64,000 nucleotides of DNA, from positions 620,001-684,000 of the forward strand of contig BMTG01000001.1 of assembly GCA_014649555.1 (NCBI GenBank), written 5' to 3'. Of this stretch, positions 1-64,000 are shown one piece after another. The notes below the pieces were generated by a model that searched no databases, was not told the DNA's origin, and worked only from the letters and a program-made list of their open reading frames with translations. Source of the DNA: Streptomyces globisporus. GTDB taxonomy: Bacteria; Actinomycetota; Actinomycetes; Streptomycetales; Streptomycetaceae. The first letter of the stretch is position 1, and the number at the start of each line of letters is the position of its first letter. Both the position numbers and the translations under genes were made by a program.

Positions 1-2
1 GC

Positions 3-899
3 ACCCCTCTCGTGCCGCTCACGGACACCGTTTCGGCGAAGCTCGACTATCTGATGCCGACGCTCTCCTTCAAGGACCGGGGCGCGGTGATGCTCGCGGA
101 GCTGGCCCGGCGGCTGGGCCCGGACCGGGTGGTGGCGGACAGCACGGGCAACGCGGGCACGTCGGTGGCGGCGTACTGCGCGCGGGCCGGACTGCCGTGC
201 ACGGTGTACGTCCCCGAGGGCACGTCGGCGAAGAAGACCGAGCAGATCCGGGCCCACGGCGCGCGCCTGGTGGCCGTCCCCGGCGGCCGGGAGGCGACCG
301 CGCTGGCGGCCCGCGCGGCGGCGGACGAACCGGGGGTCTTCTATGCCTCGCACGTCTTCAACCCGTACTTCCTGCACGGGACGAAGACGTACGTGTACGA
401 GCTCTGGGAGGACCTCGGCGGCCGGCTGCCCGACGCGCTGGCGGTCCCGGTCGGCAACGGCACCCTGCTGCTGGGCGCGGCGCTGGCGGTCGCCGAACTG
501 CACGCTCTGGGCCTGATCGAGACGCGTCCCCGCCTGCTCGCGGTCCAGGCGGAGGCGGTCTCTCCACTGGCCACCGCCTTCCACGCGGGCGCGGACGACC
601 TGCTCCCGGCCGACGCGGCCACGGGGCCCGCCCCCACCCTCGCGGAGGGCATCGACATCCCCCGCCCGCCCCGCGCCCGCCAGATCCTGGCGGCGGTACG
701 CGCCTCGGGCGGCACGTTCCTGACGGTCCCCGAGGACGACATCCGCGAGGCCCAACGGGACCTGGCGGCGCGCGGCTTCTACGTGGAGACGACGGGCGTG
801 GCCTGCTGGGCGGCGGTCCGGGAAGGCGGCGAGGCCGTACGGGGCAGCGTGGTGGTGCCGCTGTGCGGGGCGGGGCTGAAGACGGGGATGGCGGGGTAG
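3..899 (+). CDS. Threonine synthase-like PLP enzyme (5' end outside window)
   Basis: The reading frame is open to the first base of the window, and residues before the first GTG (TPLVPL) already match the family, so the start lies upstream. The visible 298 residues are a fold-type II PLP enzyme. The PLP lysine is in LSFKDRGA near the N-terminus, the cofactor loop is STGNAGTSVAAY, and a glycine-rich GNGTLLLG follows. The order of motifs is that of threonine synthase, which converts O-phosphohomoserine to threonine in the cytoplasm. A cysteine synthase or threonine dehydratase relative is possible because substrate residues cannot be checked. The next gene on the same strand starts 225 bases downstream and looks unrelated. 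Confidence 0.8.
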   Translation, partial: TPLVPLTDTVSAKLDYLMPTLSFKDRGAVMLAELARRLGPDRVVADSTGNAGTSVAAYCARAGLPCTVYVPEGTSAKKTEQIRAHGARLVAVPGGREATALAARAAADEPGVFYASHVFNPYFLHGTKTYVYELWEDLGGRLPDALAVPVGNGTLLLGAALAVAELHALGLIETRPRLLAVQAEAVSPLATAFHAGADDLLPADAATGPAPTLAEGIDIPRPPRARQILAAVRASGGTFLTVPEDDIREAQRDLAARGFYVETTGVACWAAVREGGEAVRGSVVVPLCGAGLKTGMAG

Positions 900-1124
900 A
901 GGGCCTCCTCCGGTGGCCGGTGCGGTCCCGGCCCAGCGGCGGCCGGGCGGCCCGAGGTGGCCGCCGAGGGGCGTCCACCGATGGTGGCCAAAGGGTCCCG
1001 ACGGCCTCCAAGGCCCTCCCCCGATGGCCGCATCTGCTCCATCCGGCGGGCAGGCGGGCGCCCCGTGCGGGGGCCGCGCGTGCCGTGACGGCCGACCGTG
1101 CGACCGTCTCCCTACCTTCGTACC

Positions 1125-3809
1125 GTGAGCCTCCCCCGCGTCTCCGCCCGCGCCCTCGCGCCCCTGGTCGTCGCCGCCCTGATCGCCCCGCTGCCGCCGG
1201 TCGCCGTGGCCGCCGGGCCCGAGCCCGTACCGACGTCCGGCCAGGGCCGCCCGTCCGACTCCCCCGGGCCCGGCTCAGGCGGCCGTCCCCCCGCCTGCGG
1301 GAACGCCTCCGACCGCGCCTGGGCGCCGTCCTCCACCCGCTTCGGGGAGGCCGACGGCTACGACCCGTACGTCGGCAACGGCTATCTCGGCCACCGGGTC
1401 CCGGCCACCGGCTCCGGGTACGCCTCCACCGGGGAGAAGACCGGCTGGCCGCTCTACACCCCGCGCTACGACGGCGCGTTCGTCTCCGGGCTGTACGCGG
1501 CGGACCCGGCCGTCGCCGAGGGGCGGGAGGCGATCGCCGCGCTGCCCAGCTGGACCGGCATCGACGTGGGCGTCGGCGAGGAGACCCTCGGCCCGGACAC
1601 CCCGGCGGGCCGGATCTCGCACTACCGGCAGACCGTCTTCCTCTCCTGCGGCCTCGTGCGCACCTCCCTGCGATGGACGACCGCGGACGGCCGTGCGACC
1701 GACCTCACCTACGAGGTCCTGACCGACCGCTCCGACGTCCACACCGGTGCCGTACGGCTGCGGATGACCCCGCGCTGGAGCGGCGCCGCGACCGTCACGG
1801 GCCGACTCGACGAGCGGGGCGCGCGCCGGATCACGCTCCGCGAGAACGGCACGTTCCGCACACTCGGCACGAAGGTCGAGGGGGCGGTCGCGCAGGCGAT
1901 GCGACGCGGCTCGGGCGTGGTCGAGACCCTGCGCCCGGGTGCTTCCCCCCGTGCGACCCCGGTCCGCGCGGACCGGACGTACACCTTCGAGAAGTACGTC
2001 GGCGTCGACACCGCCCTCACCTCCCGTGCCCCGGCCGAGGACGCCCGCGAGGCCGCGCACCGGGCCGCGCGGCGCGGCTGGAGCCGGGTGTTCGCGGCGA
2101 ACGAGGCCGCGTGGCGCGAGGCGTGGTCCGCCGACGTCCTGGTCCCCGGCGACCGCGCGTTGCAGGGATGGCTGCGCTCCGCCCAGTACGGGCTGCTGGC
2201 GAACACCCGGCGCGGCTCCGCGGACAGCATCGCCCCGGCCGGTCTGACCAGCGACAACTACGCGGGCCTGGTGTTCTGGGACGCCGAGACGTGGATGTTC
2301 CCGGGGCTGCTCGCCACCCGCCCGGAACTGGCGCGCTCCGTCGTCGAGTACCGCTACCGCACCCGTGGCGCGGCCCGGGCGAACGCCGGGAAGCTGGGCC
2401 ACGACGGGCTGTTCTACCCCTGGACGAGCGCGAGCCGGGGGCGGCTGGACTCCGAGTGCCACAGTGTGGACCCGCCGCACTGTCTGACCCAGAACCACCT
2501 CCAGGGCGATGTGTCGCTGGCCGTCTGGCAGTACTACCTCGCCACCGGTGACCGCGACTGGCTGGCGGCGCGCGGCTGGCCGCTCCTGAAGGGCATCGCC
2601 GACTTCTGGCGGTCGCGCGCCACGGCGAACCCGGACGGCAGCTACTCCGTCAACGACGTGGCGGGGCCCGACGAGTACAGCAACGGCGTCGACGACGGGG
2701 TGTTCACCAACGCGGTCGCCGCCACCGCCCTGCGCAACGCGACCCGCGCGGCCCGCATCCTCGGCCAGAAGCCGCCCGCCGAGTGGAACCGGGTCGCGGA
2801 CCGGCTCCGGATCCCGTACGACGCGGAGAAGAAGGTCTTCCTCCAGTACGCGGGCTACAACGGCTCCACGATCAAGCAGGCGGACACGGTCCTGCTCACG
2901 TACCCCCTGGAGTGGCCGATGGAGCCGGGCGCGGCGGCGGCCACCCTGGACTACTACGCGGCCCGTACCGACCCGGACGGCCCGGCGATGACGGACTCGG
3001 TGCACGCGATCGACGCGGCGGCGATCGGGGAGCCGGGCTGCTCGGCGTACACGTATCTCCAGCGCTCGGTACGCCCGTTCATGCGGGGCCCCTACGACCT
3101 GTTCTCCGAGGCGCGCGGTGACAAGGCGGGCTCGGAGGACCCGTTGTCCGGGTTCCCCGCCGACGACTTCCTGACCGGCAAGGGCGGCTTCCTCCAGGTG
3201 TTCACGCACGGCCTGACGGGGCTCCGGCTCCGCGAGGACGGCGTACGGCTGGACCCGACGCTGCCGCCCCAGCTGCACGAGGGCGTCACGCTGAAGGGCC
3301 TGCGGTTCCGGGACGCGGCGTACGAGGTCGGGATCGGGCCCCGGACGACCACGGTCCGGCTGACCTCGGGCACCCCGTTCACGGTCCACACGGCGGAGGG
3401 GCCGCGCCGCCTGACCTCCACCCTGACCCTGCCCACCCGCCGCCCGGACCTGGTCCCGACGGCCGACGCGGCGCGCTGCCGCCCGGTGACGGCGACCTCC
3501 GAGGCCCCGGGCCTGTACGCGGAGGCGGCGGTGGACGGGAGCCCGGCGACGTCCTGGTCACCGGAGGGCGCGGCGGGCTCCCTGACGGTGGACCTGGGCC
3601 CGCGCCCGCTGCGGATCACGGCGGTGACCCCGCGCTGGAGCGACGTACCGCCCGCTTCCCACACATGGGAAACCTCCCTCGACGGCCGTTTCTGGCGTCC
3701 CTTCCTGGCGGGTGACACGGCCAGGAAGGTCCGGGTGACGGTCCGCTCGCAGGACCCGGAGAAGCCGACGGGGGTGGCGGAGCTGCGGGTGGAGACGGGC
3801 GGGCGGTAG
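1125..3809 (+). CDS. Secreted GH65 family glycosidase (acid trehalase-like) with C-terminal discoidin-like domain
   Basis: Starting from GTG 1125 the protein has 894 residues and begins with a short basic stretch and a hydrophobic, alanine-rich signal peptide of about 30 residues. An in-frame start at 1098 would bury that signal. The central part is a glycoside hydrolase family 65 (alpha/alpha)6 domain. The GPDEY motif near residue 517 carries the general-acid glutamate, followed by NGVDDGVFTN. Family members are trehalase, or trehalose, kojibiose or maltose phosphorylases. Export argues for a hydrolase of the acid trehalase type that releases glucose outside the cell. The last ~130 residues (LYAEAAVDGSPATSW, VDLGP) look like an F5/8 type C (discoidin) carbohydrate-binding domain. 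Confidence 0.82.
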   Translation: MSLPRVSARALAPLVVAALIAPLPPVAVAAGPEPVPTSGQGRPSDSPGPGSGGRPPACGNASDRAWAPSSTRFGEADGYDPYVGNGYLGHRVPATGSGYASTGEKTGWPLYTPRYDGAFVSGLYAADPAVAEGREAIAALPSWTGIDVGVGEETLGPDTPAGRISHYRQTVFLSCGLVRTSLRWTTADGRATDLTYEVLTDRSDVHTGAVRLRMTPRWSGAATVTGRLDERGARRITLRENGTFRTLGTKVEGAVAQAMRRGSGVVETLRPGASPRATPVRADRTYTFEKYVGVDTALTSRAPAEDAREAAHRAARRGWSRVFAANEAAWREAWSADVLVPGDRALQGWLRSAQYGLLANTRRGSADSIAPAGLTSDNYAGLVFWDAETWMFPGLLATRPELARSVVEYRYRTRGAARANAGKLGHDGLFYPWTSASRGRLDSECHSVDPPHCLTQNHLQGDVSLAVWQYYLATGDRDWLAARGWPLLKGIADFWRSRATANPDGSYSVNDVAGPDEYSNGVDDGVFTNAVAATALRNATRAARILGQKPPAEWNRVADRLRIPYDAEKKVFLQYAGYNGSTIKQADTVLLTYPLEWPMEPGAAAATLDYYAARTDPDGPAMTDSVHAIDAAAIGEPGCSAYTYLQRSVRPFMRGPYDLFSEARGDKAGSEDPLSGFPADDFLTGKGGFLQVFTHGLTGLRLREDGVRLDPTLPPQLHEGVTLKGLRFRDAAYEVGIGPRTTTVRLTSGTPFTVHTAEGPRRLTSTLTLPTRRPDLVPTADAARCRPVTATSEAPGLYAEAAVDGSPATSWSPEGAAGSLTVDLGPRPLRITAVTPRWSDVPPASHTWETSLDGRFWRPFLAGDTARKVRVTVRSQDPEKPTGVAELRVETGGR

Positions 3810-3844
3810 GAGGACAGGCGCCAGCAGGACGGCGGTAGGAGGAC
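3802..3844. repeat. 14-bp direct repeat spanning the GH65 stop codon
   Basis: The 14-mer ggcggtaggaggac occurs at 3802-3815 and again at 3831-3844. The first copy includes the TAG stop of the GH65 gene. It looks like a small local duplication, with no clear function. Confidence 0.6.
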
Positions 3845-3921
3845 GCGCCCCAGCCCGGCATCGGGTGCAGCATGGAAGAGGGGCCACAACCGAACACCGA
3901 GCATCCGGAGGTGCACAAATC

Positions 3922-4170
3922 ATGGGCATGTACATGGATGTCCACCGGGGCATGAAGGGCATCACGGCAGCGGAGCTGAAGGAAGCGCACGCGGCCGACA
4001 CGGCGATCGAGAAGGAGGAGGGCGTCCACTTCGAACGCGCCTGGGCGGACCCGGAATCCGGCACGGTCTACTGCCTGTCCACCGCCCCCTCCGCCGACGC
4101 CGTCCAGCGGATCCACGAACGCGCGGGCCACACGGCGGACGAGATCCACGCGGTACCGCTGGCGGTGTGA
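3922..4170 (+). CDS. DUF4242 family small protein
   Basis: An 82-residue cytoplasmic protein. ATG 3922 is chosen because a GGAGG sits about nine bases upstream; longer in-frame starts lack one. It begins MGMYMDVHRG and ends with HERAGHTADEIHAV, the pattern of the DUF4242 family (ferredoxin-like fold). From memory, one Streptomyces member of this size (SCO4226) was characterised as a nickel-binding protein. The histidines near both ends are compatible with metal binding, but no function is proven. It stands alone and is followed by a hairpin shared with the convergent gene. Confidence 0.75.
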   Translation: MGMYMDVHRGMKGITAAELKEAHAADTAIEKEEGVHFERAWADPESGTVYCLSTAPSADAVQRIHERAGHTADEIHAVPLAV

Positions 4171-4171
4171 C

Positions 4172-4206
4172 CTGAGGCGGCGGCAGGGTGCCGCGGGCCG
4201 CCTCAG
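4172..4206. terminator. Hairpin between convergent genes
   Basis: Inverted repeat CTGAGGCGGC / GCCGCCTCAG with a 15-base loop. It starts just after the DUF4242 stop and overlaps the TGA of the convergent gene at 4203. Probable bidirectional terminator. Confidence 0.65.
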
Positions 4207-5192
4207 CTCTCCGGGCAGGGCGGCACCTTGCCGCTGCGCCGGTCACGGGCGTACTCGGCGCCCGTCTGCTCGTACCAGGTCTGCCGCAGACGGGAGTCCG
4301 GGGGCACGCAGTCGAGCGTGGGGAAATAGACCTTCCGGTAACCCGACGCGTCGGCCAGTCGCGCGGTCAGCTCGAAGGGCTTGCCCCCGGGGCCGCTGAT
4401 CGTCGTCCGGGCCGGGCTGCCGCCGACTTCGTAGTGCACCCGGTACCGCCAGCGGCAGTAGCCCGTCGAGGCCGTCGCGTGGACGATGAACGCCTCGGTC
4501 TCGTTCTGGTTCAACGTGATGTGCTTGGCCTGGGGGCCGGTGAAGAACGGCTTGGCGTCCTTGGCGTCCTTGCCGAGGGTCTTGAGGCGCGGTAGCGGGG
4601 CGTCCACCTCCAGCTCCAGCGGGATGACGTCCATGACCCCCTGGGAGGGGAAGTGCGCCAGGCTGCCGCCGAGCGGCTTCTCGCACCTTCCTCCCTCCAG
4701 TACGGGCACGATGTCGGTGATCCGGACCTGCTGGGAGGCCCTGCCCTGCACCGTGATCATCCAGTCCGCCGTCCCGGCGTCGACGACCTTCCGGCCCTCC
4801 CGCCAGGGGCCGCCCGACGAGATCTCTTCGAGGATCTTCCCGTCCCCGCCGGGCTCGGCCCCGCCCGCGTCGCGCACCACGTAGTACCCGATGTCCTTGA
4901 CGTCCCTGACCTCGACCACGTCGATGGCGTTCTGCGGTGAGAGCCGGTCCGGCACCCGGTCCAGCGGCAGGATCGTCTTCACCGTCGCGGTCAGGACGTC
5001 CTGGAACGTCACGGTCACCACGGCCAGCAGGATGCCCAGCAGCCACGTGGTCGGGCTCTGCACGAACCGCAGCCGGCCCGTCGGCCCCTCGCCCTCCTCC
5101 TCGGGGCGCGGCGGACGCTGGCCGCTCCCCCGGCGTACGCTCGCCCGGGTCAGCGCGCCCGTCCTGCGGGTCCCCCGCCGGTTAGTCGCCAT
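4203..5192 (-). CDS. Hypothetical single-pass membrane protein
   Basis: A 329-residue protein of unknown function. ATG 5192 overlaps the stop of the upstream gene at 5182 (same strand), so the two are translationally coupled. It has a basic, proline- and glutamate-rich N-terminus of about 50 residues, one transmembrane helix (TTWLLGILLAVVTVTF, around residues 48-65), and a mostly soluble extracellular part with few motifs. Four cysteines (in GRCEKP, GYCRWR, LDCVPP and VPPCPE) could form two disulfides outside the cell. I recognise no catalytic signature. Its tight link to the polytopic protein next door suggests they act in one complex. Confidence 0.7.
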   Translation of the reverse strand: MATNRRGTRRTGALTRASVRRGSGQRPPRPEEEGEGPTGRLRFVQSPTTWLLGILLAVVTVTFQDVLTATVKTILPLDRVPDRLSPQNAIDVVEVRDVKDIGYYVVRDAGGAEPGGDGKILEEISSGGPWREGRKVVDAGTADWMITVQGRASQQVRITDIVPVLEGGRCEKPLGGSLAHFPSQGVMDVIPLELEVDAPLPRLKTLGKDAKDAKPFFTGPQAKHITLNQNETEAFIVHATASTGYCRWRYRVHYEVGGSPARTTISGPGGKPFELTARLADASGYRKVYFPTLDCVPPDSRLRQTWYEQTGAEYARDRRSGKVPPCPES

Positions 5193-6471
5193 GGGCGGCC
5201 CGCTCCTCACGCTCAGGGACCGGCTGGTCCTCGTACTCGTCGGCGCGCGGGGCCACGGAGACCGCCGTGCGCCGCGCCATCAGCAGAACCGCGCCCAGGA
5301 GCGCGAGCCCCGTGGCCCACCCCCAGGCCGCCCCGAACCGGACGGCGTCACCGAGGGCCACCCCCAGGTGTTCGGCCGCCGGACCGCTTTCGCCGCGCGG
5401 GGCGAACCAGCGCATCAACCGGCCGTCCACGACCGCGGCGACGACGGCCGCCAGGACCGTGGCGTACCAGCCCTTCATGGCCAGGTCGGCGAGGGCCGCC
5501 GGGCGCCACCGCCGTACCTCCGCCGCACGCCGCGCCAGGGACCGGAGCGCCACGGCCAGCACCAGGAGGAGGACGGCGCAGACCACCAGGGTCGCGATCC
5601 AGCCGCCGAGCAGCTCGGTCCTGAGCGGGCGCAGGCGCAGCGCGGGGTAGAGGACACCGCTCCACTCCTCGACCGTGGCCGGCGGCCGGTAGTTCTCCCA
5701 CAGATCCGGATCGAAGGTGACCGAGGCGTCCGGAGACCCGGGGGCTCCCTGCGACAGATGCCTGACCCGGGTGTGGCGGAGGACAGGCCCCCCGGCCACA
5801 GCCAGCAGCACGGCCGGGATCAGCCCGGCGCTGAGGAGTCGGCGCCGGGCCCGGGAGGAGACCGGCGACGGACCGGGCTTCGCCCGACCCTCGCGGCTCC
5901 CGTTGTCCTCGTTGCTCCCGTCGCTCTCGGCGCCCTCCGCGGTCCTGAGATACGTCCGCAGGGGCTGCCAGTCCCGGTACCGCCACACCAGGAGCCAGAG
6001 GACGACCGGCAGCCACAGCGTGAGCAGCGCGAACTGGGCTGCCGCGCCGGGCACTTCACCCGTCCGTGCCCGTAGCACCCAGTCGTCGTAGGGGGGCATC
6101 ACGGTGACGGCGTCCGGGTCCAGGGCGGGGCCGGTCAGCGTCGCCACCCCCGCGGCGAGCAGCGCGGCTCCGCCCAGGGCGAGGACGGTCCCGAGCCGCG
6201 GCCTCATAGCGCCGCTCGCGCGGAGTACGCCATAGGTGAGCAGACCACTGAGCAGCAGGAAGACGACCTGCGGCAGCCATCCCTGCACCTGGTGCAGGTC
6301 GCGCACCGCGAAGCCTTCGAGGGAGAGGCCCAGCAGTTGGACCTCGCCCACGGTCGCCTCGGGCTCCACCAGGTCGGAGAGCTGCCGCTTCATCGGGTCG
6401 AGGAAGAACAGGACGGTCGCCTGGCTCCACACCCCGTAGGCGGCCAGCACCATGGACAGGCGGCGATTCAC
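5182..6471 (-). CDS. Hypothetical polytopic membrane protein
   Basis: Unknown function. GTG 6471 is preferred because GGGGGAA lies about eight bases upstream; a further in-frame start exists at 6519. The 429-residue product has seven to eight hydrophobic helices: two near the N-terminus, a block around VLALGGAALLAAGV, one at FALLTLWLPVVLWLLVW, and three to four in the C-terminal half. A soluble loop of about 100 residues lies near the middle (DASVTFDPDLWENYRPPATVEEW). No transporter or enzyme motif is recognisable. It forms a two-gene operon with the downstream single-pass protein. Confidence 0.68.
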   Translation of the reverse strand: MNRRLSMVLAAYGVWSQATVLFFLDPMKRQLSDLVEPEATVGEVQLLGLSLEGFAVRDLHQVQGWLPQVVFLLLSGLLTYGVLRASGAMRPRLGTVLALGGAALLAAGVATLTGPALDPDAVTVMPPYDDWVLRARTGEVPGAAAQFALLTLWLPVVLWLLVWRYRDWQPLRTYLRTAEGAESDGSNEDNGSREGRAKPGPSPVSSRARRRLLSAGLIPAVLLAVAGGPVLRHTRVRHLSQGAPGSPDASVTFDPDLWENYRPPATVEEWSGVLYPALRLRPLRTELLGGWIATLVVCAVLLLVLAVALRSLARRAAEVRRWRPAALADLAMKGWYATVLAAVVAAVVDGRLMRWFAPRGESGPAAEHLGVALGDAVRFGAAWGWATGLALLGAVLLMARRTAVSVAPRADEYEDQPVPEREERAAHGD

Positions 6472-6589
6472 CGTCGTATTCCCCCGAGTCGCCTGTGCCG
6501 TACGTGAGTTGCGCAGCAAGTCTGCCGTACGGGCGCAGCCGCACCAAGGCCTTTACGTTTGACGCCCAGGAAGCCTCGGCCCCGATGGC

Positions 6590-7693
6590 CTACCGCCACC
6601 CCGGCAGCCGGGTCTCGCCCGCGGCCTCCGCCTCGGCCTTCGCGTCGCTCACCGCGGCGGCGGCCTGCTTCGCGGCCTCGTCGGCGGCGGCGACGGCGTC
6701 CAGCGCGAGGGTCGAGTTCGGCTCGATCTCCGGTGCGCCGACGCTGTCCTTGTCGCTGTCCGCGACATCGGCGGCCGCTGCCGCGTCCTCGCGCTCCGCG
6801 GACGCCGAAAGACCCGCCCCGGGCGACTGGTCGCCGAACGCGGTGGTGACGGTGCGGATCGCCTCGGTCAGCTCGCCCGGGATCACCCAGAAGGTGTTGT
6901 TGTCGCTCTGCGCCAGATGCGGGAGCGTCTCCAGGTACTTGTACGCCAGGACCTTCGCGTCGGCGTTGTTGCGGTGGACGGCCTGGAAGACGAGCTCCAC
7001 GGCCTTCGACTCACCGTCGGCCCGCAGGATCATGGCCTGCTGCGTGCCCTGGGCCTCCAGGATGTCCTTCTGCTTCGTACCCTCGGCGGTGAGGATCTTG
7101 GCCTGCCGCTCACCTTCGGCGTGCAGAATGGCCGCGCGCTTGTCACGCTCGGCTCGCATCTGCTTCTCCATCGCCTCTTTGATGGTGTTCGGCGGATCGA
7201 TGGCCTTGATCTCGACCCGGTTGACCCGGATGCCCCACTTCCCGGTCGCGTCGTCGAGGACGGCACGGAGCCGGGCGTTGATCTCCTCGCGCGAGGTGAG
7301 CGTCCCCTCCAGGTCCATGGAGCCGATGACGTTCCTCAGGGTGGTCACAGTGAGCTGGTCGATGGCCTGCAGATAGTCGGCGACCTCGTAGGCCGCGGCC
7401 CGCGGGTCGGTGATCTGGTAGTAGAGCACGGTGTCGATGTTGACCACGAGGTTGTCCTCGGTGATCACCGGTTTGGGATCGGACGAATACACCTGCTCAC
7501 GCACGTCGAGCTTGGTGTTGACGCGGTCCGCCACCGGCAGGACGAAGTTCAGGCCGGGCTGGAGGGTCCGGCGATACCGGCCGAACCGCTCGATGTTGTA
7601 GCGGCGCGCCTGTGGAACGATCCGCACGGTGGCCGCCACGAGGAACACCACGACGAGCGCCGCCACGAGAATCGGGATGACCACCGGATCCAT
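6590..7693 (-). CDS. SPFH/Band 7 (stomatin-like) membrane protein
   Basis: A 367-residue protein with an N-terminal membrane helix (VVIPILVAALVVVFLVAAT) and the SPFH core (RFGRYRRTLQPGLNFVLP, VYSSDPKPVITEDNLVVNIDTVLYYQI). A long charged helical region follows (EKQMRAERDKRAAILHAEGE) with the repeated alanine/glutamate pattern of stomatins and QmcA. Such proteins form oligomeric scaffolds in the membrane. The alanine-rich C-terminal tail (about 60 residues) is variable. The NfeD gene upstream on the same strand (67-base gap) is the classic partner of stomatin-type SPFH proteins, so the two probably form one operon and complex. Confidence 0.88.
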   Translation of the reverse strand: MDPVVIPILVAALVVVFLVAATVRIVPQARRYNIERFGRYRRTLQPGLNFVLPVADRVNTKLDVREQVYSSDPKPVITEDNLVVNIDTVLYYQITDPRAAAYEVADYLQAIDQLTVTTLRNVIGSMDLEGTLTSREEINARLRAVLDDATGKWGIRVNRVEIKAIDPPNTIKEAMEKQMRAERDKRAAILHAEGERQAKILTAEGTKQKDILEAQGTQQAMILRADGESKAVELVFQAVHRNNADAKVLAYKYLETLPHLAQSDNNTFWVIPGELTEAIRTVTTAFGDQSPGAGLSASAEREDAAAAADVADSDKDSVGAPEIEPNSTLALDAVAAADEAAKQAAAAVSDAKAEAEAAGETRLPGWR

Positions 7694-7760
7694 GCTTCTT
7701 CCTCCATCGCTGCTCGTTACGGGCGCGGCGCCGGGGGTTCGGCGCTACGTGTTCGGCCGG

Positions 7761-8198
7761 TCACGGAAGGAGCTCGCGGGGGTACACAACGGCTGTGGCG
7801 CCCTCGATCTCCATGACGTCCACCAGCGCTCCCACCGGGATCACATGGCTTTCGTCGAGGGCGCGGGCGGTCCACTCCTCACCGGAGAGCTTGATCAGGC
7901 CATGGGTCGCGGTGACCTCCTGCACGACCTCCGCGCGCTTGCCGATCAGCGCGTCGCTGCCGTCACGGGTCAGAGGCCCCTGGGTGAGCTGCCGCATCGC
8001 GATGGGGCGGACGAGGGCGAGGCCCGCTGCCGACGCAAGCCCGAGCGCTACGAGCTGACCGATCAGGCCGACGCCCACCCCGGCCACGACGGCAGCGACC
8101 ACTGCCGCGCCGGCCAGCAGCCCGAAGACCAGCGTCAGGGTGAAGAACTCCGCAGCGCCGAGCGCCGCGGCGGCGAGCAACCATGCGAACCACGGCAT
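7761..8198 (-). CDS. NfeD family membrane protein
   Basis: A 145-residue short-form NfeD protein. It has two or three N-terminal hydrophobic helices (MPWFAWLLAAAALGAAEFF, TLVFGLLAGAAVVAAVVAG, GLIGQLVALGLASAAGLAL) and a C-terminal soluble OB-fold with the family signature LIGKRAEVVQEV and GEEWTAR. Long-form NfeD proteins carry a ClpP-like protease domain, which is absent here. NfeD-like proteins pair with SPFH proteins, and this gene lies directly upstream of one. Probably a structural part of an SPFH membrane assembly. Confidence 0.88.
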   Translation of the reverse strand: MPWFAWLLAAAALGAAEFFTLTLVFGLLAGAAVVAAVVAGVGVGLIGQLVALGLASAAGLALVRPIAMRQLTQGPLTRDGSDALIGKRAEVVQEVTATHGLIKLSGEEWTARALDESHVIPVGALVDVMEIEGATAVVYPRELLP

Positions 8199-8504
8199 CG
8201 AATCAGCCTCCCCAAGGGGATCTATTCAGCTATGTACCCTTCGGGGCTCGGCCGGAACCGCTTCTGACCGCCCCCATGACCGACGGCGGCACGCCGGGCG
8301 GAACCCGAACGGGGCAGGTTCCGATCGGTGCACTGGGCCGGCCCCCGGTTTGGGCCCCAGTCCGACCTGAGTGTTCGCCGCCCTCCGCGACGTGGTGCCG
8401 CTCGTCGGCTCACACGTAGGAGCGCCACAACAGACGGTACGCCCCGCTCAGAGCTGCCGGACCGCGGAAGCCGGTGAACTCGGCGGTGCCCGCCACCTCC
8501 CCGG
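8199..8504. other. Gap without recognisable features
   Basis: About 305 bases between the NfeD start and the PIN-toxin stop. The part next to NfeD should hold its promoter. The rest is GC-rich with no convincing reading frame, hairpin or repeat. Confidence 0.5.
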
Positions 8505-8921
8505 TCAGTCGGCGGTGCCGGGCTCCACGACCCACTCGGCTTGCACCCCGCTCACCGAGGCGATCATGTCGAAGTCGCCGTCGTAGTGCAGGACCGTGGC
8601 CCCGTGTCGTTCTGCGGTTGCCGCGATGAGGACGTCGGCCAGCGACAGCGCCCGGTGAAAGCCAGCGTTCAGCGCCAGCGCCTGGATCGCGAGCGCCTGC
8701 TCGAACTCCTCGTCGCTGCAAGGCAAGTAGTCGAAACCACGGAGCAGGGTACGCAGGCGCAGCGCCTCGGGCTTTCCGCGCGCCGAGTACAGAACCTCAT
8801 ACTCGGTCGGGGCGCACACTGCCAGGAGTCCATCCCGGTCCAGTGCATCCAGCCGCGCCCGCACTGCCGGTTTGCCGCGGCGGGCCAGCGCGGACTTTTC
8901 GATGAGGTAGCGCCCTTTCAC
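8505..8921 (-). CDS. PIN-domain (VapC-like) toxin
   Basis: A 138-residue PIN-domain protein, the size of VapC toxins, which are Mg-dependent endoribonucleases in type II toxin-antitoxin systems. Acidic residues occur at three of the usual places: glutamate in PTEYEVLYS, aspartate in SLADVLIAATA, and aspartates in LHYDGDFD. The first position is odd: families usually have YLIDTSALAR but here it reads YLIEKSALAR, so the first catalytic aspartate is glutamate. The GTG start overlaps the stop of an upstream fragment (GTGA). That fragment looks like the end of an antitoxin that has lost its start, so the toxin may be weakened, silent, or neutralised in trans. Confidence 0.8.
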   Translation of the reverse strand: MKGRYLIEKSALARRGKPAVRARLDALDRDGLLAVCAPTEYEVLYSARGKPEALRLRTLLRGFDYLPCSDEEFEQALAIQALALNAGFHRALSLADVLIAATAERHGATVLHYDGDFDMIASVSGVQAEWVVEPGTAD

Positions 8922-9055
8922 GCTGCCGAAGCCCCGTCTCCGCGCTTAAGCGAGCCGTCCGGATTCCGCGGCCCCGTCTGCGACCGGATCTCCGCGAACA
9001 CGTCATCAAACTCACCATCGTCAATGGCATCGAACAGCTCCCGGCGGGGGAGGGA
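8918..9055 (-). pseudogene. Probable antitoxin remnant upstream of the PIN toxin
   Basis: The frame is open for 45 codons and reads SLPRRELFDAIDDGEFDD then VFAEIRSQTGPRNPDG. It is closed upstream by a TGA, and the only usual start inside is a GTG that would leave about 27 residues. Its stop overlaps the toxin GTG as GTGA, which is how VapB-type antitoxin genes normally join VapC genes. I read it as the surviving 3' end of an antitoxin. The family cannot be named from this piece. Confidence 0.5.
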
Positions 9056-9093
9056 TCAACAGAGGGGAACCTGGCACCGGCGACCCATCCGCG

Positions 9094-9177
9094 TCCCAGC
9101 GCAAAACCCAGCACGGTACGAACGACCAGGGATCGACAGGTGACGAGGGGTCAGCTATCCCAGCACCATCCCAGCAC
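9094..9177. repeat. Cluster of CCCAGC(A/G)C direct repeats, possible integration scar
   Basis: CCCAGCGC and CCCAGCAC occur at about 9094 and 9107. An exact tandem pair ATCCCAGCAC sits at 9157-9166 and 9168-9177. Short direct repeats of this type are common at arm sites of phage-like integrases in Streptomyces. With the broken antitoxin beside them they may mark a lost integrative element at the 3' side of ychF. No integrase gene remains. Confidence 0.35.
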
Positions 9178-9189
9178 GGGAAAGAACCA

Positions 9190-9217
9190 AGGGCCCGACT
9201 CAGAAGAGTCGGGCCCT
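9190..9217. terminator. Terminator hairpin downstream of ychF
   Basis: Perfect 12-bp stem AGGGCCCGACTC / GAGTCGGGCCCT with loop AGAA, about 50 bases beyond the ychF stop on the minus strand. Confidence 0.75.
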
Positions 9218-9266
9218 CTCTTGCCTGGGCGTTTACCAGATCAGCGAAGTGGTGGTATGTCAGCCG

Positions 9267-10355
<1,089 letters not shown>

Positions 10356-10587
10356 TTTGGCGACTTCCTGGAGTGAGGCGGGGAGGGCAGGGGTAGGGCG
10401 TCCGGTCCGGCTCTGCGTTTCGGGCCGGATCAGCCGGGGCCCCGCAGTGGACCGATTCTCCAGTCTACGGGCCTCCCCCACGGGCCCGAACAGTGACGGC
10501 TTTCGGCCGTGTGGCATCGAACGCAACCCCAAGGTCGGCCAAAGCGCGTGTCCAACGCCTGATTCCCCGCCCCCCGCGACCTACGTT

Positions 10588-11253
10588 GTGGAGGTGGAGC
10601 AGCACAGGACACGTCCCCCGCAGCGCCGGCAGCCCCCGCAGGCCGCGCCCGCCCCGCCCGCGCCGGGCGGTTCCGCCGTGTACCGGGTACGAGTGCGGAG
10701 CGTGCCGCCCGTCGTCCTCGCTTTGCGGCGGTTCCCCAATCCCCGGCTCACCGGCATCGGGGCCGGGCTGTTCGCCTCGCTCACCATGTTCGTGCTCGCC
10801 TGCGTCGACCGGCTGCTGTTCGACAGCTCGGAGCTCGTTTACGGGCTGCTCTTCCTGCCCGTCAGCGCGCTCACCGCCCTCTGGGTCCGGCCCGCCGACC
10901 TCGTCACCGCGCCGATCAGCGTGCCGATCGCCTTCGCCGTCGGGGTCTTCCCGATCTCCGGGGGGTCGGAGGGCTTCGGCGGGCAGGTCATGGGCCTGGT
11001 CACCGCCCTCGCCGTGCACGCCGGCTGGCTCTACGGCGGAACGCTCGTCGCGGGCGTCATCGCCACCGTACGCAAGGTGCGCCTGATGCGGGCCCGACGG
11101 CGGTACGTCCTGGCCCAGGGGCGCGGCCCCGCCGGTGAGCGCACGCCCCGGGCCGCAGCCGCCGCCTCCCCGTCGGCCGCGAAGCCCGTACGGGCCGGGT
11201 CGGGCTCGGCGGGTACAGCAGGGGCTGCGGCCCGCCGCCCTCAGAGGCCCTGA
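10588..11253 (+). CDS. DUF6542 family membrane protein
   Basis: About 221 residues from GTG 10588 (a second GTG follows at 10594). It has a proline- and arginine-rich cytoplasmic N-terminus, then four hydrophobic segments: [48 protein letters not shown], and [26 protein letters not shown] basic, alanine-rich tail follows. This is the DUF6542 pattern, widespread in actinomycetes and of unknown role. The conserved position between ychF and ppgK is typical of Streptomyces but does not reveal a function. Confidence 0.7.
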
Positions 11254-11364
11254 GGTCGGCGGCCGGCTCCCCGGGCCGGCCTGCCCTGGCCTGCTGTTTC
11301 CGCCCTCGCGGCCCCGCGGTCTCAGAGGCCCTGAGGTCCGACGGCCCGGCTCCCCGGGCCCGGT
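11240..11364. repeat. Two imperfect copies of a hairpin-bearing segment
   Basis: A segment of about 40 bases starting ctcagaggccctgaggtc and running into ggctccccgggcc occurs at 11240-11279 and again at 11321-11364. Each copy contains the small hairpin CTCAG-AGGCC-CTGAG. The first copy includes the DUF6542 stop. They sit between two convergent genes and probably serve as transcription terminators. Confidence 0.55.
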
Positions 11365-11389
11365 CGGCCCGGCTCGCTCCTGCCTTGCC

Positions 11390-12130
11390 CTACGTCGGAC
11401 CCGCCGCCGCCATCGCCGCCCCCACGATGCCCGCGTTGTTCTGCAGCTGCGCCGGGACCAGCTCGGCCCGGACCTTCTCGATCAGGGGCAGGAACTTCTC
11501 CGCCTTGCGGCTCACGCCGCCGCCGATGATGAACAGCTCCGGCGAGAACAGCATCTCCACGTGCAGCAGATACTTCTGGACCCGGTGCGCCCAGTGCTGC
11601 CAGCTCAGGTCCTCGTCCTCCTTGGCCTTCGTGGAGGCGTGCTTCTCCGCGTCGTGGCCGTGCAGTTCCAGGTGGCCCAGCTCGGTGTTGGGGACGAGCT
11701 TGCCGTCGGTGAAGACCGCGCTGCCGATGCCCGTACCGAACGTCAGCAGGATGACCGTGCCCGTACGGCCCTTGCCGGCGCCGAAGGTCATCTCCGCGAC
11801 CCCGGCCGCGTCCGCGTCGTTCAAAATGGTGACGGGCTGACCGATCCGCTCGCCCAGCAGGGTGCGGGCGTCCGTGTCGATCCAGCCCTTGTCGACATTG
11901 GCCGCGGTGCGGGTGATGCCGTCCGTGACGACCCCCGGGAACGTGATGCCGACCGGGCCCGACCAGTCGAAATGGCCGACCACCTCCGCCACGCCGTCGG
12001 CCACGCCCTTGGGCGTGGCCGGGTGCGGTGTCAGCACTTTGTGGCGCTCCCGCGCCAGGTCTCCGCGGTCCAGGTCCACGGGAGCGCCCTTGATCCCGGA
12101 TCCGCCGATGTCCACGCCGAAGATCTCCAT
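11390..12130 (-). CDS. ppgK: Polyphosphate glucokinase
   Basis: A 246-residue ROK-family sugar kinase. It starts [15 protein letters not shown] (phosphate-binding loop), then [20 protein letters not shown] with the catalytic aspartate, and the second phosphate loop [11 protein letters not shown]. The ROK zinc motif is absent and [16 protein letters not shown] occurs instead, as in actinobacterial polyphosphate/ATP glucokinases. The enzyme phosphorylates glucose using polyphosphate or ATP. The gene follows ispH on the same strand (about 38 bases apart) and may share its transcript. Confidence 0.9.
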
Positions 12131-12168
12131 GGAACCCACGGTACGGGCAGGCCGGGCCCCTTGCGCGG

Positions 12169-13149
12169 CTACTCGGCGGAAAGGGCGGCGGCCTCGGCGC
12201 GCAGGTCGCGGCGGAGCTCCTTGGGCAGGGAGAAGGTGATCGACTCGTCGGCCGTCTTCACCGTCTCCACGTCCGCGTAACCGCGCTCCGCGAGCCACTC
12301 GATGACCTCGTCGACGAGGACGTCGGGGACCGAGGCGCCGGAGGTCAGGCCGACCGTGGTCACGCCCTCCAGCCACGCCTCGTCGATCTCGCTCGCGAAG
12401 TCGACCAGGTACGCGGCGTCGGCTCCGGCGTCGAGGGCGACCTCGACCATCCGGATGGAGTTCGAGGAGTTCTTGGAGCCGACCACGATGACCAGCTCGG
12501 CGTCCTCGGCCAGCTTCTTCACCGCGATCTGGCGGTTCTGCGTGGCGTAGCAGATGTCGTCGCTGGGCGGCGAGAGGAGGTTGGGGAACTTCGACTTGAG
12601 CGCGCCCACCGTCTCCATCGTCTCGTCGACGGACAGGGTGGTCTGGGAGAGCCAGACGACCTTCGACTCGTCGCGGACCTCGACGTTCGCCACGTCCTCG
12701 GGGCCGTCGACCAGCTGGATGTGGTCGGGGGCCTCGCCGGAGGTGCCGATGACCTCCTCGTGGCCCTCGTGGCCGATCAGGAGGATGTCGTAGTCCTCCT
12801 TGGCGTACCGGACGGCTTCCTTGTGGACCTTGGTGACGAGCGGGCAGGTCGCGTCGATGGTGGCGAGCTTGCGCTCGGCGGCCTCCGCGTGGACGGTGGG
12901 CGCGACTCCGTGCGCGGAGAACATCACGATGGAGCCCTCGGGCACCTCCGCGGTGACGTCCACGAAGATCGCACCCTTCTTCTCCAGGGTCTGCACGACG
13001 TACTTGTTGTGCACGATCTCGTGGCGGACGTAGATCGGGGCCCCGTACTGCTCCAGGGCCTTCTCGACGGCGATCACGGCACGGTCCACGCCCGCGCAGT
13101 AGCCACGGGGAGCGGCGAGCAGGACACGGCGGGCAGGCGTTGCAGTCAT
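12169..13149 (-). CDS. ispH: 4-hydroxy-3-methylbut-2-enyl diphosphate reductase
   Basis: IspH (LytB) is the last enzyme of the MEP isoprenoid pathway and forms IPP and DMAPP with a [4Fe-4S] cluster. The 326-residue protein has the three cluster cysteines: C18 in [10 protein letters not shown]102 in DATCPLV, and C200 in [10 protein letters not shown]. It also has the conserved histidines in VRHEIVHN and FSAHGVAP and the substrate motif SKNSSNS. ATG 13149 is used; a start three codons upstream is also possible. A divergent permease gene lies beyond a short intergenic region. Confidence 0.96.
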
Positions 13150-13234
13150 GCGTCCCATCGTAAGGCCGTGGCGAACAGGCGCGAGGACGGCCCGGTCGCC
13201 ACACTGGTCGCGGTGCGTGTGTCAGGAATCGCTG

Positions 13235-14683
13235 ATGGTGATGGAGGGTGGTGACCCGGTGTCGGAGAGCGGTCTCGGCAGCGGTACGGGCAGCAGTGCG
13301 GAGCCGGGCAGGCTGCGGCGGACTCTGGGGTTCCGGGACCTGGTCGTCTACGGGCTCCTCTTCATCGCCCCGATGGCCCCCGTCGGCGTGTTCGGCACCC
13401 TGGACGCGAAGTCCGACGGCGCGGTCGCCCTCGTGTACATCGTGGCCACCGTGGTCATGGGCTTCACCGCGTTCAGTTACGCCCAGATGGTGCGGGTCGC
13501 CCCCTTCGCCGGTTCGGTCTTCACGTATGCCCGCAAGGGGCTCGGGGAAGGGCCGGGGTTCATCGCCGGGTGGATGGCGATGCTCGACTACCTGTTGATC
13601 CCCGCCGTCGCCTACCTCTTCTCCGGGATCGCGATGAACGCCCTGGTACCGGAGGTATCGCGGTGGGTGTGGACCGCGATCGCGGTGCTCGCGACCACGC
13701 TGCTCAACCTGTGGGGCGTACGGGCCGCCGCCCGCGTCGGCTTCGCGGTGCTGGCCATGGAGATCGTGGTGCTGCTGGTCTTCGTGGTCGCGGCCGTGGT
13801 CGTCCTCGTACGGGACGGGGCGCAGCGCGGCTGGCTGACACCGCTGACCGGGGACACCGCGTTCTCCATGACGGCGGTGCTGGGAGCCGTGTCGATCGCC
13901 GTGCTCTCGTATCTGGGCTTCGACGCCATCGCCTCGTTCGCGGAGGAGGTGACGGGCGGGTCGCAGAAGGTGGCGCGGGCGGTGCTGTTCTGTCTGGTGC
14001 TCGCCGGTGTGCTGTTCGTGGCGCAGACGTACCTGGCGGCGCTGCTGGAGCCGGTGAGCTCGGCCGAGCTGGCGGCGGACCCGGCGGCGCAGGGGTCGGC
14101 GTTCTACGACGCGGTGGACGCCTCGGTGGGGACCTGGCTGCACGATCTGGTGGCGGTCAGCAAGGCGATCGGGGCCGCGTTCGCCGCGCTGGCGGGGCAG
14201 GCCGCCGCCGGCCGGCTCGTCTTCGCGATGGCCCGGGAGCGGCGGCTGCCGCGCCTCCTCGCGAAGGTCGACCCGACGTCGGGCGTGCCGCGGCCGGCGA
14301 TCCTCGGCGCGGGCATCGTGACGCTGGTGGCCGCCGTGTGGGCGGCCCGGCGCGACGACGGCCTGGACCATCTGGTCTCGGTGGTCGACATCGGCGCGCT
14401 GACGGCGTTCATCCTGCTCCACGCGTCGGTGGTCGGCTGGTTCGTCATCCGGCGGATGGCGGGGCCGCCGGTGTGGTGGCGGCATGTCCTCGTGCCCGTG
14501 GTCGGCGCGGGGGTGCTGGTCGCGGTCATCGTGGAGGCGACGACCTCCGCCCAGGTGGTGGGCCTCTGCTGGCTCGGGGTGGGGCTCGTGGTGCTGGCGG
14601 TGCAGGGAACGGGGCGGCAGAGCGGGGCCGAGGGGCCGGGCGGGCCCGGGAGGCCCGGTGGGCCCGGTGCTGCCGAGCGCTGA
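13235..14683 (+). CDS. APC superfamily amino acid permease
   Basis: About 482 residues with roughly 12 transmembrane helices. The N-terminal signature [18 protein letters not shown] and the inner motif [18 protein letters not shown] are typical of the amino acid-polyamine-organocation family. The start is uncertain: ATG 13235 has AGGAA eight bases upstream, and GTG 13259 has a more distant GGAGG. Substrate cannot be predicted. The C-terminal tail is glycine-rich and low complexity. Transcribed divergently from ispH and followed by xseA. Confidence 0.85.
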
Positions 14684-14795
14684 GGCCCGGTGCCGCCCCG
14701 TGCTGAGGCCGGGGCCGGGTACCCGCGCTCAGGCCGGGGCCGGGCCTCCGCGCGGGGCCCGTGTCCTGTCGGTGGGTGCCGATACGCTCGCCCGT

Positions 14796-16019
14796 ATGGC
14801 TCTCAACACGTCCGCGGAAGCGCCGCTGCCCGTCGGCGAGGTGTCCCGGCTCATCGGGGGGTGGATCGACCGGCTCGGCGCCATCTGGGTGGAGGGGCAG
14901 ATCACCCAGCTGTCGCGGCGGCCGGGGGCCGGGGTCGTCTTTCTGACGCTGCGCGATCCGTCCCACGACATCTCGGTGAGCGTCACCTGTTTCCGGCAGG
15001 TCTTCGACCGGATCGCCGATGTGGTGACGGAGGGCGCGCGCGTCGTCGTCCTCGCCAAGCCCGAGTGGTACGCACCCCGGGGGCAGCTGTCGCTGCGGGC
15101 CACCGACATACGGCCGGTCGGCATCGGTGAGCTGCTCGTGCGGCTGGAGCAGCTCAAGAAGTCGCTCGCCGCCGAGGGGCTCTTCGCACTGGACCGGAAG
15201 AAGGCGCTCCCCTTCCTCCCCCAGCTCATCGGGCTCGTCTGCGGGCGGGCCTCCGCCGCCGAGCGGGATGTGCTGGAGAACGCCCGCCGCCGCTGGCCCG
15301 CCGTGCGCTTCGAGGTCCGCAACACCGCCGTGCAGGGGGTGAACGCGGTCGCCCAGGTGGTGCAGGCGGTCGAGGAGCTGGACGCGCTGGACGAGGTCGA
15401 CGTGATCGTGGTGGCCCGGGGCGGCGGCAGCGTCGAGGATCTGCTGCCGTTCTCCGACGAGCAGTTGATCCGGGCCGTGGCCGCCTGCCGTACGCCGGTG
15501 GTCTCCGCGATCGGCCATGAGCCGGACTCCCCGCTGCTGGACCTGGTCGCCGATCTGCGCGCCTCCACGCCCACGGACGCGGCCAAGAAGGTCGTCCCCG
15601 ATGTGGGCGAGGAGCTGGAGCGCGTACAGCAGTTGCGGGACCGGGCGCTGCGCACCGTACGGGGGCTGCTGGACCGGGAGGAGCGGGGGCTCGCGCACGC
15701 GCTGGGCCGCCCCGCGATGGAGCGGCCCCAGCGGCTGGTGGACGAGCGCGAGGCCGAGGTGGACGCGCTCCTCGGGCGCAGCCGCCGGGTGCTGGGCCAT
15801 CTGCTGGACCGCGCCGACTCCGAGCTGTCGCACACGCTCGCCCGGGTCGTCTCGCTGTCGCCGGCCGCGACCCTGGAGCGGGGTTACGCCGTGCTCCAGC
15901 GACCCGACGGCCACGTGGTGCGCTCGCCCGACGAGGCGGGGGCGCCCGGCGAGCCGCTGCGGGCGCGGGTGTCGGAGGGCGAGTTCACGGTGCGGGTGGA
16001 CCGGGACGGGGACGGGTGA
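14796..16019 (+). CDS. xseA: Exodeoxyribonuclease VII large subunit
   Basis: The 407-residue protein has an N-terminal OB-fold DNA-binding domain ([23 protein letters not shown]), followed by the catalytic domain with [20 protein letters not shown] and the [28 protein letters not shown] region, where the conserved aspartates and histidine lie. A helical region and a short C-terminal segment (LERGYAVL) complete the family pattern. With XseB it degrades single-stranded DNA from both ends. ATG 14796 starts 112 bases after the permease, in a GC-rich spacer with small repeats. The small subunit gene follows. Confidence 0.96.
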
Positions 16020-16085
16020 GCCGGCCCGCCGGCGGCCGGGGCCGTTCCCACGATGACGTAACAGCTCACATCTAGGGTGGATCAC

Positions 16086-16331
16086 ATGACGGACGAGGGT
16101 ACGGCGGCGGCTGCCGCCACGGGCACGCTCGGGTACGAGCAGGCGCGCGACGAGCTGATCGAGGTCGTGCGCCGGCTGGAGGCGGGCGGCACGACGCTGG
16201 AGGAGTCGCTGGCTCTGTGGGAGCGGGGCGAGGAGCTGGCGAAGGTCTGCCGGCACTGGCTGGAGGGCGCCCGCGCCCGGCTGGACGCGGCTCTGGCCCG
16301 CCCGCAGGACGGCGGCGACGACGAGGGCTGA
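16086..16331 (+). CDS. xseB: Exodeoxyribonuclease VII small subunit
   Basis: An 81-residue helical protein with the XseB signature: LGYEQARDELIEVVRRLEAG, then TTLEESLALWERGEEL. It binds the large subunit and stabilises the nuclease. ATG 16086 is chosen over an ATG three codons upstream because the known family start fits better. It lies 66 bases after xseA, so the two form an operon. Confidence 0.93.
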   Translation: MTDEGTAAAAATGTLGYEQARDELIEVVRRLEAGGTTLEESLALWERGEELAKVCRHWLEGARARLDAALARPQDGGDDEG

Positions 16332-16375
16332 GCCCGGCCCAGGGAAGACCCCCGACCGGGCCCGCACCAACTAGC

Positions 16376-16433
16376 TGCATCATGCAAGGGTGTGTATTGG
16401 ATCACTCGGCTCCGGTTTTAGTTGAAAGTTAAC
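16376..16433. promoter_or_regulatory. Candidate operator region upstream of the nitroreductase gene
   Basis: An AT-richer island before the nitroreductase gene contains a palindrome TGCAT-C-ATGCA (16376-16386) and a tandem pair AGTTGAA AGTTAAC (16420-16433). Both could bind a MarR- or HxlR-type redox regulator. The assignment rests only on symmetry and position. Confidence 0.4.
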
Positions 16434-16492
16434 CTATCTCTGGCGTACCTTCGAGCTCTCCCCACCGCGTTCGTTCGGAAGGTTTGCACCAG

Positions 16493-17083
16493 ATGTCTCT
16501 CGTTCTCGACCCCGCCGCTCAGGACCTCCTCTTCCGCGAGGCCCGCACCGCCAACACCTTCACCGACGAGCCCGTGACCGACGAGCAGGTCCAGGCGATC
16601 TACGACCTGGTGAAGTTCGGCCCGACCGCCTTCAACCAGTCGCCGCTGCGTGTCGTCCTGGTCCGCTCCGCCGAGGGGCGCGAGCGCCTGGTGCAGCACA
16701 TGGCCGAGGGCAACCGCCCGAAGACCGCCACCGCCCCGCTGGTCGCGATCCTGGCCGCCGACAACGAGTTCCACGAGGAGCTCCCGGCGCTGCTCCCGCA
16801 CTTCCCGCAGGCCAAGGACATGTTCTTCGCGGAGCGCCCGGTCCGTGAGTCGGCCGCCGGTCTCAACGCCGCGCTCCAGGCCGCCTACTTCATCATCGGC
16901 GTCCGCGCCGCCGGTCTGGCCGCAGGACCGATGACCGGCTACGACCCCGCCGGCATCCAGAAGGAGTTCCTGGACGGCGACCACACCCCGCTGATGGTCG
17001 TCAACATCGGCAAGCCGGGCGAGGACGCCTGGTTCCCGCGCAGCCCGCGCCTCTCCTTCGACGAGGTCGTCACGACCGTCTGA
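16493..17083 (+). CDS. Nitroreductase family protein (malonic semialdehyde reductase RutE-like)
   Basis: A 196-residue FMN-dependent oxidoreductase. Family motifs are RTANTFTDEPVTDEQVQAIYDL, then KFGPTAFNQSPLRVVLV (FMN phosphate binding), and AAYFIIGVRAAGLAAGPMTGYD. This matches the RutE/HadB subgroup, whose members reduce malonic semialdehyde or related aldehydes and nitro compounds with NAD(P)H. ATG 16493 is preceded by GAAGG at a suitable distance. The gene is monocistronic, with candidate operators upstream and a very strong terminator downstream. Confidence 0.88.
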   Translation: MSLVLDPAAQDLLFREARTANTFTDEPVTDEQVQAIYDLVKFGPTAFNQSPLRVVLVRSAEGRERLVQHMAEGNRPKTATAPLVAILAADNEFHEELPALLPHFPQAKDMFFAERPVRESAAGLNAALQAAYFIIGVRAAGLAAGPMTGYDPAGIQKEFLDGDHTPLMVVNIGKPGEDAWFPRSPRLSFDEVVTTV

Positions 17084-17109
17084 GCCTCCGGCGCACGGTC
17101 TCCGTCACG

Positions 17110-17158
17110 CGCGAAGGGCCCCGGAACACCATCACCTGGTGTTCCGGGGCCCTTCGCG
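17110..17158. terminator. Perfect 22-bp hairpin, bidirectional terminator
   Basis: Arms 17110-17131 and 17137-17158 pair perfectly around the loop TCACC. It lies between the nitroreductase gene and the convergent DUF4245 gene and can stop transcription from both sides. Confidence 0.85.
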
Positions 17159-17183
17159 TACGGGAGTCGGCGCGGGTCGCGCG

Positions 17184-17723
17184 TCAGGAAGCCGGCGTGG
17201 CGGGCGGCGTCGTCCTCAGGGCCTCGACCATCTCGACCAGGCTCTCCTTCGGCGCCGAGCCGGTGACCACCGTGGTGTGGCCCTTGCCGGGCAGCACGAG
17301 AGCGTTGTACTTGTCGCCCTCCCAGACCTGCCACTCCTTGCCCGCGACCGTCTCGGTCCGGCCGGTGTCCTTCGCCTTCTGGGTGACCTCGGGGACGTAC
17401 GTACGCGAGGCGGCGGTGGACTGCTCGACCGCGACGTACCTGCGGTCGGCGTCGAGGAAGCCCAGGTGCCAGGCCTTGCCCTCGGCCTCGTCGTAGCGGA
17501 CGGAGGTCGCCTTCCACTTCTCCGGCAGGCCCTCCGGCGCGGCCACCGGGTAGGGGGCGTCGGTCCGTACCGTCGCCAGCTCCACGGTGAAGTCGACCGC
17601 CTTGATCGGGTCGGCGTGCTCGTCCTTCGGGATGAAGAGGTATATGACCCCCGCGCAGGCGGCGATCACCAAAGTCGACAGGAACATGTCCCGGACTGTC
17701 TGCTTGCCTCGCTTGCTTGCCAC
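17184..17723 (-). CDS. DUF4245 family membrane-anchored protein
   Basis: A 179-residue protein from GTG 17723 (VASKRGKQTVRDM). It has a basic N-terminus, one membrane helix (FLSTLVIAACAGVIYLFI), and an extracytoplasmic domain with the DUF4245 motifs PYPVAAPEGLPEKWKATSV and HLGFLDADRRYVAVEQS. The family is confined to actinobacteria and has no assigned role. Its neighbour here is glpX, divergently transcribed, an arrangement often seen in this group and of unknown meaning. Confidence 0.82.
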   Translation of the reverse strand: MASKRGKQTVRDMFLSTLVIAACAGVIYLFIPKDEHADPIKAVDFTVELATVRTDAPYPVAAPEGLPEKWKATSVRYDEAEGKAWHLGFLDADRRYVAVEQSTAASRTYVPEVTQKAKDTGRTETVAGKEWQVWEGDKYNALVLPGKGHTTVVTGSAPKESLVEMVEALRTTPPATPAS

Positions 17724-17822
17724 GGCTCCATGGTGGCACGCGGCCTGACACGCCCGGCCGCAGGGTGCTGGTCGGGAGGCGGCGGCGCCGAGGCGCTCAT
17801 GCGTGACCCGCACTGCTCATTT

Positions 17823-17838
17823 TATCGACCTACCGATA
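17823..17838. promoter_or_regulatory. Inverted repeat upstream of glpX
   Basis: TATCG-ACCTAC-CGATA, half-sites separated by six bases, about 55 bases before the glpX ATG in an AT-richer stretch. It may be an operator overlapping the glpX promoter. No regulator is assigned. Confidence 0.35.
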
Positions 17839-17890
17839 GAGTCACAGCACCCTCATATCCGGTCGTCGCCGTACAGAAAGGTGCGCTCCG

Positions 17891-18922
17891 ATGTCCGAGC
17901 ATCATCTGCCGTCCCAACTGGAGGTCTCCCCGGAGGCCCCCGACCGCAACCTGGCCCTGGAGTTGGTCCGGGTCACCGAGGCCGCCGCCATGGCGGCCGG
18001 GCGCTGGGTGGGCCGCGGCGACAAGATCGGCGCCGACGGCGCCGCCGTGAAGGCCATGCGGACCCTCGTCTCGACCGTCTCGATGAACGGCGTCGTCGTC
18101 ATCGGCGAGGGCGAGAAGGACGAAGCCCCCATGCTGTTCAACGGCGAGCGGGTCGGCGACGGCACCGGCGCCGAGGTCGACATCGCGGTCGACCCGATCG
18201 ACGGCACCACACTCAACGCCAAGGGCATGCCGAACGCCATCGCCGTGCTGGCGGCGGCCGACCGCGGCGCGATGTTCGACCCGTCGGCGGTCTTCTACAT
18301 GGACAAGCTGGTCACGGGGCCCGAGGCGGCGGACTTCGTCGACATCAACGCGCCCGTGGCCGTGAACATCCGGCGCGTCGCGCGGGCGAAGAACTCCACG
18401 CCCGAGGACGTCACCGTCGTCATCCTCGACCGGCCCCGGCACGAGGGCATCGTCAAGGAGATCCGGGAGACCGGCGCGCGGATCAAGTTCATCTCGGACG
18501 GCGATGTCGCGGGCTCGATCATGGCGGCCCGCGAGGGCACCGGCGTCGACCTGCTGATGGGCATCGGCGGAACGCCCGAGGGCATCATCTCGGCGTGCGC
18601 CATAAAGTGCCTCGGCGGCGTCATCCAGGGCAAGCTCTGGCCCAAGGACGAGGCGGAGCGGCAGAAGGCGCTGGACGCGGGCCACGACCTGGACCGGGTG
18701 CTGTCCACCGACGACCTGGTCAGCGGCGACAACGTGTTCTTCGTGGCGACGGGGATCACCGACGGTGAGCTGATGCGCGGTGTGCGGTACCGCGCGGAGA
18801 CGGCGACCACCGAGTCGATCGTGATGCGGTCCAAGTCCGGCACGATCCGGTCGATCTCCTCGACCCACCGGCTGTCGAAGCTGCGCGCCTACAGCGCCAT
18901 CGACTTCGACCGCGCGAAGTAG
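17891..18922 (+). CDS. glpX: Class II fructose-1,6-bisphosphatase
   Basis: The 343-residue cytoplasmic enzyme dephosphorylates fructose-1,6-bisphosphate in gluconeogenesis. It has the metal-binding motifs of the inositol monophosphatase fold: [14 protein letters not shown] and [14 protein letters not shown]. Further family motifs are the substrate loop [12 protein letters not shown] and [16 protein letters not shown] precedes the ATG by about ten bases. Streptomyces rely on this class II enzyme. Two strong hairpins follow. Confidence 0.96.
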
Positions 18923-18941
18923 CCGACGCCCGGGGCGCGTA

Positions 18942-18973
18942 GGGGTGTCCGGCCCTGATCCGCCGGACACCCC
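18942..18973 (+). terminator. Terminator downstream of glpX
   Basis: 12-bp stem GGGGTGTCCGGC / GCCGGACACCCC with an 8-base loop, about 20 bases after the glpX stop. Confidence 0.75.
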
Positions 18974-18982
18974 CCAAGCGCA

Positions 18983-19026
18983 CGAAGGGGGTGCGGGGAG
19001 CCTGTTCGCTCCCCGCACCCCCTTCG
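18983..19026. terminator. Perfect 19-bp hairpin between glpX and the wbl gene
   Basis: Arms 18983-19001 and 19008-19026 with loop CTGTTC. It ends about ten bases before the stop of the convergent WhiB-like gene and probably terminates it. Together with the preceding hairpin it forms a double barrier. Confidence 0.8.
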
Positions 19027-19035
19027 CGTACGCGT

Positions 19036-19407
19036 TCAGCCTGCCGCGGCTATGTGCTCGGCCGTCGTCGCGGCCTTGATCTCGATGTCCCGCCGTCGCC
19101 GCCGGGCGAGCGCCACCCGGCGCTCGGCGGCGGTGAGCCCGCCCCACACCCCGTACGGCTCGGGCTGCATCAGCGCGTGCTCCCGGCACTCGATCATGAC
19201 CGGACAGCCGCCGCACACCCGCTTGGCGGCCTCCTCGCGGGCCAGCCGGGCGGCGGTCGGTTCCTTGGAGGGGGCGAAGAAGAGGCCCGCCTCGTCACGG
19301 CGGCAGGCCGCCTCGGAATGCCAGGGACCCGCATCGTCCTCCCGAGCGGGGGTCCGCTGGGCCGGAACGGCGGCGACCTGCAGAGGCTGATGCGGCGATT
19401 GCAGCAC
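19036..19407 (-). CDS. WhiB-like (Wbl) iron-sulfur regulator
   Basis: A 123-residue protein with the four cluster cysteines C35, C65, C68 and C74 (AACRRD, VCGGCPVMIEC), which bind [4Fe-4S]. The G86-VWGG turn and a basic C-terminal tail (RRVALARRRRRDIEI) are present. Wbl proteins act with the principal sigma factor to control transcription in response to redox or development. From gene order it may correspond to wblI of S. coelicolor, but the paralogue cannot be assigned with confidence. It is a single gene with a shared terminator at its 3' side. Confidence 0.9.
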   Translation of the reverse strand: MLQSPHQPLQVAAVPAQRTPAREDDAGPWHSEAACRRDEAGLFFAPSKEPTAARLAREEAAKRVCGGCPVMIECREHALMQPEPYGVWGGLTAAERRVALARRRRRDIEIKAATTAEHIAAAG

Positions 19408-19572
19408 GGGCTACTCCTGACGACGGCTACGGCTTCGCGAGCGAGAGTCGATGCAGCACTCCCTACCCGCTGTACGTACGCCTATGCACTGAGTGGCAGC
19501 GGCGCGCGACTCACCGCAATGCGCCCCCGCGGCATTCTGGCCGATTAACGGAGGTCGTCCGCGGTGCCGTAT

Positions 19573-20268
19573 TCAGTGGCCCAGGTGTTTACGCAGCCGC
19601 CTCTGGAGATCCGCGACGAACTTTCCCCGCTTCGGCTTCGCCTCCACACCCCCGAACACGGCATAGCCGTTCACGACGACGACCGGGGCTTCCGGGTCGG
19701 CGGATTCGAGCGACTTCACCTCGAAACCACCGAACACACCGGTGCCGTTGCCGCGCAGGGAGATGTTCTCCGGCACACGGATCTCGACGCTGCCGAAGAT
19801 GGCCGTCGCATTGATGACGGTGAAGCGTTGGCCGAAAAGCGCCTCGGTCAGATCGATCTCCACGCTGCCGAAGAGCGCGAAGGCGTTCGTCCGGCCGCCG
19901 ACCCGCCAACGCCCCTTGCGGACGGAGCTGCTGAAGACCGCGACGAGATTGTCCGCGGGACCTTCCGGGGCCTCGGGGCCGTAGCTGTACGGGCGCGGGC
20001 CCGGGCCATGCGCGGTGGAACCGGAGGCGGCGGGCAGGTCCCGGACCAGCGGCTGGAGCTCACCGACGGTCTTGGCCCGGTAGACCAGGTCCACCCGCTC
20101 GGCGTGCTCGTCCGCCGTCAGACGGCCCTCGGCCATCGCCTCGCGCAGGATGTCCGCGATCCGGTCGCGGTCGGCGTCGGAGGCGCGGATGTCGTCGCCG
20201 TTCAGGACTTCGGCGGGCGGTGGGACGGCCGGCGTGAGGGGCTGCTGGGGCTGCTTCTCTAGGTCCAC
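19573..20268 (-). CDS. DUF1707 / LiaF-like C-terminal domain protein
   Basis: A 231-residue protein. Residues about 27-80 are a DUF1707 domain (IRASDADRDRIADILREAMAEGRLT, EHAERVDLVYRAKTVGEL). A proline-rich linker follows, then a repetitive beta-rich domain (NAFALFGSVEIDLTEA, NATAIFGSVEIRVPE, GYAVFGGVEAKP) similar to the C-terminal domain of LiaF, a cell-envelope stress protein. No membrane helix is visible, so it may sit at the membrane through a partner. The start is GTG 20268. Role in envelope stress is inferred from the family only. Confidence 0.82.
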   Translation of the reverse strand: MDLEKQPQQPLTPAVPPPAEVLNGDDIRASDADRDRIADILREAMAEGRLTADEHAERVDLVYRAKTVGELQPLVRDLPAASGSTAHGPGPRPYSYGPEAPEGPADNLVAVFSSSVRKGRWRVGGRTNAFALFGSVEIDLTEALFGQRFTVINATAIFGSVEIRVPENISLRGNGTGVFGGFEVKSLESADPEAPVVVVNGYAVFGGVEAKPKRGKFVADLQRRLRKHLGH

Positions 20269-20446
20269 CGGCCCAGCGTACCCAAACGCGATAGATCGCG
20301 ACTACCCCTCCAACCGGCGCGCCCTCGCCCGGGCTGGGTCCAGGTGAGCCTTACCTCACAGGATCCGCTCGAAGCCGGCGTTCTACCCTGGTGGACGCGC
20401 TGCCCGAGGGAGGTCAGCCGCTGTCGCCGAGTGAGGAATGGCCGTC

Positions 20447-22117
20447 ATGGCAGAGTTTGCGTACTCCGATCTGCTCCCCCTGGGGGAGGACACCACGCCG
20501 TACCGTCTGGTGACCGCCGAGGGTGTCTCCACCTTCGAGGCCGACGGCCGGACGTTCCTCAAGGTCGAGCCGGAGGCGCTGCGCACGCTGGCCGCCGAGG
20601 CGATGCACGACATCTCGCACTATCTGCGCCCCGCCCACCTGGCGCAGCTGCGCCGGATCGTGGACGACCCGGAGGCGTCCTCCAACGACAAGTTCGTGGC
20701 GCTGGACCTCCTGAAGAACGCGAACATCGCCGCCGCGGGCGTCCTGCCGATGTGCCAGGACACCGGTACGGCGATCGTCATGGGCAAGCGCGGGCAGAAC
20801 GTGCTGACCGAGGGCGGTGACGAGGAGGCCCTGTCGCACGGGATCTACGACGCGTACACCAAGCTCAACCTGCGCTACTCGCAGATGGCCCCGCTGACCA
20901 TGTGGGACGAGAAGAACACCGGCTCCAACCTGCCGGCCCAGATCGAGCTGTACGCCACCGACGGCGGCGCGTACAAGTTCCTGTTCATGGCGAAGGGCGG
21001 CGGCTCGGCCAACAAGTCGTTCCTGTACCAGGAGACGAAGGCCGTCCTGAACGAGACCTCCATGATGAAGTTCCTGGAGGAGAAGATCCGTTCGCTGGGG
21101 ACCGCGGCCTGCCCGCCGTACCACCTGGCGATCGTGGTCGGCGGTACGTCGGCGGAGTTCGCGCTGAAGACCGCCAAGTACGCCTCCGCGCACTACCTCG
21201 ACGAGCTGCCCGCCGAGGGCTCCCCCACCGGGCACGGCTTCCGGGACAAGGAGCTGGAGGAGAAGGTCTTCGAGCTGACGCAGAAGATCGGGATCGGCGC
21301 CCAGTTCGGCGGCAAGTACTTCTGCCACGACGTACGCGTGGTGCGGCTGCCCCGGCACGGCGCCTCGCTGCCCGTCGCGATCGCCGTGTCCTGCTCGGCG
21401 GACCGCCAGGCCACCGCGAAGATCACCGCCGAGGGCGTCTTCCTGGAGCAACTGGAGAAGGACCCGGCGCGCTTCCTGCCGGACACCACCGACGAGCACC
21501 TCGACGAGGCCGGCGGGGACGTCGTGGAGATCGACCTCAACCGGCCGATGGACGAGGTGCTGGCCGAGCTGACGAAGTACCCGGTCAAGACCCGGCTCTC
21601 GCTGACCGGCCCGCTGGTCGTGGCCCGTGACATCGCGCACGCCAAGATCAAGGAGCGGCTGGACGCGGGCGAGGAGATGCCGCAGTACCTGAAGGACCAC
21701 CCGGTGTACTACGCCGGCCCGGCCAAGACGCCCGAGGGGTACGCCTCCGGTTCCTTCGGCCCGACGACGGCCGGCCGGATGGACTCGTACGTGGAGCAGT
21801 TCCAGGCGGCGGGCGGCTCGAAGGTGATGCTCGCGAAGGGCAACCGCAGCCAACAGGTCACCGACGCCTGCGGCTCCCACGGTGGCTTCTACCTGGGCTC
21901 GATCGGCGGCCCGGCGGCCCGGCTCGCGCAGGACTGCATCAAGAAGGTCGAGGTCGTCGAGTACGAGGAGCTGGGCATGGAGGCGGTCTGGAGGATCGAG
22001 GTCGAGGACTTCCCCGCGTTCATCGTCGTGGACGACAAGGGCAACGACTTCTTCACCGAGCCCGCCCCGGCTCCGACGTTCACCAGCATTCCGGTGCGGG
22101 GGCCGGGTCTGGCCTGA
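20447..22117 (+). CDS. Class I (iron-sulfur) fumarate hydratase
   Basis: The 556-residue enzyme interconverts fumarate and malate in the citric acid cycle with an oxygen-sensitive [4Fe-4S] cluster. Candidate cluster cysteines are in [21 protein letters not shown] and [10 protein letters not shown]. The catalytic region includes [10 protein letters not shown] and [24 protein letters not shown] 20447 is chosen because GAGGA lies nine bases upstream; the ATG at 20438 is too close. A class II fumarase (fumC) lies 19 kb away across the inserted cluster, so this organism keeps both types. Often labelled fumA or fumB. Confidence 0.95.
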
Positions 22118-22188
22118 CCCGTGACACGTAAGTAACAACCTGACCCGTGACACGTACGTAAGACCTGACCTGTGACACGTACGTAAGA
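22113..22188. repeat. Three tandem copies of a 25-26 bp repeat at the fumarase 3' end
   Basis: Units start cctgacccgtgacacgta and lie at 22113-22138, 22139-22163 and 22164-22188. The second and third differ by one base; the first is 26 bases with a slightly different end. Each unit carries a self-complementary ACGTACGT or a close variant. The fumarase TGA stop lies inside the first unit, so the array begins in the coding end and runs into the terminator. Confidence 0.9.
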
Positions 22189-22217
22189 AGGGGCCCACCC
22201 GCGCGGGTGGGCCCCTT
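22188..22217. terminator. Perfect 15-bp hairpin after the fumarase repeats
   Basis: AAGGGGCCCACCCGC directly followed by GCGGGTGGGCCCCTT, with no spacer. It separates the fumarase gene from the convergent LuxR-type gene whose stop lies at 22237. Confidence 0.85.
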
Positions 22218-22236
22218 CGGCGTCTCCCCGTGCCTC

Positions 22237-23238
22237 TCAGTCGTCGAGCAGGCCCGATGTCGCTACCAGGTAGCCGAGTTGGGCCCGGCTGTTGCTGCCG
22301 AGCTGCTCGGAGACCTTGCGCATGTGCTCGGCAACACTGCGGCGGCTCATGCCGATCCGGCGGCCGATCGCGGCGTCCGTCTCGCCGTTGACGACGGCCT
22401 GGAGGATCGCGCGCTGGAGGTCGGAGGTGACGACGGGGGTGCGCAGCGGCGCGCGTTCGGGGCGTACGGGGACGGCGCGGGACCACGCCTCGTCGAAGTG
22501 GCGGACCAGGAAGCGGACCAGCGCCGGGTGCCGGACGCGCAGCGCGGTGTGCGGTTCGTCGGAGTACGGGATGAAGGCGAGGTCCCGGTCGAAGACGATG
22601 AACCGGTCCATGACCTCGGGCAGGGTCCTGATCTCGGCCCCTTCGGCGGTCACCTGCTCGATGTAGGCGAGCGTGGTGCGGTCGGAGCGCACGGTGTGCT
22701 GGTAGAGGGTGCGCTGCCGGATACCGCGCCGCAGGTTGTTCAGATCGCGTGGGAGGGACTCGGCCAGGACGTGGGCGGGGCGGCCGCCGCCGGGGTGGGC
22801 GGTGCGGACCTCGGCGCGGCAGCCGCTGACCCCGGCGTCCAGGGCTTTGCTGATGACGGCTTCCCCGGAGAGCCGCGTGAGGGCGGGGCGTTCGGGCCGG
22901 TGGACCTCGGCGTAGAGGCCCTCGAAGGCGGCGAGGGTGGCCCGGGCGGAGCGCAGGGTGCGGCGCTGCTCGACGATCGCCTTCTCGATCGGGGCGAGCG
23001 CGGCGAACGAGGCGGTCTCCGGCGGTACGGGGATGAGGTGACCGGGCGAGTCCTGGTCGGCGACCAGCAGATGCAGGGAGAGCAGACAGGGGGGTGCGGC
23101 GGCGGCCGGGAGGCTGCCCTGCGTCAGCGCACGGCGATAGGTCGCGAGCGCCGCCTCGCAGGGTTGTTCCGGTATCGACCGGTCCGAGGGTGATTCACGG
23201 CAATCACATACCGGTGAGGGGGAATGATCGTCCTTCAC
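22237..23238 (-). CDS. LuxR-type transcriptional regulator of the cluster
   Basis: About 333 residues from GTG 23238, chosen because a longer frame would run over the divergent MFS start; AAAGG lies about 14 bases upstream. The C-terminal 60 residues are a LuxR-like helix-turn-helix (ILQAVVNGETDAAIGRRIGMSRRSVAEHMRKV). The first ~260 residues resemble the phospholipase D-like/TrmB-type sensor part of small LuxR regulators common beside Streptomyces peptide and polyketide clusters (RRGIRQRTLYQHTVRSDRTTL). There is no receiver domain or ATPase. It is divergent from the exporter and biosynthetic operon and is the likely pathway-specific switch. Confidence 0.82.
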   Translation of the reverse strand: MKDDHSPSPVCDCRESPSDRSIPEQPCEAALATYRRALTQGSLPAAAAPPCLLSLHLLVADQDSPGHLIPVPPETASFAALAPIEKAIVEQRRTLRSARATLAAFEGLYAEVHRPERPALTRLSGEAVISKALDAGVSGCRAEVRTAHPGGGRPAHVLAESLPRDLNNLRRGIRQRTLYQHTVRSDRTTLAYIEQVTAEGAEIRTLPEVMDRFIVFDRDLAFIPYSDEPHTALRVRHPALVRFLVRHFDEAWSRAVPVRPERAPLRTPVVTSDLQRAILQAVVNGETDAAIGRRIGMSRRSVAEHMRKVSEQLGSNSRAQLGYLVATSGLLDD

Positions 23239-23308
23239 AAGGATGCAGATTACCTTTGTGCAATCGGGAGTCTCCCGCCCGGCTCCCGCGCTCGACGAGT
23301 ATGAGCGG
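23239..23308. promoter_or_regulatory. Divergent promoter region of the biosynthetic cluster
   Basis: About 70 bases, AT-richer than the surroundings (contains gcagattacctttgtg), between the LuxR-type gene and the MFS gene. It should hold the promoters for both, and a binding site for the regulator is expected here. No perfect palindrome is evident. Confidence 0.5.
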
Positions 23309-24736
23309 GTGACATCTGGAATCGGGAGTGCGGACGGGCCGACGGCGGACGAGGCGGACGGCGGATCTCGAAAGACCCGGGACACCGAGGTCTCCGAGCG
23401 CCGTTTTCGATTCCTGGTGGCCGGATACGCGGTGTCTTCCTACGGCACATTCCTGAATATGGTCGCGCTCAATCTCTTCGTCTACGAGACGACGGGCCGG
23501 GCGCTGGCCATGGGGCTGTTCATGGCGGTGCGGCTGGCCTCCGGATTCGTCGCCGGACTGCTCGTCGGCGGACTGCTCGCCCGTTTCAGCGCGAAAAGCA
23601 TCATGCTGTGGGCGAATGTCGGACAGGGCGCTGTGATGCTGGTGCTCATCCTGGCCCCGGACTCCCTGGTGACCGGGGCGTTGATGGCCGTCTCGGTGGT
23701 GATCGGGGCGTGCGGGACGCTGTTCATGGTCGCGTTGCGCAGCTCGATCCCGGAGATGGTCGGGGAGGACCGCAGGGCCTGGGCCAACTCCCTGTCGATC
23801 ACCGGTCGTTCGATGGCCATGGTGGCGGGGTTCGCCTCGGCGGGCGTGGTGGTGTCCCTCGTCGGGTACACCGCCGCGTTCCTGCTCGACATGGCGACGT
23901 TCGTGATCTGCGCGGTGACGGTGGCCCTGCTGCCGATCGCGGGCGGCAAGGGGGCGGGGAGCGAGGCCGGGTCCTCCGGTACCGGGAAGGGCGAGAAGGA
24001 AGCGAAGAGCGGGCCGCGGTGGCGGCCGGTGGCCTTCCTGGCGCTCGCCGCCGCTCCCGGTCTCGGCCTGATGGTGGCCCTGCGCGGGGTCGACGCGTTC
24101 GGTTCCTCGTCCCACAACGCGGCGCTGCCGATCTACTCGACGTCGCTGGACGCATCAAACCCGGCGGTGTTCGTCAGCGCGTTCTGGTGTGTGTGGGCGC
24201 TCGGCAACATCGGTGCCCAGCAGGTGATCCAGCGGTACACCCAGCGCACCGGCAAGACCGTGGGGGCGCTCGGATTCGGCTACGGCACGGTGGTGATGTC
24301 GGCGGCGTTCATCGCGGCGTTCGCCGGGTTCCCGCTGGCGGTCACAGCGGTGATCGCGCTGATCGCGGGGGCCGCGGACGGTCTCACCGAGGTCGCCTAC
24401 ACCTCGCACCTCCAGACACTTCCGGCCACGTTGCGCGGTCACGCCTTCGGTCTTTCGGCCACTTTCGAGAACCTGGGTTTCGGGGTCGGCATGATCCTGG
24501 TGGCGGCGGCCCTGGACCGGTTCTCCCCGCTGGCCGTGGTGGGCTGGTCCCACGGCGCCGCCATCGTCGTCGCCGTGGTGTTCCTGCTGCGGGTGGCGGC
24601 GCTGCGACGGGCGGAGCCCGCAGGTCCGACGGGGCGGGCGGGCGAGGCGGGGCGGGCGGGGCTGCGAAAGGAAGAAGCCGTTGAGGGACGACCGGATCGC
24701 GGTGATCGGGACGGCGCTGAGGTTTCCCGGGGCTGA
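23309..24736 (+). CDS. MFS exporter of the biosynthetic cluster
   Basis: About 475 residues from GTG 23309; an ATG at 23243 is also in frame but lacks a spaced ribosome site and would consume the promoter. Twelve hydrophobic helices are arranged as an MFS drug or siderophore exporter of the EntS-like type (YAVSSYGTFLNMVALNLFVYETTG, LARFSAKSIMLWANVGQG). A charged cytoplasmic loop (EAGSSGTGKGEKEAKS) splits the two halves. It is the first gene of the biosynthetic strand, and the PKS start lies inside its last 56 bases. Likely exports the product. Confidence 0.85.
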   Translation: MTSGIGSADGPTADEADGGSRKTRDTEVSERRFRFLVAGYAVSSYGTFLNMVALNLFVYETTGRALAMGLFMAVRLASGFVAGLLVGGLLARFSAKSIMLWANVGQGAVMLVLILAPDSLVTGALMAVSVVIGACGTLFMVALRSSIPEMVGEDRRAWANSLSITGRSMAMVAGFASAGVVVSLVGYTAAFLLDMATFVICAVTVALLPIAGGKGAGSEAGSSGTGKGEKEAKSGPRWRPVAFLALAAAPGLGLMVALRGVDAFGSSSHNAALPIYSTSLDASNPAVFVSAFWCVWALGNIGAQQVIQRYTQRTGKTVGALGFGYGTVVMSAAFIAAFAGFPLAVTAVIALIAGAADGLTEVAYTSHLQTLPATLRGHAFGLSATFENLGFGVGMILVAAALDRFSPLAVVGWSHGAAIVVAVVFLLRVAALRRAEPAGPTGRAGEAGRAGLRKEEAVEGRPDRGDRDGAEVSRG

Positions 24737-27700
24737 CACCCCCGAGGCGTACTGGCGCGACATCCGGGCGGGCAGGAGCCGGGTACGCCGGTTCACCCGG
24801 GCCGAGTTCGCCGCGGCCGGGGTTCCGGCAGCGGAGTACGAGCGCCCGGGGTTCGGCGGTGCGAGCGCCCCTCTGGAGGGCGTGGACGGCTTCGACGCCG
24901 GGTTCTTCGGGATGAGCGGGCGGGAGGCCGAGCTCACCGATCCGCAGCAGCGGCTGTTCCTGGAGTGCTGCTTCCACGCGCTGGAGGACGGGGGGTACGC
25001 GGGCGGCGAGGACCGTTACGCGGGCCTTGACGGCGGCTCCGTACGCATCGGGGTGTACGGCAGTTCCGGCTACCGCCTGTACTCGCTGCACAGCTATCTG
25101 GCGCACCACCTCGCGGCCGAGGCCGGCTCGGGCGACTGGATGACCGCCAAGCAGGTCCAGGTCGGCAACTACACCGACTTCACCGCCACCCGGGCCGCCT
25201 TCCGCCTCGGGCTGACCGGACCCGCGCTCACCGTGTCCACGGCCTGTTCCAGTGCCCTGGTCTCGGTGCATCTGGCCTGCCAGGCGCTGCGCGCCGGGGA
25301 CGCGGACCTGATGCTGGTGGGCTCCGCCGCCCTGCATCTGCCGCAGGTCAGCGGCCATGTCCCGGTGAAGGGCTCCACGCTCTCCCCCACCGGCACGGTC
25401 CGGGCGTTCGACGCGGACGCGGACGGCACGGTCGGCGGGAACGGGGCAGCCGCCGTCCTCCTGAAGCCGCTGGAGCGGGCGCTGGCCGACGGCGACACCG
25501 TGCACGCGGTGATCCTGGGCTCGGCGGTCACCAACGACGGTGCGGACAAGCGGGGGTTCGCCGCTCCCGGGGTCGCCGGGCAGCGGGACGCGGTGCTCGG
25601 GGCGCTGCGCGCGGCGGACCTGGACGCGGCGACGATCGGCTATGTGGAGGCGCACGGTACGGGCACGCTGAAGGGCGATCCGATCGAATTCGCCGCCCTG
25701 ACCGAGGCGTTCCGCGCGCACACGGACCGGACCGGGTTCTGTGCGCTCGGCTCGACGAAGCCGGCCATCGGCCATCTGGACAGTGCGGCGGGGCTTGCGG
25801 GGCTGATCAAGGCCGTCGAGGTGCTGCGGCACGGGATCGTCCCGCCGCTGGTGAACTTCGCCCGGCCCAACCCGGCGCTGGCGGTGGACGACAGCCCGTT
25901 CCTGCTGCCGGTACGGGAGCGGGCCTGGCCGCTGGCCGGGGTGCGGCGAGCCGGTGTGCACTCCATCGGCATGGGCGGTACGAACGCTCACGTGATCCTG
26001 GAACAGGCTCCGGAGGCCGTGCCCCTGCCCCCTGCGCCGCCGGCCGCTCCCGTTCCCGCCCTGCTGCCGCTGTCGGCCGCCGACGGGGAGGCGCTGCGGG
26101 CGTACGCCACCGCCCTGCGGGACCACCTGGCGGACGGGGCTCGCCCCTCCCCCGCCGATCTGCTGACCACGACCGCGCTCGGGCGGCGGCTCCTGCCGCA
26201 CCGGCTGGTGGTCACGGCGGCGGACCCGGTGGCCGGGCTGGAGGCGTTCCTGTCCGGGGCCCCGGCGGGCGAGGCGTATACGACCGGGGTCGCCGACGGC
26301 GTACGGGATCCGGCACCGGTGTTCCTGTTCAGCGGGCAGGGCGGCGGCCACCCGGGGATGGGCGCCGAACTCGCCGCGCGGTTCCCGGTAGTGGCCGAGG
26401 TGCTGGAGTCCTGCGCCCGGGTGTACGCGGAGGAGACCGGCCGGGACGACTTCCTGGACCGGATCGTCGGCGGGCAGGGCTCCGCACGGTGGGACACCGC
26501 TTTCGCGCAGCCCGCCCTGTTCGCCCTCCAGCTCGCCCAGGCCCGCCTGTGGGAACGGCTCGGGGTCACCCCCGCCCGGGTCGCCGGGCACAGCGTCGGC
26601 GCGTACGCGGCGCTCTGTGTGGCCGGGGCGCTGGACACCGAGGACGCGATGCGGCTGGTCTGCGGGCGCGGGCGGCTGATGCAGGAACGATCCGCTCCGG
26701 GCGCGATGGTTTCCGTGTTCGTCCCCCGGGTCCGGGTGCGGGAGCTCCTTGCCGCCGTCCCCGGCCTTGAGCTCGCCGTGGTCAACGGGGCGATGCACCA
26801 GGTGCTGGGCGGCTCCCCGGAGGCGGTGGAAGCGGTGCGGGCGCTGCTGGCGGCGCGCGGTGAGGCGTACGAAGTGCTGACGGTGGACCGGGCGTTCCAC
26901 ACGGCGCTCCTCGATGCGGCGCTGGAGGAGTTCCGCGTCCTGGCCGACAAGACGGAACCACGCCCGCTGCACACGGAGTTCATCGACGGGATCGACGGCA
27001 CGGTCCGCCCCGCCGGGTGGCGGCCGGACGCCGCCTACCTGGTCGCGCAGGCCCGCCGTACGGCCGACTTCGCCGCTGTGATGGCGAAGTTGGGCCCCAC
27101 GCCCCTGCTGCTGGAGCTGGGCCCGTCCGCCGTGCTGACGGGGCTGGTCCGCCGGACGTCGCCGGACGCTGTCTGTCTGCCGACGCGGGACTTGGAGCGG
27201 GCGGTGGCCGCCCTGCACTGCGCCGGGGCCGGGGTGGACTGGGCGGCGCTGCTCGACGGCTGCGGCGGCCGGCGCGTCCGGCTGCCCACGTATCCCTTCC
27301 AACGACGCTCCCACTGGCGGGGTCCCGCACCGTACGTTCACCCATCCCCACGCTCCACGGAGGACCGCATGACCGAACAGGCCGTACTGGACAGGGTGCT
27401 GGAGCTGACCGCGCGCCATCTCGGCCACCGGTCGGACGAGGTCTCCGCCGACCGCACGTTCGTCGGGCTCGGCGCGGACTCGCTCCAGCTCATCGGGATG
27501 GTGCGACAGTTGGAGGCCGAGTTCGGCACGGAGATCAGCATGCGGGAGGTCCTGGAGGAGGCGGGCACGCCCCGGCTGACGGCCGCGCTGATAGCCGGGC
27601 GGACGGCTCCCTCGGTGGCGCCCCCGCCCTCGGCTGCTCCCCTCCCTGCCTCGGCCACCCTCACCGCCCCGGCGGCCCCGCGCCCGGCCCCTCTGGCAGC

Positions 27701-27884
27701 CCCGGCGGCCGCAGCGGTGGCGGCCCCGGTGGCCGACGAGCCCGTGTACGCCACCCGGGCCGAGGTCACCGCCCTGTCCGAGCAGATACGTCAACTGGCG
27801 GAGACCCAGGCGGCGATGCTCACCCAGCTCTCCGAGGCCGTCGCCCTGCTGACCGCCCGCACCACCGGGACGGACGCGCGATGA
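24681..27884 (+). CDS. Type I polyketide synthase, KS-AT-ACP
   Basis: Starting from TTG 24681 (AAGGAAG upstream) the protein has 1067 residues and overlaps the MFS gene by 56 bases. The ketosynthase (about 1-430) has a full triad: C189 in TACSSA, H325 in EAHGTGT, H365 in AIGHLDSAAG. The acyltransferase (about 545-860) has S638 in GHSVGAY and RAFH where malonyl-type domains have HAFH, so malonyl-CoA is expected. The ACP carries S934 in LGADSLQ. No KR, DH or ER is present, so the beta-keto group stays for the aminotransferase in the next protein. The C-terminus (VTALSEQIRQLAETQAAM) looks like a docking helix. No loading module is visible. Confidence 0.93.
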   Translation: MRDDRIAVIGTALRFPGADTPEAYWRDIRAGRSRVRRFTRAEFAAAGVPAAEYERPGFGGASAPLEGVDGFDAGFFGMSGREAELTDPQQRLFLECCFHALEDGGYAGGEDRYAGLDGGSVRIGVYGSSGYRLYSLHSYLAHHLAAEAGSGDWMTAKQVQVGNYTDFTATRAAFRLGLTGPALTVSTACSSALVSVHLACQALRAGDADLMLVGSAALHLPQVSGHVPVKGSTLSPTGTVRAFDADADGTVGGNGAAAVLLKPLERALADGDTVHAVILGSAVTNDGADKRGFAAPGVAGQRDAVLGALRAADLDAATIGYVEAHGTGTLKGDPIEFAALTEAFRAHTDRTGFCALGSTKPAIGHLDSAAGLAGLIKAVEVLRHGIVPPLVNFARPNPALAVDDSPFLLPVRERAWPLAGVRRAGVHSIGMGGTNAHVILEQAPEAVPLPPAPPAAPVPALLPLSAADGEALRAYATALRDHLADGARPSPADLLTTTALGRRLLPHRLVVTAADPVAGLEAFLSGAPAGEAYTTGVADGVRDPAPVFLFSGQGGGHPGMGAELAARFPVVAEVLESCARVYAEETGRDDFLDRIVGGQGSARWDTAFAQPALFALQLAQARLWERLGVTPARVAGHSVGAYAALCVAGALDTEDAMRLVCGRGRLMQERSAPGAMVSVFVPRVRVRELLAAVPGLELAVVNGAMHQVLGGSPEAVEAVRALLAARGEAYEVLTVDRAFHTALLDAALEEFRVLADKTEPRPLHTEFIDGIDGTVRPAGWRPDAAYLVAQARRTADFAAVMAKLGPTPLLLELGPSAVLTGLVRRTSPDAVCLPTRDLERAVAALHCAGAGVDWAALLDGCGGRRVRLPTYPFQRRSHWRGPAPYVHPSPRSTEDRMTEQAVLDRVLELTARHLGHRSDEVSADRTFVGLGADSLQLIGMVRQLEAEFGTEISMREVLEEAGTPRLTAALIAGRTAPSVAPPPSAAPLPASATLTAPAAPRPAPLAAPAAAAVAAPVADEPVYATRAEVTALSEQIRQLAETQAAMLTQLSEAVALLTARTTGTDAR
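27359..27371 (+). promoter_or_regulatory. Internal ribosome-binding site and ATG before the PKS ACP
   Basis: GGAGG at 27359-27363 is followed five bases later by an in-frame ATG at 27369 (residue 897 of the PKS). Translation from here would give a free ACP of about 170 residues with the docking helix. The site sits exactly in the AT-ACP linker. Confidence 0.45.
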
Positions 27885-30800
27885 ACGCCGGGACACCCGC
27901 ACCCGCCGACGCTGCGGCAGGGGCCTCCGAGGCCGTGGCCCGGGCGGCGGAGCTGTCGCGGGCGCTCACGGACCGACTCGCGGCGGCCCGCGCGCAGATC
28001 GCGGCGGAGGCCCCGACGGAGAAGCCACAGCCCGCCGAGGAGAGCGCACACGGCCCCCGGCTCGTCGTGGACGCGGCGGGCGGGATGGCCGGGACGGGGG
28101 CCGACGAGGCGCAGCGGGCCCACACCGCGTCGCTGGTCCGACGGTTCACCGAGCGCACCCGGACCTCCAAGGAGCTGGCCCAGCAGCACCGTTCGGTGCT
28201 GGCCGACAGCCGGGCCGTCGTGGGGTTCCGGGACGCCACCAAGGAGATGCTGTACCCGGTCGCGGCCCGCTCGGCGCACGGCTCGCGCCTGATCGACGTG
28301 GACGGCAACGCGTACACCGACATCACCATGGGTTTCGGCGCACTGCTGCTGGGCCATGAGGCGGAGCCGGTCACCGAGGCCGTGCGCCGCCACCTCGCCG
28401 ACGGGCTGCGCTTCGGCCCCCGCTCCCCCGACACCGGCGAGGCGGCGGCCCTGCTCGCCTCGCTGACCGGCATGGAGCGGGTCGCCTTCGCCTCGTCCGG
28501 TACGGAGGCGAACTCGGCGGCGATCAGGCTGGCCCGGGCCGCGACCGGGCGCGACAAGGTCGTCATGTTCCGGGGCTCGTACCACGGGCACATCGACTCC
28601 GTCCTCGGCCGTCCCGGCGGCCCGGGGCAGCACGCGGTGCCCGTCTCCCTGGGCATCCCGGACAGCGCGGTGGCGGAGCTGATCGTGCTGGAGTACGGGG
28701 AGCAGGAGTCCCTGGAGACGATCGACGCCCTCGGGGACTCGATCGCGGCCGTGCTCGTCGAGCCCGTGCAGTGCCGCAACCCGGGCCTGCGGCCGGTGGA
28801 GTTCGTGCGGTCGCTGCGTGAACTCACGGCGCGCCGGAACATCGTGCTGCTCTTCGACGAGATGCTGACCGGACTGCGGCCCCACCAGCGCGGTGCGCAG
28901 GCCCACTTCGGGGTGGTGCCGGACCTCGCCACGTATGGCAAAGCGCTCGGCGGCGGCTTCCCGATCGGTGCGGTGGCCGGGCGGGCGGATCTGCTCGACG
29001 GGGTGGACGGCGGATTCTGGCGGTACGGGGAGCCCGGCGGGCCCGCGCGCGAGACCACGTTCATCGGCGGCACGTACATGCAGCACCCGCTGTCGATGGC
29101 GGCGGCCCGCGCGGTGCTCACCCACCTCACCGAGCAGGGCCCCGCACTCCAGAGCGGGCTGAACGCCCGCACGCAGGCGCTCGCGGACCGGCTCAACGCC
29201 TTCTTCCGCGACGAGGAATTCCCGCTGGAGCTGGCCCACTTCGGGTCGATGTTCCGCTTCCGGCACCGCGCCGACCTGGAGTTGCTCTACCACCACCTCC
29301 AACTGCGCGGTGTGTACGTCTGGGAATGGCGCAGCTTCTACCTCTCCACCGCCCACACGGAGGAGGACGTGAACCGGGTGGCCGAGGCCGTGGAGGGGTC
29401 GCTGCGCGAGCTGCGCGACGGCGGGTTCTTCCCCCGGTCCGCTCCGCGCGCGGCTGCGGCCGTGAAGCCGGTCGACGCCCCGCGCCCGGCCCCCGACTTC
29501 GGCGTCTACTTCTTCGGCGACCACCGGGAGACGGAGGAAGCCGCCGAGGCGGGCGGAAGCGGCGGGAGCGGCACTCCGGAGGCGTACGACGCGCTCCTCG
29601 AGACCGTGCGCTTCGCCGACGAGCACGGCTTCTCCTCCGTCTGGCTGCCCGAGCGGCACTTCGACTCCTTCGGCGGGCTCTTCCCGAACCCCGCCGTGCT
29701 CGCCTCCGCCGTGGCCCGGGAGACCGGTCGCGTCCGGATCAACGCGGGCTCGGTGGTGCTGCCGCTGCACGATCCGGTGCGGGTCGCCGAGGAGTGGTCG
29801 GTGGTCGACAACCTCTCCGGCGGCCGGGTCGGCATCGGCTGCGCCACCGGCTGGCACGCCCGGGACTTCGCCCTGCACCCGGACCGGTTCGCGGACCGGC
29901 GGCGGATCGCCTTCGACCACCTCGACGAGGTGCGGCGGCTGTGGCGCGGGGAGGCGGTGCGGCGGCGCACCGGCGAGGGCGCGGAGGCGGAGATCCGGAT
30001 CCGGCCGCGTCCGGTGCAGGAGGAGCCGCCGTTCTTCCTGGCGACCTCCGGTCAGCGGGCCTCGTACGAGGAGGCGGCCCGGCGCGGTCTCGGGGTCGTC
30101 ACCAACCTGATGAGCCAGACCGTGGACGAGCTGGCGGCGAACATCGCGCTCTACCGGCGTACGCGGGCGGCGTGCGGGCTCGACCCGGACGCCGGGCGGG
30201 TGACGGTGCTGGTGCACACGTACCTGGGCGACGACCACGCCACCGCCCGGGCGGACGCGCTGGAGCCGATGGTGCGCTACCTGCGGTCCTCGCTGCTGAT
30301 GCGCTCGGCGGCGACGGCGGCCGGACAGCGGCGCGAGGACGTGGCGGCGGCGAGCGAGGAGGACCTGGACTATCTGTTCCGCCGGGCCTACGACCGCTAC
30401 TGCGACCGGCGGGCCCTGATCGGTACGCCGGACAGCGTCGCCCCGTTCGTGGCCGCGCTGCAGGGGGCCGGGGTGGACGAGATCGCCGCGCTGGTCGACT
30501 TCGGGATGGACCGGGAGCGGCTGCGGTCGGGTCTTGAGCGGCTGGACGTGCTGCGCCGCCGGACGCGGGAGCGGGCGGCCGAGGCAGCGGCGGAGGCCGT
30601 ACGGGAGACCGTCGCGCCCGCCACCTCCGCCCAGCGGCGGCTGTGGCTGGCCGCGCAGTTGCTGGAGAACCCGGCGGCGTACAACGAGACCCAGGCCGTA
30701 CGGCTGCGCGGCCCGCTGGACGTGCCGGCGCTGCGGGCGGCGGTCGACGGCCTGGTCGAGCGGCACCCGGGGCTGCGGACGGTGTTCCGGGGCGAGGACG

Positions 30801-33706
30801 AGGCCGGCGTCGTCCAGGTCGTCCGCGACGGGCTCCGCATCCCGTTGGCGGTGTCCGACGCCCGGGGACAGGACCCGGACGAGGTGATCGCGGCGCTGCT
30901 CTCCGAGGAGAGCCACCGCGCCTACGACCTGGCCCGGGGGCCGCTGTTGACGCCCCGGCTGCTCCGGCTGGCCGAAGACGATCACGTCCTGGTCCTCGGG
31001 ATGCACCACATCGTCACGGACGCGCATTCGGCCGCGCTGATCGCCGGGGACCTTCGGGAGCTGTACACGGCGGCCCGCGCCGGGCGCCCGCCGGTCTTCG
31101 CCCGGCCCGCCGGGACGACCGCCGGGGCACCCGAGCCGCCGCACGACCCGGCCGACCTTGCCTGGTGGCGTGAGCTGCTGGGCGAGAAGCCCCCGGTGCT
31201 CACCCTGCCGACGGACCGGCCGCGCGGGCGCCGGGTGGCGGGGCACGGCGGGGCGGTGGCCCGGAGCGTGGGGCGGGAGCGGGCGGACCGGCTGCGGGAG
31301 TGGAGCGGGCAGCAGGGCGTGACCCTGTTCGCGACGCTGTGCACGGCCTGGCAGCTGGTGCTGCGGCGGCGGTCCGGGCAGGACGCGTTCCTGCTGGGTA
31401 CGACGTTCGGGCGGCGGCGGCCGGAGACGGCGGACACGGTGGGCTTCCATGTGGCCCTGCTGCCGTTGGCTGTCTCCGCGACGGACGCCACCCCGCTGCC
31501 GGAGGCCGTACGGGCCACCGGCCGGGCGCTGTTCGCGGCGGAGGAGCACAGCGGGGTGGACCTGGACGCGCTGGTGGCCGCCGTCCACCCCGACCCGGGG
31601 AACCCCCGGCCGCTGGTGACGGTTTCGGTCGATCTGGACCGCGCGGCACTGGCCGGAATCGAACTGCCCGGGCTGCGTGCGGAGGGGGTGGCGGCCGGGA
31701 CGGAGTCGGCGCCGCTGGAGCTGGCACTGATGGCCACCCACGCTCCGGACGGAAGCCTGCGGCTGCGGCTGCGGTACGACACGGACCTGTTCGACGCGGC
31801 GACGGCGGAGGGGTATCTCGCGGAGCTGGATCGGCAGTTGGACGCGGTGACAGCCGCACCGCGTGAGGAGCCCGCACGACGCGAGGAGCACGCACCGAGC
31901 GCGGAGGCCGTCCCGCGCGAGGGGGCCGCCCCGCGCGAGGAGCACTCGGAGCGCGAGGCTCCCGCCCCGGACACCGCGGCGCTGCTCCGTGAGATCTGGG
32001 AGTCCGTCCTCGATGCGCGCGGCTTCCCCGCCGACAGCAACTTCTTCGACCTGGGCGGCAATTCGATCGCCGCGATCCGCCTCGTGAACCGGGTCCGGGA
32101 CACCCTCGGCGTCGACTACCCGCTGGTGGACTTCTTCGCCGAGGCCACCCTGCGGGCCATGACCGCGCAGCTGGTGACCGGCGACGGGCCCGCCTCGGCG
32201 GCGGAGGACAGCCCCGCCGAGGACACCGCCGTCGTCGATCGCGCCCCCGTCAGCGACCAGCAGGCCCGCATGATCGCCGGGCACCACGCCATGCCCGACC
32301 CCGCCGTGTGGAACGTCCCCACCCGGATCACGTTCACCGGGGCGCTGGATGCGGCGGCCCTGAGGTACGCCGTGTCCGAGGTGATCGCCCGGCACGACGC
32401 GCTGCGCACCCGGTTCGTCCAGGAAAACGCGCCGGACGGGCCCTGGTGGCAGGAGGTCGTGGCGGCGGAGCCGGTGGCGTTGCCGGTGGAGGATCTGACG
32501 GCGCTGCCCGCCGGTGAGCGACGGCCCCGGGCGGACGCCCTGTGCCGGGCGGACGCGGCGGCCCCGTTCGAGCTGGGGCAGGCGCTGCTGCCCCGGCTGC
32601 GGCTGCTGCGGGTCGAGGAGGACCGCTGGCAGCTGATGTTCGTCCTGCACCACGTGTGCGCCGACGGCTGGTCGCTGTCCCTGCTGCTCGCGGAGATCGC
32701 CGCGCTGTACACGGCGGCCGCCGCGGGCGTCCCGCACGGACTGCCCGACCCGGCGATGCAGGCGCCCGGGTACGCGCGGTGGCAGCGGGAGCACCACGAT
32801 CCCGGGACCGAGGAGGAGCGGGCCGCGTTCTGCGCCGCCTATCTGGAGGGGGTGCCGTCCGCCGTCCCCGTACCGACGGACCGGCCGCGTCCGCAGAAGC
32901 TGAGCGGGCACGGGGACACGGTGCGCGGGGTCGCGTCGGGCGATGTGCGGGCGGCGGTGGAGAAGCTCGCGGCCGACCGGCACACCACCCCGTTCGCCGT
33001 CGCCGCCGCCGCGCTCGGGGTGTTCCTGACCCGGCTGTCGGGTGAGGAGGACACCTTGCTGAGCGTGCCGTACGCCAACCGCGAGGGCACCGCTTCGGAG
33101 TCGCTCGTGGCGATGACGTCCACAGCGGTGATGGTTCGCGTACGACTGGATTCAGCCAATCTTGCGGAGACGTGCGCGGAGCTCGCGGTGCGTACGGGGG
33201 CGGGTGCGCTCGGCGCCATGGCGCATGTGCTGCCCACGGCCCGCATCATGCAGGCGATGCGGGACGCGGGCGCTGTCAGCGTCCCCGACCGGGTGCCGCA
33301 CGTCCTGGCCTTCCAGAACTCCGTCGACACGGACATCGAGGTCCCCGGGCTGCGGGTCGAGGTGGCCGATCTGGCACCGCCGCTTTCCCGCAGCGAGCTG
33401 TGCTTCGGGCTTGCGCCGCGCCGGGACGCCGCGAAGGGTTATCGAACGTTCCTGGAATTCTCCACCGACCTGTGGGACCACACGACCGCCCACGACCTTC
33501 TCGGGTCGTACACCGACCTGCTCGCGGAGTTCTGCGCCCGGCCCGACCGGCCGGTGCGGGAACTCCTCGGGGGGCGCCCCTCCCAGGGGTCCTCGGGCCA
33601 AGGCTCCGGGGGCTCCGCCCAGGGCGCCAGCGCCGGGCCCGACCAGCCCGGCGGACCGTCACCCTCCCTGTCATTGCCGAACACCGGAAAGGCGGACGCC
33701 GTATGA
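27881..33706 (+). CDS. Hybrid aminotransferase-monooxygenase-NRPS protein (AMT-LLM-C-PCP-C)
   Basis: 1941 residues; the ATG overlaps the PKS stop (ATGA). After an N-terminal helical docking-like region come: a class III aminotransferase of the glutamate-semialdehyde type (about 110-525; PLP lysine K354 in TYGKALGGG); a luciferase-like flavin monooxygenase (about 538-890; FGVYFFGDHRE, WLPERHFDSFGG); a condensation domain (about 910-1310; HHIVTDA at 1042-1048, with alanine replacing the usual glycine); a linker of degenerate REE repeats; a PCP (S1395 in LGGNSIAAI); and a second condensation domain (about 1455-1890; HHVCADG from 1590). A glycine/serine/proline-rich tail ends it. No adenylation domain is present. 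Expected chemistry is beta-transamination, then alpha-hydroxylation of the acyl chain, then amide formation. The order of the two tailoring steps is inferred. Confidence 0.9.
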   Translation: MNAGTPAPADAAAGASEAVARAAELSRALTDRLAAARAQIAAEAPTEKPQPAEESAHGPRLVVDAAGGMAGTGADEAQRAHTASLVRRFTERTRTSKELAQQHRSVLADSRAVVGFRDATKEMLYPVAARSAHGSRLIDVDGNAYTDITMGFGALLLGHEAEPVTEAVRRHLADGLRFGPRSPDTGEAAALLASLTGMERVAFASSGTEANSAAIRLARAATGRDKVVMFRGSYHGHIDSVLGRPGGPGQHAVPVSLGIPDSAVAELIVLEYGEQESLETIDALGDSIAAVLVEPVQCRNPGLRPVEFVRSLRELTARRNIVLLFDEMLTGLRPHQRGAQAHFGVVPDLATYGKALGGGFPIGAVAGRADLLDGVDGGFWRYGEPGGPARETTFIGGTYMQHPLSMAAARAVLTHLTEQGPALQSGLNARTQALADRLNAFFRDEEFPLELAHFGSMFRFRHRADLELLYHHLQLRGVYVWEWRSFYLSTAHTEEDVNRVAEAVEGSLRELRDGGFFPRSAPRAAAAVKPVDAPRPAPDFGVYFFGDHRETEEAAEAGGSGGSGTPEAYDALLETVRFADEHGFSSVWLPERHFDSFGGLFPNPAVLASAVARETGRVRINAGSVVLPLHDPVRVAEEWSVVDNLSGGRVGIGCATGWHARDFALHPDRFADRRRIAFDHLDEVRRLWRGEAVRRRTGEGAEAEIRIRPRPVQEEPPFFLATSGQRASYEEAARRGLGVVTNLMSQTVDELAANIALYRRTRAACGLDPDAGRVTVLVHTYLGDDHATARADALEPMVRYLRSSLLMRSAATAAGQRREDVAAASEEDLDYLFRRAYDRYCDRRALIGTPDSVAPFVAALQGAGVDEIAALVDFGMDRERLRSGLERLDVLRRRTRERAAEAAAEAVRETVAPATSAQRRLWLAAQLLENPAAYNETQAVRLRGPLDVPALRAAVDGLVERHPGLRTVFRGEDEAGVVQVVRDGLRIPLAVSDARGQDPDEVIAALLSEESHRAYDLARGPLLTPRLLRLAEDDHVLVLGMHHIVTDAHSAALIAGDLRELYTAARAGRPPVFARPAGTTAGAPEPPHDPADLAWWRELLGEKPPVLTLPTDRPRGRRVAGHGGAVARSVGRERADRLREWSGQQGVTLFATLCTAWQLVLRRRSGQDAFLLGTTFGRRRPETADTVGFHVALLPLAVSATDATPLPEAVRATGRALFAAEEHSGVDLDALVAAVHPDPGNPRPLVTVSVDLDRAALAGIELPGLRAEGVAAGTESAPLELALMATHAPDGSLRLRLRYDTDLFDAATAEGYLAELDRQLDAVTAAPREEPARREEHAPSAEAVPREGAAPREEHSEREAPAPDTAALLREIWESVLDARGFPADSNFFDLGGNSIAAIRLVNRVRDTLGVDYPLVDFFAEATLRAMTAQLVTGDGPASAAEDSPAEDTAVVDRAPVSDQQARMIAGHHAMPDPAVWNVPTRITFTGALDAAALRYAVSEVIARHDALRTRFVQENAPDGPWWQEVVAAEPVALPVEDLTALPAGERRPRADALCRADAAAPFELGQALLPRLRLLRVEEDRWQLMFVLHHVCADGWSLSLLLAEIAALYTAAAAGVPHGLPDPAMQAPGYARWQREHHDPGTEEERAAFCAAYLEGVPSAVPVPTDRPRPQKLSGHGDTVRGVASGDVRAAVEKLAADRHTTPFAVAAAALGVFLTRLSGEEDTLLSVPYANREGTASESLVAMTSTAVMVRVRLDSANLAETCAELAVRTGAGALGAMAHVLPTARIMQAMRDAGAVSVPDRVPHVLAFQNSVDTDIEVPGLRVEVADLAPPLSRSELCFGLAPRRDAAKGYRTFLEFSTDLWDHTTAHDLLGSYTDLLAEFCARPDRPVRELLGGRPSQGSSGQGSGGSAQGASAGPDQPGGPSPSLSLPNTGKADAV

Positions 33707-35004
33707 CTCCGGCCCCCCACCGCAGCCACACCGACGACCTGCTCTCCTTCATCGCCGCCAGCCCGTCCCCGTACCACGTGGTTGCCAGTGCGGCCCAGCG
33801 TCTGGAGAAGGCCGGGTTCCGTGAACTGCGCGGCACCGACGACTGGACCGGGGCGACCGGCGGCCTGTTCGTCAGCCGCGCCGGTGCGCTGATCGCCTGG
33901 CACGTCCCCGAGGACGCGCCCGCCCACACCCCGTTCCGGATCGTCGGCACCCACACCGACTCCCCGAACCTGCGGATCAAACCGGCTCCGGACACCGGGA
34001 CTTCGGGGTGGCGGCAGATCGGGGTGGAGATCTACGGCGGAGTGCCGCTGAACACCTGGCTCGACCGGGACCTCGGCATCTCCGGCCGGCTCGCGCTGCG
34101 CGGCCCCGACGGCGTGCCGCGCAACCGGCTCGTACAGATCGACGAACCCCTGTTGCGGGTACCGCAGTTGGCGATCCACCTGGACCGGTCGGTGAACGAG
34201 GGCGTGGCGCTGGACCGGCAGCGGCACATCGCGCCGATCTGGGCGCTGGGCGACCCGAGGGAGGGCGAGCTGCTGCGCCGGGTCGCGGCGGCGGCCGGTG
34301 AGGACCCGGCGGACGTCCTGGGCTGGGACCTGATGCTGCATGACATCCAGCCGCCCGGATACCTGGGCGTGGACCGGGAGTTCGTAGTGGCGTCACGCCT
34401 GGACAACCAGGTCTCGGTGCACGCCGGGGTGACCGCGCTGGTGGACGCGGCGACGGGGGCCACGCAGCCCGGGTTCATCCCCGTGCTGGCCGCCTTCGAC
34501 CACGAGGAGGTCGGCAGCGGTTCCGAGACGGGCGCGCAGAGCCCGCTGCTGGAACGGATCCTGTCCCGTTCCGTGTCCGCCCGCGGCGGCAGCGACGAGG
34601 ACTGGTCGCGGGCGCTGGCGGGCGCGTTCTGCGTCTCCGCCGACATGGCGCACGCGGTGCACCCGAACTACTCCGAGCGGCACGACCCCGACCACCGCCC
34701 GCTGCCCAACGGCGGCCCCACCATCAAGGTGAACGTCAACCAGCGGTACGCCACCGACTCCACCGGCATCGCGATGTTCACGGCGGCGGCCGAGCGGGCC
34801 GGGGCCCCCTGGCAGCCGTTCGTCTCCAACAACGCGATGCCCTGCGGTACGTCGATCGGCCCGCTCACGGCGGCCCGCCTCGGCGTCACCACGGTGGACG
34901 TCGGGGTGCCGGGCCTGTCGATGCACTCGGCGCGTGAACTGTGCGGGGTCCGCGACCCGGGCCACCTCGCCGCGATCCTCACGACGATCATGGTCGGGGA
35001 CTGA
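33703..35004 (+). CDS. M18 family aminopeptidase (aspartyl aminopeptidase-like)
   Basis: 433 residues, full family length; ATG overlaps the stop of the NRPS gene (ATGA), so it is co-translated with the biosynthetic genes. The dinuclear zinc site looks intact: GTHTDSPNLRIKP, VASRLDNQVSV, AAFDHEEVGSGS, SADMAHAVHPNYSE, and VPGLSMHSARELCG. M18 enzymes remove N-terminal acidic residues from peptides. A complete peptidase coupled inside a pathway predicted to make an alpha-hydroxy-beta-amino acyl peptide could be a self-resistance target copy, or it could trim the product. Streptomyces usually carry a housekeeping M18 gene elsewhere, which cannot be checked here. Confidence 0.92.
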   Translation: MTPAPHRSHTDDLLSFIAASPSPYHVVASAAQRLEKAGFRELRGTDDWTGATGGLFVSRAGALIAWHVPEDAPAHTPFRIVGTHTDSPNLRIKPAPDTGTSGWRQIGVEIYGGVPLNTWLDRDLGISGRLALRGPDGVPRNRLVQIDEPLLRVPQLAIHLDRSVNEGVALDRQRHIAPIWALGDPREGELLRRVAAAAGEDPADVLGWDLMLHDIQPPGYLGVDREFVVASRLDNQVSVHAGVTALVDAATGATQPGFIPVLAAFDHEEVGSGSETGAQSPLLERILSRSVSARGGSDEDWSRALAGAFCVSADMAHAVHPNYSERHDPDHRPLPNGGPTIKVNVNQRYATDSTGIAMFTAAAERAGAPWQPFVSNNAMPCGTSIGPLTAARLGVTTVDVGVPGLSMHSARELCGVRDPGHLAAILTTIMVGD

Positions 35005-35052
35005 CCGGACTCCGGCAGAAGAGCCGCCGGAAGAGAAAGAACAGGAGCGATC

Positions 35053-35793
35053 GTGGCCGACGAAGACACCGTCCTCATCTGCCTGCCCTTCGCCGGGGCG
35101 GGCCCCTCCTTCTTCACGCCCTGGCAGAAGCTCGCGCCGGAGGGGCTGCGGATCCTCCCGGTCTCCCTGCCGGGCCGCGAGAAGCGCTTCCCCGAGCCCG
35201 CGTACGATGCGGCGGCCCCGGCCGTCGACGACGCGTACGCGCAGGTGACGGCGGCGCTCGGCGGGACGGACGGGGACGGGGGCGGCAGCCCGGTCGTGCT
35301 GTTCGGGCACAGCATGGGCGCGGTGCTCGCGTACGAGCTGGCGCACCGGATCGAGCGGGCGGGCGGGCCGGTCCGCCTGGCCGCGCTCGTCGTCAGCGGT
35401 GCGCCCGGCCCCTGGACGCCGCGCACGGACCGGGCGGACGGGCTGCCGGACGAGGAGTTCGCCGCCCGGGTCCGGGCGTTCGCCGGGTACGACCACCCGG
35501 CGCTGGCGGACCCGGAGATGCGGGAGCTGCTGCTGCCGGCGCTGCGGGCGGACGTCCGGCTCCACGAGACGTATGTGCCCTCCACGGACAGCCCGTTGGG
35601 CGTTCCCGTCATCTCCGTCCGGGGTCGGGAGGACACCCTCGTGGGGGCTGCGGAAGCGGCCGAGTGGGGCCGGGCGACGACCGGGAAGCTCACGGTGGCC
35701 GAGCCGGCCGGCGGGCACATGTATCTGGCCGAGCGGCCGGGCGAGCTGCTGGAGCTGGTGGCCGCCGAGGTGCGCGCGGCGAGGGGCCGGTGA
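35053..35793 (+). CDS. Type II thioesterase
   Basis: A 246-residue alpha/beta hydrolase of the editing thioesterase group. It begins with the typical ICLPFAGAGPSFF, has the nucleophile S87 in GHSMGAV and the histidine H222 in PAGGHMYL. AGGAGCGATC precedes the GTG. Type II enzymes clear misprimed carrier proteins. Because no carrier protein in this cluster is fused to a release thioesterase, this one may also release the product. It follows the aminopeptidase by 48 bases and overlaps the SDR gene. Confidence 0.9.
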   Translation: MADEDTVLICLPFAGAGPSFFTPWQKLAPEGLRILPVSLPGREKRFPEPAYDAAAPAVDDAYAQVTAALGGTDGDGGGSPVVLFGHSMGAVLAYELAHRIERAGGPVRLAALVVSGAPGPWTPRTDRADGLPDEEFAARVRAFAGYDHPALADPEMRELLLPALRADVRLHETYVPSTDSPLGVPVISVRGREDTLVGAAEAAEWGRATTGKLTVAEPAGGHMYLAERPGELLELVAAEVRAARGR

Positions 35794-36695
35794 CCGGCGA
35801 CGGGACGGGCCCGGGCACGGGGCCGGTGACCGGCGGCGCCGGCACCGGTCCGGTGTCCGGCGCTGGTGCGGGGCGGCTGGCCGGGCGGGCGGCGGTGATC
35901 ACGGGGGCGGCGCGCGGTCTCGGCCGGGCCTGTGCCCTGGCGTTCGCCCGTGAGGGGGCGGACCTGATGCTGCTGGACGTGGCGGGCGAGCTGCCCGGGG
36001 TGCCGTATCCGCTCGGCTCGGCCTCGCAGCTCGCCCACACCGCGGACCTCTGCCGCGAGGCGGGGTCCGCCGTGCTCACCCGGCAGGCGGACGTGCGGGA
36101 CCTGGCGGCGCTGGAGGCGGCGGCGGATGCGTCCGAGGAGCGGTTCGGGCGGATCGACGTATTGGTCAACAACGCGGGTATCGCCGCCCCTTCGGGCCGT
36201 CCGGCACACGAGATCACCGAAGCCGAATGGCAGTTGATGATCGATGTGGATCTGGGCGGCGCATGGCGGGCGATCCGTGCGGTGGGGGCCCGGATGGTCG
36301 CCCAGGGGTCGGGTTCGATCGTCAATGTCGCATCGACGGCGGGGCTGGTGGGCTACCGGCACTTCGCGGGGTACGTCGCGGCGAAGCACGGTCTGGTGGG
36401 CCTGACGAAGGCGGTGGCCCTGGACTACGCGCCCCGCAAGGTCCGGGTCAACGCGGTCTGTCCGGGCTCGGTGCGGGACGACGAGGCGATGGAGGGCCGG
36501 ATGCTGGCGGAGATCGCCCGCTCGCTGGAGGTGCCCGTGGCGGTGCACGAGGAGACCTTCGTCCGGGACCAGCCGATGAACGCGCTGGTGGAGCCGGGTG
36601 ATGTGGCGGACGCGGTCCTCTGGCTGGCCACGGACGCGTCCCGGCAGGTGACCGGCAGCGTGGTCACCGTGGACGGCGGCTTCACCGCCCGCTGA
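35790..36695 (+). CDS. Short-chain dehydrogenase/reductase, mycofactocin-type signature
   Basis: 301 residues from GTG 35790, overlapping the thioesterase stop (GTGA). The first ~25 residues are a glycine/threonine-rich low-complexity stretch, and an internal GTG at 35852 is an alternative start. The Rossmann motif TGAARGLGRA, NNAGI, and catalytic Y195 and K199 (YVAAKHG) are present. The segment LPGVPYPLGSASQLAHTADL followed by RQADVRD matches the insertion of mycofactocin-dependent SDRs, which hold NAD tightly and need that redox partner. In this pathway it may oxidise or reduce a hydroxyl of the intermediate. Substrate unknown. Confidence 0.85.
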   Translation: MTGDGTGPGTGPVTGGAGTGPVSGAGAGRLAGRAAVITGAARGLGRACALAFAREGADLMLLDVAGELPGVPYPLGSASQLAHTADLCREAGSAVLTRQADVRDLAALEAAADASEERFGRIDVLVNNAGIAAPSGRPAHEITEAEWQLMIDVDLGGAWRAIRAVGARMVAQGSGSIVNVASTAGLVGYRHFAGYVAAKHGLVGLTKAVALDYAPRKVRVNAVCPGSVRDDEAMEGRMLAEIARSLEVPVAVHEETFVRDQPMNALVEPGDVADAVLWLATDASRQVTGSVVTVDGGFTAR

Positions 36696-36738
36696 CTCCG
36701 GTCTCCGATATCCCTTCGCCCTCCGAGGAGTTGCGTAC

Positions 36739-39321
36739 GTGCCGCCTGTCCAGCACAGCCTGACGGTCCGCCTGTCGACGAACGTCACCGACGCAGCGCT
36801 CGACGCCGCCCTCACGGCGGCGGCCGAGCTGTGGTGGCCCGGCGACCGCCGCCCCCGGCTGTGGACGGAGCCCGTGCCCGCCCCGGCCGCATCCGACGCG
36901 GCGGCCCGGCGCCGCGCGGCCGAGGCGAGCCGCCCCGTCGCATCCGGTCACCGGCTGCGCGCGGTGCTGCTGCGGTACGGGGACGAGCGGCGGGAAGGGG
37001 CGGCTGCGGCTCCCGATCTCGTCCTGACGGCCGACGGATCCGCCCTGGACGCGCGTTCGTTGCGGGTCGTCGCCCGGGTCCTGCGGGGCGATCTGGCCCC
37101 GGAGGCGGTGACGCCGCTCGCCGGTCCGCTCCCGCTCGACCTGCGCCTCGACGAGGAGACCCGCCGCCTCGCCTCGGCGCTCGCGCTGACCGTCGGGCGG
37201 TACGAGGGGGCGTCCGCGGTGCGCGTCGCCGTCCCCGTACCGGCCCGGGACCGGCCGCCGTACGCGCTGGGGGCACTGGACGGGTACGCGGTGTTCGCGG
37301 CGGACCTGTCGCCCGGCCGTACGGTCGCGCAGCTGCTGGCCACCGAGCCGGTCGCCCCGGCCGTCGGGGAGGAGCCACCTTCGCCGGAGTTGATGGCGAG
37401 CGATGGGCCCGCCGTCCTGCCGACCGGACCGGGCACCCTCCCCGTACCCGCACGCCAAGTGGATGACATACGGCAGCAGTTGCTGACCAGCACACCCAAC
37501 GCTCGTCTCTCGCAGCTGAATCCGCTGAGCGAGGCGGAGTCGGCGGAGCAACTGGCCCTCGGAGCCCGTCCCGCGCCCCCGGCCTCCTCCCTCCGCATCG
37601 ACGAAGCCTTCGCCGCGCAGGTCGCCGCCCGCCCCGAGGCCCCCGCGCTCACCGCCGGGTCCACCACGCTCTCGTACGCCGAACTCGACGCCCGAGCAGA
37701 GGCGTTGGCGGACGGGCTGTACGCCCGCGGGGTCCGCCCCGGTGATCTGGTCGGGCTCTGTCTGCCCCGCTCGACGGACCTGGTGGCGGCGATGCTCGCC
37801 GTGCTGAAGGCGGACGCCGTTCACGTACCGCTGGATCCGGAACATCCGGCGGACCGGCGGGAGCGCACCGCGCGGGACGCCGGGGTCCGGCTGACGGTCG
37901 AGGACCCGGCCACCCTCACCGGCCACCCGCCCCGCCCCGCCGCACCCCGCGGAGAGCCGGGCTCACCCGCGTACGTCATCCACACCTCGGGATCGACCGG
38001 CCGCCCCAAGGGCGTCGTCGTCCCGCACGCCAACGTCACGGCCCTGGTCGACGCCGTCCGCGAGGACTTCGGCCTCTCCCCGGACGACACCTGGACGTGC
38101 TTCCACTCGGCGGCGTTCGACTTCTCGGTGTGGGAGATCTGGGGCGCGCTGCTGACGGGCGGGCGGCTGGTGGTCGCGGACCACTGGACCACCCGCTCCC
38201 CGGAGGACTTCCACGCCCTGCTGGTCCGGGAGCGGGTGAGCGTGCTGAGCCAGACCCCCTCCGCGTTCACCCAGCTCGCGGCGGCCGACCGGACCGCGCC
38301 CGACCCGGTAGGAACCCGGCTGGTGGTGCTCGGCGGCGAACCGCTCGGCGCCCGGCCGCTGCTGGACTGGTTCGACCGGCACCCGGAGGACCGCTGCCGG
38401 CTGGTCAACATGTACGGGATCACCGAGACCACCGTCCATGTCACGGCGGCCACGGTGACCCGGCGCGACGCGCTCGCCGGTTCCCGGTCCGTGGGGCGGC
38501 CGCTGCCCGGCTGGTCGGTCCGGGTGCTGGACGCGCACGGGCGGCCGGTGCCGCCGGGTGCGCCCGGGGAGATCGTGGTGGGCGGGGCGGGCGTGGCGCT
38601 CGGCTATCTGAACCGGCCCGCCCTGACCGCCGAACGCTTCGTCCCGGACCCCCTGGACCCGGCGGGGCGGCGGCTCTACCGCAGCGGGGACCTGGGGCGG
38701 CTGCTGCCCGACGGAACGCTGGAACACCTGGGCCGGATCGACGACCAGGTGCAGGTGCGGGGCTTCCGGATCGAGCCGGGCGAGATCCGGCACGTGCTGC
38801 TGGAGGACCCGGCGGTGTCGGCGGCGGCGGTCACCGTGACCGGCGGCGACGCCGGGGACGCGGCGGCCGTGCGGATCGACGCGTACGTGGTTCCGGCCCC
38901 GGGGGCGGGCGAGGACCCCGGCCCCGTACGGGAGCGGGCGGCCCGGCTGCTCCCGCCGCACATGGTGCCCGCGACGGTGACCGTGCTGCCGGCCCTCCCC
39001 CTCACCGCGAACGGCAAGCTGGACGCAGCCCGGCTACCCGCGCCCGGGACGCGGCGCGATCCGGTGACGGCCCCGGCCCCGGCCGCAGCGGCTCACGAGG
39101 CCGGTCCGGCCGCCGCCCTCGCCGCCATCTGGTGCGACGTGCTCGGCGTCGAGACGATCGGCCCGGACGACGACTTCTGGGATCTGGGCGGCAATTCGCT
39201 GTACGCGATCCGCATCGGCACGCTCGCCCGGGAGCGCGGGCTGCCCGGTGTACCGCTGCGCCAGCTGTATCTGACGCCGACGCTGGGGGCACTGTCCGAG
39301 GCCCTGGCCCGGAAGACATGA
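36739..39321 (+). CDS. NRPS protein: degenerate condensation domain, threonine-type A domain, PCP
   Basis: 860 residues; GTG start with GGAG eight bases upstream. Residues about 1-265 align with a shortened condensation domain in which HHxxxDG has become LTADG (LVLTADGSALD), so both catalytic histidines are gone. The adenylation domain (about 285-780) is complete: HTSGSTGRPKG, NMYGITETTVH, YRSGDLGRL, LTANGKLD. Specificity positions read from the motifs give D-F-W-S-V-G-M-V-H-K, close to known threonine codes. The PCP carries S820 in LGGNSLYAI. No thioesterase follows. As the only A domain in the cluster it may charge both this PCP and, in trans, the PCP of the large hybrid protein. Confidence 0.9.
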   Translation: MPPVQHSLTVRLSTNVTDAALDAALTAAAELWWPGDRRPRLWTEPVPAPAASDAAARRRAAEASRPVASGHRLRAVLLRYGDERREGAAAAPDLVLTADGSALDARSLRVVARVLRGDLAPEAVTPLAGPLPLDLRLDEETRRLASALALTVGRYEGASAVRVAVPVPARDRPPYALGALDGYAVFAADLSPGRTVAQLLATEPVAPAVGEEPPSPELMASDGPAVLPTGPGTLPVPARQVDDIRQQLLTSTPNARLSQLNPLSEAESAEQLALGARPAPPASSLRIDEAFAAQVAARPEAPALTAGSTTLSYAELDARAEALADGLYARGVRPGDLVGLCLPRSTDLVAAMLAVLKADAVHVPLDPEHPADRRERTARDAGVRLTVEDPATLTGHPPRPAAPRGEPGSPAYVIHTSGSTGRPKGVVVPHANVTALVDAVREDFGLSPDDTWTCFHSAAFDFSVWEIWGALLTGGRLVVADHWTTRSPEDFHALLVRERVSVLSQTPSAFTQLAAADRTAPDPVGTRLVVLGGEPLGARPLLDWFDRHPEDRCRLVNMYGITETTVHVTAATVTRRDALAGSRSVGRPLPGWSVRVLDAHGRPVPPGAPGEIVVGGAGVALGYLNRPALTAERFVPDPLDPAGRRLYRSGDLGRLLPDGTLEHLGRIDDQVQVRGFRIEPGEIRHVLLEDPAVSAAAVTVTGGDAGDAAAVRIDAYVVPAPGAGEDPGPVRERAARLLPPHMVPATVTVLPALPLTANGKLDAARLPAPGTRRDPVTAPAPAAAAHEAGPAAALAAIWCDVLGVETIGPDDDFWDLGGNSLYAIRIGTLARERGLPGVPLRQLYLTPTLGALSEALARKT

Positions 39322-39345
39322 CGCGAGCTCTGCCGACATGGGAAG

Positions 39346-39376
39346 AGGGGGCGACCGCCCCACACGGTCACCCCCT
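39346..39376. terminator. Hairpin at the end of the biosynthetic operon
   Basis: AGGGGGCGACCG / CGGTCACCCCCT, 12 bp with one mismatch and a 7-base loop, between the NRPS stop and the convergent esterase gene. Confidence 0.6.
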
Positions 39377-39393
39377 GGCTCACCGGCCCGTGG

Positions 39394-40947
39394 CTACACG
39401 AAGCGCTGCTTCGCGCTGCCGTCGCACGTCTGGAGCCTGAGCGGATCCTTGGCTCCCGCCAGCGTCAGACACAGGCCCGTCGCGGCGGCCGGGCGGATCG
39501 TGCCCGACTGCCGGACGAACTTCTGGTTGGCCGCGCCCGCACAGTTCCACACGATGAGCGTGGCGCCCGGGTTGTACTTGGCGCCGGACACGTCCAGGCA
39601 CCGGTCGTGGCTGAGCGCGGTGCGCAGGGTCTGCGTACCGGCGTCGTACCACCAGTTCTGGTTGCGCCCGCCGTGGCAGTCCCAGCCGCCGATCGCCGTG
39701 CCGTTACGGGTGACCGAGCCGGGCACGTCGGCACAGGTGCCGGTGGCCTCGTTCTTCAGCGGGGTGAACAGGTCGTCCCAGGCCTTACCGGTCAGGACCG
39801 GGTTTCCCGTGCTCGCCGGGTCGGCGCAGCTCGCCTCGCGCAGCCCGGAGTCGTAGAGCTGGGTCAGGCAGGAGGCGAAGGCCCGGTGGCCGGCCGCGTT
39901 GGGGTGGAAGGACTGCCGGACCGAGTTCTCGTCGGGCAGGCCGGGCTTGCTCAGGTCGATGTAGAGGCCGCGCGCCCAGGGGGCCTCGCTGCACACCTCG
40001 TGGCCGTGGAAGAGCCGGGAGTTGTCGAGGTAGGAGGCCCCGGTGCTCGTGGCGGCCTTGCGCATCCCGGCCTGGAAGGCGGGCACGGCGGTGTTGCGGC
40101 CCCAGACGGTGTCGGAGTCGTAGCCGAGGCCGCCGCAGATGAGCTTGCCGGGGAAGTTCGGGTTGTCGCGGAAGTCCGGGCCGATCGGGCTCGGGTAGCC
40201 CATCAGGACGAGCTTGTAGTCGTCGTCTCCGTATCCGGCGCCGGTCATCACCGTCCGTAGATCACGGACCGTCGCCTCGACCTTGGGGACCAGCGCGTCG
40301 ACGCGGGCCTGCCAGCCGCCCGCGTACTTCGGCTCGCAGGGGCCCTGGAGGCTGATGTAGCGGACCACGCAGTCGGTCATGACCGGGCCGAACTGGAGGT
40401 CGTCGTTGGCCCCGGCGACCAGGACGATCATCTTGATCCGGGTGTTGCGGGCCTTGATCGCGAGGCTGTCGCTCTGCACGAGCTCGTCGGCGTACTGCTT
40501 GTTTCCGCCGATTCTGATGTTCCCGGTATAGGCGCCGGAGCAGGAGACGTTGTACGTGACGTCCGCCGCGATGCCCGTGCGGTGGATGGCGGCCTCCGGG
40601 GAGCGGTGGCACCAGTTGTCCGGCCCGTTCGTTCCGGGGTCGTAGGTGCCGACGCCCTCGCCGGAGATCTCGCTGTCGCCGAGCGAGATCAGCCCGGTCT
40701 TGCGTTCGGCGAGCGGCCGCTCGGCGGGGCTGCCGTACAGCTGGGTGGCTTCGGCGGCCCGGACGGCTTCCAGCGCGGGCGGAAGAGGGGTGGATGCGAT
40801 AGAGCTGGTAGCCGGCTCCGTCGCGCCCGCGGGTCCGGCGGCGGCCATACCGCCGACGGCAGCCGCGAGAGCGACGGCGGCGGCGACGGTACAGCGGAGC
40901 CGGCGAAGGCTTCGGAGCCCTCGAAGTCTGGTGCTGGTGCGCCTCAT
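39394..40947 (-). CDS. Secreted SGNH/GDSL esterase with C-terminal ricin-type lectin domain
   Basis: 517 residues; GGGAGG lies four bases before the ATG. A signal peptide of about 40 residues (basic start, then VAAAVALAAAVGG) is followed by an SGNH hydrolase domain. Block I is GLISLGDSEISGEG with the nucleophile serine, the GANDD motif is block III, and FHPNAAGH carries the aspartate/histidine-type block V. Paired cysteines suggest disulfides. The last ~130 residues form a ricin B beta-trefoil (GGWDCHGGRNQNWWY, LIVWNCAGAANQKF). It probably hydrolyses ester bonds in a polysaccharide or lipid outside the cell. It is convergent to the cluster and not clearly part of it. Confidence 0.88.
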   Translation of the reverse strand: MRRTSTRLRGLRSLRRLRCTVAAAVALAAAVGGMAAAGPAGATEPATSSIASTPLPPALEAVRAAEATQLYGSPAERPLAERKTGLISLGDSEISGEGVGTYDPGTNGPDNWCHRSPEAAIHRTGIAADVTYNVSCSGAYTGNIRIGGNKQYADELVQSDSLAIKARNTRIKMIVLVAGANDDLQFGPVMTDCVVRYISLQGPCEPKYAGGWQARVDALVPKVEATVRDLRTVMTGAGYGDDDYKLVLMGYPSPIGPDFRDNPNFPGKLICGGLGYDSDTVWGRNTAVPAFQAGMRKAATSTGASYLDNSRLFHGHEVCSEAPWARGLYIDLSKPGLPDENSVRQSFHPNAAGHRAFASCLTQLYDSGLREASCADPASTGNPVLTGKAWDDLFTPLKNEATGTCADVPGSVTRNGTAIGGWDCHGGRNQNWWYDAGTQTLRTALSHDRCLDVSGAKYNPGATLIVWNCAGAANQKFVRQSGTIRPAAATGLCLTLAGAKDPLRLQTCDGSAKQRFV

Positions 40948-41052
40948 TGCGCCTCCCGGTAAGTGGTTACCCCCGGTATTTACTGGCTGGTAGGCCGCTT
41001 GGGAATACAGAGAACAAGACAAGTGCTCATCTTTTTCAGGAGGTTTAAACAC
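40948..41052. promoter_or_regulatory. Divergent promoter region, esterase and fumC
   Basis: An AT-richer 105-base region between the two starts. The fumC ribosome site AGGAGG lies eight to nine bases before its ATG. No clear operator symmetry is seen. Confidence 0.45.
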
Positions 41053-42468
41053 ATGACTGACGCATCGGGCGGCACGACGGGCGATACCGGGTTCCGGATC
41101 GAGCACGACTCGATGGGCGAGGTGCGGGTGCCCGCGCACGCCAAGTGGCGTGCGCAGACCCAGCGGGCGGTGGAGAACTTCCCCGTCTCCGGGCAGCGTC
41201 TGGAGCGGGCCCACATCGAGGCCCTGGCCCGGATCAAGGGCGCGGCCGCCAAGATCAACGCCGAACTGAAGGTGGTGGATCCGGACATCGCCGCCGCGAT
41301 CCAGGAGGCCGCCGCCGAGGTCGCTTCGGGCCACTGGGACGAGCACTTCCCGGTCGACGTGTTCCAGACCGGGTCGGGCACCTCGTCGAACATGAACACC
41401 AACGAGGTGATCGCCACCCTGGCCACCGAGCGCCTCGGCCGCGAGGTCCACCCCAACGACCATGTGAACGCATCCCAGTCGTCCAACGACGTCTTCCCGT
41501 CCTCCATCCACATCGCGGCCACCGCCGCCGTGACGGCCGATCTGATCCCCGCGCTCGATCACCTGGCCGATTCCCTGGGGCGGAAATCAGCCGAATTCGC
41601 GGACGTCGTGAAGTCCGGCCGTACGCATCTGATGGACGCCACCCCGGTCACCCTCGGCCAGGAGTTCGGCGGCTACGCGGCGCAGATCCGCTACGGAGTG
41701 GAGCGGCTGCGCGCCTCCCTGCCCCGGCTCGCCGAACTGCCCCTGGGCGGTACGGCGGTGGGCACCGGCATCAACACCCCGCCCGGCTTCTCCGCCGCCG
41801 TGATCGCGGAGGTCGCCGAGGCCACGGGACTGCCGCTGACCGAGGCCCGGGACCACTTCGAGGCGCAGGGCGCGCGGGACGGGCTGGTGGAGACCTCGGG
41901 CCAGCTGCGGACCATCGCGGTGTCGCTGACGAAGATCTCCAACGATCTGCGGTGGATGGCGTCGGGTCCGCGCACGGGTCTCGCGGAGATCGCGCTGCCC
42001 GACCTCCAGCCGGGCTCGTCGATCATGCCGGGCAAGGTCAACCCGGTGATCCCCGAGGCGGTCCTGATGGTCGCCGCCCAGGTCACCGGCAACGACGCGA
42101 CGGTCGCCACGGCCGGTGCGGCGGGCAACTTCGAGCTGAACGTGATGCTCCCGGTCATCGCGAAGAACCTCCTGGAGTCCGTCCGGCTGCTGGCCAACGC
42201 CTCCCGGCTGCTCGCGGACCGTACGGTCGACGGCATCACCGCCGACGTCGAGCGGGCCCGCGCCTACGCCGAGTCGTCCCCGTCGGTGGTGACCCCGCTC
42301 AACAAGTACATCGGCTACGAGGAGGCGGCGAAGGTCGCCAAGAAGTCCCTGAAGGACGGGACGACGATCCGCGAGACGGTCCTGGCCTCGGGTTATGTGG
42401 ACCGCGGCGACCTGACGCTGGAACAGCTCGACGAGGCGCTGGACGTGCTGCGGATGACCCGTCCGTGA
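41053..42468 (+). CDS. fumC: Class II fumarate hydratase
   Basis: A 471-residue cytoplasmic enzyme of the aspartase/fumarase superfamily, oxygen-stable and metal-free. It has [27 protein letters not shown], the signature [12 protein letters not shown] with the catalytic serine, and [17 protein letters not shown] consensus ribosome-binding site precedes the ATG. It provides the same malate-fumarate reaction as the iron-sulfur enzyme on the other side of the biosynthetic cluster. Confidence 0.97.
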
Positions 42469-42524
42469 TCGCCGGGTGACCTGAGTCGCAGCGGGCCGGT
42501 GGGAGCGCTCCGTAAGATCCCTCC

Positions 42525-43211
42525 ATGACAGGTACGGGAGAGTGCGCACGCTGGGCGCCGGGGGACCAGATCCTCTGGCGCTACCGCGACAACGGCCGGG
42601 CCCACCGGACGGCCGGTGCCGCGCCCGTGCACATCTGCCGTCCGGTGACCGTCGTGCAGGACACCGACGAGCTGCTCGCCGTCTGGATGGCGCCGGGCAC
42701 CGAGTGCGTGCGGCCGGTCCTGGCGAACGGCACCCAGGTGCACGCCGAGCCGCTGGCCACCCGCTACACCGCGCCGCGCACCACGGCCCGCTCGACGTGG
42801 TTCGGCTCCGGGGTGCTGAAGCTGGCCCGGCCGGGCGACCCGTGGTCGGTGTGGCTGTTCTGGGACCGCGGCTGGATGTTCCGCAACTGGTACGTGAATC
42901 TGGAGGAGCCCCGCACCCGGTGGTCCGGAGGGGTGGATTCCGAGGATCACTTTCTCGACATCTCCGTGAACCCCGACCGGAGCTGGAAATGGCTCGACGA
43001 GGACGAGTTCGCGCAGGCTCAGCAGGTCGGCCTGATGGACCGGGGGACGGCCCGGCGGGTCCGTGAGGCGGGCCTGGCGGCGGTCGAGGTGATCACCGGC
43101 TGGGGGTCGCCGTTCCGGGACGGCTGGGAGCACTGGCGGCCCGATCCGGGGTGGCAGGTTCCGCCGCTGCCGGATGACTGGGACCGTACCCCTGCCCGTA
43201 TGCCGTCGTGA
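42525..43211 (+). CDS. DUF402 (FomD-like) family protein
   Basis: A 228-residue cytoplasmic protein of the DUF402 family. Core motifs are WRYRDNGRAH, WMAPGTECVRPV, the central DPWSVWLFWDRGWMFRNWYVNLEEP, and DHFLDISVNPDRSWKWLDEDEF, where acidic residues bind metal in relatives. FomD, a characterised member, hydrolyses a cytidylyl phosphonate in fosfomycin biosynthesis, and others act on nucleoside diphosphates. Substrate here is unknown. It starts 56 bases after fumC and may share its transcript. Confidence 0.85.
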   Translation: MTGTGECARWAPGDQILWRYRDNGRAHRTAGAAPVHICRPVTVVQDTDELLAVWMAPGTECVRPVLANGTQVHAEPLATRYTAPRTTARSTWFGSGVLKLARPGDPWSVWLFWDRGWMFRNWYVNLEEPRTRWSGGVDSEDHFLDISVNPDRSWKWLDEDEFAQAQQVGLMDRGTARRVREAGLAAVEVITGWGSPFRDGWEHWRPDPGWQVPPLPDDWDRTPARMPS

Positions 43212-43395
43212 GATCCTGGAAGAACCCTTCGGGCGGACCGGTCGGCAGGTCCGGTCGCGCGGAGGGCCGATCGCCGCAACCAGCGGGCACCACACCGGAA
43301 CTGACCACAAGTCACCACACCGGTCGTGCGGAGCGACGGGCCACGGACCCGGACGTTCCGCGCGGTCGCGGGAGCCACTACGAGGGGGTGGAGAC

Positions 43396-43599
43396 ATGCA
43401 CGCCGTCCGCTGCCCGCTCGCCGCGTCCGCTGCCGGAGGGGTCGCCTGTCGGCCATCTCCGCGGCGCTCGGTTTCGGCCCCTTCATCGGGGGCATCCGGT
43501 GACAGCCGTTGTTCTTCCCGCGCTTGCCGGGGCACAGTGACGCCCCACGAGGTGACTGCCTCATACAACCGGCCCGGACGGACGGAATCCCACGCGTGA
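43396..43599 (+). CDS. Possible small coupled ORF ahead of the SpoIIE phosphatase
   Basis: A 67-codon frame (MHAVRCPLAASAAGG...) preceded by GGGGGTGGAG. Its TGA overlaps the GTG of the next gene as GTGA, the arrangement used throughout this window for translational coupling. It is rich in arginine, serine and alanine and has no known domain. It could be a leader peptide, a decayed gene or chance. The preceding 180 bases of the gap show no other feature. Confidence 0.35.
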   Translation: MHAVRCPLAASAAGGVACRPSPRRSVSAPSSGASGDSRCSSRACRGTVTPHEVTASYNRPGRTESHA

Positions 43600-45503
43600 C
43601 GGAGCACCCCACCTCCCACGAAGGCCGGCAGCCGCTGGCTGCCCGGCCGCAGGAGCGCACCCGGCCCCGCCAGCAGGACGCCGCGGCCGCGGCTGCCGCC
43701 GCCTCGGTGCCGGCTCCGGCCGCCGCGCCGAACCCGGGTCCCGGAGCGGCCGCCGTCGCCGACGCGCAGGCGGCCACCCGCCGCGAGGGCGACCGGCTGC
43801 GGTTCGTCGGCGCGGCGACCCGGCGGATCGCCCGGGGCATAGACCTGGACGAGATCGTCCTCGGGCTGTGCCGGGCCAGTGTGCCGACGTTCTCCGACGC
43901 GATCCTGGTCTACCTCCGCGATCCGCTGCCGGTGGGCGACGAGCGTCCGGTGAGCCCGTTCGTCCTGCGGCTGCGGCGCAGCGACCGGCTGCGCGTCAGC
44001 GACGAGGAGGGCGCCGAGGCGACCGGTTCCGAGACGGAGCGGCTGCGGCCGCTGATCCTGGACCCGCAGGCCGACCTGATGCCCGCCGCCGAGCTGTGCG
44101 AGGTGCGGGCGGGCGGGGCGCTGGCCGAGGTGCTGCGCGGGGTGCGGCCGGTGTTCGGCGACTCCGCCGCGGCGCGGGCCGCGCTGCCGGAGCTGCTCGG
44201 CCCCGGCCGGTCCGTGCCCACCGGGCACCGGGCGATCCTGGCCCCGCTGCGCGGCCGGCGGCGGGTCATCGGGGCGGCGGTCTTCGTGCGCGGCACCGAA
44301 CGCATCCCGTTCGAGGCCAGTGATCTGCTGGTCGCGGCGCAGCTGGCGACGCACACCGCGCTCGGCATCGACAAGGCCGTTCTGTACGGCCGCGAGGCCT
44401 ACATCGCCGACGAGCTGCAGCGCACGATGCTGCCCGACTCCCTCCCCCAGCCCACGGGGGTCCGGCTCGCCTCGCGCTATCTTCCGGCGGCCGAGACCGC
44501 CCGGGTCGGCGGCGACTGGTACGACGCGATCCCGCTGCCCGGCAGCCGGGTCGCGCTGGTCGTCGGCGATGTGATGGGCCATTCCATGACCTCGGCGGCG
44601 ATCATGGGCCAGCTCCGGACGACGGCGCAGACCCTGGCGCAGCTCGATCTGCCGCCGCAGGAGGTGCTGCACCACCTGGACGAGCAGGCGCAGCGGCTCG
44701 GCAGCGACCGGATGGCGACCTGCCTGTACGCGGTCTACGACCCGGTCGCGCACCGGATCACCATCGCCAACGCCGGGCACCCGCCGCCCGTGCTGCTGCA
44801 TCTGGGCGGGCGGGCCGAGGTGCTGCGGGTGCCGCCGGGCGCCCCGATCGGGGTGGGCGGGGTCGACTTCGAGGCCGTCGAGCTGGACGCGCCCGCCGGG
44901 GCGACGCTCCTGCTGTACACCGACGGTCTGGTGGAGTCGCGGCTGCGGGACGTGTGGACGGGCATCGAACAGTTGCGGGAGCGGCTCGCGGCGACCGCGC
45001 AGCTCACCGGACCCGACCACTCGCCGCCGCTGGAGGCGCTCTGCGACGACGTGCTGGACATGCTCGGCCCGGGCGACCGGGACGACGACATCGCGCTGCT
45101 CGCGGCCCGCTTCGACGGGATCGCGCCGAGCGATGTGGCGTACTGGTATCTGGAACCGGAGGACGCAGCTCCGGGGCGGGCCCGGAGGCTGGCCCGGCGG
45201 GCGCTGAGCCGCTGGGGTCTGGACGATCTGGCCGACGAGGTGGAGCTGCTGGTCAGCGAGGTCGTCACCAACGCGGTGCGCTATGCGGAGCGGCCGGTGA
45301 CGCTGCGGCTGCTGCGGACCGATGTGCTGCGCTGCGAGGTCGGGGACGATTCCCCGCAGCTGCCCCGGCAGCGCCGGGCGCGTGAGACGGACGAGGGCGG
45401 CCGCGGGCTGTTCCTGGTCAACCGGCTGGCCCGGCGGTGGGGAGCGACCCGGCTCTCGACCGGCAAGGTCGTCTGGTTCGAGATGGCGGCCCGGCCGCAG
45501 TAG
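43596..45503 (+). CDS. SpoIIE-type PP2C phosphatase with GAF sensor and fused anti-sigma-type ATPase
   Basis: 635 residues from GTG 43596. After an alanine/proline-rich N-terminus comes a GAF-like domain (about 60-265), then the PP2C/SpoIIE domain (ADELQRTMLPDSLP, VGGDWYDAI around 303, VVGDVMGHS, LLYTDGLVES). A HATPase_c domain of the RsbW type completes it (EVVTNAVRYAERPVTL with the N box near 553, GRGLFLVNRLARRWG). Such proteins phosphorylate and dephosphorylate anti-anti-sigma factors in stress or development. Which sigma pathway it serves cannot be told. No membrane helix is present. Confidence 0.92.
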   Translation: MTEHPTSHEGRQPLAARPQERTRPRQQDAAAAAAAASVPAPAAAPNPGPGAAAVADAQAATRREGDRLRFVGAATRRIARGIDLDEIVLGLCRASVPTFSDAILVYLRDPLPVGDERPVSPFVLRLRRSDRLRVSDEEGAEATGSETERLRPLILDPQADLMPAAELCEVRAGGALAEVLRGVRPVFGDSAAARAALPELLGPGRSVPTGHRAILAPLRGRRRVIGAAVFVRGTERIPFEASDLLVAAQLATHTALGIDKAVLYGREAYIADELQRTMLPDSLPQPTGVRLASRYLPAAETARVGGDWYDAIPLPGSRVALVVGDVMGHSMTSAAIMGQLRTTAQTLAQLDLPPQEVLHHLDEQAQRLGSDRMATCLYAVYDPVAHRITIANAGHPPPVLLHLGGRAEVLRVPPGAPIGVGGVDFEAVELDAPAGATLLLYTDGLVESRLRDVWTGIEQLRERLAATAQLTGPDHSPPLEALCDDVLDMLGPGDRDDDIALLAARFDGIAPSDVAYWYLEPEDAAPGRARRLARRALSRWGLDDLADEVELLVSEVVTNAVRYAERPVTLRLLRTDVLRCEVGDDSPQLPRQRRARETDEGGRGLFLVNRLARRWGATRLSTGKVVWFEMAARPQ

Positions 45504-45504
45504 G

Positions 45505-45556
45505 ACGGACATGAGGGAGGGGCGGACCGATCGGTCCGCCCCTCCCTCATGTCCGT
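45505..45556. terminator. Perfect 52-bp palindrome, bidirectional terminator
   Basis: Two 26-base arms meet without a spacer (centre ACCGA|TCGGT). It begins right after the SpoIIE gene stop and ends 28 bases before the stop of the convergent PBP gene. Confidence 0.85.
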
Positions 45557-45584
45557 AGAGCCATGTCCTGGTGCTGTCAGGCCC

Positions 45585-47816
45585 TCACTGCCCGAGCAGA
45601 CCGTTGCCGCCGGGCCGTTCGCCCGGCTGCCCGTCGTCCTCCCCGGGCTGGGGCGGCAGCTCCGGGCTGGTGGGAGGCGTGGTGACGGTCGGGCTGTCCG
45701 TCGGCGGGGGCGACGAGGACGGGCTCTCGCTGGGCGTCTCGCTCGGCGTCTCGGAGGGCGTGTCCGACGGGGTCGGCTCCTCCTCGGACTCGGAGGGCTC
45801 CTCGGAGGGCGTGTCCGACGGGGTCGGCGGGGCGGGCACCTCGCCGCGCTCCACGTCCTGGAGGTCGAAGGTCTTGCCGGACCCGCCGCCGAGGGCGCCG
45901 AGGGTGTAGTCGGCCCAGATCCGGGCCGGGAAGCCGCCGCCGTTGGCGCGGCCGGAGTTGGCCGTACCGGTCAGGGAGACCTGCTTGCGGCCGCCGTCGC
46001 CCTCACCGAAGAGGGCCACGACCGTGGTCAGTTCCGGGGTGTACCCGGCGAACCAGGCGGACTTGTTGTCCTCTGAGGTGCCGGTCTTGCCCGCCGCGTC
46101 GTAGGCGGAGGTGTTGGCCGCGCTGCCGGATCCGGCGTCGACGACCCCGGTGAGCGCCTTGGTCACGGTGTCGGCGGAGGCCCGGCTGATGGCCTGCTCC
46201 CGCTTGGGCTTCTCGGGATTGACCGTACGGTCGCGGTGCTCGGCGGACTGGAGGATGTGCGGGGTGACCTTCTTGCCGTGGTTGTCGAGCGTGGCGTACG
46301 CGCCGGCCATGTCCCAGGTCGAGGCGTTCATCGTGCCGAGCGAGACCGCGGGGCGTTCGGGGAAGTTCTTGTCCGGTACGCCGAGGTCGAGCGCCGTCTG
46401 CTTCGCGGCGGAGGGTGTCACGTCGACGATCATCTGCGCGAAGACGGAGTTGACCGAGCTGTTCATCGCCTTCTGCACGGAGATCGGACCGTAGCTGCGG
46501 TCGTCCTCGTTCTGCGGGTTGAACGGGGTGTCGCTGCCGACGACGGGCCGCTTGCTGGTGCCGTCGTAGACCGTGTTCAGCCCGATGAGGCTGCCGTCCT
46601 GCGTCGTCGACTCGTTCTCCAGGGCGGAGGCGAGCACCAGCGGCTTGAAGGTGGACGCGGGCTGGTAGTCCTGGCGGGTGGCGTTGCTGATGTAGTGCTT
46701 GATGTAGTCCTCGCCGCCGTACAGCGCGACGACCTTGCCGGTCTTCGGGTCGACGGAGGTGGCGCCGGCCTGCACGGTCGCGTCGACCTTGCTGCCCTCG
46801 CGGTCGAGCTTGGACTCCAGCTGGTCGTCGACCGCCTTTTCGAGCGCCTGCTGGCGCTTCTTGTCGACGGTGAGGGTGAAGGTCCAGCCGCCCGCTTCAC
46901 GGTCCTCGGCGGAGACGCCCTGCTTCTCCAGCTCCTTGTTGGCCGCCTCGACGAGATAACCGGTCTGGCCCTCCATGCCCGCGGCCGGCTTCGGCTTCTG
47001 CGGGACGTCGAACTCCAGCTCCGCCTTCTCGGACTCGGTGAGCCAGTCCATCTCGACCATGTTGCGCAGGGTGTAGGCCCAGCGCTCCTTGACCAGCTTC
47101 TTGCCGGTGTCGGTGGCGGAGTTCCAGTCGTACTGACTGGGGGCCTGGAGGAGGGAGGCGAGGTAGGCGCCCTGTGAGACGTTCAGGTCCTTGGCGTCGA
47201 TGCCGTAGTAGGCCTGGGCGGCGGCCTGGATACCGCTGGCGCCGCGTCCGTAGTAGGCGGTGTTGATGTACCCGGCGAGGATCTCGTCCTTGGACAGCTG
47301 CTGGTCGATCTTGAGCGAGATCACCAGTTCCTTGAGCTTGCGGCTCACGGTGGGGTCCTGCGTCAGGTAGTAGTTCTTCACGTACTGCTGGGTGATGGTC
47401 GAGCCACCCTGCTTGCCCTTGCCGCTGACCGTGTTGAGGAGACCGCGGGTGGTGCCCTTGAGGTCGACGCCCTGGTCCTTGTAGAAGGTCTTGTTCTCGG
47501 CGGCGACGAAGGCGTGCTGGACCTTCTTCGGCACCTCGTCCAGGTCGACGATCTGGCGGTTGACGCCCTTGCCGGTCCGGGCGAGGACCGTGCCGTCGCT
47601 GTACTTGTAGACGTTGCTCTGCCGCTCCGCCATGGCGTTGGCGGCGGGGACGTCGACGTACAGGTAGAGGGCACCGAAGGCGCCCATGCCCAGCAGGACG
47701 ATCCCGAAGAACGTGCCCAGCAGTTTCTTCCACGTGAAGAGTCTGCGTATGCCGCCGCTCTTCGCGGCCCGGCGCGACTCCTGCGCCTGGGCTCGTCGCG
47801 CATCCGCTCGACCCAT
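45585..47816 (-). CDS. Class A penicillin-binding protein (transglycosylase/transpeptidase)
   Basis: 743 residues. A short cytoplasmic basic region and one membrane anchor (LLGTFFGIVLLGMGAFGALYLYV) precede the GT51 transglycosylase domain with its catalytic glutamate E107 (FVAAENKTFY) and GGSTITQQYVKN. The transpeptidase domain has S388 in ASTFKP, SSVNS, and GKTGTSE. The last ~90 residues are a repetitive proline/serine/threonine/glutamate-rich extracellular tail (PSDTPSE repeats), usual in Streptomyces PBPs. The enzyme polymerises and cross-links peptidoglycan outside the membrane. Confidence 0.95.
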   Translation of the reverse strand: MGRADARRAQAQESRRAAKSGGIRRLFTWKKLLGTFFGIVLLGMGAFGALYLYVDVPAANAMAERQSNVYKYSDGTVLARTGKGVNRQIVDLDEVPKKVQHAFVAAENKTFYKDQGVDLKGTTRGLLNTVSGKGKQGGSTITQQYVKNYYLTQDPTVSRKLKELVISLKIDQQLSKDEILAGYINTAYYGRGASGIQAAAQAYYGIDAKDLNVSQGAYLASLLQAPSQYDWNSATDTGKKLVKERWAYTLRNMVEMDWLTESEKAELEFDVPQKPKPAAGMEGQTGYLVEAANKELEKQGVSAEDREAGGWTFTLTVDKKRQQALEKAVDDQLESKLDREGSKVDATVQAGATSVDPKTGKVVALYGGEDYIKHYISNATRQDYQPASTFKPLVLASALENESTTQDGSLIGLNTVYDGTSKRPVVGSDTPFNPQNEDDRSYGPISVQKAMNSSVNSVFAQMIVDVTPSAAKQTALDLGVPDKNFPERPAVSLGTMNASTWDMAGAYATLDNHGKKVTPHILQSAEHRDRTVNPEKPKREQAISRASADTVTKALTGVVDAGSGSAANTSAYDAAGKTGTSEDNKSAWFAGYTPELTTVVALFGEGDGGRKQVSLTGTANSGRANGGGFPARIWADYTLGALGGGSGKTFDLQDVERGEVPAPPTPSDTPSEEPSESEEEPTPSDTPSETPSETPSESPSSSPPPTDSPTVTTPPTSPELPPQPGEDDGQPGERPGGNGLLGQ
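45690..45840. repeat. Low-complexity PSDTPSE-type repeats in the PBP tail
   Basis: The stretch encoding the C-terminal tail of the PBP contains repeated ggcgtgtccgacggggtcgg-type units (two near-identical copies around 45757-45777 and 45808-45828). It is an in-frame expansion site likely to vary in length between strains. Confidence 0.6.
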
Positions 47817-48002
47817 TGGTGTGTTGCTCCCGCTTCTCTGCTCGGCCGGTTCGCTCGGTTTCCTCAGTTCGCTCAGACCTGCCAGCTAACACCGACAGCA
47901 GGGACAAAAGGCAAGCGATCCGGCCTTTTACGGACGTGAGAATCAGCACCCGCCTCTACAGGAACCGACTCCCCAGGGGTGGACAAGGTTGCGAGAACCG
48001 AT

Positions 48003-48018
48003 AATGTGTAATCACATT
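48003..48018. promoter_or_regulatory. Palindrome upstream of the second SPFH gene
   Basis: AATGTG-TAAT-CACATT, a perfect inverted repeat about 40 bases before the SPFH ATG and in the divergent region with the PBP gene. It is a candidate operator. The ribbon-helix-helix protein coupled to the SPFH gene would be a plausible ligand. Confidence 0.5.
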
Positions 48019-48056
48019 GCTAGCGCGGTGCGATACCGCGCCGAACGGGGGATCCC

Positions 48057-49028
48057 ATGACCGGACAGCACGAGAACCACCACCCGGACGCCCCGGCGCC
48101 GGACCTCTCCATCGACGCTCCCGACATGCCCGAACCGCAGGTCAGGGAGGTCGTCGCGCATGCGATCCCGGGCGGCCTCGGACTGCTGCTGACGGTGGTC
48201 GGGGTGTTCGCGGGGATCGGCCTCGTCATCGGCGGCGCGGTGCTGAACGGGGACGGCTCGGGCGCCGTGGGCATCACGCTGCTCATCCTCGGCATCCTCC
48301 TGGTGATCACCTCCTTCTTCTGCATGAGCGGTGTGAAGATGGTCGCTCCGGGCGAGGCCCGGGTGATCCAGCTCTTCGGCCGGTACGTCGGCACCATCCG
48401 CACGGACGGGCTGCGCTGGATCAACCCGCTGACCTCCAGCCGGAAGATCTCCACCCGCGTCCGCAACCACGAGACCGCCGTCCTCAAGGTCAACGACGCC
48501 TACGGCAACCCGATCGAGCTGGCCGCGATCGTCGTCTGGAAGGTCGAGGACACCGCCCAGGCGCTCTTCGAGGTCGACGACTTCCTGGAGTTCGTCGCCA
48601 CCCAGACCGAGGCGGCCGTCCGGCACATCGCCATCGAGTACCCGTACGACGCCCACGAGGAGGACGGCCTTTCGCTGCGCGGCAACGCGGAGGAGATCAC
48701 CGAGAAGCTGGCCGCCGAGCTGACCGCCCGGGTGCAGGCCGCGGGCGTCCGGATCATCGAGTCGCGCTTCAGCCACCTCGCGTACGCCCCCGAGATCGCC
48801 TCCGCCATGCTCCAGCGCCAGCAGGCCGGCGCGGTCGTCGCCGCCCGCAAGCAGATCGTCGAGGGCGCGGTGGGCATGGTCGAGATGGCCCTGCACCGGA
48901 TCGCCGAGCAGGACATCGTGGAGCTGGACTCCGAGCGGAAGGCCGCCATGGTCAGCAATCTGATGGTGGTGCTGTGCGGTGACCGCAGCGCCCAGCCGGT
49001 CCTCAATACGGGCACCCTCTACCAGTGA
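48057..49028 (+). CDS. SPFH/Band 7 membrane protein with two N-terminal helices
   Basis: 323 residues; GGGGGA precedes the ATG. An acidic N-terminus is followed by two adjacent membrane helices ([40 protein letters not shown]). The SPFH core follows ([45 protein letters not shown]), then a helical region ([29 protein letters not shown]). It differs in architecture from the stomatin-like protein at 6.6 kb. No NfeD partner is adjacent. Instead its stop overlaps the start of a small DNA-binding-like protein, which suggests joint function. Confidence 0.88.
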
Positions 49029-49324
49029 CCGACCAGACGCCTCCCCGGCGGACGCCGGCGTCCCGGTCGCAGCAGCGCAAGCAGATGCTGCTGCGGCTGG
49101 ACCCCGCGGTGCACGACGCACTCGCCCGCTGGGCCTCCGACGAACTGCGCAGCGCCAACGCGCAGATCGAGTTCCTGCTGCGGCGGGCGCTCGCGGAGGC
49201 GGGCCGGCTGCCCGGGGCGGCGCGGCCGATCCCCCGGCGGGGACGGCCGCCCCATCAGCCGCCCGATCGGCCGCCGGAGGAGCCGGAGGCCCCGCCCGGG
49301 ACAGGCGCCCAGGACGCCCCGTAG
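49025..49324 (+). CDS. Ribbon-helix-helix (Arc-like) small protein coupled to SPFH
   Basis: 99 residues from GTG 49025, which overlaps the SPFH stop as GTGA. Residues about 14-60 (RSQQRKQMLLRLDPAVHDALA then RWASDELRSANAQIEFLLRRAL) match Arc-type ribbon-helix-helix proteins: a short strand, then two helices with the usual SANAQIE turn. The rest is a proline-rich tail. Likely a small DNA-binding regulator, possibly of its own operon. The palindrome at 48003-48018 is a candidate target. An RNA- or membrane-linked role is not excluded. Confidence 0.78.
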   Translation: MTDQTPPRRTPASRSQQRKQMLLRLDPAVHDALARWASDELRSANAQIEFLLRRALAEAGRLPGAARPIPRRGRPPHQPPDRPPEEPEAPPGTGAQDAP

Positions 49325-49352
49325 AGCCGCACCCCCGGCATGTACCGAAACA

Positions 49353-49385
49353 GCGACCCCGGCCCGCCCCATGGGCCGGGGTCGC
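49353..49385 (+). terminator. Terminator after the SPFH-RHH operon
   Basis: 13-bp stem GCGACCCCGGCCC / GGGCCGGGGTCGC with a 7-base loop, about 30 bases past the stop, followed by a short T-run. Confidence 0.8.
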
Positions 49386-49396
49386 CTTTCGGACGC

Positions 49397-49425
49397 GTAT
49401 ACATCGGGGGTATACACACCGTGTA
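49397..49425. promoter_or_regulatory. Operator-like repeats in front of the PadR gene
   Basis: Two GTATAC palindromes (49397-49402 and 49410-49415) and an overlapping TACAC-ACC-GTGTA inverted repeat (49413-49425) end 12 bases before the ATG. PadR regulators bind such AT-rich palindromes and usually repress themselves and an adjacent transporter. The ATG has no ribosome site, so the mRNA may be leaderless or nearly so. Confidence 0.6.
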
Positions 49426-49436
49426 CAGTGCTCGTC

Positions 49437-49961
49437 ATGTCTATCGGTCACACCCTCCTCGGGCTCCTGGAGTCCGGCCCCCGACACGGCTACGACCTGA
49501 AGCGGACCTTCGACGAGAAGTTCGGCCAGGACCGCCCGCTGCACTACGGCCAGGTCTACTCGACGATGTCCCGGCTCCTGAAGAACGGACTCGTCGAGGT
49601 CGACGGCGTCGAGAGCGAAGGAGGCCCCGAGCGCAAGCGGTACGCCATCACCGACGCCGGGATCACCGATGTCTCGCAGTGGCTGGCGCAGCCCGAGAAG
49701 CCGGAGCCCTACCTCCAGTCGACGCTCTACACCAAGGTCGTCCTCGCGCTGCTGACCGACCGCAGCGCGGCCGACCTGCTGGACACCCAGCGCTCGGCGC
49801 ATCTGCGGATGATGCGCATCCTCACCGACCGCAAGCGCCAGGGCGACCTCGCCGACCAGTTGATCTGCGACCACGCCCTGTTCCACCTCGAAGCCGATCT
49901 GCGCTGGCTGGAACTGACCGCCGCCCGTCTCGACCAGCTCGCCAAGGTGGTGGCTCCGTGA
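49437..49961 (+). CDS. PadR family transcriptional regulator
   Basis: 174 residues with the PadR winged helix at the N-terminus (IGHTLLGLLESGPRHGYDLKRTF, QVYSTMSRLLKNGLVEVDG, RKRYAITDAG). A C-terminal helical dimerisation part follows (RSAHLRMMRILTDRKRQGDL), as in the longer Vir-like group. Its stop overlaps the ABC transporter gene start (GTGA). It probably represses the three-gene operon and is released by a toxic or drug-like ligand. Confidence 0.9.
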   Translation: MSIGHTLLGLLESGPRHGYDLKRTFDEKFGQDRPLHYGQVYSTMSRLLKNGLVEVDGVESEGGPERKRYAITDAGITDVSQWLAQPEKPEPYLQSTLYTKVVLALLTDRSAADLLDTQRSAHLRMMRILTDRKRQGDLADQLICDHALFHLEADLRWLELTAARLDQLAKVVAP

Positions 49962-50644
49962 TTCCCGAAGGCTCCCTGCTCGCCGCGCACGATCTGCGCA
50001 AGACCTACGGTTCGACGCCCGCCCTGGACGGCGCGTCGTTCTCCGTGCACCCCGGCGAGGTCGTCGCCGTCATGGGCCCGTCCGGCTCCGGCAAGTCGAC
50101 CCTGCTGCACTGTCTGGCCGGGATCATCACGCCCGACTCCGGCACCATCACCTACGCGGGCCGCGAGCTGTCCGCGATGTCCGACGCCGAGCGCAGCGCC
50201 CTGCGCCGCAGCGACTTCGGTTTCGTCTTCCAGTTCGGCCAGCTCGTCCCCGAGCTGACCTGCGTGGAGAACGTCGCCCTGCCGCTGCGGCTCAACGGCG
50301 TGAAGCGCAAGGCCGCCGAGCGCACCGCCCGTGAGTGGATGGAGCGCCTGGAGGTCGACGACCTGGGCTCCCAGCGTCCCGGCGAGGTCTCCGGCGGGCA
50401 GGGCCAGCGGGTCGCCGTGGCCCGCGCGCTGGCCGCGTCGCCGAAGGTGATCTTCGCGGACGAGCCGACCGGCGCCCTGGACTCGCTCAACGGCGAGCGG
50501 GTGATGGAGCTGCTCACCGAGGCCGCCCGGTCCGCCAACGTGGCCGTGGTCCTGGTGACCCACGAGGCCCGGGTCGCCGCCTACTCCGACCGCGACGTCA
50601 CCGTGCGCGACGGCCGGGCCCGGGATCTGGAGCACGCGGTATGA
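49958..50644 (+). CDS. ABC transporter ATP-binding protein (MacB/LolD type)
   Basis: 228 residues with Walker A GPSGSGKST (about 43-51), Q-loop FVFQFGQLVPEL, signature VSGGQGQRVAVARAL, Walker B VIFADEPTGALD, and the H-loop VTHEA. This is the lipoprotein/macrolide-exporter type that works with FtsX-like permeases. It overlaps both neighbours by four bases and forms one translational unit with the regulator and permease. Confidence 0.93.
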   Translation: MIPEGSLLAAHDLRKTYGSTPALDGASFSVHPGEVVAVMGPSGSGKSTLLHCLAGIITPDSGTITYAGRELSAMSDAERSALRRSDFGFVFQFGQLVPELTCVENVALPLRLNGVKRKAAERTAREWMERLEVDDLGSQRPGEVSGGQGQRVAVARALAASPKVIFADEPTGALDSLNGERVMELLTEAARSANVAVVLVTHEARVAAYSDRDVTVRDGRARDLEHAV

Positions 50645-53040
50645 CGCTGCTCGACTCCCGTACGGCCCCGCCCGCCGCACCGGAGAGCCCGAAGCCGGCC
50701 TCGCGCGGCGCGGTGGTCCTCCGCGACCTCGGTCTCGGCGTCCGGTTCGCCGCCGCCGGTGGCCGCGAGGGCTGGATCCGTACGCTGCTGACCGCCGTCG
50801 GCGTCGGCCTCGGTGTGGCGCTGCTGCTGCTCGCCTCCTCCGTACCGCATCTGCTCGACGAGCGGAACGCGCGCGAACAGGCCCGCAGCGAGACGCGGAT
50901 CTCCGATTCACCCGACGCGAACGCCCCGAAGTCGGACAGCTCGGTGCTGCGGATCAACACGACCACCGAGTACCACGACCGGACCGTCGCGGGATATCTG
51001 ATGCGCCCGGACGGCTCGACGCCCGTCCTGCCGCCGGGGGTCACCGGCTTCCCCGGCGCGGACGAGATGGTCGTCTCCCCCGCCCTGCGGCAGCTGCTCG
51101 CCGAGCCGGGCAACGAACTGCTGCGCGAGCGGCTGCCGTACGAGATCACCGGCACGATCGGGGACGCCGGGCTGCGCTCCCCGGGCGAACTCCTCTACTA
51201 CGCGGGCAACGACACCCTGACGCCCGCGAAGGGCGGTCACCGCATCGACGGGTACGGGGACTCCCGCGAGGGCGACCCCCTGCCGCCGCTGCTGATCGTG
51301 CTCACCGTCCTGGTCTGCGTCGTGCTGCTGGTGCCGGTGGCGATCTTCATCGCCACCGCCGTGCGCTTCGGCGGCGACCGCCGCGACCGCCGGCTGGCCG
51401 CGCTGCGCCTGGTCGGTGCGGACATCCGGACGACTCGTCGGATCGCGGCCGGTGAGGCCCTGTTCGGCGCGCTGCTCGGGCTGCTGATCGGGCTGGCGTT
51501 CTTCCTGACGGGCCGGGAGTTCGTCGGCTCGGTGGAGATCTGGGACGTCAGCGCGTTCCCCGCCGACCTGGTCCCCGACCCCCGGCTCGCCCTCCTCATC
51601 GTGGTGGCGGTGCCGCTGACCGCCGTCCTCGTCACGCTGGTGGCGATGCGGTCCGTGGTGATCGAGCCGCTCGGCGTCGTACGCCGGGGACGCGAGCGGG
51701 GACGCCGGCTCTGGTGGCGGCTGCTGATGCCGCTCGCGGGTCTGGCGGTGTTCGGATTCACGGGCAGGATCAGTGCGTACGAGTACGCGCCCGAGAAGCC
51801 GTTCGGGATCGCGGCCGGCACCGTGCTGGTGCTGGTCGGGCTCGCCCTGCTGCTGCCCTGGCTGGTCGAGGCGTGCGTGAACCGGCTGCGCGGCGGCCCG
51901 GTGCCCTGGCAGCTCGCCACCCGGAGGCTCCAGTTGAGCAGCGGGGCCGCGTCCCGCGCGGTCAGCGGGGTCACGGTGGCGGTGGCGGGCGCGATCGCGC
52001 TGCAGATGATGTTCGCCGCGATGAACGCCGACTTCAACCGGATGACCGGTCAGGACCCCACGCGGGCCCAGTTCGCCGGGTACTCCGAGGACGTCACCGG
52101 CGAGGCGGCCACCTCCGCCATCGAGCGGTTCCGCGCCACCAAGGGTGTGGACGTGGTCATCGGATCGGTGGAGGCGTACGCGTCCAGGCCCGGCGACTAC
52201 GCCGACGAGGACGTGCAGCCCACCACCTCGCTGACCGTCGGCACCTGCGCCACCCTGCGCGAGCTGGCCCGGATCGACGCCTGCGAGGACGGCGACACGT
52301 TCGTCGTCCACCCGCCGGGCGACAAGGACATGACCGCCTGGGTCGACGAGACCGCCCGCAAGGGCAAGGTGGTCGAGATCAGCTCCGGGGGCAAGCCGAT
52401 GCGGTGGACGCTGCCCGCGGACTCCCCCACTGTGCAGGGCCGCAAGGACCCGATGGGCGAGACCCACTACGGGATCATGGCCACCACCGGCGCGGTCGAC
52501 GCGGGCAAGCTGCCCGGCGCGACGATCAGCGTCCAGATCCGGGTCGACCGGAGCGTGCCGGACGTCGCCGAGTACGTACGCAACACGGCGGCGACGGTCG
52601 ACCCCGGGATGCGCTTCGTCACGCTCGACTCGGTGGAGCGCGACCGCCAGTACGCCAGCATCCAGACCGGTCTCCAGGTCGGGGCGACCGCGGTGCTGCT
52701 GCTGATCGCCGCGTCGATGCTGGTCTCCCAGCTGGAGCAGTTGCGTGAGCGCAGGCGGCTGCTCTCGGTGCTGGTCGCCTTCGGCACCCGGCGCTCCACG
52801 CTCGGCTGGTCGGTGCTGTGGCAGACCGCCGTGCCGGTGGTGCTCGGTCTGGCGGTGGCGGTCGCGGGGGGCCTGGGGCTCGGCGCGGCGCTCGCCTGGC
52901 TGATCGAGAAGCAGGTCGCCGACTGGTGGCTGTTCTGGCCGATGGTGGGCGCCGGGGGCGCGCTGATCGCGCTGGTGACGCTGCTGTCGCTGCCGCCGCT
53001 GTGGCGCCTGATGCGCCCGGAGGGGCTGCGCACCGAGTGA
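50641..53040 (+). CDS. FtsX-like ABC transporter permease
   Basis: 799 residues. It is a tandem-type FtsX permease: an N-terminal helix (WIRTLLTAVGVGLGVALLLLASS), an extracellular domain, a first block of three helices (IVLTVLVCVVLLVPVAIFIATAV, LFGALLGLLIGLAFFL, LLIVVAVPLTAVLVTL), then helices near residues 360-400. A second extracellular domain and a final FtsX block (QVGATAVLLLIAASMLVSQLEQ, VVLGLAVAVAGGLGLGAALAWL) follow. With the ATPase it should move or release a hydrophobic molecule or peptide at the membrane. Substrate unknown. Confidence 0.9.
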   Translation: MTLLDSRTAPPAAPESPKPASRGAVVLRDLGLGVRFAAAGGREGWIRTLLTAVGVGLGVALLLLASSVPHLLDERNAREQARSETRISDSPDANAPKSDSSVLRINTTTEYHDRTVAGYLMRPDGSTPVLPPGVTGFPGADEMVVSPALRQLLAEPGNELLRERLPYEITGTIGDAGLRSPGELLYYAGNDTLTPAKGGHRIDGYGDSREGDPLPPLLIVLTVLVCVVLLVPVAIFIATAVRFGGDRRDRRLAALRLVGADIRTTRRIAAGEALFGALLGLLIGLAFFLTGREFVGSVEIWDVSAFPADLVPDPRLALLIVVAVPLTAVLVTLVAMRSVVIEPLGVVRRGRERGRRLWWRLLMPLAGLAVFGFTGRISAYEYAPEKPFGIAAGTVLVLVGLALLLPWLVEACVNRLRGGPVPWQLATRRLQLSSGAASRAVSGVTVAVAGAIALQMMFAAMNADFNRMTGQDPTRAQFAGYSEDVTGEAATSAIERFRATKGVDVVIGSVEAYASRPGDYADEDVQPTTSLTVGTCATLRELARIDACEDGDTFVVHPPGDKDMTAWVDETARKGKVVEISSGGKPMRWTLPADSPTVQGRKDPMGETHYGIMATTGAVDAGKLPGATISVQIRVDRSVPDVAEYVRNTAATVDPGMRFVTLDSVERDRQYASIQTGLQVGATAVLLLIAASMLVSQLEQLRERRRLLSVLVAFGTRRSTLGWSVLWQTAVPVVLGLAVAVAGGLGLGAALAWLIEKQVADWWLFWPMVGAGGALIALVTLLSLPPLWRLMRPEGLRTE

Positions 53041-53060
53041 CCCCCGCGTGATCCGCGTAC

Positions 53061-53092
53061 GGCCGGGGCTCCTGGGGACGGGAGCCCCGGCC
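53061..53092. terminator. Terminator between the permease and oxyR
   Basis: 12-bp stem GGCCGGGGCTCC / GGAGCCCCGGCC with an 8-base loop; the pairing continues further out with a small bulge. Shared by the two convergent genes. Confidence 0.75.
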
Positions 53093-53101
53093 GCGTACGT
53101 C

Positions 53102-54094
53102 TCAGTCCTGGTCCGGGCGGTCCACCGGCCGTACCGGCAGCGGCTTCATCGCCTCGCGCAGGGCGGCCGCGAACTCCTCGAACTCGCCGCCCCGCGCCGA
53201 CCCGGTCCGCATCGCCAGCGCCACCCGCCGGGTGGGCGCCGGGTCCGCGAAGTACCCGGTGGCGAGCGCGTCGTTGCGGCCGGTCTCCACGGTCACGGCG
53301 GTGCGCGGCAGCAGCGTCACACCGAGCCCGCCGGCGACCAGTTGCACGAGGGTGGAGAGCCCGGCCGCGGTCGTGGTGACCGGCGCGCCCTGGGTGCGGC
53401 CGGCCTCGCGGCAGATGTCCAGGGCCTGGTCGCGCAGGCAGTGCCCCTCGTCCAGGAGCAGCAGCGGCAGTTCGCGCAGTGCGTCCCGGGGGATGTCCGC
53501 GCGGCCGCCGAGCCAGTGGTCCTGCTCCATGACCAGCACGAAGTCCTCGTCGAAGAGCGGGATCTCGGTGACGCCCGGCACTCCGAGCGGCACGGCGAGC
53601 AGCAGCAGGTCGAGCCGCCCGGCGGCGAGCCCTTCGAGCAGCGAGGAGGTCTGCTCCTCGTGGACCTGGAGGTCGAGGTCCGGGTACCGCTCGTGGACGA
53701 GGCGGAGCACGGTGGGCAGGAGATACGGAGCGACGGTCGGGATCACGCCGAGCCGGAGGACCCCGGTGAACGGGGCCCGGACCGCCTCCGCCTCCTCCAT
53801 CAGCGCGGCGACGGCCTCCAGGACCGCCCCGGCCCGCACAGCGAGCCGCTCCCCCGCGGGCGAGAGCAGCACCTTGCGCGTCGTACGCTCGATGAGCTGG
53901 ACACCCAGTGCCTCCTCCAGGGTGGACACCGCTCCGGAGAGTGCCGGCTGACTCATCCCGATTGCTGCCGCCGCGTCCCGGAAGTGCAGATGTTCCGCCA
54001 CGGCCGTGAAGGCCCGCAGCTGGGACAGGCTGGGCTGCTTGACGGGCGACTTACCGGACTGCTTGGGGCGTACGCCCTGATTCACCTGGGTCAC
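53102..54094 (-). CDS. oxyR: Hydrogen-peroxide sensor LysR-type regulator OxyR
   Basis: 330 residues from GTG 54094. The N-terminal LysR helix-turn-helix (LRAFTAVAEHLHFRDAAAAIGMSQPALSGAVSTLEE) is complete. The sensing cysteines C219 and C228 lie in DEGHCLRDQALDIC, with the same nine-residue spacing as C199 and C208 of E. coli OxyR. Peroxide forms a disulfide between them and turns the protein into an activator. It is divergent from ahpC, its classic target, and from memory this pairing is known in S. coelicolor. Confidence 0.95.
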   Translation of the reverse strand: MTQVNQGVRPKQSGKSPVKQPSLSQLRAFTAVAEHLHFRDAAAAIGMSQPALSGAVSTLEEALGVQLIERTTRKVLLSPAGERLAVRAGAVLEAVAALMEEAEAVRAPFTGVLRLGVIPTVAPYLLPTVLRLVHERYPDLDLQVHEEQTSSLLEGLAAGRLDLLLLAVPLGVPGVTEIPLFDEDFVLVMEQDHWLGGRADIPRDALRELPLLLLDEGHCLRDQALDICREAGRTQGAPVTTTAAGLSTLVQLVAGGLGVTLLPRTAVTVETGRNDALATGYFADPAPTRRVALAMRTGSARGGEFEEFAAALREAMKPLPVRPVDRPDQD

Positions 54095-54227
54095 TGATAG
54101 GTACCTCCGATCATCCGGACCGAGTGTAGCTATTTCTGTGATCAATGCACTCTGTGCCAGGGTAGGAGCCGTCCAACCCTCAGGAAGACCCTCAAAAAGG
54201 GAATTCCAGACGTTGCAAGGAGAGCGC
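54095..54227. promoter_or_regulatory. oxyR-ahpC divergent promoter with probable OxyR site
   Basis: 133 bases between the two starts, with AT-rich blocks (gatcatccgg, gtgtagctatttctgtgatcaatgc) and an ATAG-type half-site close to the oxyR start (ctatcagtg on the minus strand). A LysR tetramer site is expected here. AAGGAG precedes the ahpC GTG. Confidence 0.6.
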
Positions 54228-54782
54228 GTGCTTACTGTCGGTGACAAGTTCCCCGAGTTCGACCTGACTGCTTGTGTCTCGCTGGAGAGCGGCAAGGAGT
54301 TCGAGCAGATCAACCACAAGACCTACGAGGGCAAGTGGAAGATCGTCTTCGCGTGGCCGAAGGACTTCACCTTCGTGTGCCCGACGGAGATCGCCGCCTT
54401 CGGCAAGCTGAACGAGGAGTTCGCCGACCGCGACGCGCAGATCCTCGGCTTCTCCGGTGACTCCGAGTTCGTGCACCACGCCTGGCGCAAGGACCACCCG
54501 GACCTGACCGACCTGCCTTTCCCGATGCTGGCCGACTCGAAGCACGAGCTCATGCGTGACCTCGGCATCGAGGGCGAGGACGGCTTCGCCCAGCGCGCCG
54601 TCTTCATCGTCGACCAGAACAACGAGATCCAGTTCACGATGGTGACCGCCGGTTCCGTGGGCCGTAACCCCAAGGAGGTCCTGCGGGTCCTCGACGCCCT
54701 GCAGACCGACGAGCTGTGCCCGTGCAACTGGACCAAGGGCGAGAACACCCTCGACCCGGTCGCGCTCCTCTCGGGCGAGTGA
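54228..54782 (+). CDS. ahpC: Alkyl hydroperoxide reductase, peroxiredoxin subunit
   Basis: 184 residues. It is a 2-Cys peroxiredoxin with the peroxidatic cysteine C51 in FTFVCPTEIAAF and C-terminal cysteines C164 and C166 in LCPCNW. This three-cysteine arrangement is that of actinobacterial AhpC proteins, which are reduced by AhpD rather than AhpF. GTG 54228 has AAGGAG eight bases upstream; earlier in-frame starts would extend beyond the conserved N-terminus (LTVGDKFPEFDL). It detoxifies peroxides in the cytoplasm. Confidence 0.97.
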   Translation: MLTVGDKFPEFDLTACVSLESGKEFEQINHKTYEGKWKIVFAWPKDFTFVCPTEIAAFGKLNEEFADRDAQILGFSGDSEFVHHAWRKDHPDLTDLPFPMLADSKHELMRDLGIEGEDGFAQRAVFIVDQNNEIQFTMVTAGSVGRNPKEVLRVLDALQTDELCPCNWTKGENTLDPVALLSGE

Positions 54783-54794
54783 GCTGATACCGAC

Positions 54795-55328
54795 ATGGCT
54801 CTCGACGAACTGAAGTCCGCCGTACCGGACTTCGCCAAGGACCTGAAGCTGAACCTCGGTTCGGTCATCGGCAACAGCGACCTCCCGCAGCAGCAGCTGT
54901 GGGGCACCGTGCTGGCCTGCGCGATCGCCTCGCGCTCGCCGAAGGTGCTGCGCGAGCTGGAGCCCGAGGCGAAGGCCAACCTCTCCGCCGAGGCCTACAC
55001 CGCGGCGAAGTCGGCTGCCGCGGTCATGGCGATGAACAACGTCTTCTACCGGACCCGGCACCTGCTGTCGGACCCGGAGTACGGCACGCTCCGCGCGGGC
55101 CTGCGGATGAACGTCATCGGCAACCCGGGCGTGGAGAAGATCGACTTCGAGCTGTGGTCGCTCGCCGTCTCCGCGATCAACGGCTGCGGCCAGTGCCTGG
55201 ACTCGCACGAGCAGGTGCTCCGCAAGGCCGGCGTGGACCGCGAGACCATCCAGGAAGCCGTCAAGATCGCTTCGGTGATCCAGGCGGTCGGTGTGACCCT
55301 CGACGCCGAGGCCGTACTCGCCGAGTAG
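54795..55328 (+). CDS. ahpD: Alkyl hydroperoxide reductase AhpD
   Basis: 177 residues of the AhpD/CMD fold. The redox motif is C131-GQ-C134 with H138 ([14 protein letters not shown]) and an upstream glutamate relay in the helix. It passes electrons to AhpC from dihydrolipoamide carriers. The gene follows ahpC by 12 bases and ends at a strong terminator, forming the ahpCD operon under OxyR control. Confidence 0.97.
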
Positions 55329-55363
55329 TGACACCGGACCACCCCTGACCCACCTGGGTACGG

Positions 55364-55403
55364 GAAGAGCCCCGGGGACGACCGACCGTCCCCGGGGCTC
55401 TTC
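55364..55403. terminator. Perfect 17-bp hairpin after ahpD
   Basis: GAAGAGCCCCGGGGACG / CGTCCCCGGGGCTCTTC with loop ACCGAC, between ahpD and the convergent AI-2E family gene. Works in both directions. Confidence 0.85.
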
Positions 55404-55424
55404 TTCGCGTTTCCGTCCGCCCCG

Positions 55425-56819
55425 CTACTCCTGCGGCGGCGGGTTCTCCTTCGGGCGTTCGGCGGGCGAGTCCTGCGGGCCCGGACCGGGTGGCGCGGGC
55501 GTGGCCCCGGCGGGCACCGGGTTCATCGAGAGAGCCGTGGAGCCGGTGCGCCCGCCGCTCTCGCCCGGAGGCCCCGGCGTCGCGTACGAACGCAGGTAGC
55601 CCACGACCGTGTTGGTCACCGCGACCAGCGGTACGGCCACCACCGCGCCGCCGATGCCCGCGACCAGGCCGCCCGTGGCCACCGCGAGGACCACCGCGAG
55701 CGGGTGGACGCGGACGGCGCGGCCGAGGATGAACGGCTGCAGGATGTGGCCCTCGATCTGCTGCACGGCCAGGACCACCACCAGCGCCCACAGCGCCGTC
55801 CACACACCTTCGGTGACCAGGGCGACGACCACCGCGAGCGCTCCGGAGACCACGGCGCCGACGAGCGGGATGAAGGCGAACAGGAAGATGAAGACGGCCA
55901 GCGGCACCGCGAGCGGCACGTTCAGGACGTAGAGGCCGAGGCCGATGAAGATGGCGTCGATCAGGGCGACGAGCACCGTGCCGCGCACATAGGCGGTCAG
56001 GGTGCGCCAGGCGCGCGGTCCGGCCCCGGCGACGCCCGGACGGGCGGCGGCGGGCACCAGCTTGAGCGACCACTCCCAGATGCGCCTGCCGTCGTAGAGC
56101 AGGAACAGCGTGGAGAACATCGCCAGCAGCAGCCCGGTGAGGAACTCCACCATCACCGTGACGCCCTGGAGCCCGGCGGAGGTGATCTCCTCGGTGTTGG
56201 TGCTGATGGTGTCGCTGAGGTTCTTGGCGATGTCGTTGATCTGCGACTCGGTGACGTGGAACGGGCTGTCGAGCGCCCAGCGCTTCAGCTCGTCGATACC
56301 GTCCCGGACCCGGTCCGAGAGCGTGTCGAGGTTCTCCATCACCTGCCACACCACGAACCAGCCGACCAGGCCGATGACGACGAACCCGAGGACGGCGGTC
56401 ACGGCGGTGGCGAGCCCGTGCGGCAGCCCGAACCGCTTGAGCCGGACCACCGTGGGCTGCAGCATCGCGGTGATGAGCAGCGCGGCCGAGAAGGCGAGCA
56501 CCACCAGCTCCACGGCGGTGATCACCCGCATCAGGACCCAGAGGGTCCCGGCGAGGACGAGGAGGCGCCAGCCGGCCTCCGCGGCGACCCGCATCCCCCA
56601 CGGGATCGCCGCCACCGGATCCGGCTTGGCGGCGACCGAGGGGGCGTAGCTGGGGGGCGCGGGCACCTGCCCGGGCTCGTCGTCGGTGTCGGGGACGGCC
56701 CCCTTCGCCGTGAACGGTTCATCGTCGGCGGCGGCCCTCGCCCGACGCTCGTCCAGGCGTGCGCCCAGCTCCGTCAGTTCGGACCCGAAGCGGCCCAGCC
56801 AGCCCGGCAGTTTTGACAT
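55425..56819 (-). CDS. AI-2E family (PerM/TqsA-like) membrane transporter
   Basis: 464 residues. An acidic, disordered N-terminus (about 70 residues) is followed by eight hydrophobic helices in the AI-2E pattern: two early pairs (LLVLAGTLWVLMRVI, LVVLAFSAALLITAML, AVTAVLGFVVIGLVGWFVV), a long amphipathic region (RVRDGIDELKRW), then the conserved block VLVALIDAIFIGLGLYVLNVPLA, IFLFAFIPLVGAVVSG and QQIEGHILQPFILG. A proline-rich tail ends it. Family members export quorum signals or act in sodium-dependent transport; the substrate here is unknown. Confidence 0.88.
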   Translation of the reverse strand: MSKLPGWLGRFGSELTELGARLDERRARAAADDEPFTAKGAVPDTDDEPGQVPAPPSYAPSVAAKPDPVAAIPWGMRVAAEAGWRLLVLAGTLWVLMRVITAVELVVLAFSAALLITAMLQPTVVRLKRFGLPHGLATAVTAVLGFVVIGLVGWFVVWQVMENLDTLSDRVRDGIDELKRWALDSPFHVTESQINDIAKNLSDTISTNTEEITSAGLQGVTVMVEFLTGLLLAMFSTLFLLYDGRRIWEWSLKLVPAAARPGVAGAGPRAWRTLTAYVRGTVLVALIDAIFIGLGLYVLNVPLAVPLAVFIFLFAFIPLVGAVVSGALAVVVALVTEGVWTALWALVVVLAVQQIEGHILQPFILGRAVRVHPLAVVLAVATGGLVAGIGGAVVAVPLVAVTNTVVGYLRSYATPGPPGESGGRTGSTALSMNPVPAGATPAPPGPGPQDSPAERPKENPPPQE

Positions 56820-56887
56820 GCTCTCTTTCCTTCCCCCATCTGGGCTTCCCAGCGCTCCGGGTTCACCAGGAAGTGACCGTACAACGC

Positions 56888-56925
56888 GCGAGGCCCCTCA
56901 CCGTCTGGACGGTGAGGGGCCTCGC
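56888..56925. terminator. Hairpin upstream of the AI-2E gene, after the SLT gene
   Basis: 17-bp stem GCGAGGCCCCTCACCGT / ACGGTGAGGGGCCTCGC with loop CTGG. It lies about 40 bases beyond the SLT gene stop on the minus strand and should end that transcript. Confidence 0.8.
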
Positions 56926-56965
56926 GGGGTTGAGAGGGCAGCGTGTGAACTTCCGCCCGCTTCCC

Positions 56966-57679
56966 CTAATACCAGTTGTTGGCCTGCCAGAAGGACCAGG
57001 CGCCGCACGGGGAGCCGTAACGGCCGTCCATGTAGCTGAGGCCCCACTTGATCTGGGTGGCCGGGTTGGTCTGCCAGTCGGCGCCGGCGGACGACATCTT
57101 GTGGCCCGGGAGCGCCTGCATCAGACCGTACGCCCCGGAGGACGGGTTGGTCGCACGGTAGTTCCAGGTCGACTCGTGGTTCACGATGTTGCTGAAGCAC
57201 TGGAACTGGTCCGCGGGGACCATCTGACGGGCCATCGCCTGGACCTCGGCCACGCTGTACGAGCCCTGCGCGGAGAACGAGGAGGCGTCGCGGACGGAAG
57301 AACGGCTGGCGCGCTCGGACTCTTCCTTCTTCTTCGCCTCGGCCTCGCGCTCGGCCTCGATCCGGTCCTCGGCCGCCTGCTTCTTGGACTTGGCGTCCTT
57401 GGCTGCCTGGAGGCGGGCGGATTCCTCGGCCGACTTCTTCGCGGCGGCGTCGGCTGCGGACGCCTGGGCGTCGGCCTGCTGCGTCAGCGAAGCGGTCTGG
57501 ACCTGGGCCTGCTGGCCCGCGGGGATGTCTGCGAGCAGCGTGGTGTCGGCTGCGGCCGCCTCGAAGTTGTTGTCGTCGGCGGCAGGTGTGCCGCCCGCAG
57601 CAACGCCTACGACGGCGCCTACGGTGGTGACCGCGGTGGCGGATGCCACGGCGAACCCCCGGACCGAGATCCGGCTCAC
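56966..57679 (-). CDS. Secreted lytic transglycosylase (SLT domain)
   Basis: 237 residues from GTG 57679 with GGAAGGA six bases upstream. A signal sequence (GFAVASATAVTTVGAVVGVAAG) leads to a long charged, alanine-rich coiled-coil segment (ASAADAAAKKSAEESARLQ, EAEREAEAKKKEESER). The C-terminal ~80 residues form the catalytic domain with the glutamate in NHESTWNYRATNPSSGAYGLMQ and a conserved tryptophan-rich end. It cleaves peptidoglycan glycan strands outside the cell. Related Streptomyces proteins act in growth or resuscitation. Confidence 0.9.
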   Translation of the reverse strand: MSRISVRGFAVASATAVTTVGAVVGVAAGGTPAADDNNFEAAAADTTLLADIPAGQQAQVQTASLTQQADAQASAADAAAKKSAEESARLQAAKDAKSKKQAAEDRIEAEREAEAKKKEESERASRSSVRDASSFSAQGSYSVAEVQAMARQMVPADQFQCFSNIVNHESTWNYRATNPSSGAYGLMQALPGHKMSSAGADWQTNPATQIKWGLSYMDGRYGSPCGAWSFWQANNWY

Positions 57680-58013
57680 ATGGTGTCCTTCCAGCATCGC
57701 CCGCTTAGGTGACCTCGCGGGCGCGTTCGTGCCCCTGGCACTGGCCTCCCTACTGCGTGGGTCACGGGAGGCACGGGCCCGATGGGCAACCCCGGTGAGG
57801 AGGCTGCCGCGTGGTACTCGCGGGCGGCATACGGGCGTCTCGTGTTGAGTTGTGTGGTGCGTGGCGCCTCTGGAGGTGCCCAAGTGCCGTATGCGGGGCC
57901 TGACGGAAGCAAGACTCTGCCGGACGGGGACGCGTGGAGGCAATTCTGTGTTGCGTGGGAAACGTCACACCCCGTTTGGTCGATCGGTTTTGCGGAAATG
58001 ACGGCGCAGCACA
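57680..58013. other. Long leader region of the SLT gene
   Basis: About 330 bases upstream of the lytic enzyme, with no reading frame of note. On the minus strand it can form several GC hairpins. Cell-wall hydrolase genes in Streptomyces often have long riboswitch-controlled leaders. The conserved ydaO (cyclic di-AMP) elements are not recognisable here, so nothing is assigned. Confidence 0.4.
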
Positions 58014-58052
58014 ATGCCGCCCGGCTAAGCTCCTTGGCTCGCCGGGCGGCAT
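58014..58052 (-). terminator. Terminator of the PhoH gene
   Basis: 12-bp stem ATGCCGCCCGGC / GCCGGGCGGCAT with a 15-base loop, 17 bases past the PhoH stop on the minus strand. Confidence 0.7.
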
Positions 58053-58068
58053 CAATGGGACATGCGGG

Positions 58069-59391
58069 TCAGATGTGGCCCTCCTCCAGCATTTCGGTCA
58101 CCAGCGCGGCGATCTGCGAACGCTCCGACCGCGTGAGCGTGACGTGCGCGAACAGCGGATGACCCTTCAGCTTCTCGACGACGGCGACGACTCCGTCGTA
58201 CCGGCCGACCCGGAGGTTGTCCCGCTGGGCCACGTCATGGGTGAGCACGACACGCGAATTCGCCCCGATGCGGGACAATACGGTCAGCAGGACGTTCCGT
58301 TCGAGCGACTGCGCCTCGTCGACGATCACGAACGCGTCGTGCAGCGAGCGGCCGCGGATGTGGGTGAGCGGCAGGACCTCCAGCATCCCGCGCCCGAGCA
58401 CCTCCTCGATGACCTCGCGCCCGGCGACCGCCGAGAGCGTGTCGAAGACCGCCTGCGCCCAGGGGCTCATCTTCTCGGCCTCGCTGCCGGGGAGATAGCC
58501 GAGCTCCTGCCCGCCCACCGCGTACAGCGGGCGGAAGACCATCACCTTCTTGTGCTGCTGCCGCTCCAGCACGGCCTCCAGGCCCGCGCAGAGGGCCAGC
58601 GCGGACTTGCCGGTGCCCGCGCGTCCGCCGAGCGACACGATGCCGACGTCGCTGTCGAGGAGGAGGTCGAGCGCGATCCGCTGCTCGGCGCTGCGCCCGT
58701 GGATGCCGAAGGCCTCCCGGTCGCCCCGCACGAGGCGGACATTGCCCTCGGCCGTCACCCGGCCCAGCGCCTTACCGCGCTCGGACTGGAGGACCAGGCC
58801 GGTGTGGACGGGCAGCTCGGCGGCCTCGGGGACGTACAGCGTCTCCTCGCTGAACAGCAGGTCGATCTGTTCCCCGGCGAGGGACAGTTCGCTCATACCG
58901 GTCCAGCCGGAGTCCGTGATGGCGAGCTCGGCGCGGTACTCCTCGGCGAGGAGGCCGACGGAGGACGCCTTGATACGGAGGGGCAGGTCCTTGGAGACGA
59001 CCGTGACGTCGTACCCCTCGGCCTGGAGGTTGCGTGCGACCGCGAGGATCCGTGAGTCGTTGTCCCCCAGCCGATAGCCGGCGGGCAGTATGCCGGGATC
59101 GGAGTGGTTGAGTTCGACACGGAGCGACCCGCCCAGGTCCCCGAGCGGGATCGGGGCGTCCAGCCGGCCGTACCGGACCCGGAAGTCGTCCAGCAGGCGC
59201 AGGGCCTGGCGGGCGAAGTAGCCGAGCTCGGGATGGTGCCGTTTGGCCTCCAGCTCCGTGACCACCACGATCGGCAGCACGACTTCGTGCTCGTCGAAGC
59301 GGGCCATGGCGCCGGGGTCGGCCAGCAGGACGCTGGTGTCGAGAACGTATGTGCGCCGGTCGGGCATGCGGCGCTTGATGCTGTTCACCAC
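58069..59391 (-). CDS. PIN-domain PhoH-family ATPase (PhoH2/VapC-PhoH type)
   Basis: 440 residues from GTG 59391 (next codon also GTG; an ATG eight codons in is possible). The N-terminal third is a PIN nuclease domain with the acidic residues intact ([36 protein letters not shown]). The C-terminal half is a PhoH NTPase with Walker [11 protein letters not shown] and Walker [13 protein letters not shown]. Such fusions unwind and cut RNA using ATP. The antitoxin-like gene (phoAT) found upstream in some genomes is not visible here. Confidence 0.9.
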
Positions 59392-59718
59392 GGAAGGACG
59401 TACCCCCTCGGACGAGGTCGGGGAGTGCGACGGACGGTCGCGGAGCTTCCCGAAGGGAGAGGACGGACCGGGATCGGGCCCTCGTGCGCGGGCCTGACCA
59501 CGGCCACCGCGTCGGCCGCACGCTGCGTACGGTCCTTCGTGTGCAAAGGGCCTCCCGGGCGAGCGGACTGGGTGCCGCTCACTTGGTGACGACATCCGCC
59601 TGGTTGATGACCGGATGTCGACCTGTCAGGGGTATTCCCTATTCGAACCGAAGCCATGCCGCTGCATATGACACGGTGTGGAGAAGTCCCGGTGGCCGCC
59701 CGATGACGCCCTGGTGGT
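59392..59718. other. Intergenic region with one inverted repeat
   Basis: About 330 bases between the PhoH start and the cis-prenyltransferase stop. The only clear element is CGACATCCG / CGGATGTCG at 59590-59620 (13-base loop), which could be an operator or a weak terminator of the upstream minus-strand gene. The PhoH promoter should lie in the first 100 bases. Confidence 0.5.
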
Positions 59719-60480
59719 TCAGGCCCCGTAACGCCGGTGCCGGGCCGCGTAGTCGCGCAGCGCCCGCAGGAAGTCGACCTTGCGGAAGGCCGGCCAGAAA
59801 ACCTCGCAGAAGTAGTACTCCGAATGGGCGCTCTGCCAGAGCATGAAGCCGGAGAGCCGCTGCTCGCCGCTCGTCCGGATCACCAGGTCGGGATCGGGCT
59901 GGCCCCGGGTGTAGAGGTGCTCGGAGATCAGGTCGGTGGAAACGACCTCGGCCAGTTCCTCGAAGCTGGTGCCCTTCTCCGCGTGCTCCAGGAGCAGCGA
60001 GCGCACCGCGTCCGCGATCTCCTGACGGCCGCCGTAGCCGACGGCGACGTTGACGATTATCCCGTCGATGTGGGACGTCGACTCCTGGGCCTCTTTCAGG
60101 ACCGTCTGGGTCTCCGGCGGGAGCAGGTCGAGCGTGCCGACATGGTGGACGCGCCAGCGCCCGTCCGCGGCGAGGTTGCGCACGGTGTTCTCGATGATGC
60201 CGAGCAGCGGCTTCAGCTCATGCTCGGGCCGGTCGAAGTTGTCCGTGGAGAGCATCCAGAGGGTGACGACCTCGACATCGGTCTCGTCGCACCAGCCGAG
60301 CAGCTCGGAGATCTTGTCCGCACCGGCCTGGTGGCCCTGCACGGCGGAGCCTCCGGAGGCCTTGGCCCACCGGCGGTTGCCGTCGAGGATGACCCCGATG
60401 TGCTTCGGCACCTGGTCGTGGTCCAGGCGGCCTTCCACCCGGCGCGCGTAGAGCCTGTACACCAGGTCGCGGAAGTTCAC
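59719..60480 (-). CDS. uppS: Isoprenyl transferase (cis-prenyltransferase, UppS family)
   Basis: 253 residues from GTG 60480, with AGAGG nine bases upstream; the GTG three codons earlier is an alternative. The catalytic aspartate is in IGVILDGNRRWAK, followed by the HQAGADK helix, LWMLSTDNFDRP, NVAVGYGGRQEI and the C-terminal DLVIRTSGEQRLSGFM signature. It elongates allylic diphosphates with IPP in cis, giving a polyprenyl carrier for wall synthesis. Streptomyces usually have a second uppS-like gene, so chain length and role (Z-FPP or C50/C55) cannot be settled here. Confidence 0.92.
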   Translation of the reverse strand: MNFRDLVYRLYARRVEGRLDHDQVPKHIGVILDGNRRWAKASGGSAVQGHQAGADKISELLGWCDETDVEVVTLWMLSTDNFDRPEHELKPLLGIIENTVRNLAADGRWRVHHVGTLDLLPPETQTVLKEAQESTSHIDGIIVNVAVGYGGRQEIADAVRSLLLEHAEKGTSFEELAEVVSTDLISEHLYTRGQPDPDLVIRTSGEQRLSGFMLWQSAHSEYYFCEVFWPAFRKVDFLRALRDYAARHRRYGA

Positions 60481-60744
60481 TGCGTTCACCCTCTCGGTTC
60501 CGTACGGGCCGGGGCCCGCCCTCCCCGTCGCCGGGGGCACATGGGGGACGTCCCCCGCAGGGGACCTCCGCACGACGCGCGCCGCTCGCACGATCCCTGG
60601 GCGGTCCGCGCCATTACCACCGGCACAGGCCGCGCTGGCCTTCGCCGCGCCGCACATCGGCATTCCCCGAAGCGGCCACATTACTGCGAGCGGGTCACCA
60701 GGGCCCAACCCGGTCTGTCACAACTCCGTGATAAGGAGAGAAAC

Positions 60745-61794
60745 GTGACTGATTACCTCTCCCCCGACCTGTACTACCGTGCCGCCCCCTCGCGCTACGA
60801 CTCCATGGAGTACCGCCGGACCGGGCGCAGCGGCCTCAAGCTGCCCGCCCTGTCGCTCGGCCTGTGGCACAACTTCGGCGACGACCGGGCGCTGGACTCC
60901 CAGCGGGCGATCCTGCGCCGCGCCTTCGACCTCGGGGTGACCCACTTCGACCTGGCGAACAACTACGGCCCGCCGCCCGGCTCGGCCGAGCTGAACTTCG
61001 GCAAGCTCTTCGCCCAGGATTTCGCTCCGTACCGTGACGAACTGGTCATTTCCACCAAGGCCGGCTATCTGATGCACCCCGGCCCGTACGGCGAGTGGGG
61101 CTCCCGGAAGTACCTGCTGTCCTCGCTCGACGCCTCCCTGAAGCGGATGGGCGTGGACCACGTCGACATCTTCTACTCGCACCGCTTCGACCCGGACACC
61201 CCGCTGGAGGAGACGATGGGGGCCCTGGCGTCCGCCGTCCAGCAGGGCAAGGCGCTGTACGTGGGCGTCTCCTCGTACAACGCGGAGCAGACCGCCGAGG
61301 CGTCCGGGCTGCTCAAGGAGATGGGCGTCCCGGCCCTGATCCACCAGCCGTCCTACTCCATGATCAACCGCTGGATCGAGGACGACGGTCTGCTCGACAC
61401 CCTGGAGGCGGCAGGAATGGGCTGCATCTCCTTCGTGCCGCTCGCCCAGGGCCTGCTCACGAACAAGTATCTGCAGGGCATCCCTGAGGGCTCGCGCGCG
61501 ACCCAGGGCAAGTCGCTGGACCCGGACCTGCTCTCGGACGAGGTCCTGCGCCGACTGCGCGGCCTGAACGACATCGCGCAGGGCCGCGGCCAGTCGCTCG
61601 CCCAGCTCGCCATCGCCTGGGTGCTGCGCGACAGCCGGATGACCTCGGCGCTGATCGGAGCGTCGAGCGTGAAGCAGCTGGAGGAGAACGTGGCGGCCCT
61701 CGCGGGTCCGGCGCTCACCGCCGAGGAGCTGAAGGAGATCGACACCTTCGCCGTGGACACGGCCGGTACCAACATCTGGGCCGGTCGCGGCTGA
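60745..61794 (+). CDS. Aldo/keto reductase (YghZ, L-glyceraldehyde-3-phosphate reductase-like)
   Basis: 349 residues; AAGGAG lies seven bases before the GTG. It has a TIM-barrel AKR fold with the catalytic tyrosine in ANNYGPPPGSAE, the lysine in STKAGYLMHPGPYG, the histidine in FYSHRFDP, and the NADP-binding IGASSVKQLEENV. The extended GEWGSRKYLLSSLDASLKRM region is that of the AKR14/YghZ group, which reduces L-glyceraldehyde 3-phosphate and related aldehydes. A TCAC-6-GTGA inverted repeat just before the ribosome site could be regulatory. Confidence 0.92.
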   Translation: MTDYLSPDLYYRAAPSRYDSMEYRRTGRSGLKLPALSLGLWHNFGDDRALDSQRAILRRAFDLGVTHFDLANNYGPPPGSAELNFGKLFAQDFAPYRDELVISTKAGYLMHPGPYGEWGSRKYLLSSLDASLKRMGVDHVDIFYSHRFDPDTPLEETMGALASAVQQGKALYVGVSSYNAEQTAEASGLLKEMGVPALIHQPSYSMINRWIEDDGLLDTLEAAGMGCISFVPLAQGLLTNKYLQGIPEGSRATQGKSLDPDLLSDEVLRRLRGLNDIAQGRGQSLAQLAIAWVLRDSRMTSALIGASSVKQLEENVAALAGPALTAEELKEIDTFAVDTAGTNIWAGRG

Positions 61795-61828
61795 CGTCGG
61801 CTCAACGGGGCCTGCGCGGAAGGAAGAA

Positions 61829-61854
61829 CGGGAGCGGTCCGGGGGCCGCTCCCG
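61829..61854 (+). terminator. Terminator after the aldo/keto reductase gene
   Basis: 9-bp stem CGGGAGCGG / CCGCTCCCG about 35 bases past the stop. Confidence 0.6.
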
Positions 61855-61907
61855 GGCCGCACGGAGGCGCCGGTCCCCGACCGCACGGCCGCCGATGCCG
61901 GCCCATG

Positions 61908-61976
61908 AAAAACGGGCCGGTCCGTGGGGGGGGATACGGACCGGCCCGAGGGGGGGTTTCCACCATAACCCTTCGT
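61908..61976 (-). ncRNA. 6C RNA-type small RNA
   Basis: On the minus strand a run of seven C (within aaaccccccctcggg) is followed by a perfect 13-bp stem CGGGCCGGTCCGT / ACGGACCGGCCCG whose loop is AT plus eight C, then TTTTT. This is the hallmark of the actinobacterial 6C RNA: two stem-loops with six or more cytosines in their loops and a terminator tail. The 5' end is estimated near 61976; a promoter would lie around 62000. It is transcribed opposite to the flanking genes. Confidence 0.75.
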
Positions 61977-62207
61977 AAGTGCCGGCGCGTGCCACGCCAC
62001 GCCATCATTACTCTCCGCATATGCCAGGCTCCGCTGCGGGCAGGCCCCGCCCCACGTCGGCGCTCGCTTCGGGGCCCGTTCCCGGCCCGTTATCGGCCTC
62101 CGTATCGAGGGGTCGCCGGGCGCCGTCGCCTTGACGCGTCCGGGGCGCACACGCCGGGGGCGCGGAAGCGGACAGGAGCTGACCTCAAGGTCCTCTAGCG
62201 TCGGGGC
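61977..62207. other. Gap before the winged-helix gene
   Basis: GC-rich spacer. Its first part (around ccatcattactctccgcatatgcc) is AT-richer and may hold the small-RNA promoter on the minus strand and the promoter of the next gene on the plus strand. Nothing else is recognised. Confidence 0.45.
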
Positions 62208-63407
62208 ATGACGACACGATCCCCCGCGCCCGGGCCCGCGACTGCTGCCGTGACCGTGACCTGGGCCGGGGCGAACGCCCGGCGGCTGGCCCGGCAGCAC
62301 CTCCACCCGGATGCCGCCGCCACCGCGTCGCCCTTCGCCGCGCCGGGCGACGCGGTGGCCGCGATGCTCGGCGCGCACGCCCAGGTGCTGTCGGCGGCCG
62401 AGCTGTCCGTGGGGCTGCGCGGGGACGGGCTGACCCGTACGGACGTCCGTACGGCGCTGTGGACCGACCGGACCCTGGTGAAGACGTTCGGGCCGCGCGG
62501 CACGGTCCATCTGCTGCCCGCGGCGGACCTGCCCCTGTGGACCGGGGCACTCTCCGCCGTACCGACGGGCCCGAACCCCTTCCCCGAGAACGCCCGGATG
62601 ACCCCGGACCAGGTGGAGGAGGTCGTCGCGGCGGTCGGCGACGCGCTGACCGGGGCGGAGCTCACGATCGACGAGCTCTCCGACGAGGTCGTCGCGCGCA
62701 CCGGGCCGTGGGCCGGGGACCTGGTGATGCCCGGATTCCAGGCGATGTGGCCACGCTGGCGGCAGGTCCTGCATCTGGCGGGCCACCGGGGCGCCCTCGC
62801 CTACGCCCCGAACCGGGGCCGGAAGGCGACGTACACGAACCCCGGATGCACCCCGCTGCCGGGCACCGGGGCGCTGCCGGCCCTGATCGGGCGGTACCTG
62901 TACGCCTACGGGCCGGCGACCCCCGCGCACTTCGCCCGGTGGCTCGCGGCACCGAAGCGCTGGGCGGCCGAGCAGTTCGCCGCCCAGGCCGCATCGGGGG
63001 CGATCGAGGAGGTGGCGTTCGGGGAGGCCGGGCCGGCGTGGGTGGTCGCGGGTGACACGGACGTCCCGGACGCGCCGGTGCGGGGTGTGCGCCTGCTCCC
63101 CTACTTCGACGCGTTCGCCATCGCCTCGGCCCCCCGCGAGCGGCTGTTCCCGGGCGCGGCGTGGGAGCGGGCTCTCGGTGGCGGGCAGGCGGGGAACTTC
63201 CCGGTGCTGCTGGTGGACGGCGTGGTGGCGGGCGTCTGGCACCAGCGCCGCTCGGGCCGCCGGATCGCGGTGACGGTGGAACCGCTGAAGCCGCTGTCCG
63301 GGGCGCGGCTGCGGGACCTGGAGGAGCAGGTGGAGCGGGTCGCCGCGATCATGGAGGGGACGGCGGAGCTGACGGTCGGCCCGGTGACGGTGGGGCCGCA
63401 CGCGTAG
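62208..63407 (+). CDS. Winged-helix DNA-binding protein (HTH_42, AlkZ-related family)
   Basis: 399 residues of the YcaQ/AlkZ-like superfamily, whose characterised members are DNA glycosylases with three tandem winged helices. Visible are LARQHLHPDAAATA, AHAQVLSAAELSVGLR, the strand TLVKTFGPRGTVHLLPAADL (family pattern 'RGTxHL'), and LLPYFDAFAIASAPRERLF near the C-terminus. The catalytic QxQ/QxD pair of AlkZ is not evident, so it may bind DNA without glycosylase activity. It stands alone and is convergent with the last gene. Confidence 0.82.
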   Translation: MTTRSPAPGPATAAVTVTWAGANARRLARQHLHPDAAATASPFAAPGDAVAAMLGAHAQVLSAAELSVGLRGDGLTRTDVRTALWTDRTLVKTFGPRGTVHLLPAADLPLWTGALSAVPTGPNPFPENARMTPDQVEEVVAAVGDALTGAELTIDELSDEVVARTGPWAGDLVMPGFQAMWPRWRQVLHLAGHRGALAYAPNRGRKATYTNPGCTPLPGTGALPALIGRYLYAYGPATPAHFARWLAAPKRWAAEQFAAQAASGAIEEVAFGEAGPAWVVAGDTDVPDAPVRGVRLLPYFDAFAIASAPRERLFPGAAWERALGGGQAGNFPVLLVDGVVAGVWHQRRSGRRIAVTVEPLKPLSGARLRDLEEQVERVAAIMEGTAELTVGPVTVGPHA

Positions 63408-63421
63408 GAGCGGGGGGGTGC

Positions 63422-63467
63422 GTGCGTACGGGGGTAAAGCGGGGGTGCGTACGGAGGTAAGGCGGGG
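63422..63467. repeat. 23-bp tandem duplication after the winged-helix gene
   Basis: gtgcgtacgggggtaaagcgggg at 63422-63444 is followed directly by gtgcgtacggaggtaaggcgggg, with two differences. It lies between two convergent genes. Like the fumarase array it contains GTGCGTACG-type elements. Confidence 0.85.
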
Positions 63468-63514
63468 GGCGGGGTGAGTCGGCTGCGCGCGGGCGGAGGC
63501 TCAGCCTGTACGCC

Positions 63515-63961
63515 TCAGGGGCGCGGGTCGAAGCGGATCGCCATCGTGTCTCCGGCGACCACCACGAAGTCCCCTTCCTCGCACCGGATGACGGCCTGGA
63601 GCACCTCGCCGCAGTCGTCCCTGACCTCCTGGGTGCCGACGACCGTCCACGCTCCCCCGTACGGCACCGGCGGCAGGAGCGCGGGCGGCGCGTGGTGCCA
63701 CTGGCTCGCCGGTACGCACCAGTCGGGTAACCGCGGCCAGCTGCCCGGGGTGACGCGCAGCGTCCGGTCGGAGGCGCAGGTCAGCAGGACGGACTGGTCC
63801 TCCGCGAGGACGAACTCGACGGCTTCGGGCGCGCCGGCCCGGCCCTCGGGCCGGTAGTAGACGCCGAGGACGGCGGTGATCCTGGCCCCCGTGAGCCAGT
63901 CTGCGTTGCCGTGCCGCGCGCGCCCGGCGGGCCCCGCACAGTCTTCCCTCTCCACGGTCAT
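63515..63961 (-). CDS. Hypothetical protein
   Basis: 148 residues from ATG 63961 with GGAG upstream; an ATG four codons earlier is possible. It appears soluble and beta-rich (GARITAVLGVYYRPEGR, AVEFVLAEDQSVLLTCASDRTLRVTPG, AVIRCEEGDFVVVAGDTMAIRFD), with three to four cysteines and no motif I recognise. It could be a small single-domain protein of a Streptomyces-specific family. No operon partner is visible before the window ends. Confidence 0.7.
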   Translation of the reverse strand: MTVEREDCAGPAGRARHGNADWLTGARITAVLGVYYRPEGRAGAPEAVEFVLAEDQSVLLTCASDRTLRVTPGSWPRLPDWCVPASQWHHAPPALLPPVPYGGAWTVVGTQEVRDDCGEVLQAVIRCEEGDFVVVAGDTMAIRFDPRP

Positions 63962-64000
63962 GCCCGCTCCCACTCCTTCACTGTGCGTGCCCCTCGCAGG

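What the first reader, a model, noticed from the sequence alone, without database searches (positions are those of the whole stretch)
22237..39321. Undescribed-looking PKS/NRPS cluster that predicts an alpha-hydroxy-beta-amino acyl peptide
Sequence shows: KS-AT-ACP without reductive domains, then a class III aminotransferase, a luciferase-like monooxygenase, C-PCP-C, an M18 aminopeptidase, a thioesterase, an SDR, and an A-PCP protein, nearly all coupled by overlaps. Established knowledge: aminotransferase domains in iturin/mycosubtilin-type synthases aminate beta-ketoacyl chains, and PKS proteins with an adjacent monooxygenase hydroxylate the alpha position. Inference: the product starts with a 3-amino-2-hydroxy acyl unit, the warhead of bestatin- and amastatin-type aminopeptidase inhibitors, joined to threonine-like residues.
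Basis: partly seen in the sequence, partly recalled or inferred. Interest (0 to 1): 0.88.

Follow-up and report, generated by a model that had tools for sequence, protein, structure and literature searches.

The report
Streptomyces aminopeptidase-inhibitor cluster with immunity gene
A Streptomyces gene cluster appears to build a short peptide with the same kind of warhead as known aminopeptidase blockers, and it carries a spare aminopeptidase that related bacteria keep even after losing the rest of the cluster, which suggests that the spare enzyme protects the cell.

Summary
In detail: 22237-39321 is one PKS/NRPS locus in the stated order; four of six junctions overlap. The warhead chemistry is supported: among solved structures the aminotransferase is nearest mycosubtilin synthase MycA (416 bits; best semialdehyde aminomutase 191) and the monooxygenase nearest PuwE. 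That logic is known from puwainaphycin and microginin, so it is not itself new.

It is in 51 of 51 class-I loci read past the synthetase and in 0 of 31 sister AMT-LLM loci (some strains in both sets), and is an extra copy in 22 of 22 class-I genomes. Of 41 genomes with the cluster-type M18, 19 lack the class-I synthetase; 14 of these keep it beside the fumarase genes where the window's cluster lies, six with LuxR and MFS. Frames are open in 20 of 20 orphans; dN/dS is 0.10-0.22 in eight pairs.

Best reading: a short 3-amino-2-hydroxyacyl peptide that inhibits aminopeptidases, with M18 as self-protection. Starter unit, first residue and SDR role stay open. No compound is shown.

The parts
22237..23385 (-). 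LuxR-type (GerE) regulator; alternative start 23238
   Evidence: Pfam PF00196 25.4 bits; divergent from MFS and conserved in many class-I loci
23243..24736 (+). MFS transporter, probably exporter
   Evidence: PF07690 87 bits; TIGR00900 70 bits, below its cut-off of 320
24681..27884 (+). PKS module KS-AT-ACP, no loading or reductive domain (TTG start, or GTG 24702)
   Evidence: PF00109, PF02801, PF00698, PF00550; motifs
27881..33706 (+). hybrid protein: class-III aminotransferase, luciferase-like monooxygenase, C1, PCP, C2 (no A domain)
   Evidence: PF00202, PF00296, two PF00668, PF00550; TIGR04020; MycA and PuwE best structures
28157..29400 (+). aminotransferase domain (approximate limits)
   Evidence: PF00202; 6kfm 416 bits
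29560..30562 (+). luciferase-like monooxygenase domain (approximate limits)
   Evidence: TIGR04020 429 bits; 6ket PuwE 326 bits
33703..35004 (+). M18 aminopeptidase, cluster-type; proposed self-protection gene
   Evidence: PF02127 443 bits, NF002759 572 bits; separate clade from housekeeping M18, 100/100; orphans
35053..35793 (+). stand-alone thioesterase
   Evidence: PF00975 114 bits; GHSMG
35790..36695 (+). SDR oxidoreductase
   Evidence: PF13561 184 bits; TIGR03971 282 bits, below its cut-off of 300; nearest structures carveol dehydrogenases
36739..37503 (+). degenerate condensation-like N-terminal domain of the A-PCP protein
   Evidence: low confidence
37504..39321 (+). adenylation domain (code DFWSVGMVHK) and PCP
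   Evidence: PF00501 292 bits, PF00550; code

Best explanation
The locus makes a small secreted peptide that inhibits aminopeptidases and protects its owner with a second, cluster-specific M18 aminopeptidase. KS-AT-ACP extends a short acyl starter (unknown; no ligase in the cluster) once with malonyl-CoA. The aminotransferase turns the beta-ketone into an amine and the monooxygenase hydroxylates the alpha carbon, giving a 3-amino-2-hydroxyacyl unit as in bestatin, amastatin and microginin. C1 joins it to an amino acid on the PCP, C2 joins that to the residue carried by the separate A-PCP protein (threonine by code), TE or hydrolysis releases it, MFS exports it. The SDR may oxidise the threonyl side chain or the alpha-hydroxyl. 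M18 stays active in the presence of the product (an insensitive copy of a target, or one that binds or destroys it). Shown by calculation: gene content, domain kinship, M18 co-inheritance, M18 retention without the synthetase. Inferred: every chemical step, the product, the inhibitory activity and the protective role.
For: Domains; AMT nearest MycA, LLM nearest PuwE; PuwE lies in a cluster whose product has a 3-amino-2-hydroxy acyl unit (PMC4219810, passages); microginins, with such a unit, inhibit aminopeptidases (PMC12250027, passages). M18 in 51 of 51 class-I loci that extend past the synthetase, 8 cut loci dropped, and in 0 of 31 sister loci. Extra M18 in 22 of 22 class-I genomes against 1 of 20 controls and 1 of 11 genomes with other AMT-LLM loci; both exceptions are orphans. 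19 of 41 genomes with cluster-type M18 have no class-I synthetase. Orphans are not one clade, p-AU 4e-5, at least 5 presence/absence changes. All 20 orphan M18 frames open; MFS broken in 2 of 6. dN/dS 0.099-0.221 in 8 orphan pairs, 0.116 in one housekeeping pair. AMT and M18 distances correlate, r 0.86, 0 of 2000 permutations.
Against: No compound, activity or expression data. Catalytic residues of the cluster M18 are intact, so it could process or degrade the product instead. Four of the 19 genomes without the class-I synthetase (G024, G075, G100, G166) carry a sister AMT-LLM locus, so there M18 could serve that product. Six orphan copies (L206-L211) lie elsewhere, at least two of them beside an AMP-binding ligase and an IclR regulator, which may mean another role. 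Some class-I clusters (L036, L039, L040, L041, L084, L107) lack SDR and A-PCP, so the core may work differently or be decaying. Whether M18 is a worthwhile target in Streptomyces is unknown.
Confidence: 0.6

Rival explanations
1. M18 is a biosynthetic enzyme: it trims an N-terminal residue from a precursor peptide or hydrolyses a by-product, and does not protect.
For: It is translationally coupled to the synthetase by a 4-base overlap and its metal-ligand columns are intact in 55 of 55 rows (ligands recalled).
Against: Kept without the synthetase in 19 of 41 genomes; present in class-I variants with different downstream modules; the assembly line has no module upstream of the amino acyl unit that would add an N-terminal residue.
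Confidence: 0.18
2. M18 (with LuxR and MFS) was an older resident of the fumarase site, unrelated to the product, and the synthetase genes were inserted beside it.
For: Fourteen genomes have M18 there without synthetase, six of them with LuxR and MFS.
Against: Class Ib and the distant class-Ia clusters show no glpX/fumB/fumC match in the held stretch, yet hold M18 in the same place; all deep branches of the M18 tree contain synthetase-bearing members.
Confidence: 0.1
3. The SDR oxidises the alpha-hydroxyl, so the final warhead is a 3-amino-2-oxoacyl (alpha-ketoamide) and the target may be another protease.
For: SDR conserved in class-Ia loci; alpha-ketoamide peptides such as eurystatin and poststatin are known from Streptomyces (recalled; names only seen in listing).
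Against: SDR travels with the threonine-type A domain and is absent from class Ib and Ic, which fits an action on the threonyl part at least as well; family match is below its cut-off.
Confidence: 0.15
4. The cluster is decaying or silent and makes no peptide in this strain.
For: Relatives show an erosion series at this site and some lack the A domain; L036 keeps only an A-domain fragment of about 105 residues (its L135).
Against: All reading frames in the window are open with intact motifs; two close named relatives have the complete order at 90% or more in nearly all domains (L073, L077).
Confidence: 0.12

Closest known systems
Puwainaphycin synthetase, PuwE region (cyanobacteria; PMC4219810, passages)
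   Same: One PKS module without reduction, then aminotransferase and monooxygenase, then NRPS; makes a 3-amino-2-hydroxy acyl unit; LLM here is nearest PuwE among solved structures.
   Different: Fatty-acyl ligase start, large cyclic lipopeptide, A domain in cis; no M18 gene named in the passages that I saw.
Microginin cluster mic (PMC12250027, passages)
   Same: KS-AT-ACP plus aminotransferase; linear peptide with N-terminal 3-amino-2-hydroxy acid; inhibits aminopeptidases.
   Different: FAAL micA, halogenase, long chain; 'resistance' and 'monooxygenase' do not occur in the main text of that review. No cyanobacterial mic sequence was compared here.
Mycosubtilin/iturin synthase MycA aminotransferase
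   Same: Closest solved structure of the aminotransferase (6kfm).
   Different: MycA starts with a fatty-acyl ligase and has no alpha-hydroxylating LLM (recalled).
Bestatin, amastatin, phebestin (Streptomyces products)
   Same: Predicted warhead of the same type (recalled chemistry).
   Different: No gene cluster for them was found in the open-licence library, so sequence comparison was impossible.

Membership tests
PKS/NRPS clusters with AMT + LLM that make a 3-amino-2-hydroxyacyl unit | Non-reducing KS-AT-ACP module followed by aminotransferase of the MycA type | tested here: met
PKS/NRPS clusters with AMT + LLM that make a 3-amino-2-hydroxyacyl unit | LLM of the TIGR04020 / PuwE type next to the aminotransferase | tested here: met
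   TIGR04020 429 bits over cut-off 244; PuwE 326 bits
PKS/NRPS clusters with AMT + LLM that make a 3-amino-2-hydroxyacyl unit | Product contains the unit | not testable with these tools
   no chemistry available
Microginin-type clusters | Fatty-acyl AMP ligase and acyl carrier for the starter | tested here: not met
   no such gene among the cluster's ORFs
Bestatin/amastatin-type aminopeptidase inhibitors | Peptide that inhibits aminopeptidases | not testable with these tools
   inferred from domain logic and the M18 gene only
Self-resistance by a second copy of the target enzyme | Extra copy beside a housekeeping paralogue | tested here: met
   22 of 22 class-I genomes; separate clades 100/100
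Self-resistance by a second copy of the target enzyme | Housekeeping copy is inhibited by the product, cluster copy is not | not testable with these tools
   needs product and enzymes

The most novel reading that the evidence does not exclude
The product is a natural inhibitor aimed at M18 (aspartyl-type) aminopeptidase, and M18 at the fumarase site is an immunity gene against it that spreads and persists on its own: many Streptomyces are non-producers that keep only the immunity, so the compound would be a currency of competition within the genus.
Probability: 0.3. Interest if true: 0.78.

Novelty: new variant of a known kind. Interest (0 to 1): 0.6.

Why it matters
Bestatin- and amastatin-type warheads are widely used aminopeptidase blockers, but no gene cluster for them turned up in the searches made here. 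This family offers a compact 17-kb route in Streptomyces to the same unit, with a built-in clue to the target. The immunity-only loci make a clear prediction that can be tested: strains with the orphan M18 should tolerate the product better than strains without it.

Tried and rejected
Lookups for a described cluster: ten paper searches gave no paper on this cluster or on bestatin/amastatin genes; the library holds open-licence PMC papers only, so this does not show that none is in print. A plasmid search found one record, Streptomyces sp. KN37, covering 5% of the query. Mycofactocin-dependence of the SDR: own genome has only four sub-threshold matches to the maturase model, best 41.7 bits against a cut-off of 265; all 14 control genomes also ring below cut-off and none is over it, so there was no positive control. 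Second copy of the A-PCP protein elsewhere in class-Ic genomes G346, G127, G019, G149: no match that includes the N-terminal domain, best matches 58-66% over query residues from 273 or later; against specificity, class-Ib genome G167 has a 50% match over 6-855 elsewhere. Structure of the N-terminal domain: model poor (pLDDT 59.9), condensation fold only suggested. KS kinship: nearest structures are KS of modular and hybrid PKS; no starter could be read from it. Active-site shift of M18: 11 columns separate 46 cluster-type from 9 housekeeping rows, two of them next to metal-ligand positions (L233, M315); suggestive, not tested for significance (ligand positions recalled).
Full report
What is there. 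The cluster is as described. Its AMT-LLM protein has no adenylation domain for its own PCP, the only A domain sits on a separate protein behind a shortened condensation-like domain, and there is no gene that would activate a starter acid. G+C is 74.4% against 71.4% upstream and 71.0% downstream. It lies in an 8.25-Mb genome between a class-I fumarase gene (20438-22117) and, past a GDSL/ricin-lectin gene on the other strand, a FumC/aspartase-family lyase (40963-42468), with glpX at 17891-18922.

Chemistry. PDB sequence search gives MycA aminotransferase 415.7 bits (residues 77-520), best glutamate-1-semialdehyde aminomutase 190.9 bits, PuwE 325.6 bits for the LLM and 98.5 bits for the next LLM. 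AT has an AFH motif, read as malonyl-specific (recalled). So one non-reducing extension, beta-amination and alpha-hydroxylation is the economical reading, as published for puwainaphycin (PMC4219810, passages) and for floridanemamide and tychonamide (PMC13252402, passages). Order of the two modifications is not known. The A-domain code is DFWSVGMVHK here and in 6 other class-Ia A domains; the remaining two of nine read DFWGVGMVHK and DFWNVGMVHK (own pattern script); its reading as threonine is recalled.

Family. Of 392 genus genomes, 26 have a full-length AMT-LLM match: 22 with M18 (class I, own genome included) and 4 without. A scan of 84,980 species gave 56 loci: 31 class I with M18, 7 class I cut before that point, 18 sister loci without M18. 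Named carriers of class Ia include S. rubiginosohelvolus, S. griseus NCTC13033, S. globisporus, S. parvus and S. anulatus. Class I has a constant core (MFS, KS-AT-ACP, AMT-LLM-C-PCP-C, M18; LuxR in many but not detected in all) and a changing tail: Ia TE-SDR-[C*]-A-PCP; Ib another TE and A-PCP, in 6 of 8 loci with an argininosuccinate-synthase-like gene; Ic without SDR and A-PCP. Sister loci have C-A-PCP in cis and no M18.

M18. The cluster-type M18 forms one clade (46 rows) apart from nine housekeeping M18s, 100/100; own-genome copies are 64-65% alike. Genomes: 21 of 21 further class-I genomes have two or three M18 genes, 10 of 11 with other AMT-LLM loci have one, 19 of 20 controls have one; the two exceptions, G024 and G005, hold orphans. 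The controls were picked by me from genomes with weak AMT-LLM scores. In the family search 117 of 118 good genomes have an M18 match. Over 392 genomes, 42 hits in 41 genomes are 73% or more identical to the cluster M18, the next is 68%. Nineteen of these genomes lack the class-I synthetase; four of the nineteen (G024, G075, G100, G166) have a sister AMT-LLM locus. With the second copy of G266 that makes 20 orphan genes.

Orphan sites. Fourteen orphans lie at the fumarase site: six as fumB-LuxR-MFS-M18-fumC side, one as LuxR-M18, six as M18 alone, one on a contig cut before fumB. The same site carries the complete cluster in the window and in loci L033-L042 except that L035 is cut and L036, L039, L040, L041 lack SDR and A-PCP. 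Six orphans lie elsewhere (L206-L211). Frames: M18 open in 20 of 20, LuxR in 7 of 7, MFS in 4 of 6 (L198 and L201 have early stops). dN/dS in eight orphan pairs, covering 13 of 20 orphans, is 0.099-0.221; cluster pairs 0.077-0.126; one housekeeping pair 0.116. On the M18 tree synthetase presence needs at least 5 changes, and holding the 20 orphans together is rejected, p-AU 4.1e-5, with the caution that the group was named from gene context before the tree but after the loci were seen. The tree used 26 class-I rows, 20 orphans and 9 housekeeping rows, a selection from the loci held. Some deep branches are weakly supported (94/77, 94/93), so the number and direction of losses are estimates.

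Reading. A gene that goes with the warhead core whatever the tail, and that is kept when the synthetase is lost, behaves like an immunity gene; the exporter and regulator are kept less often. That M18 is itself an aminopeptidase, and the predicted product an aminopeptidase-inhibitor type, makes target duplication the first guess and detoxification the second. Nothing here shows a product, an inhibition or protection.

Noticed in passing
fumarase site, L192-L205: Erosion series at one chromosomal site, from the complete cluster to LuxR-MFS-M18, LuxR-M18 and M18 alone.
   Followed up: yes
L206-L211: Cluster-type M18 without synthetase at other sites; in L160 (same place as L208) and L161 (as L206) it lies beside an AMP-binding ligase and an IclR-type regulator.
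   Followed up: partly
L058-L064, L069, L070 and named loci such as L108-L110: A sister family, MFS, KS-AT-ACP, AMT-LLM, C-A-PCP, C, without M18, common in Streptomyces; A code DALSLGVVLK in 8 of 9 read.
   Followed up: partly
L046, L047, L049, L050, L052, L053: Class-Ib clusters carry an argininosuccinate-synthase-like gene after A-PCP.
   Followed up: no
L036 / L135 (G346): An A-domain fragment of about 105 residues follows TE, a remnant of the lost A-PCP gene.
   Followed up: no
G000:C11:6516-7538: A second LLM of the same family inside a 2927-residue open frame in the window's own genome.
   Followed up: no
L103, L104, L122: AMT-LLM relatives at 67-71% in Amycolatopsis, Catenulispora and Kineosporia, without M18 in the held stretch.
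   Followed up: no
window 42525-43211: FomD-like DUF402 protein next to the fumC-like gene, conserved at this site.
   Followed up: no
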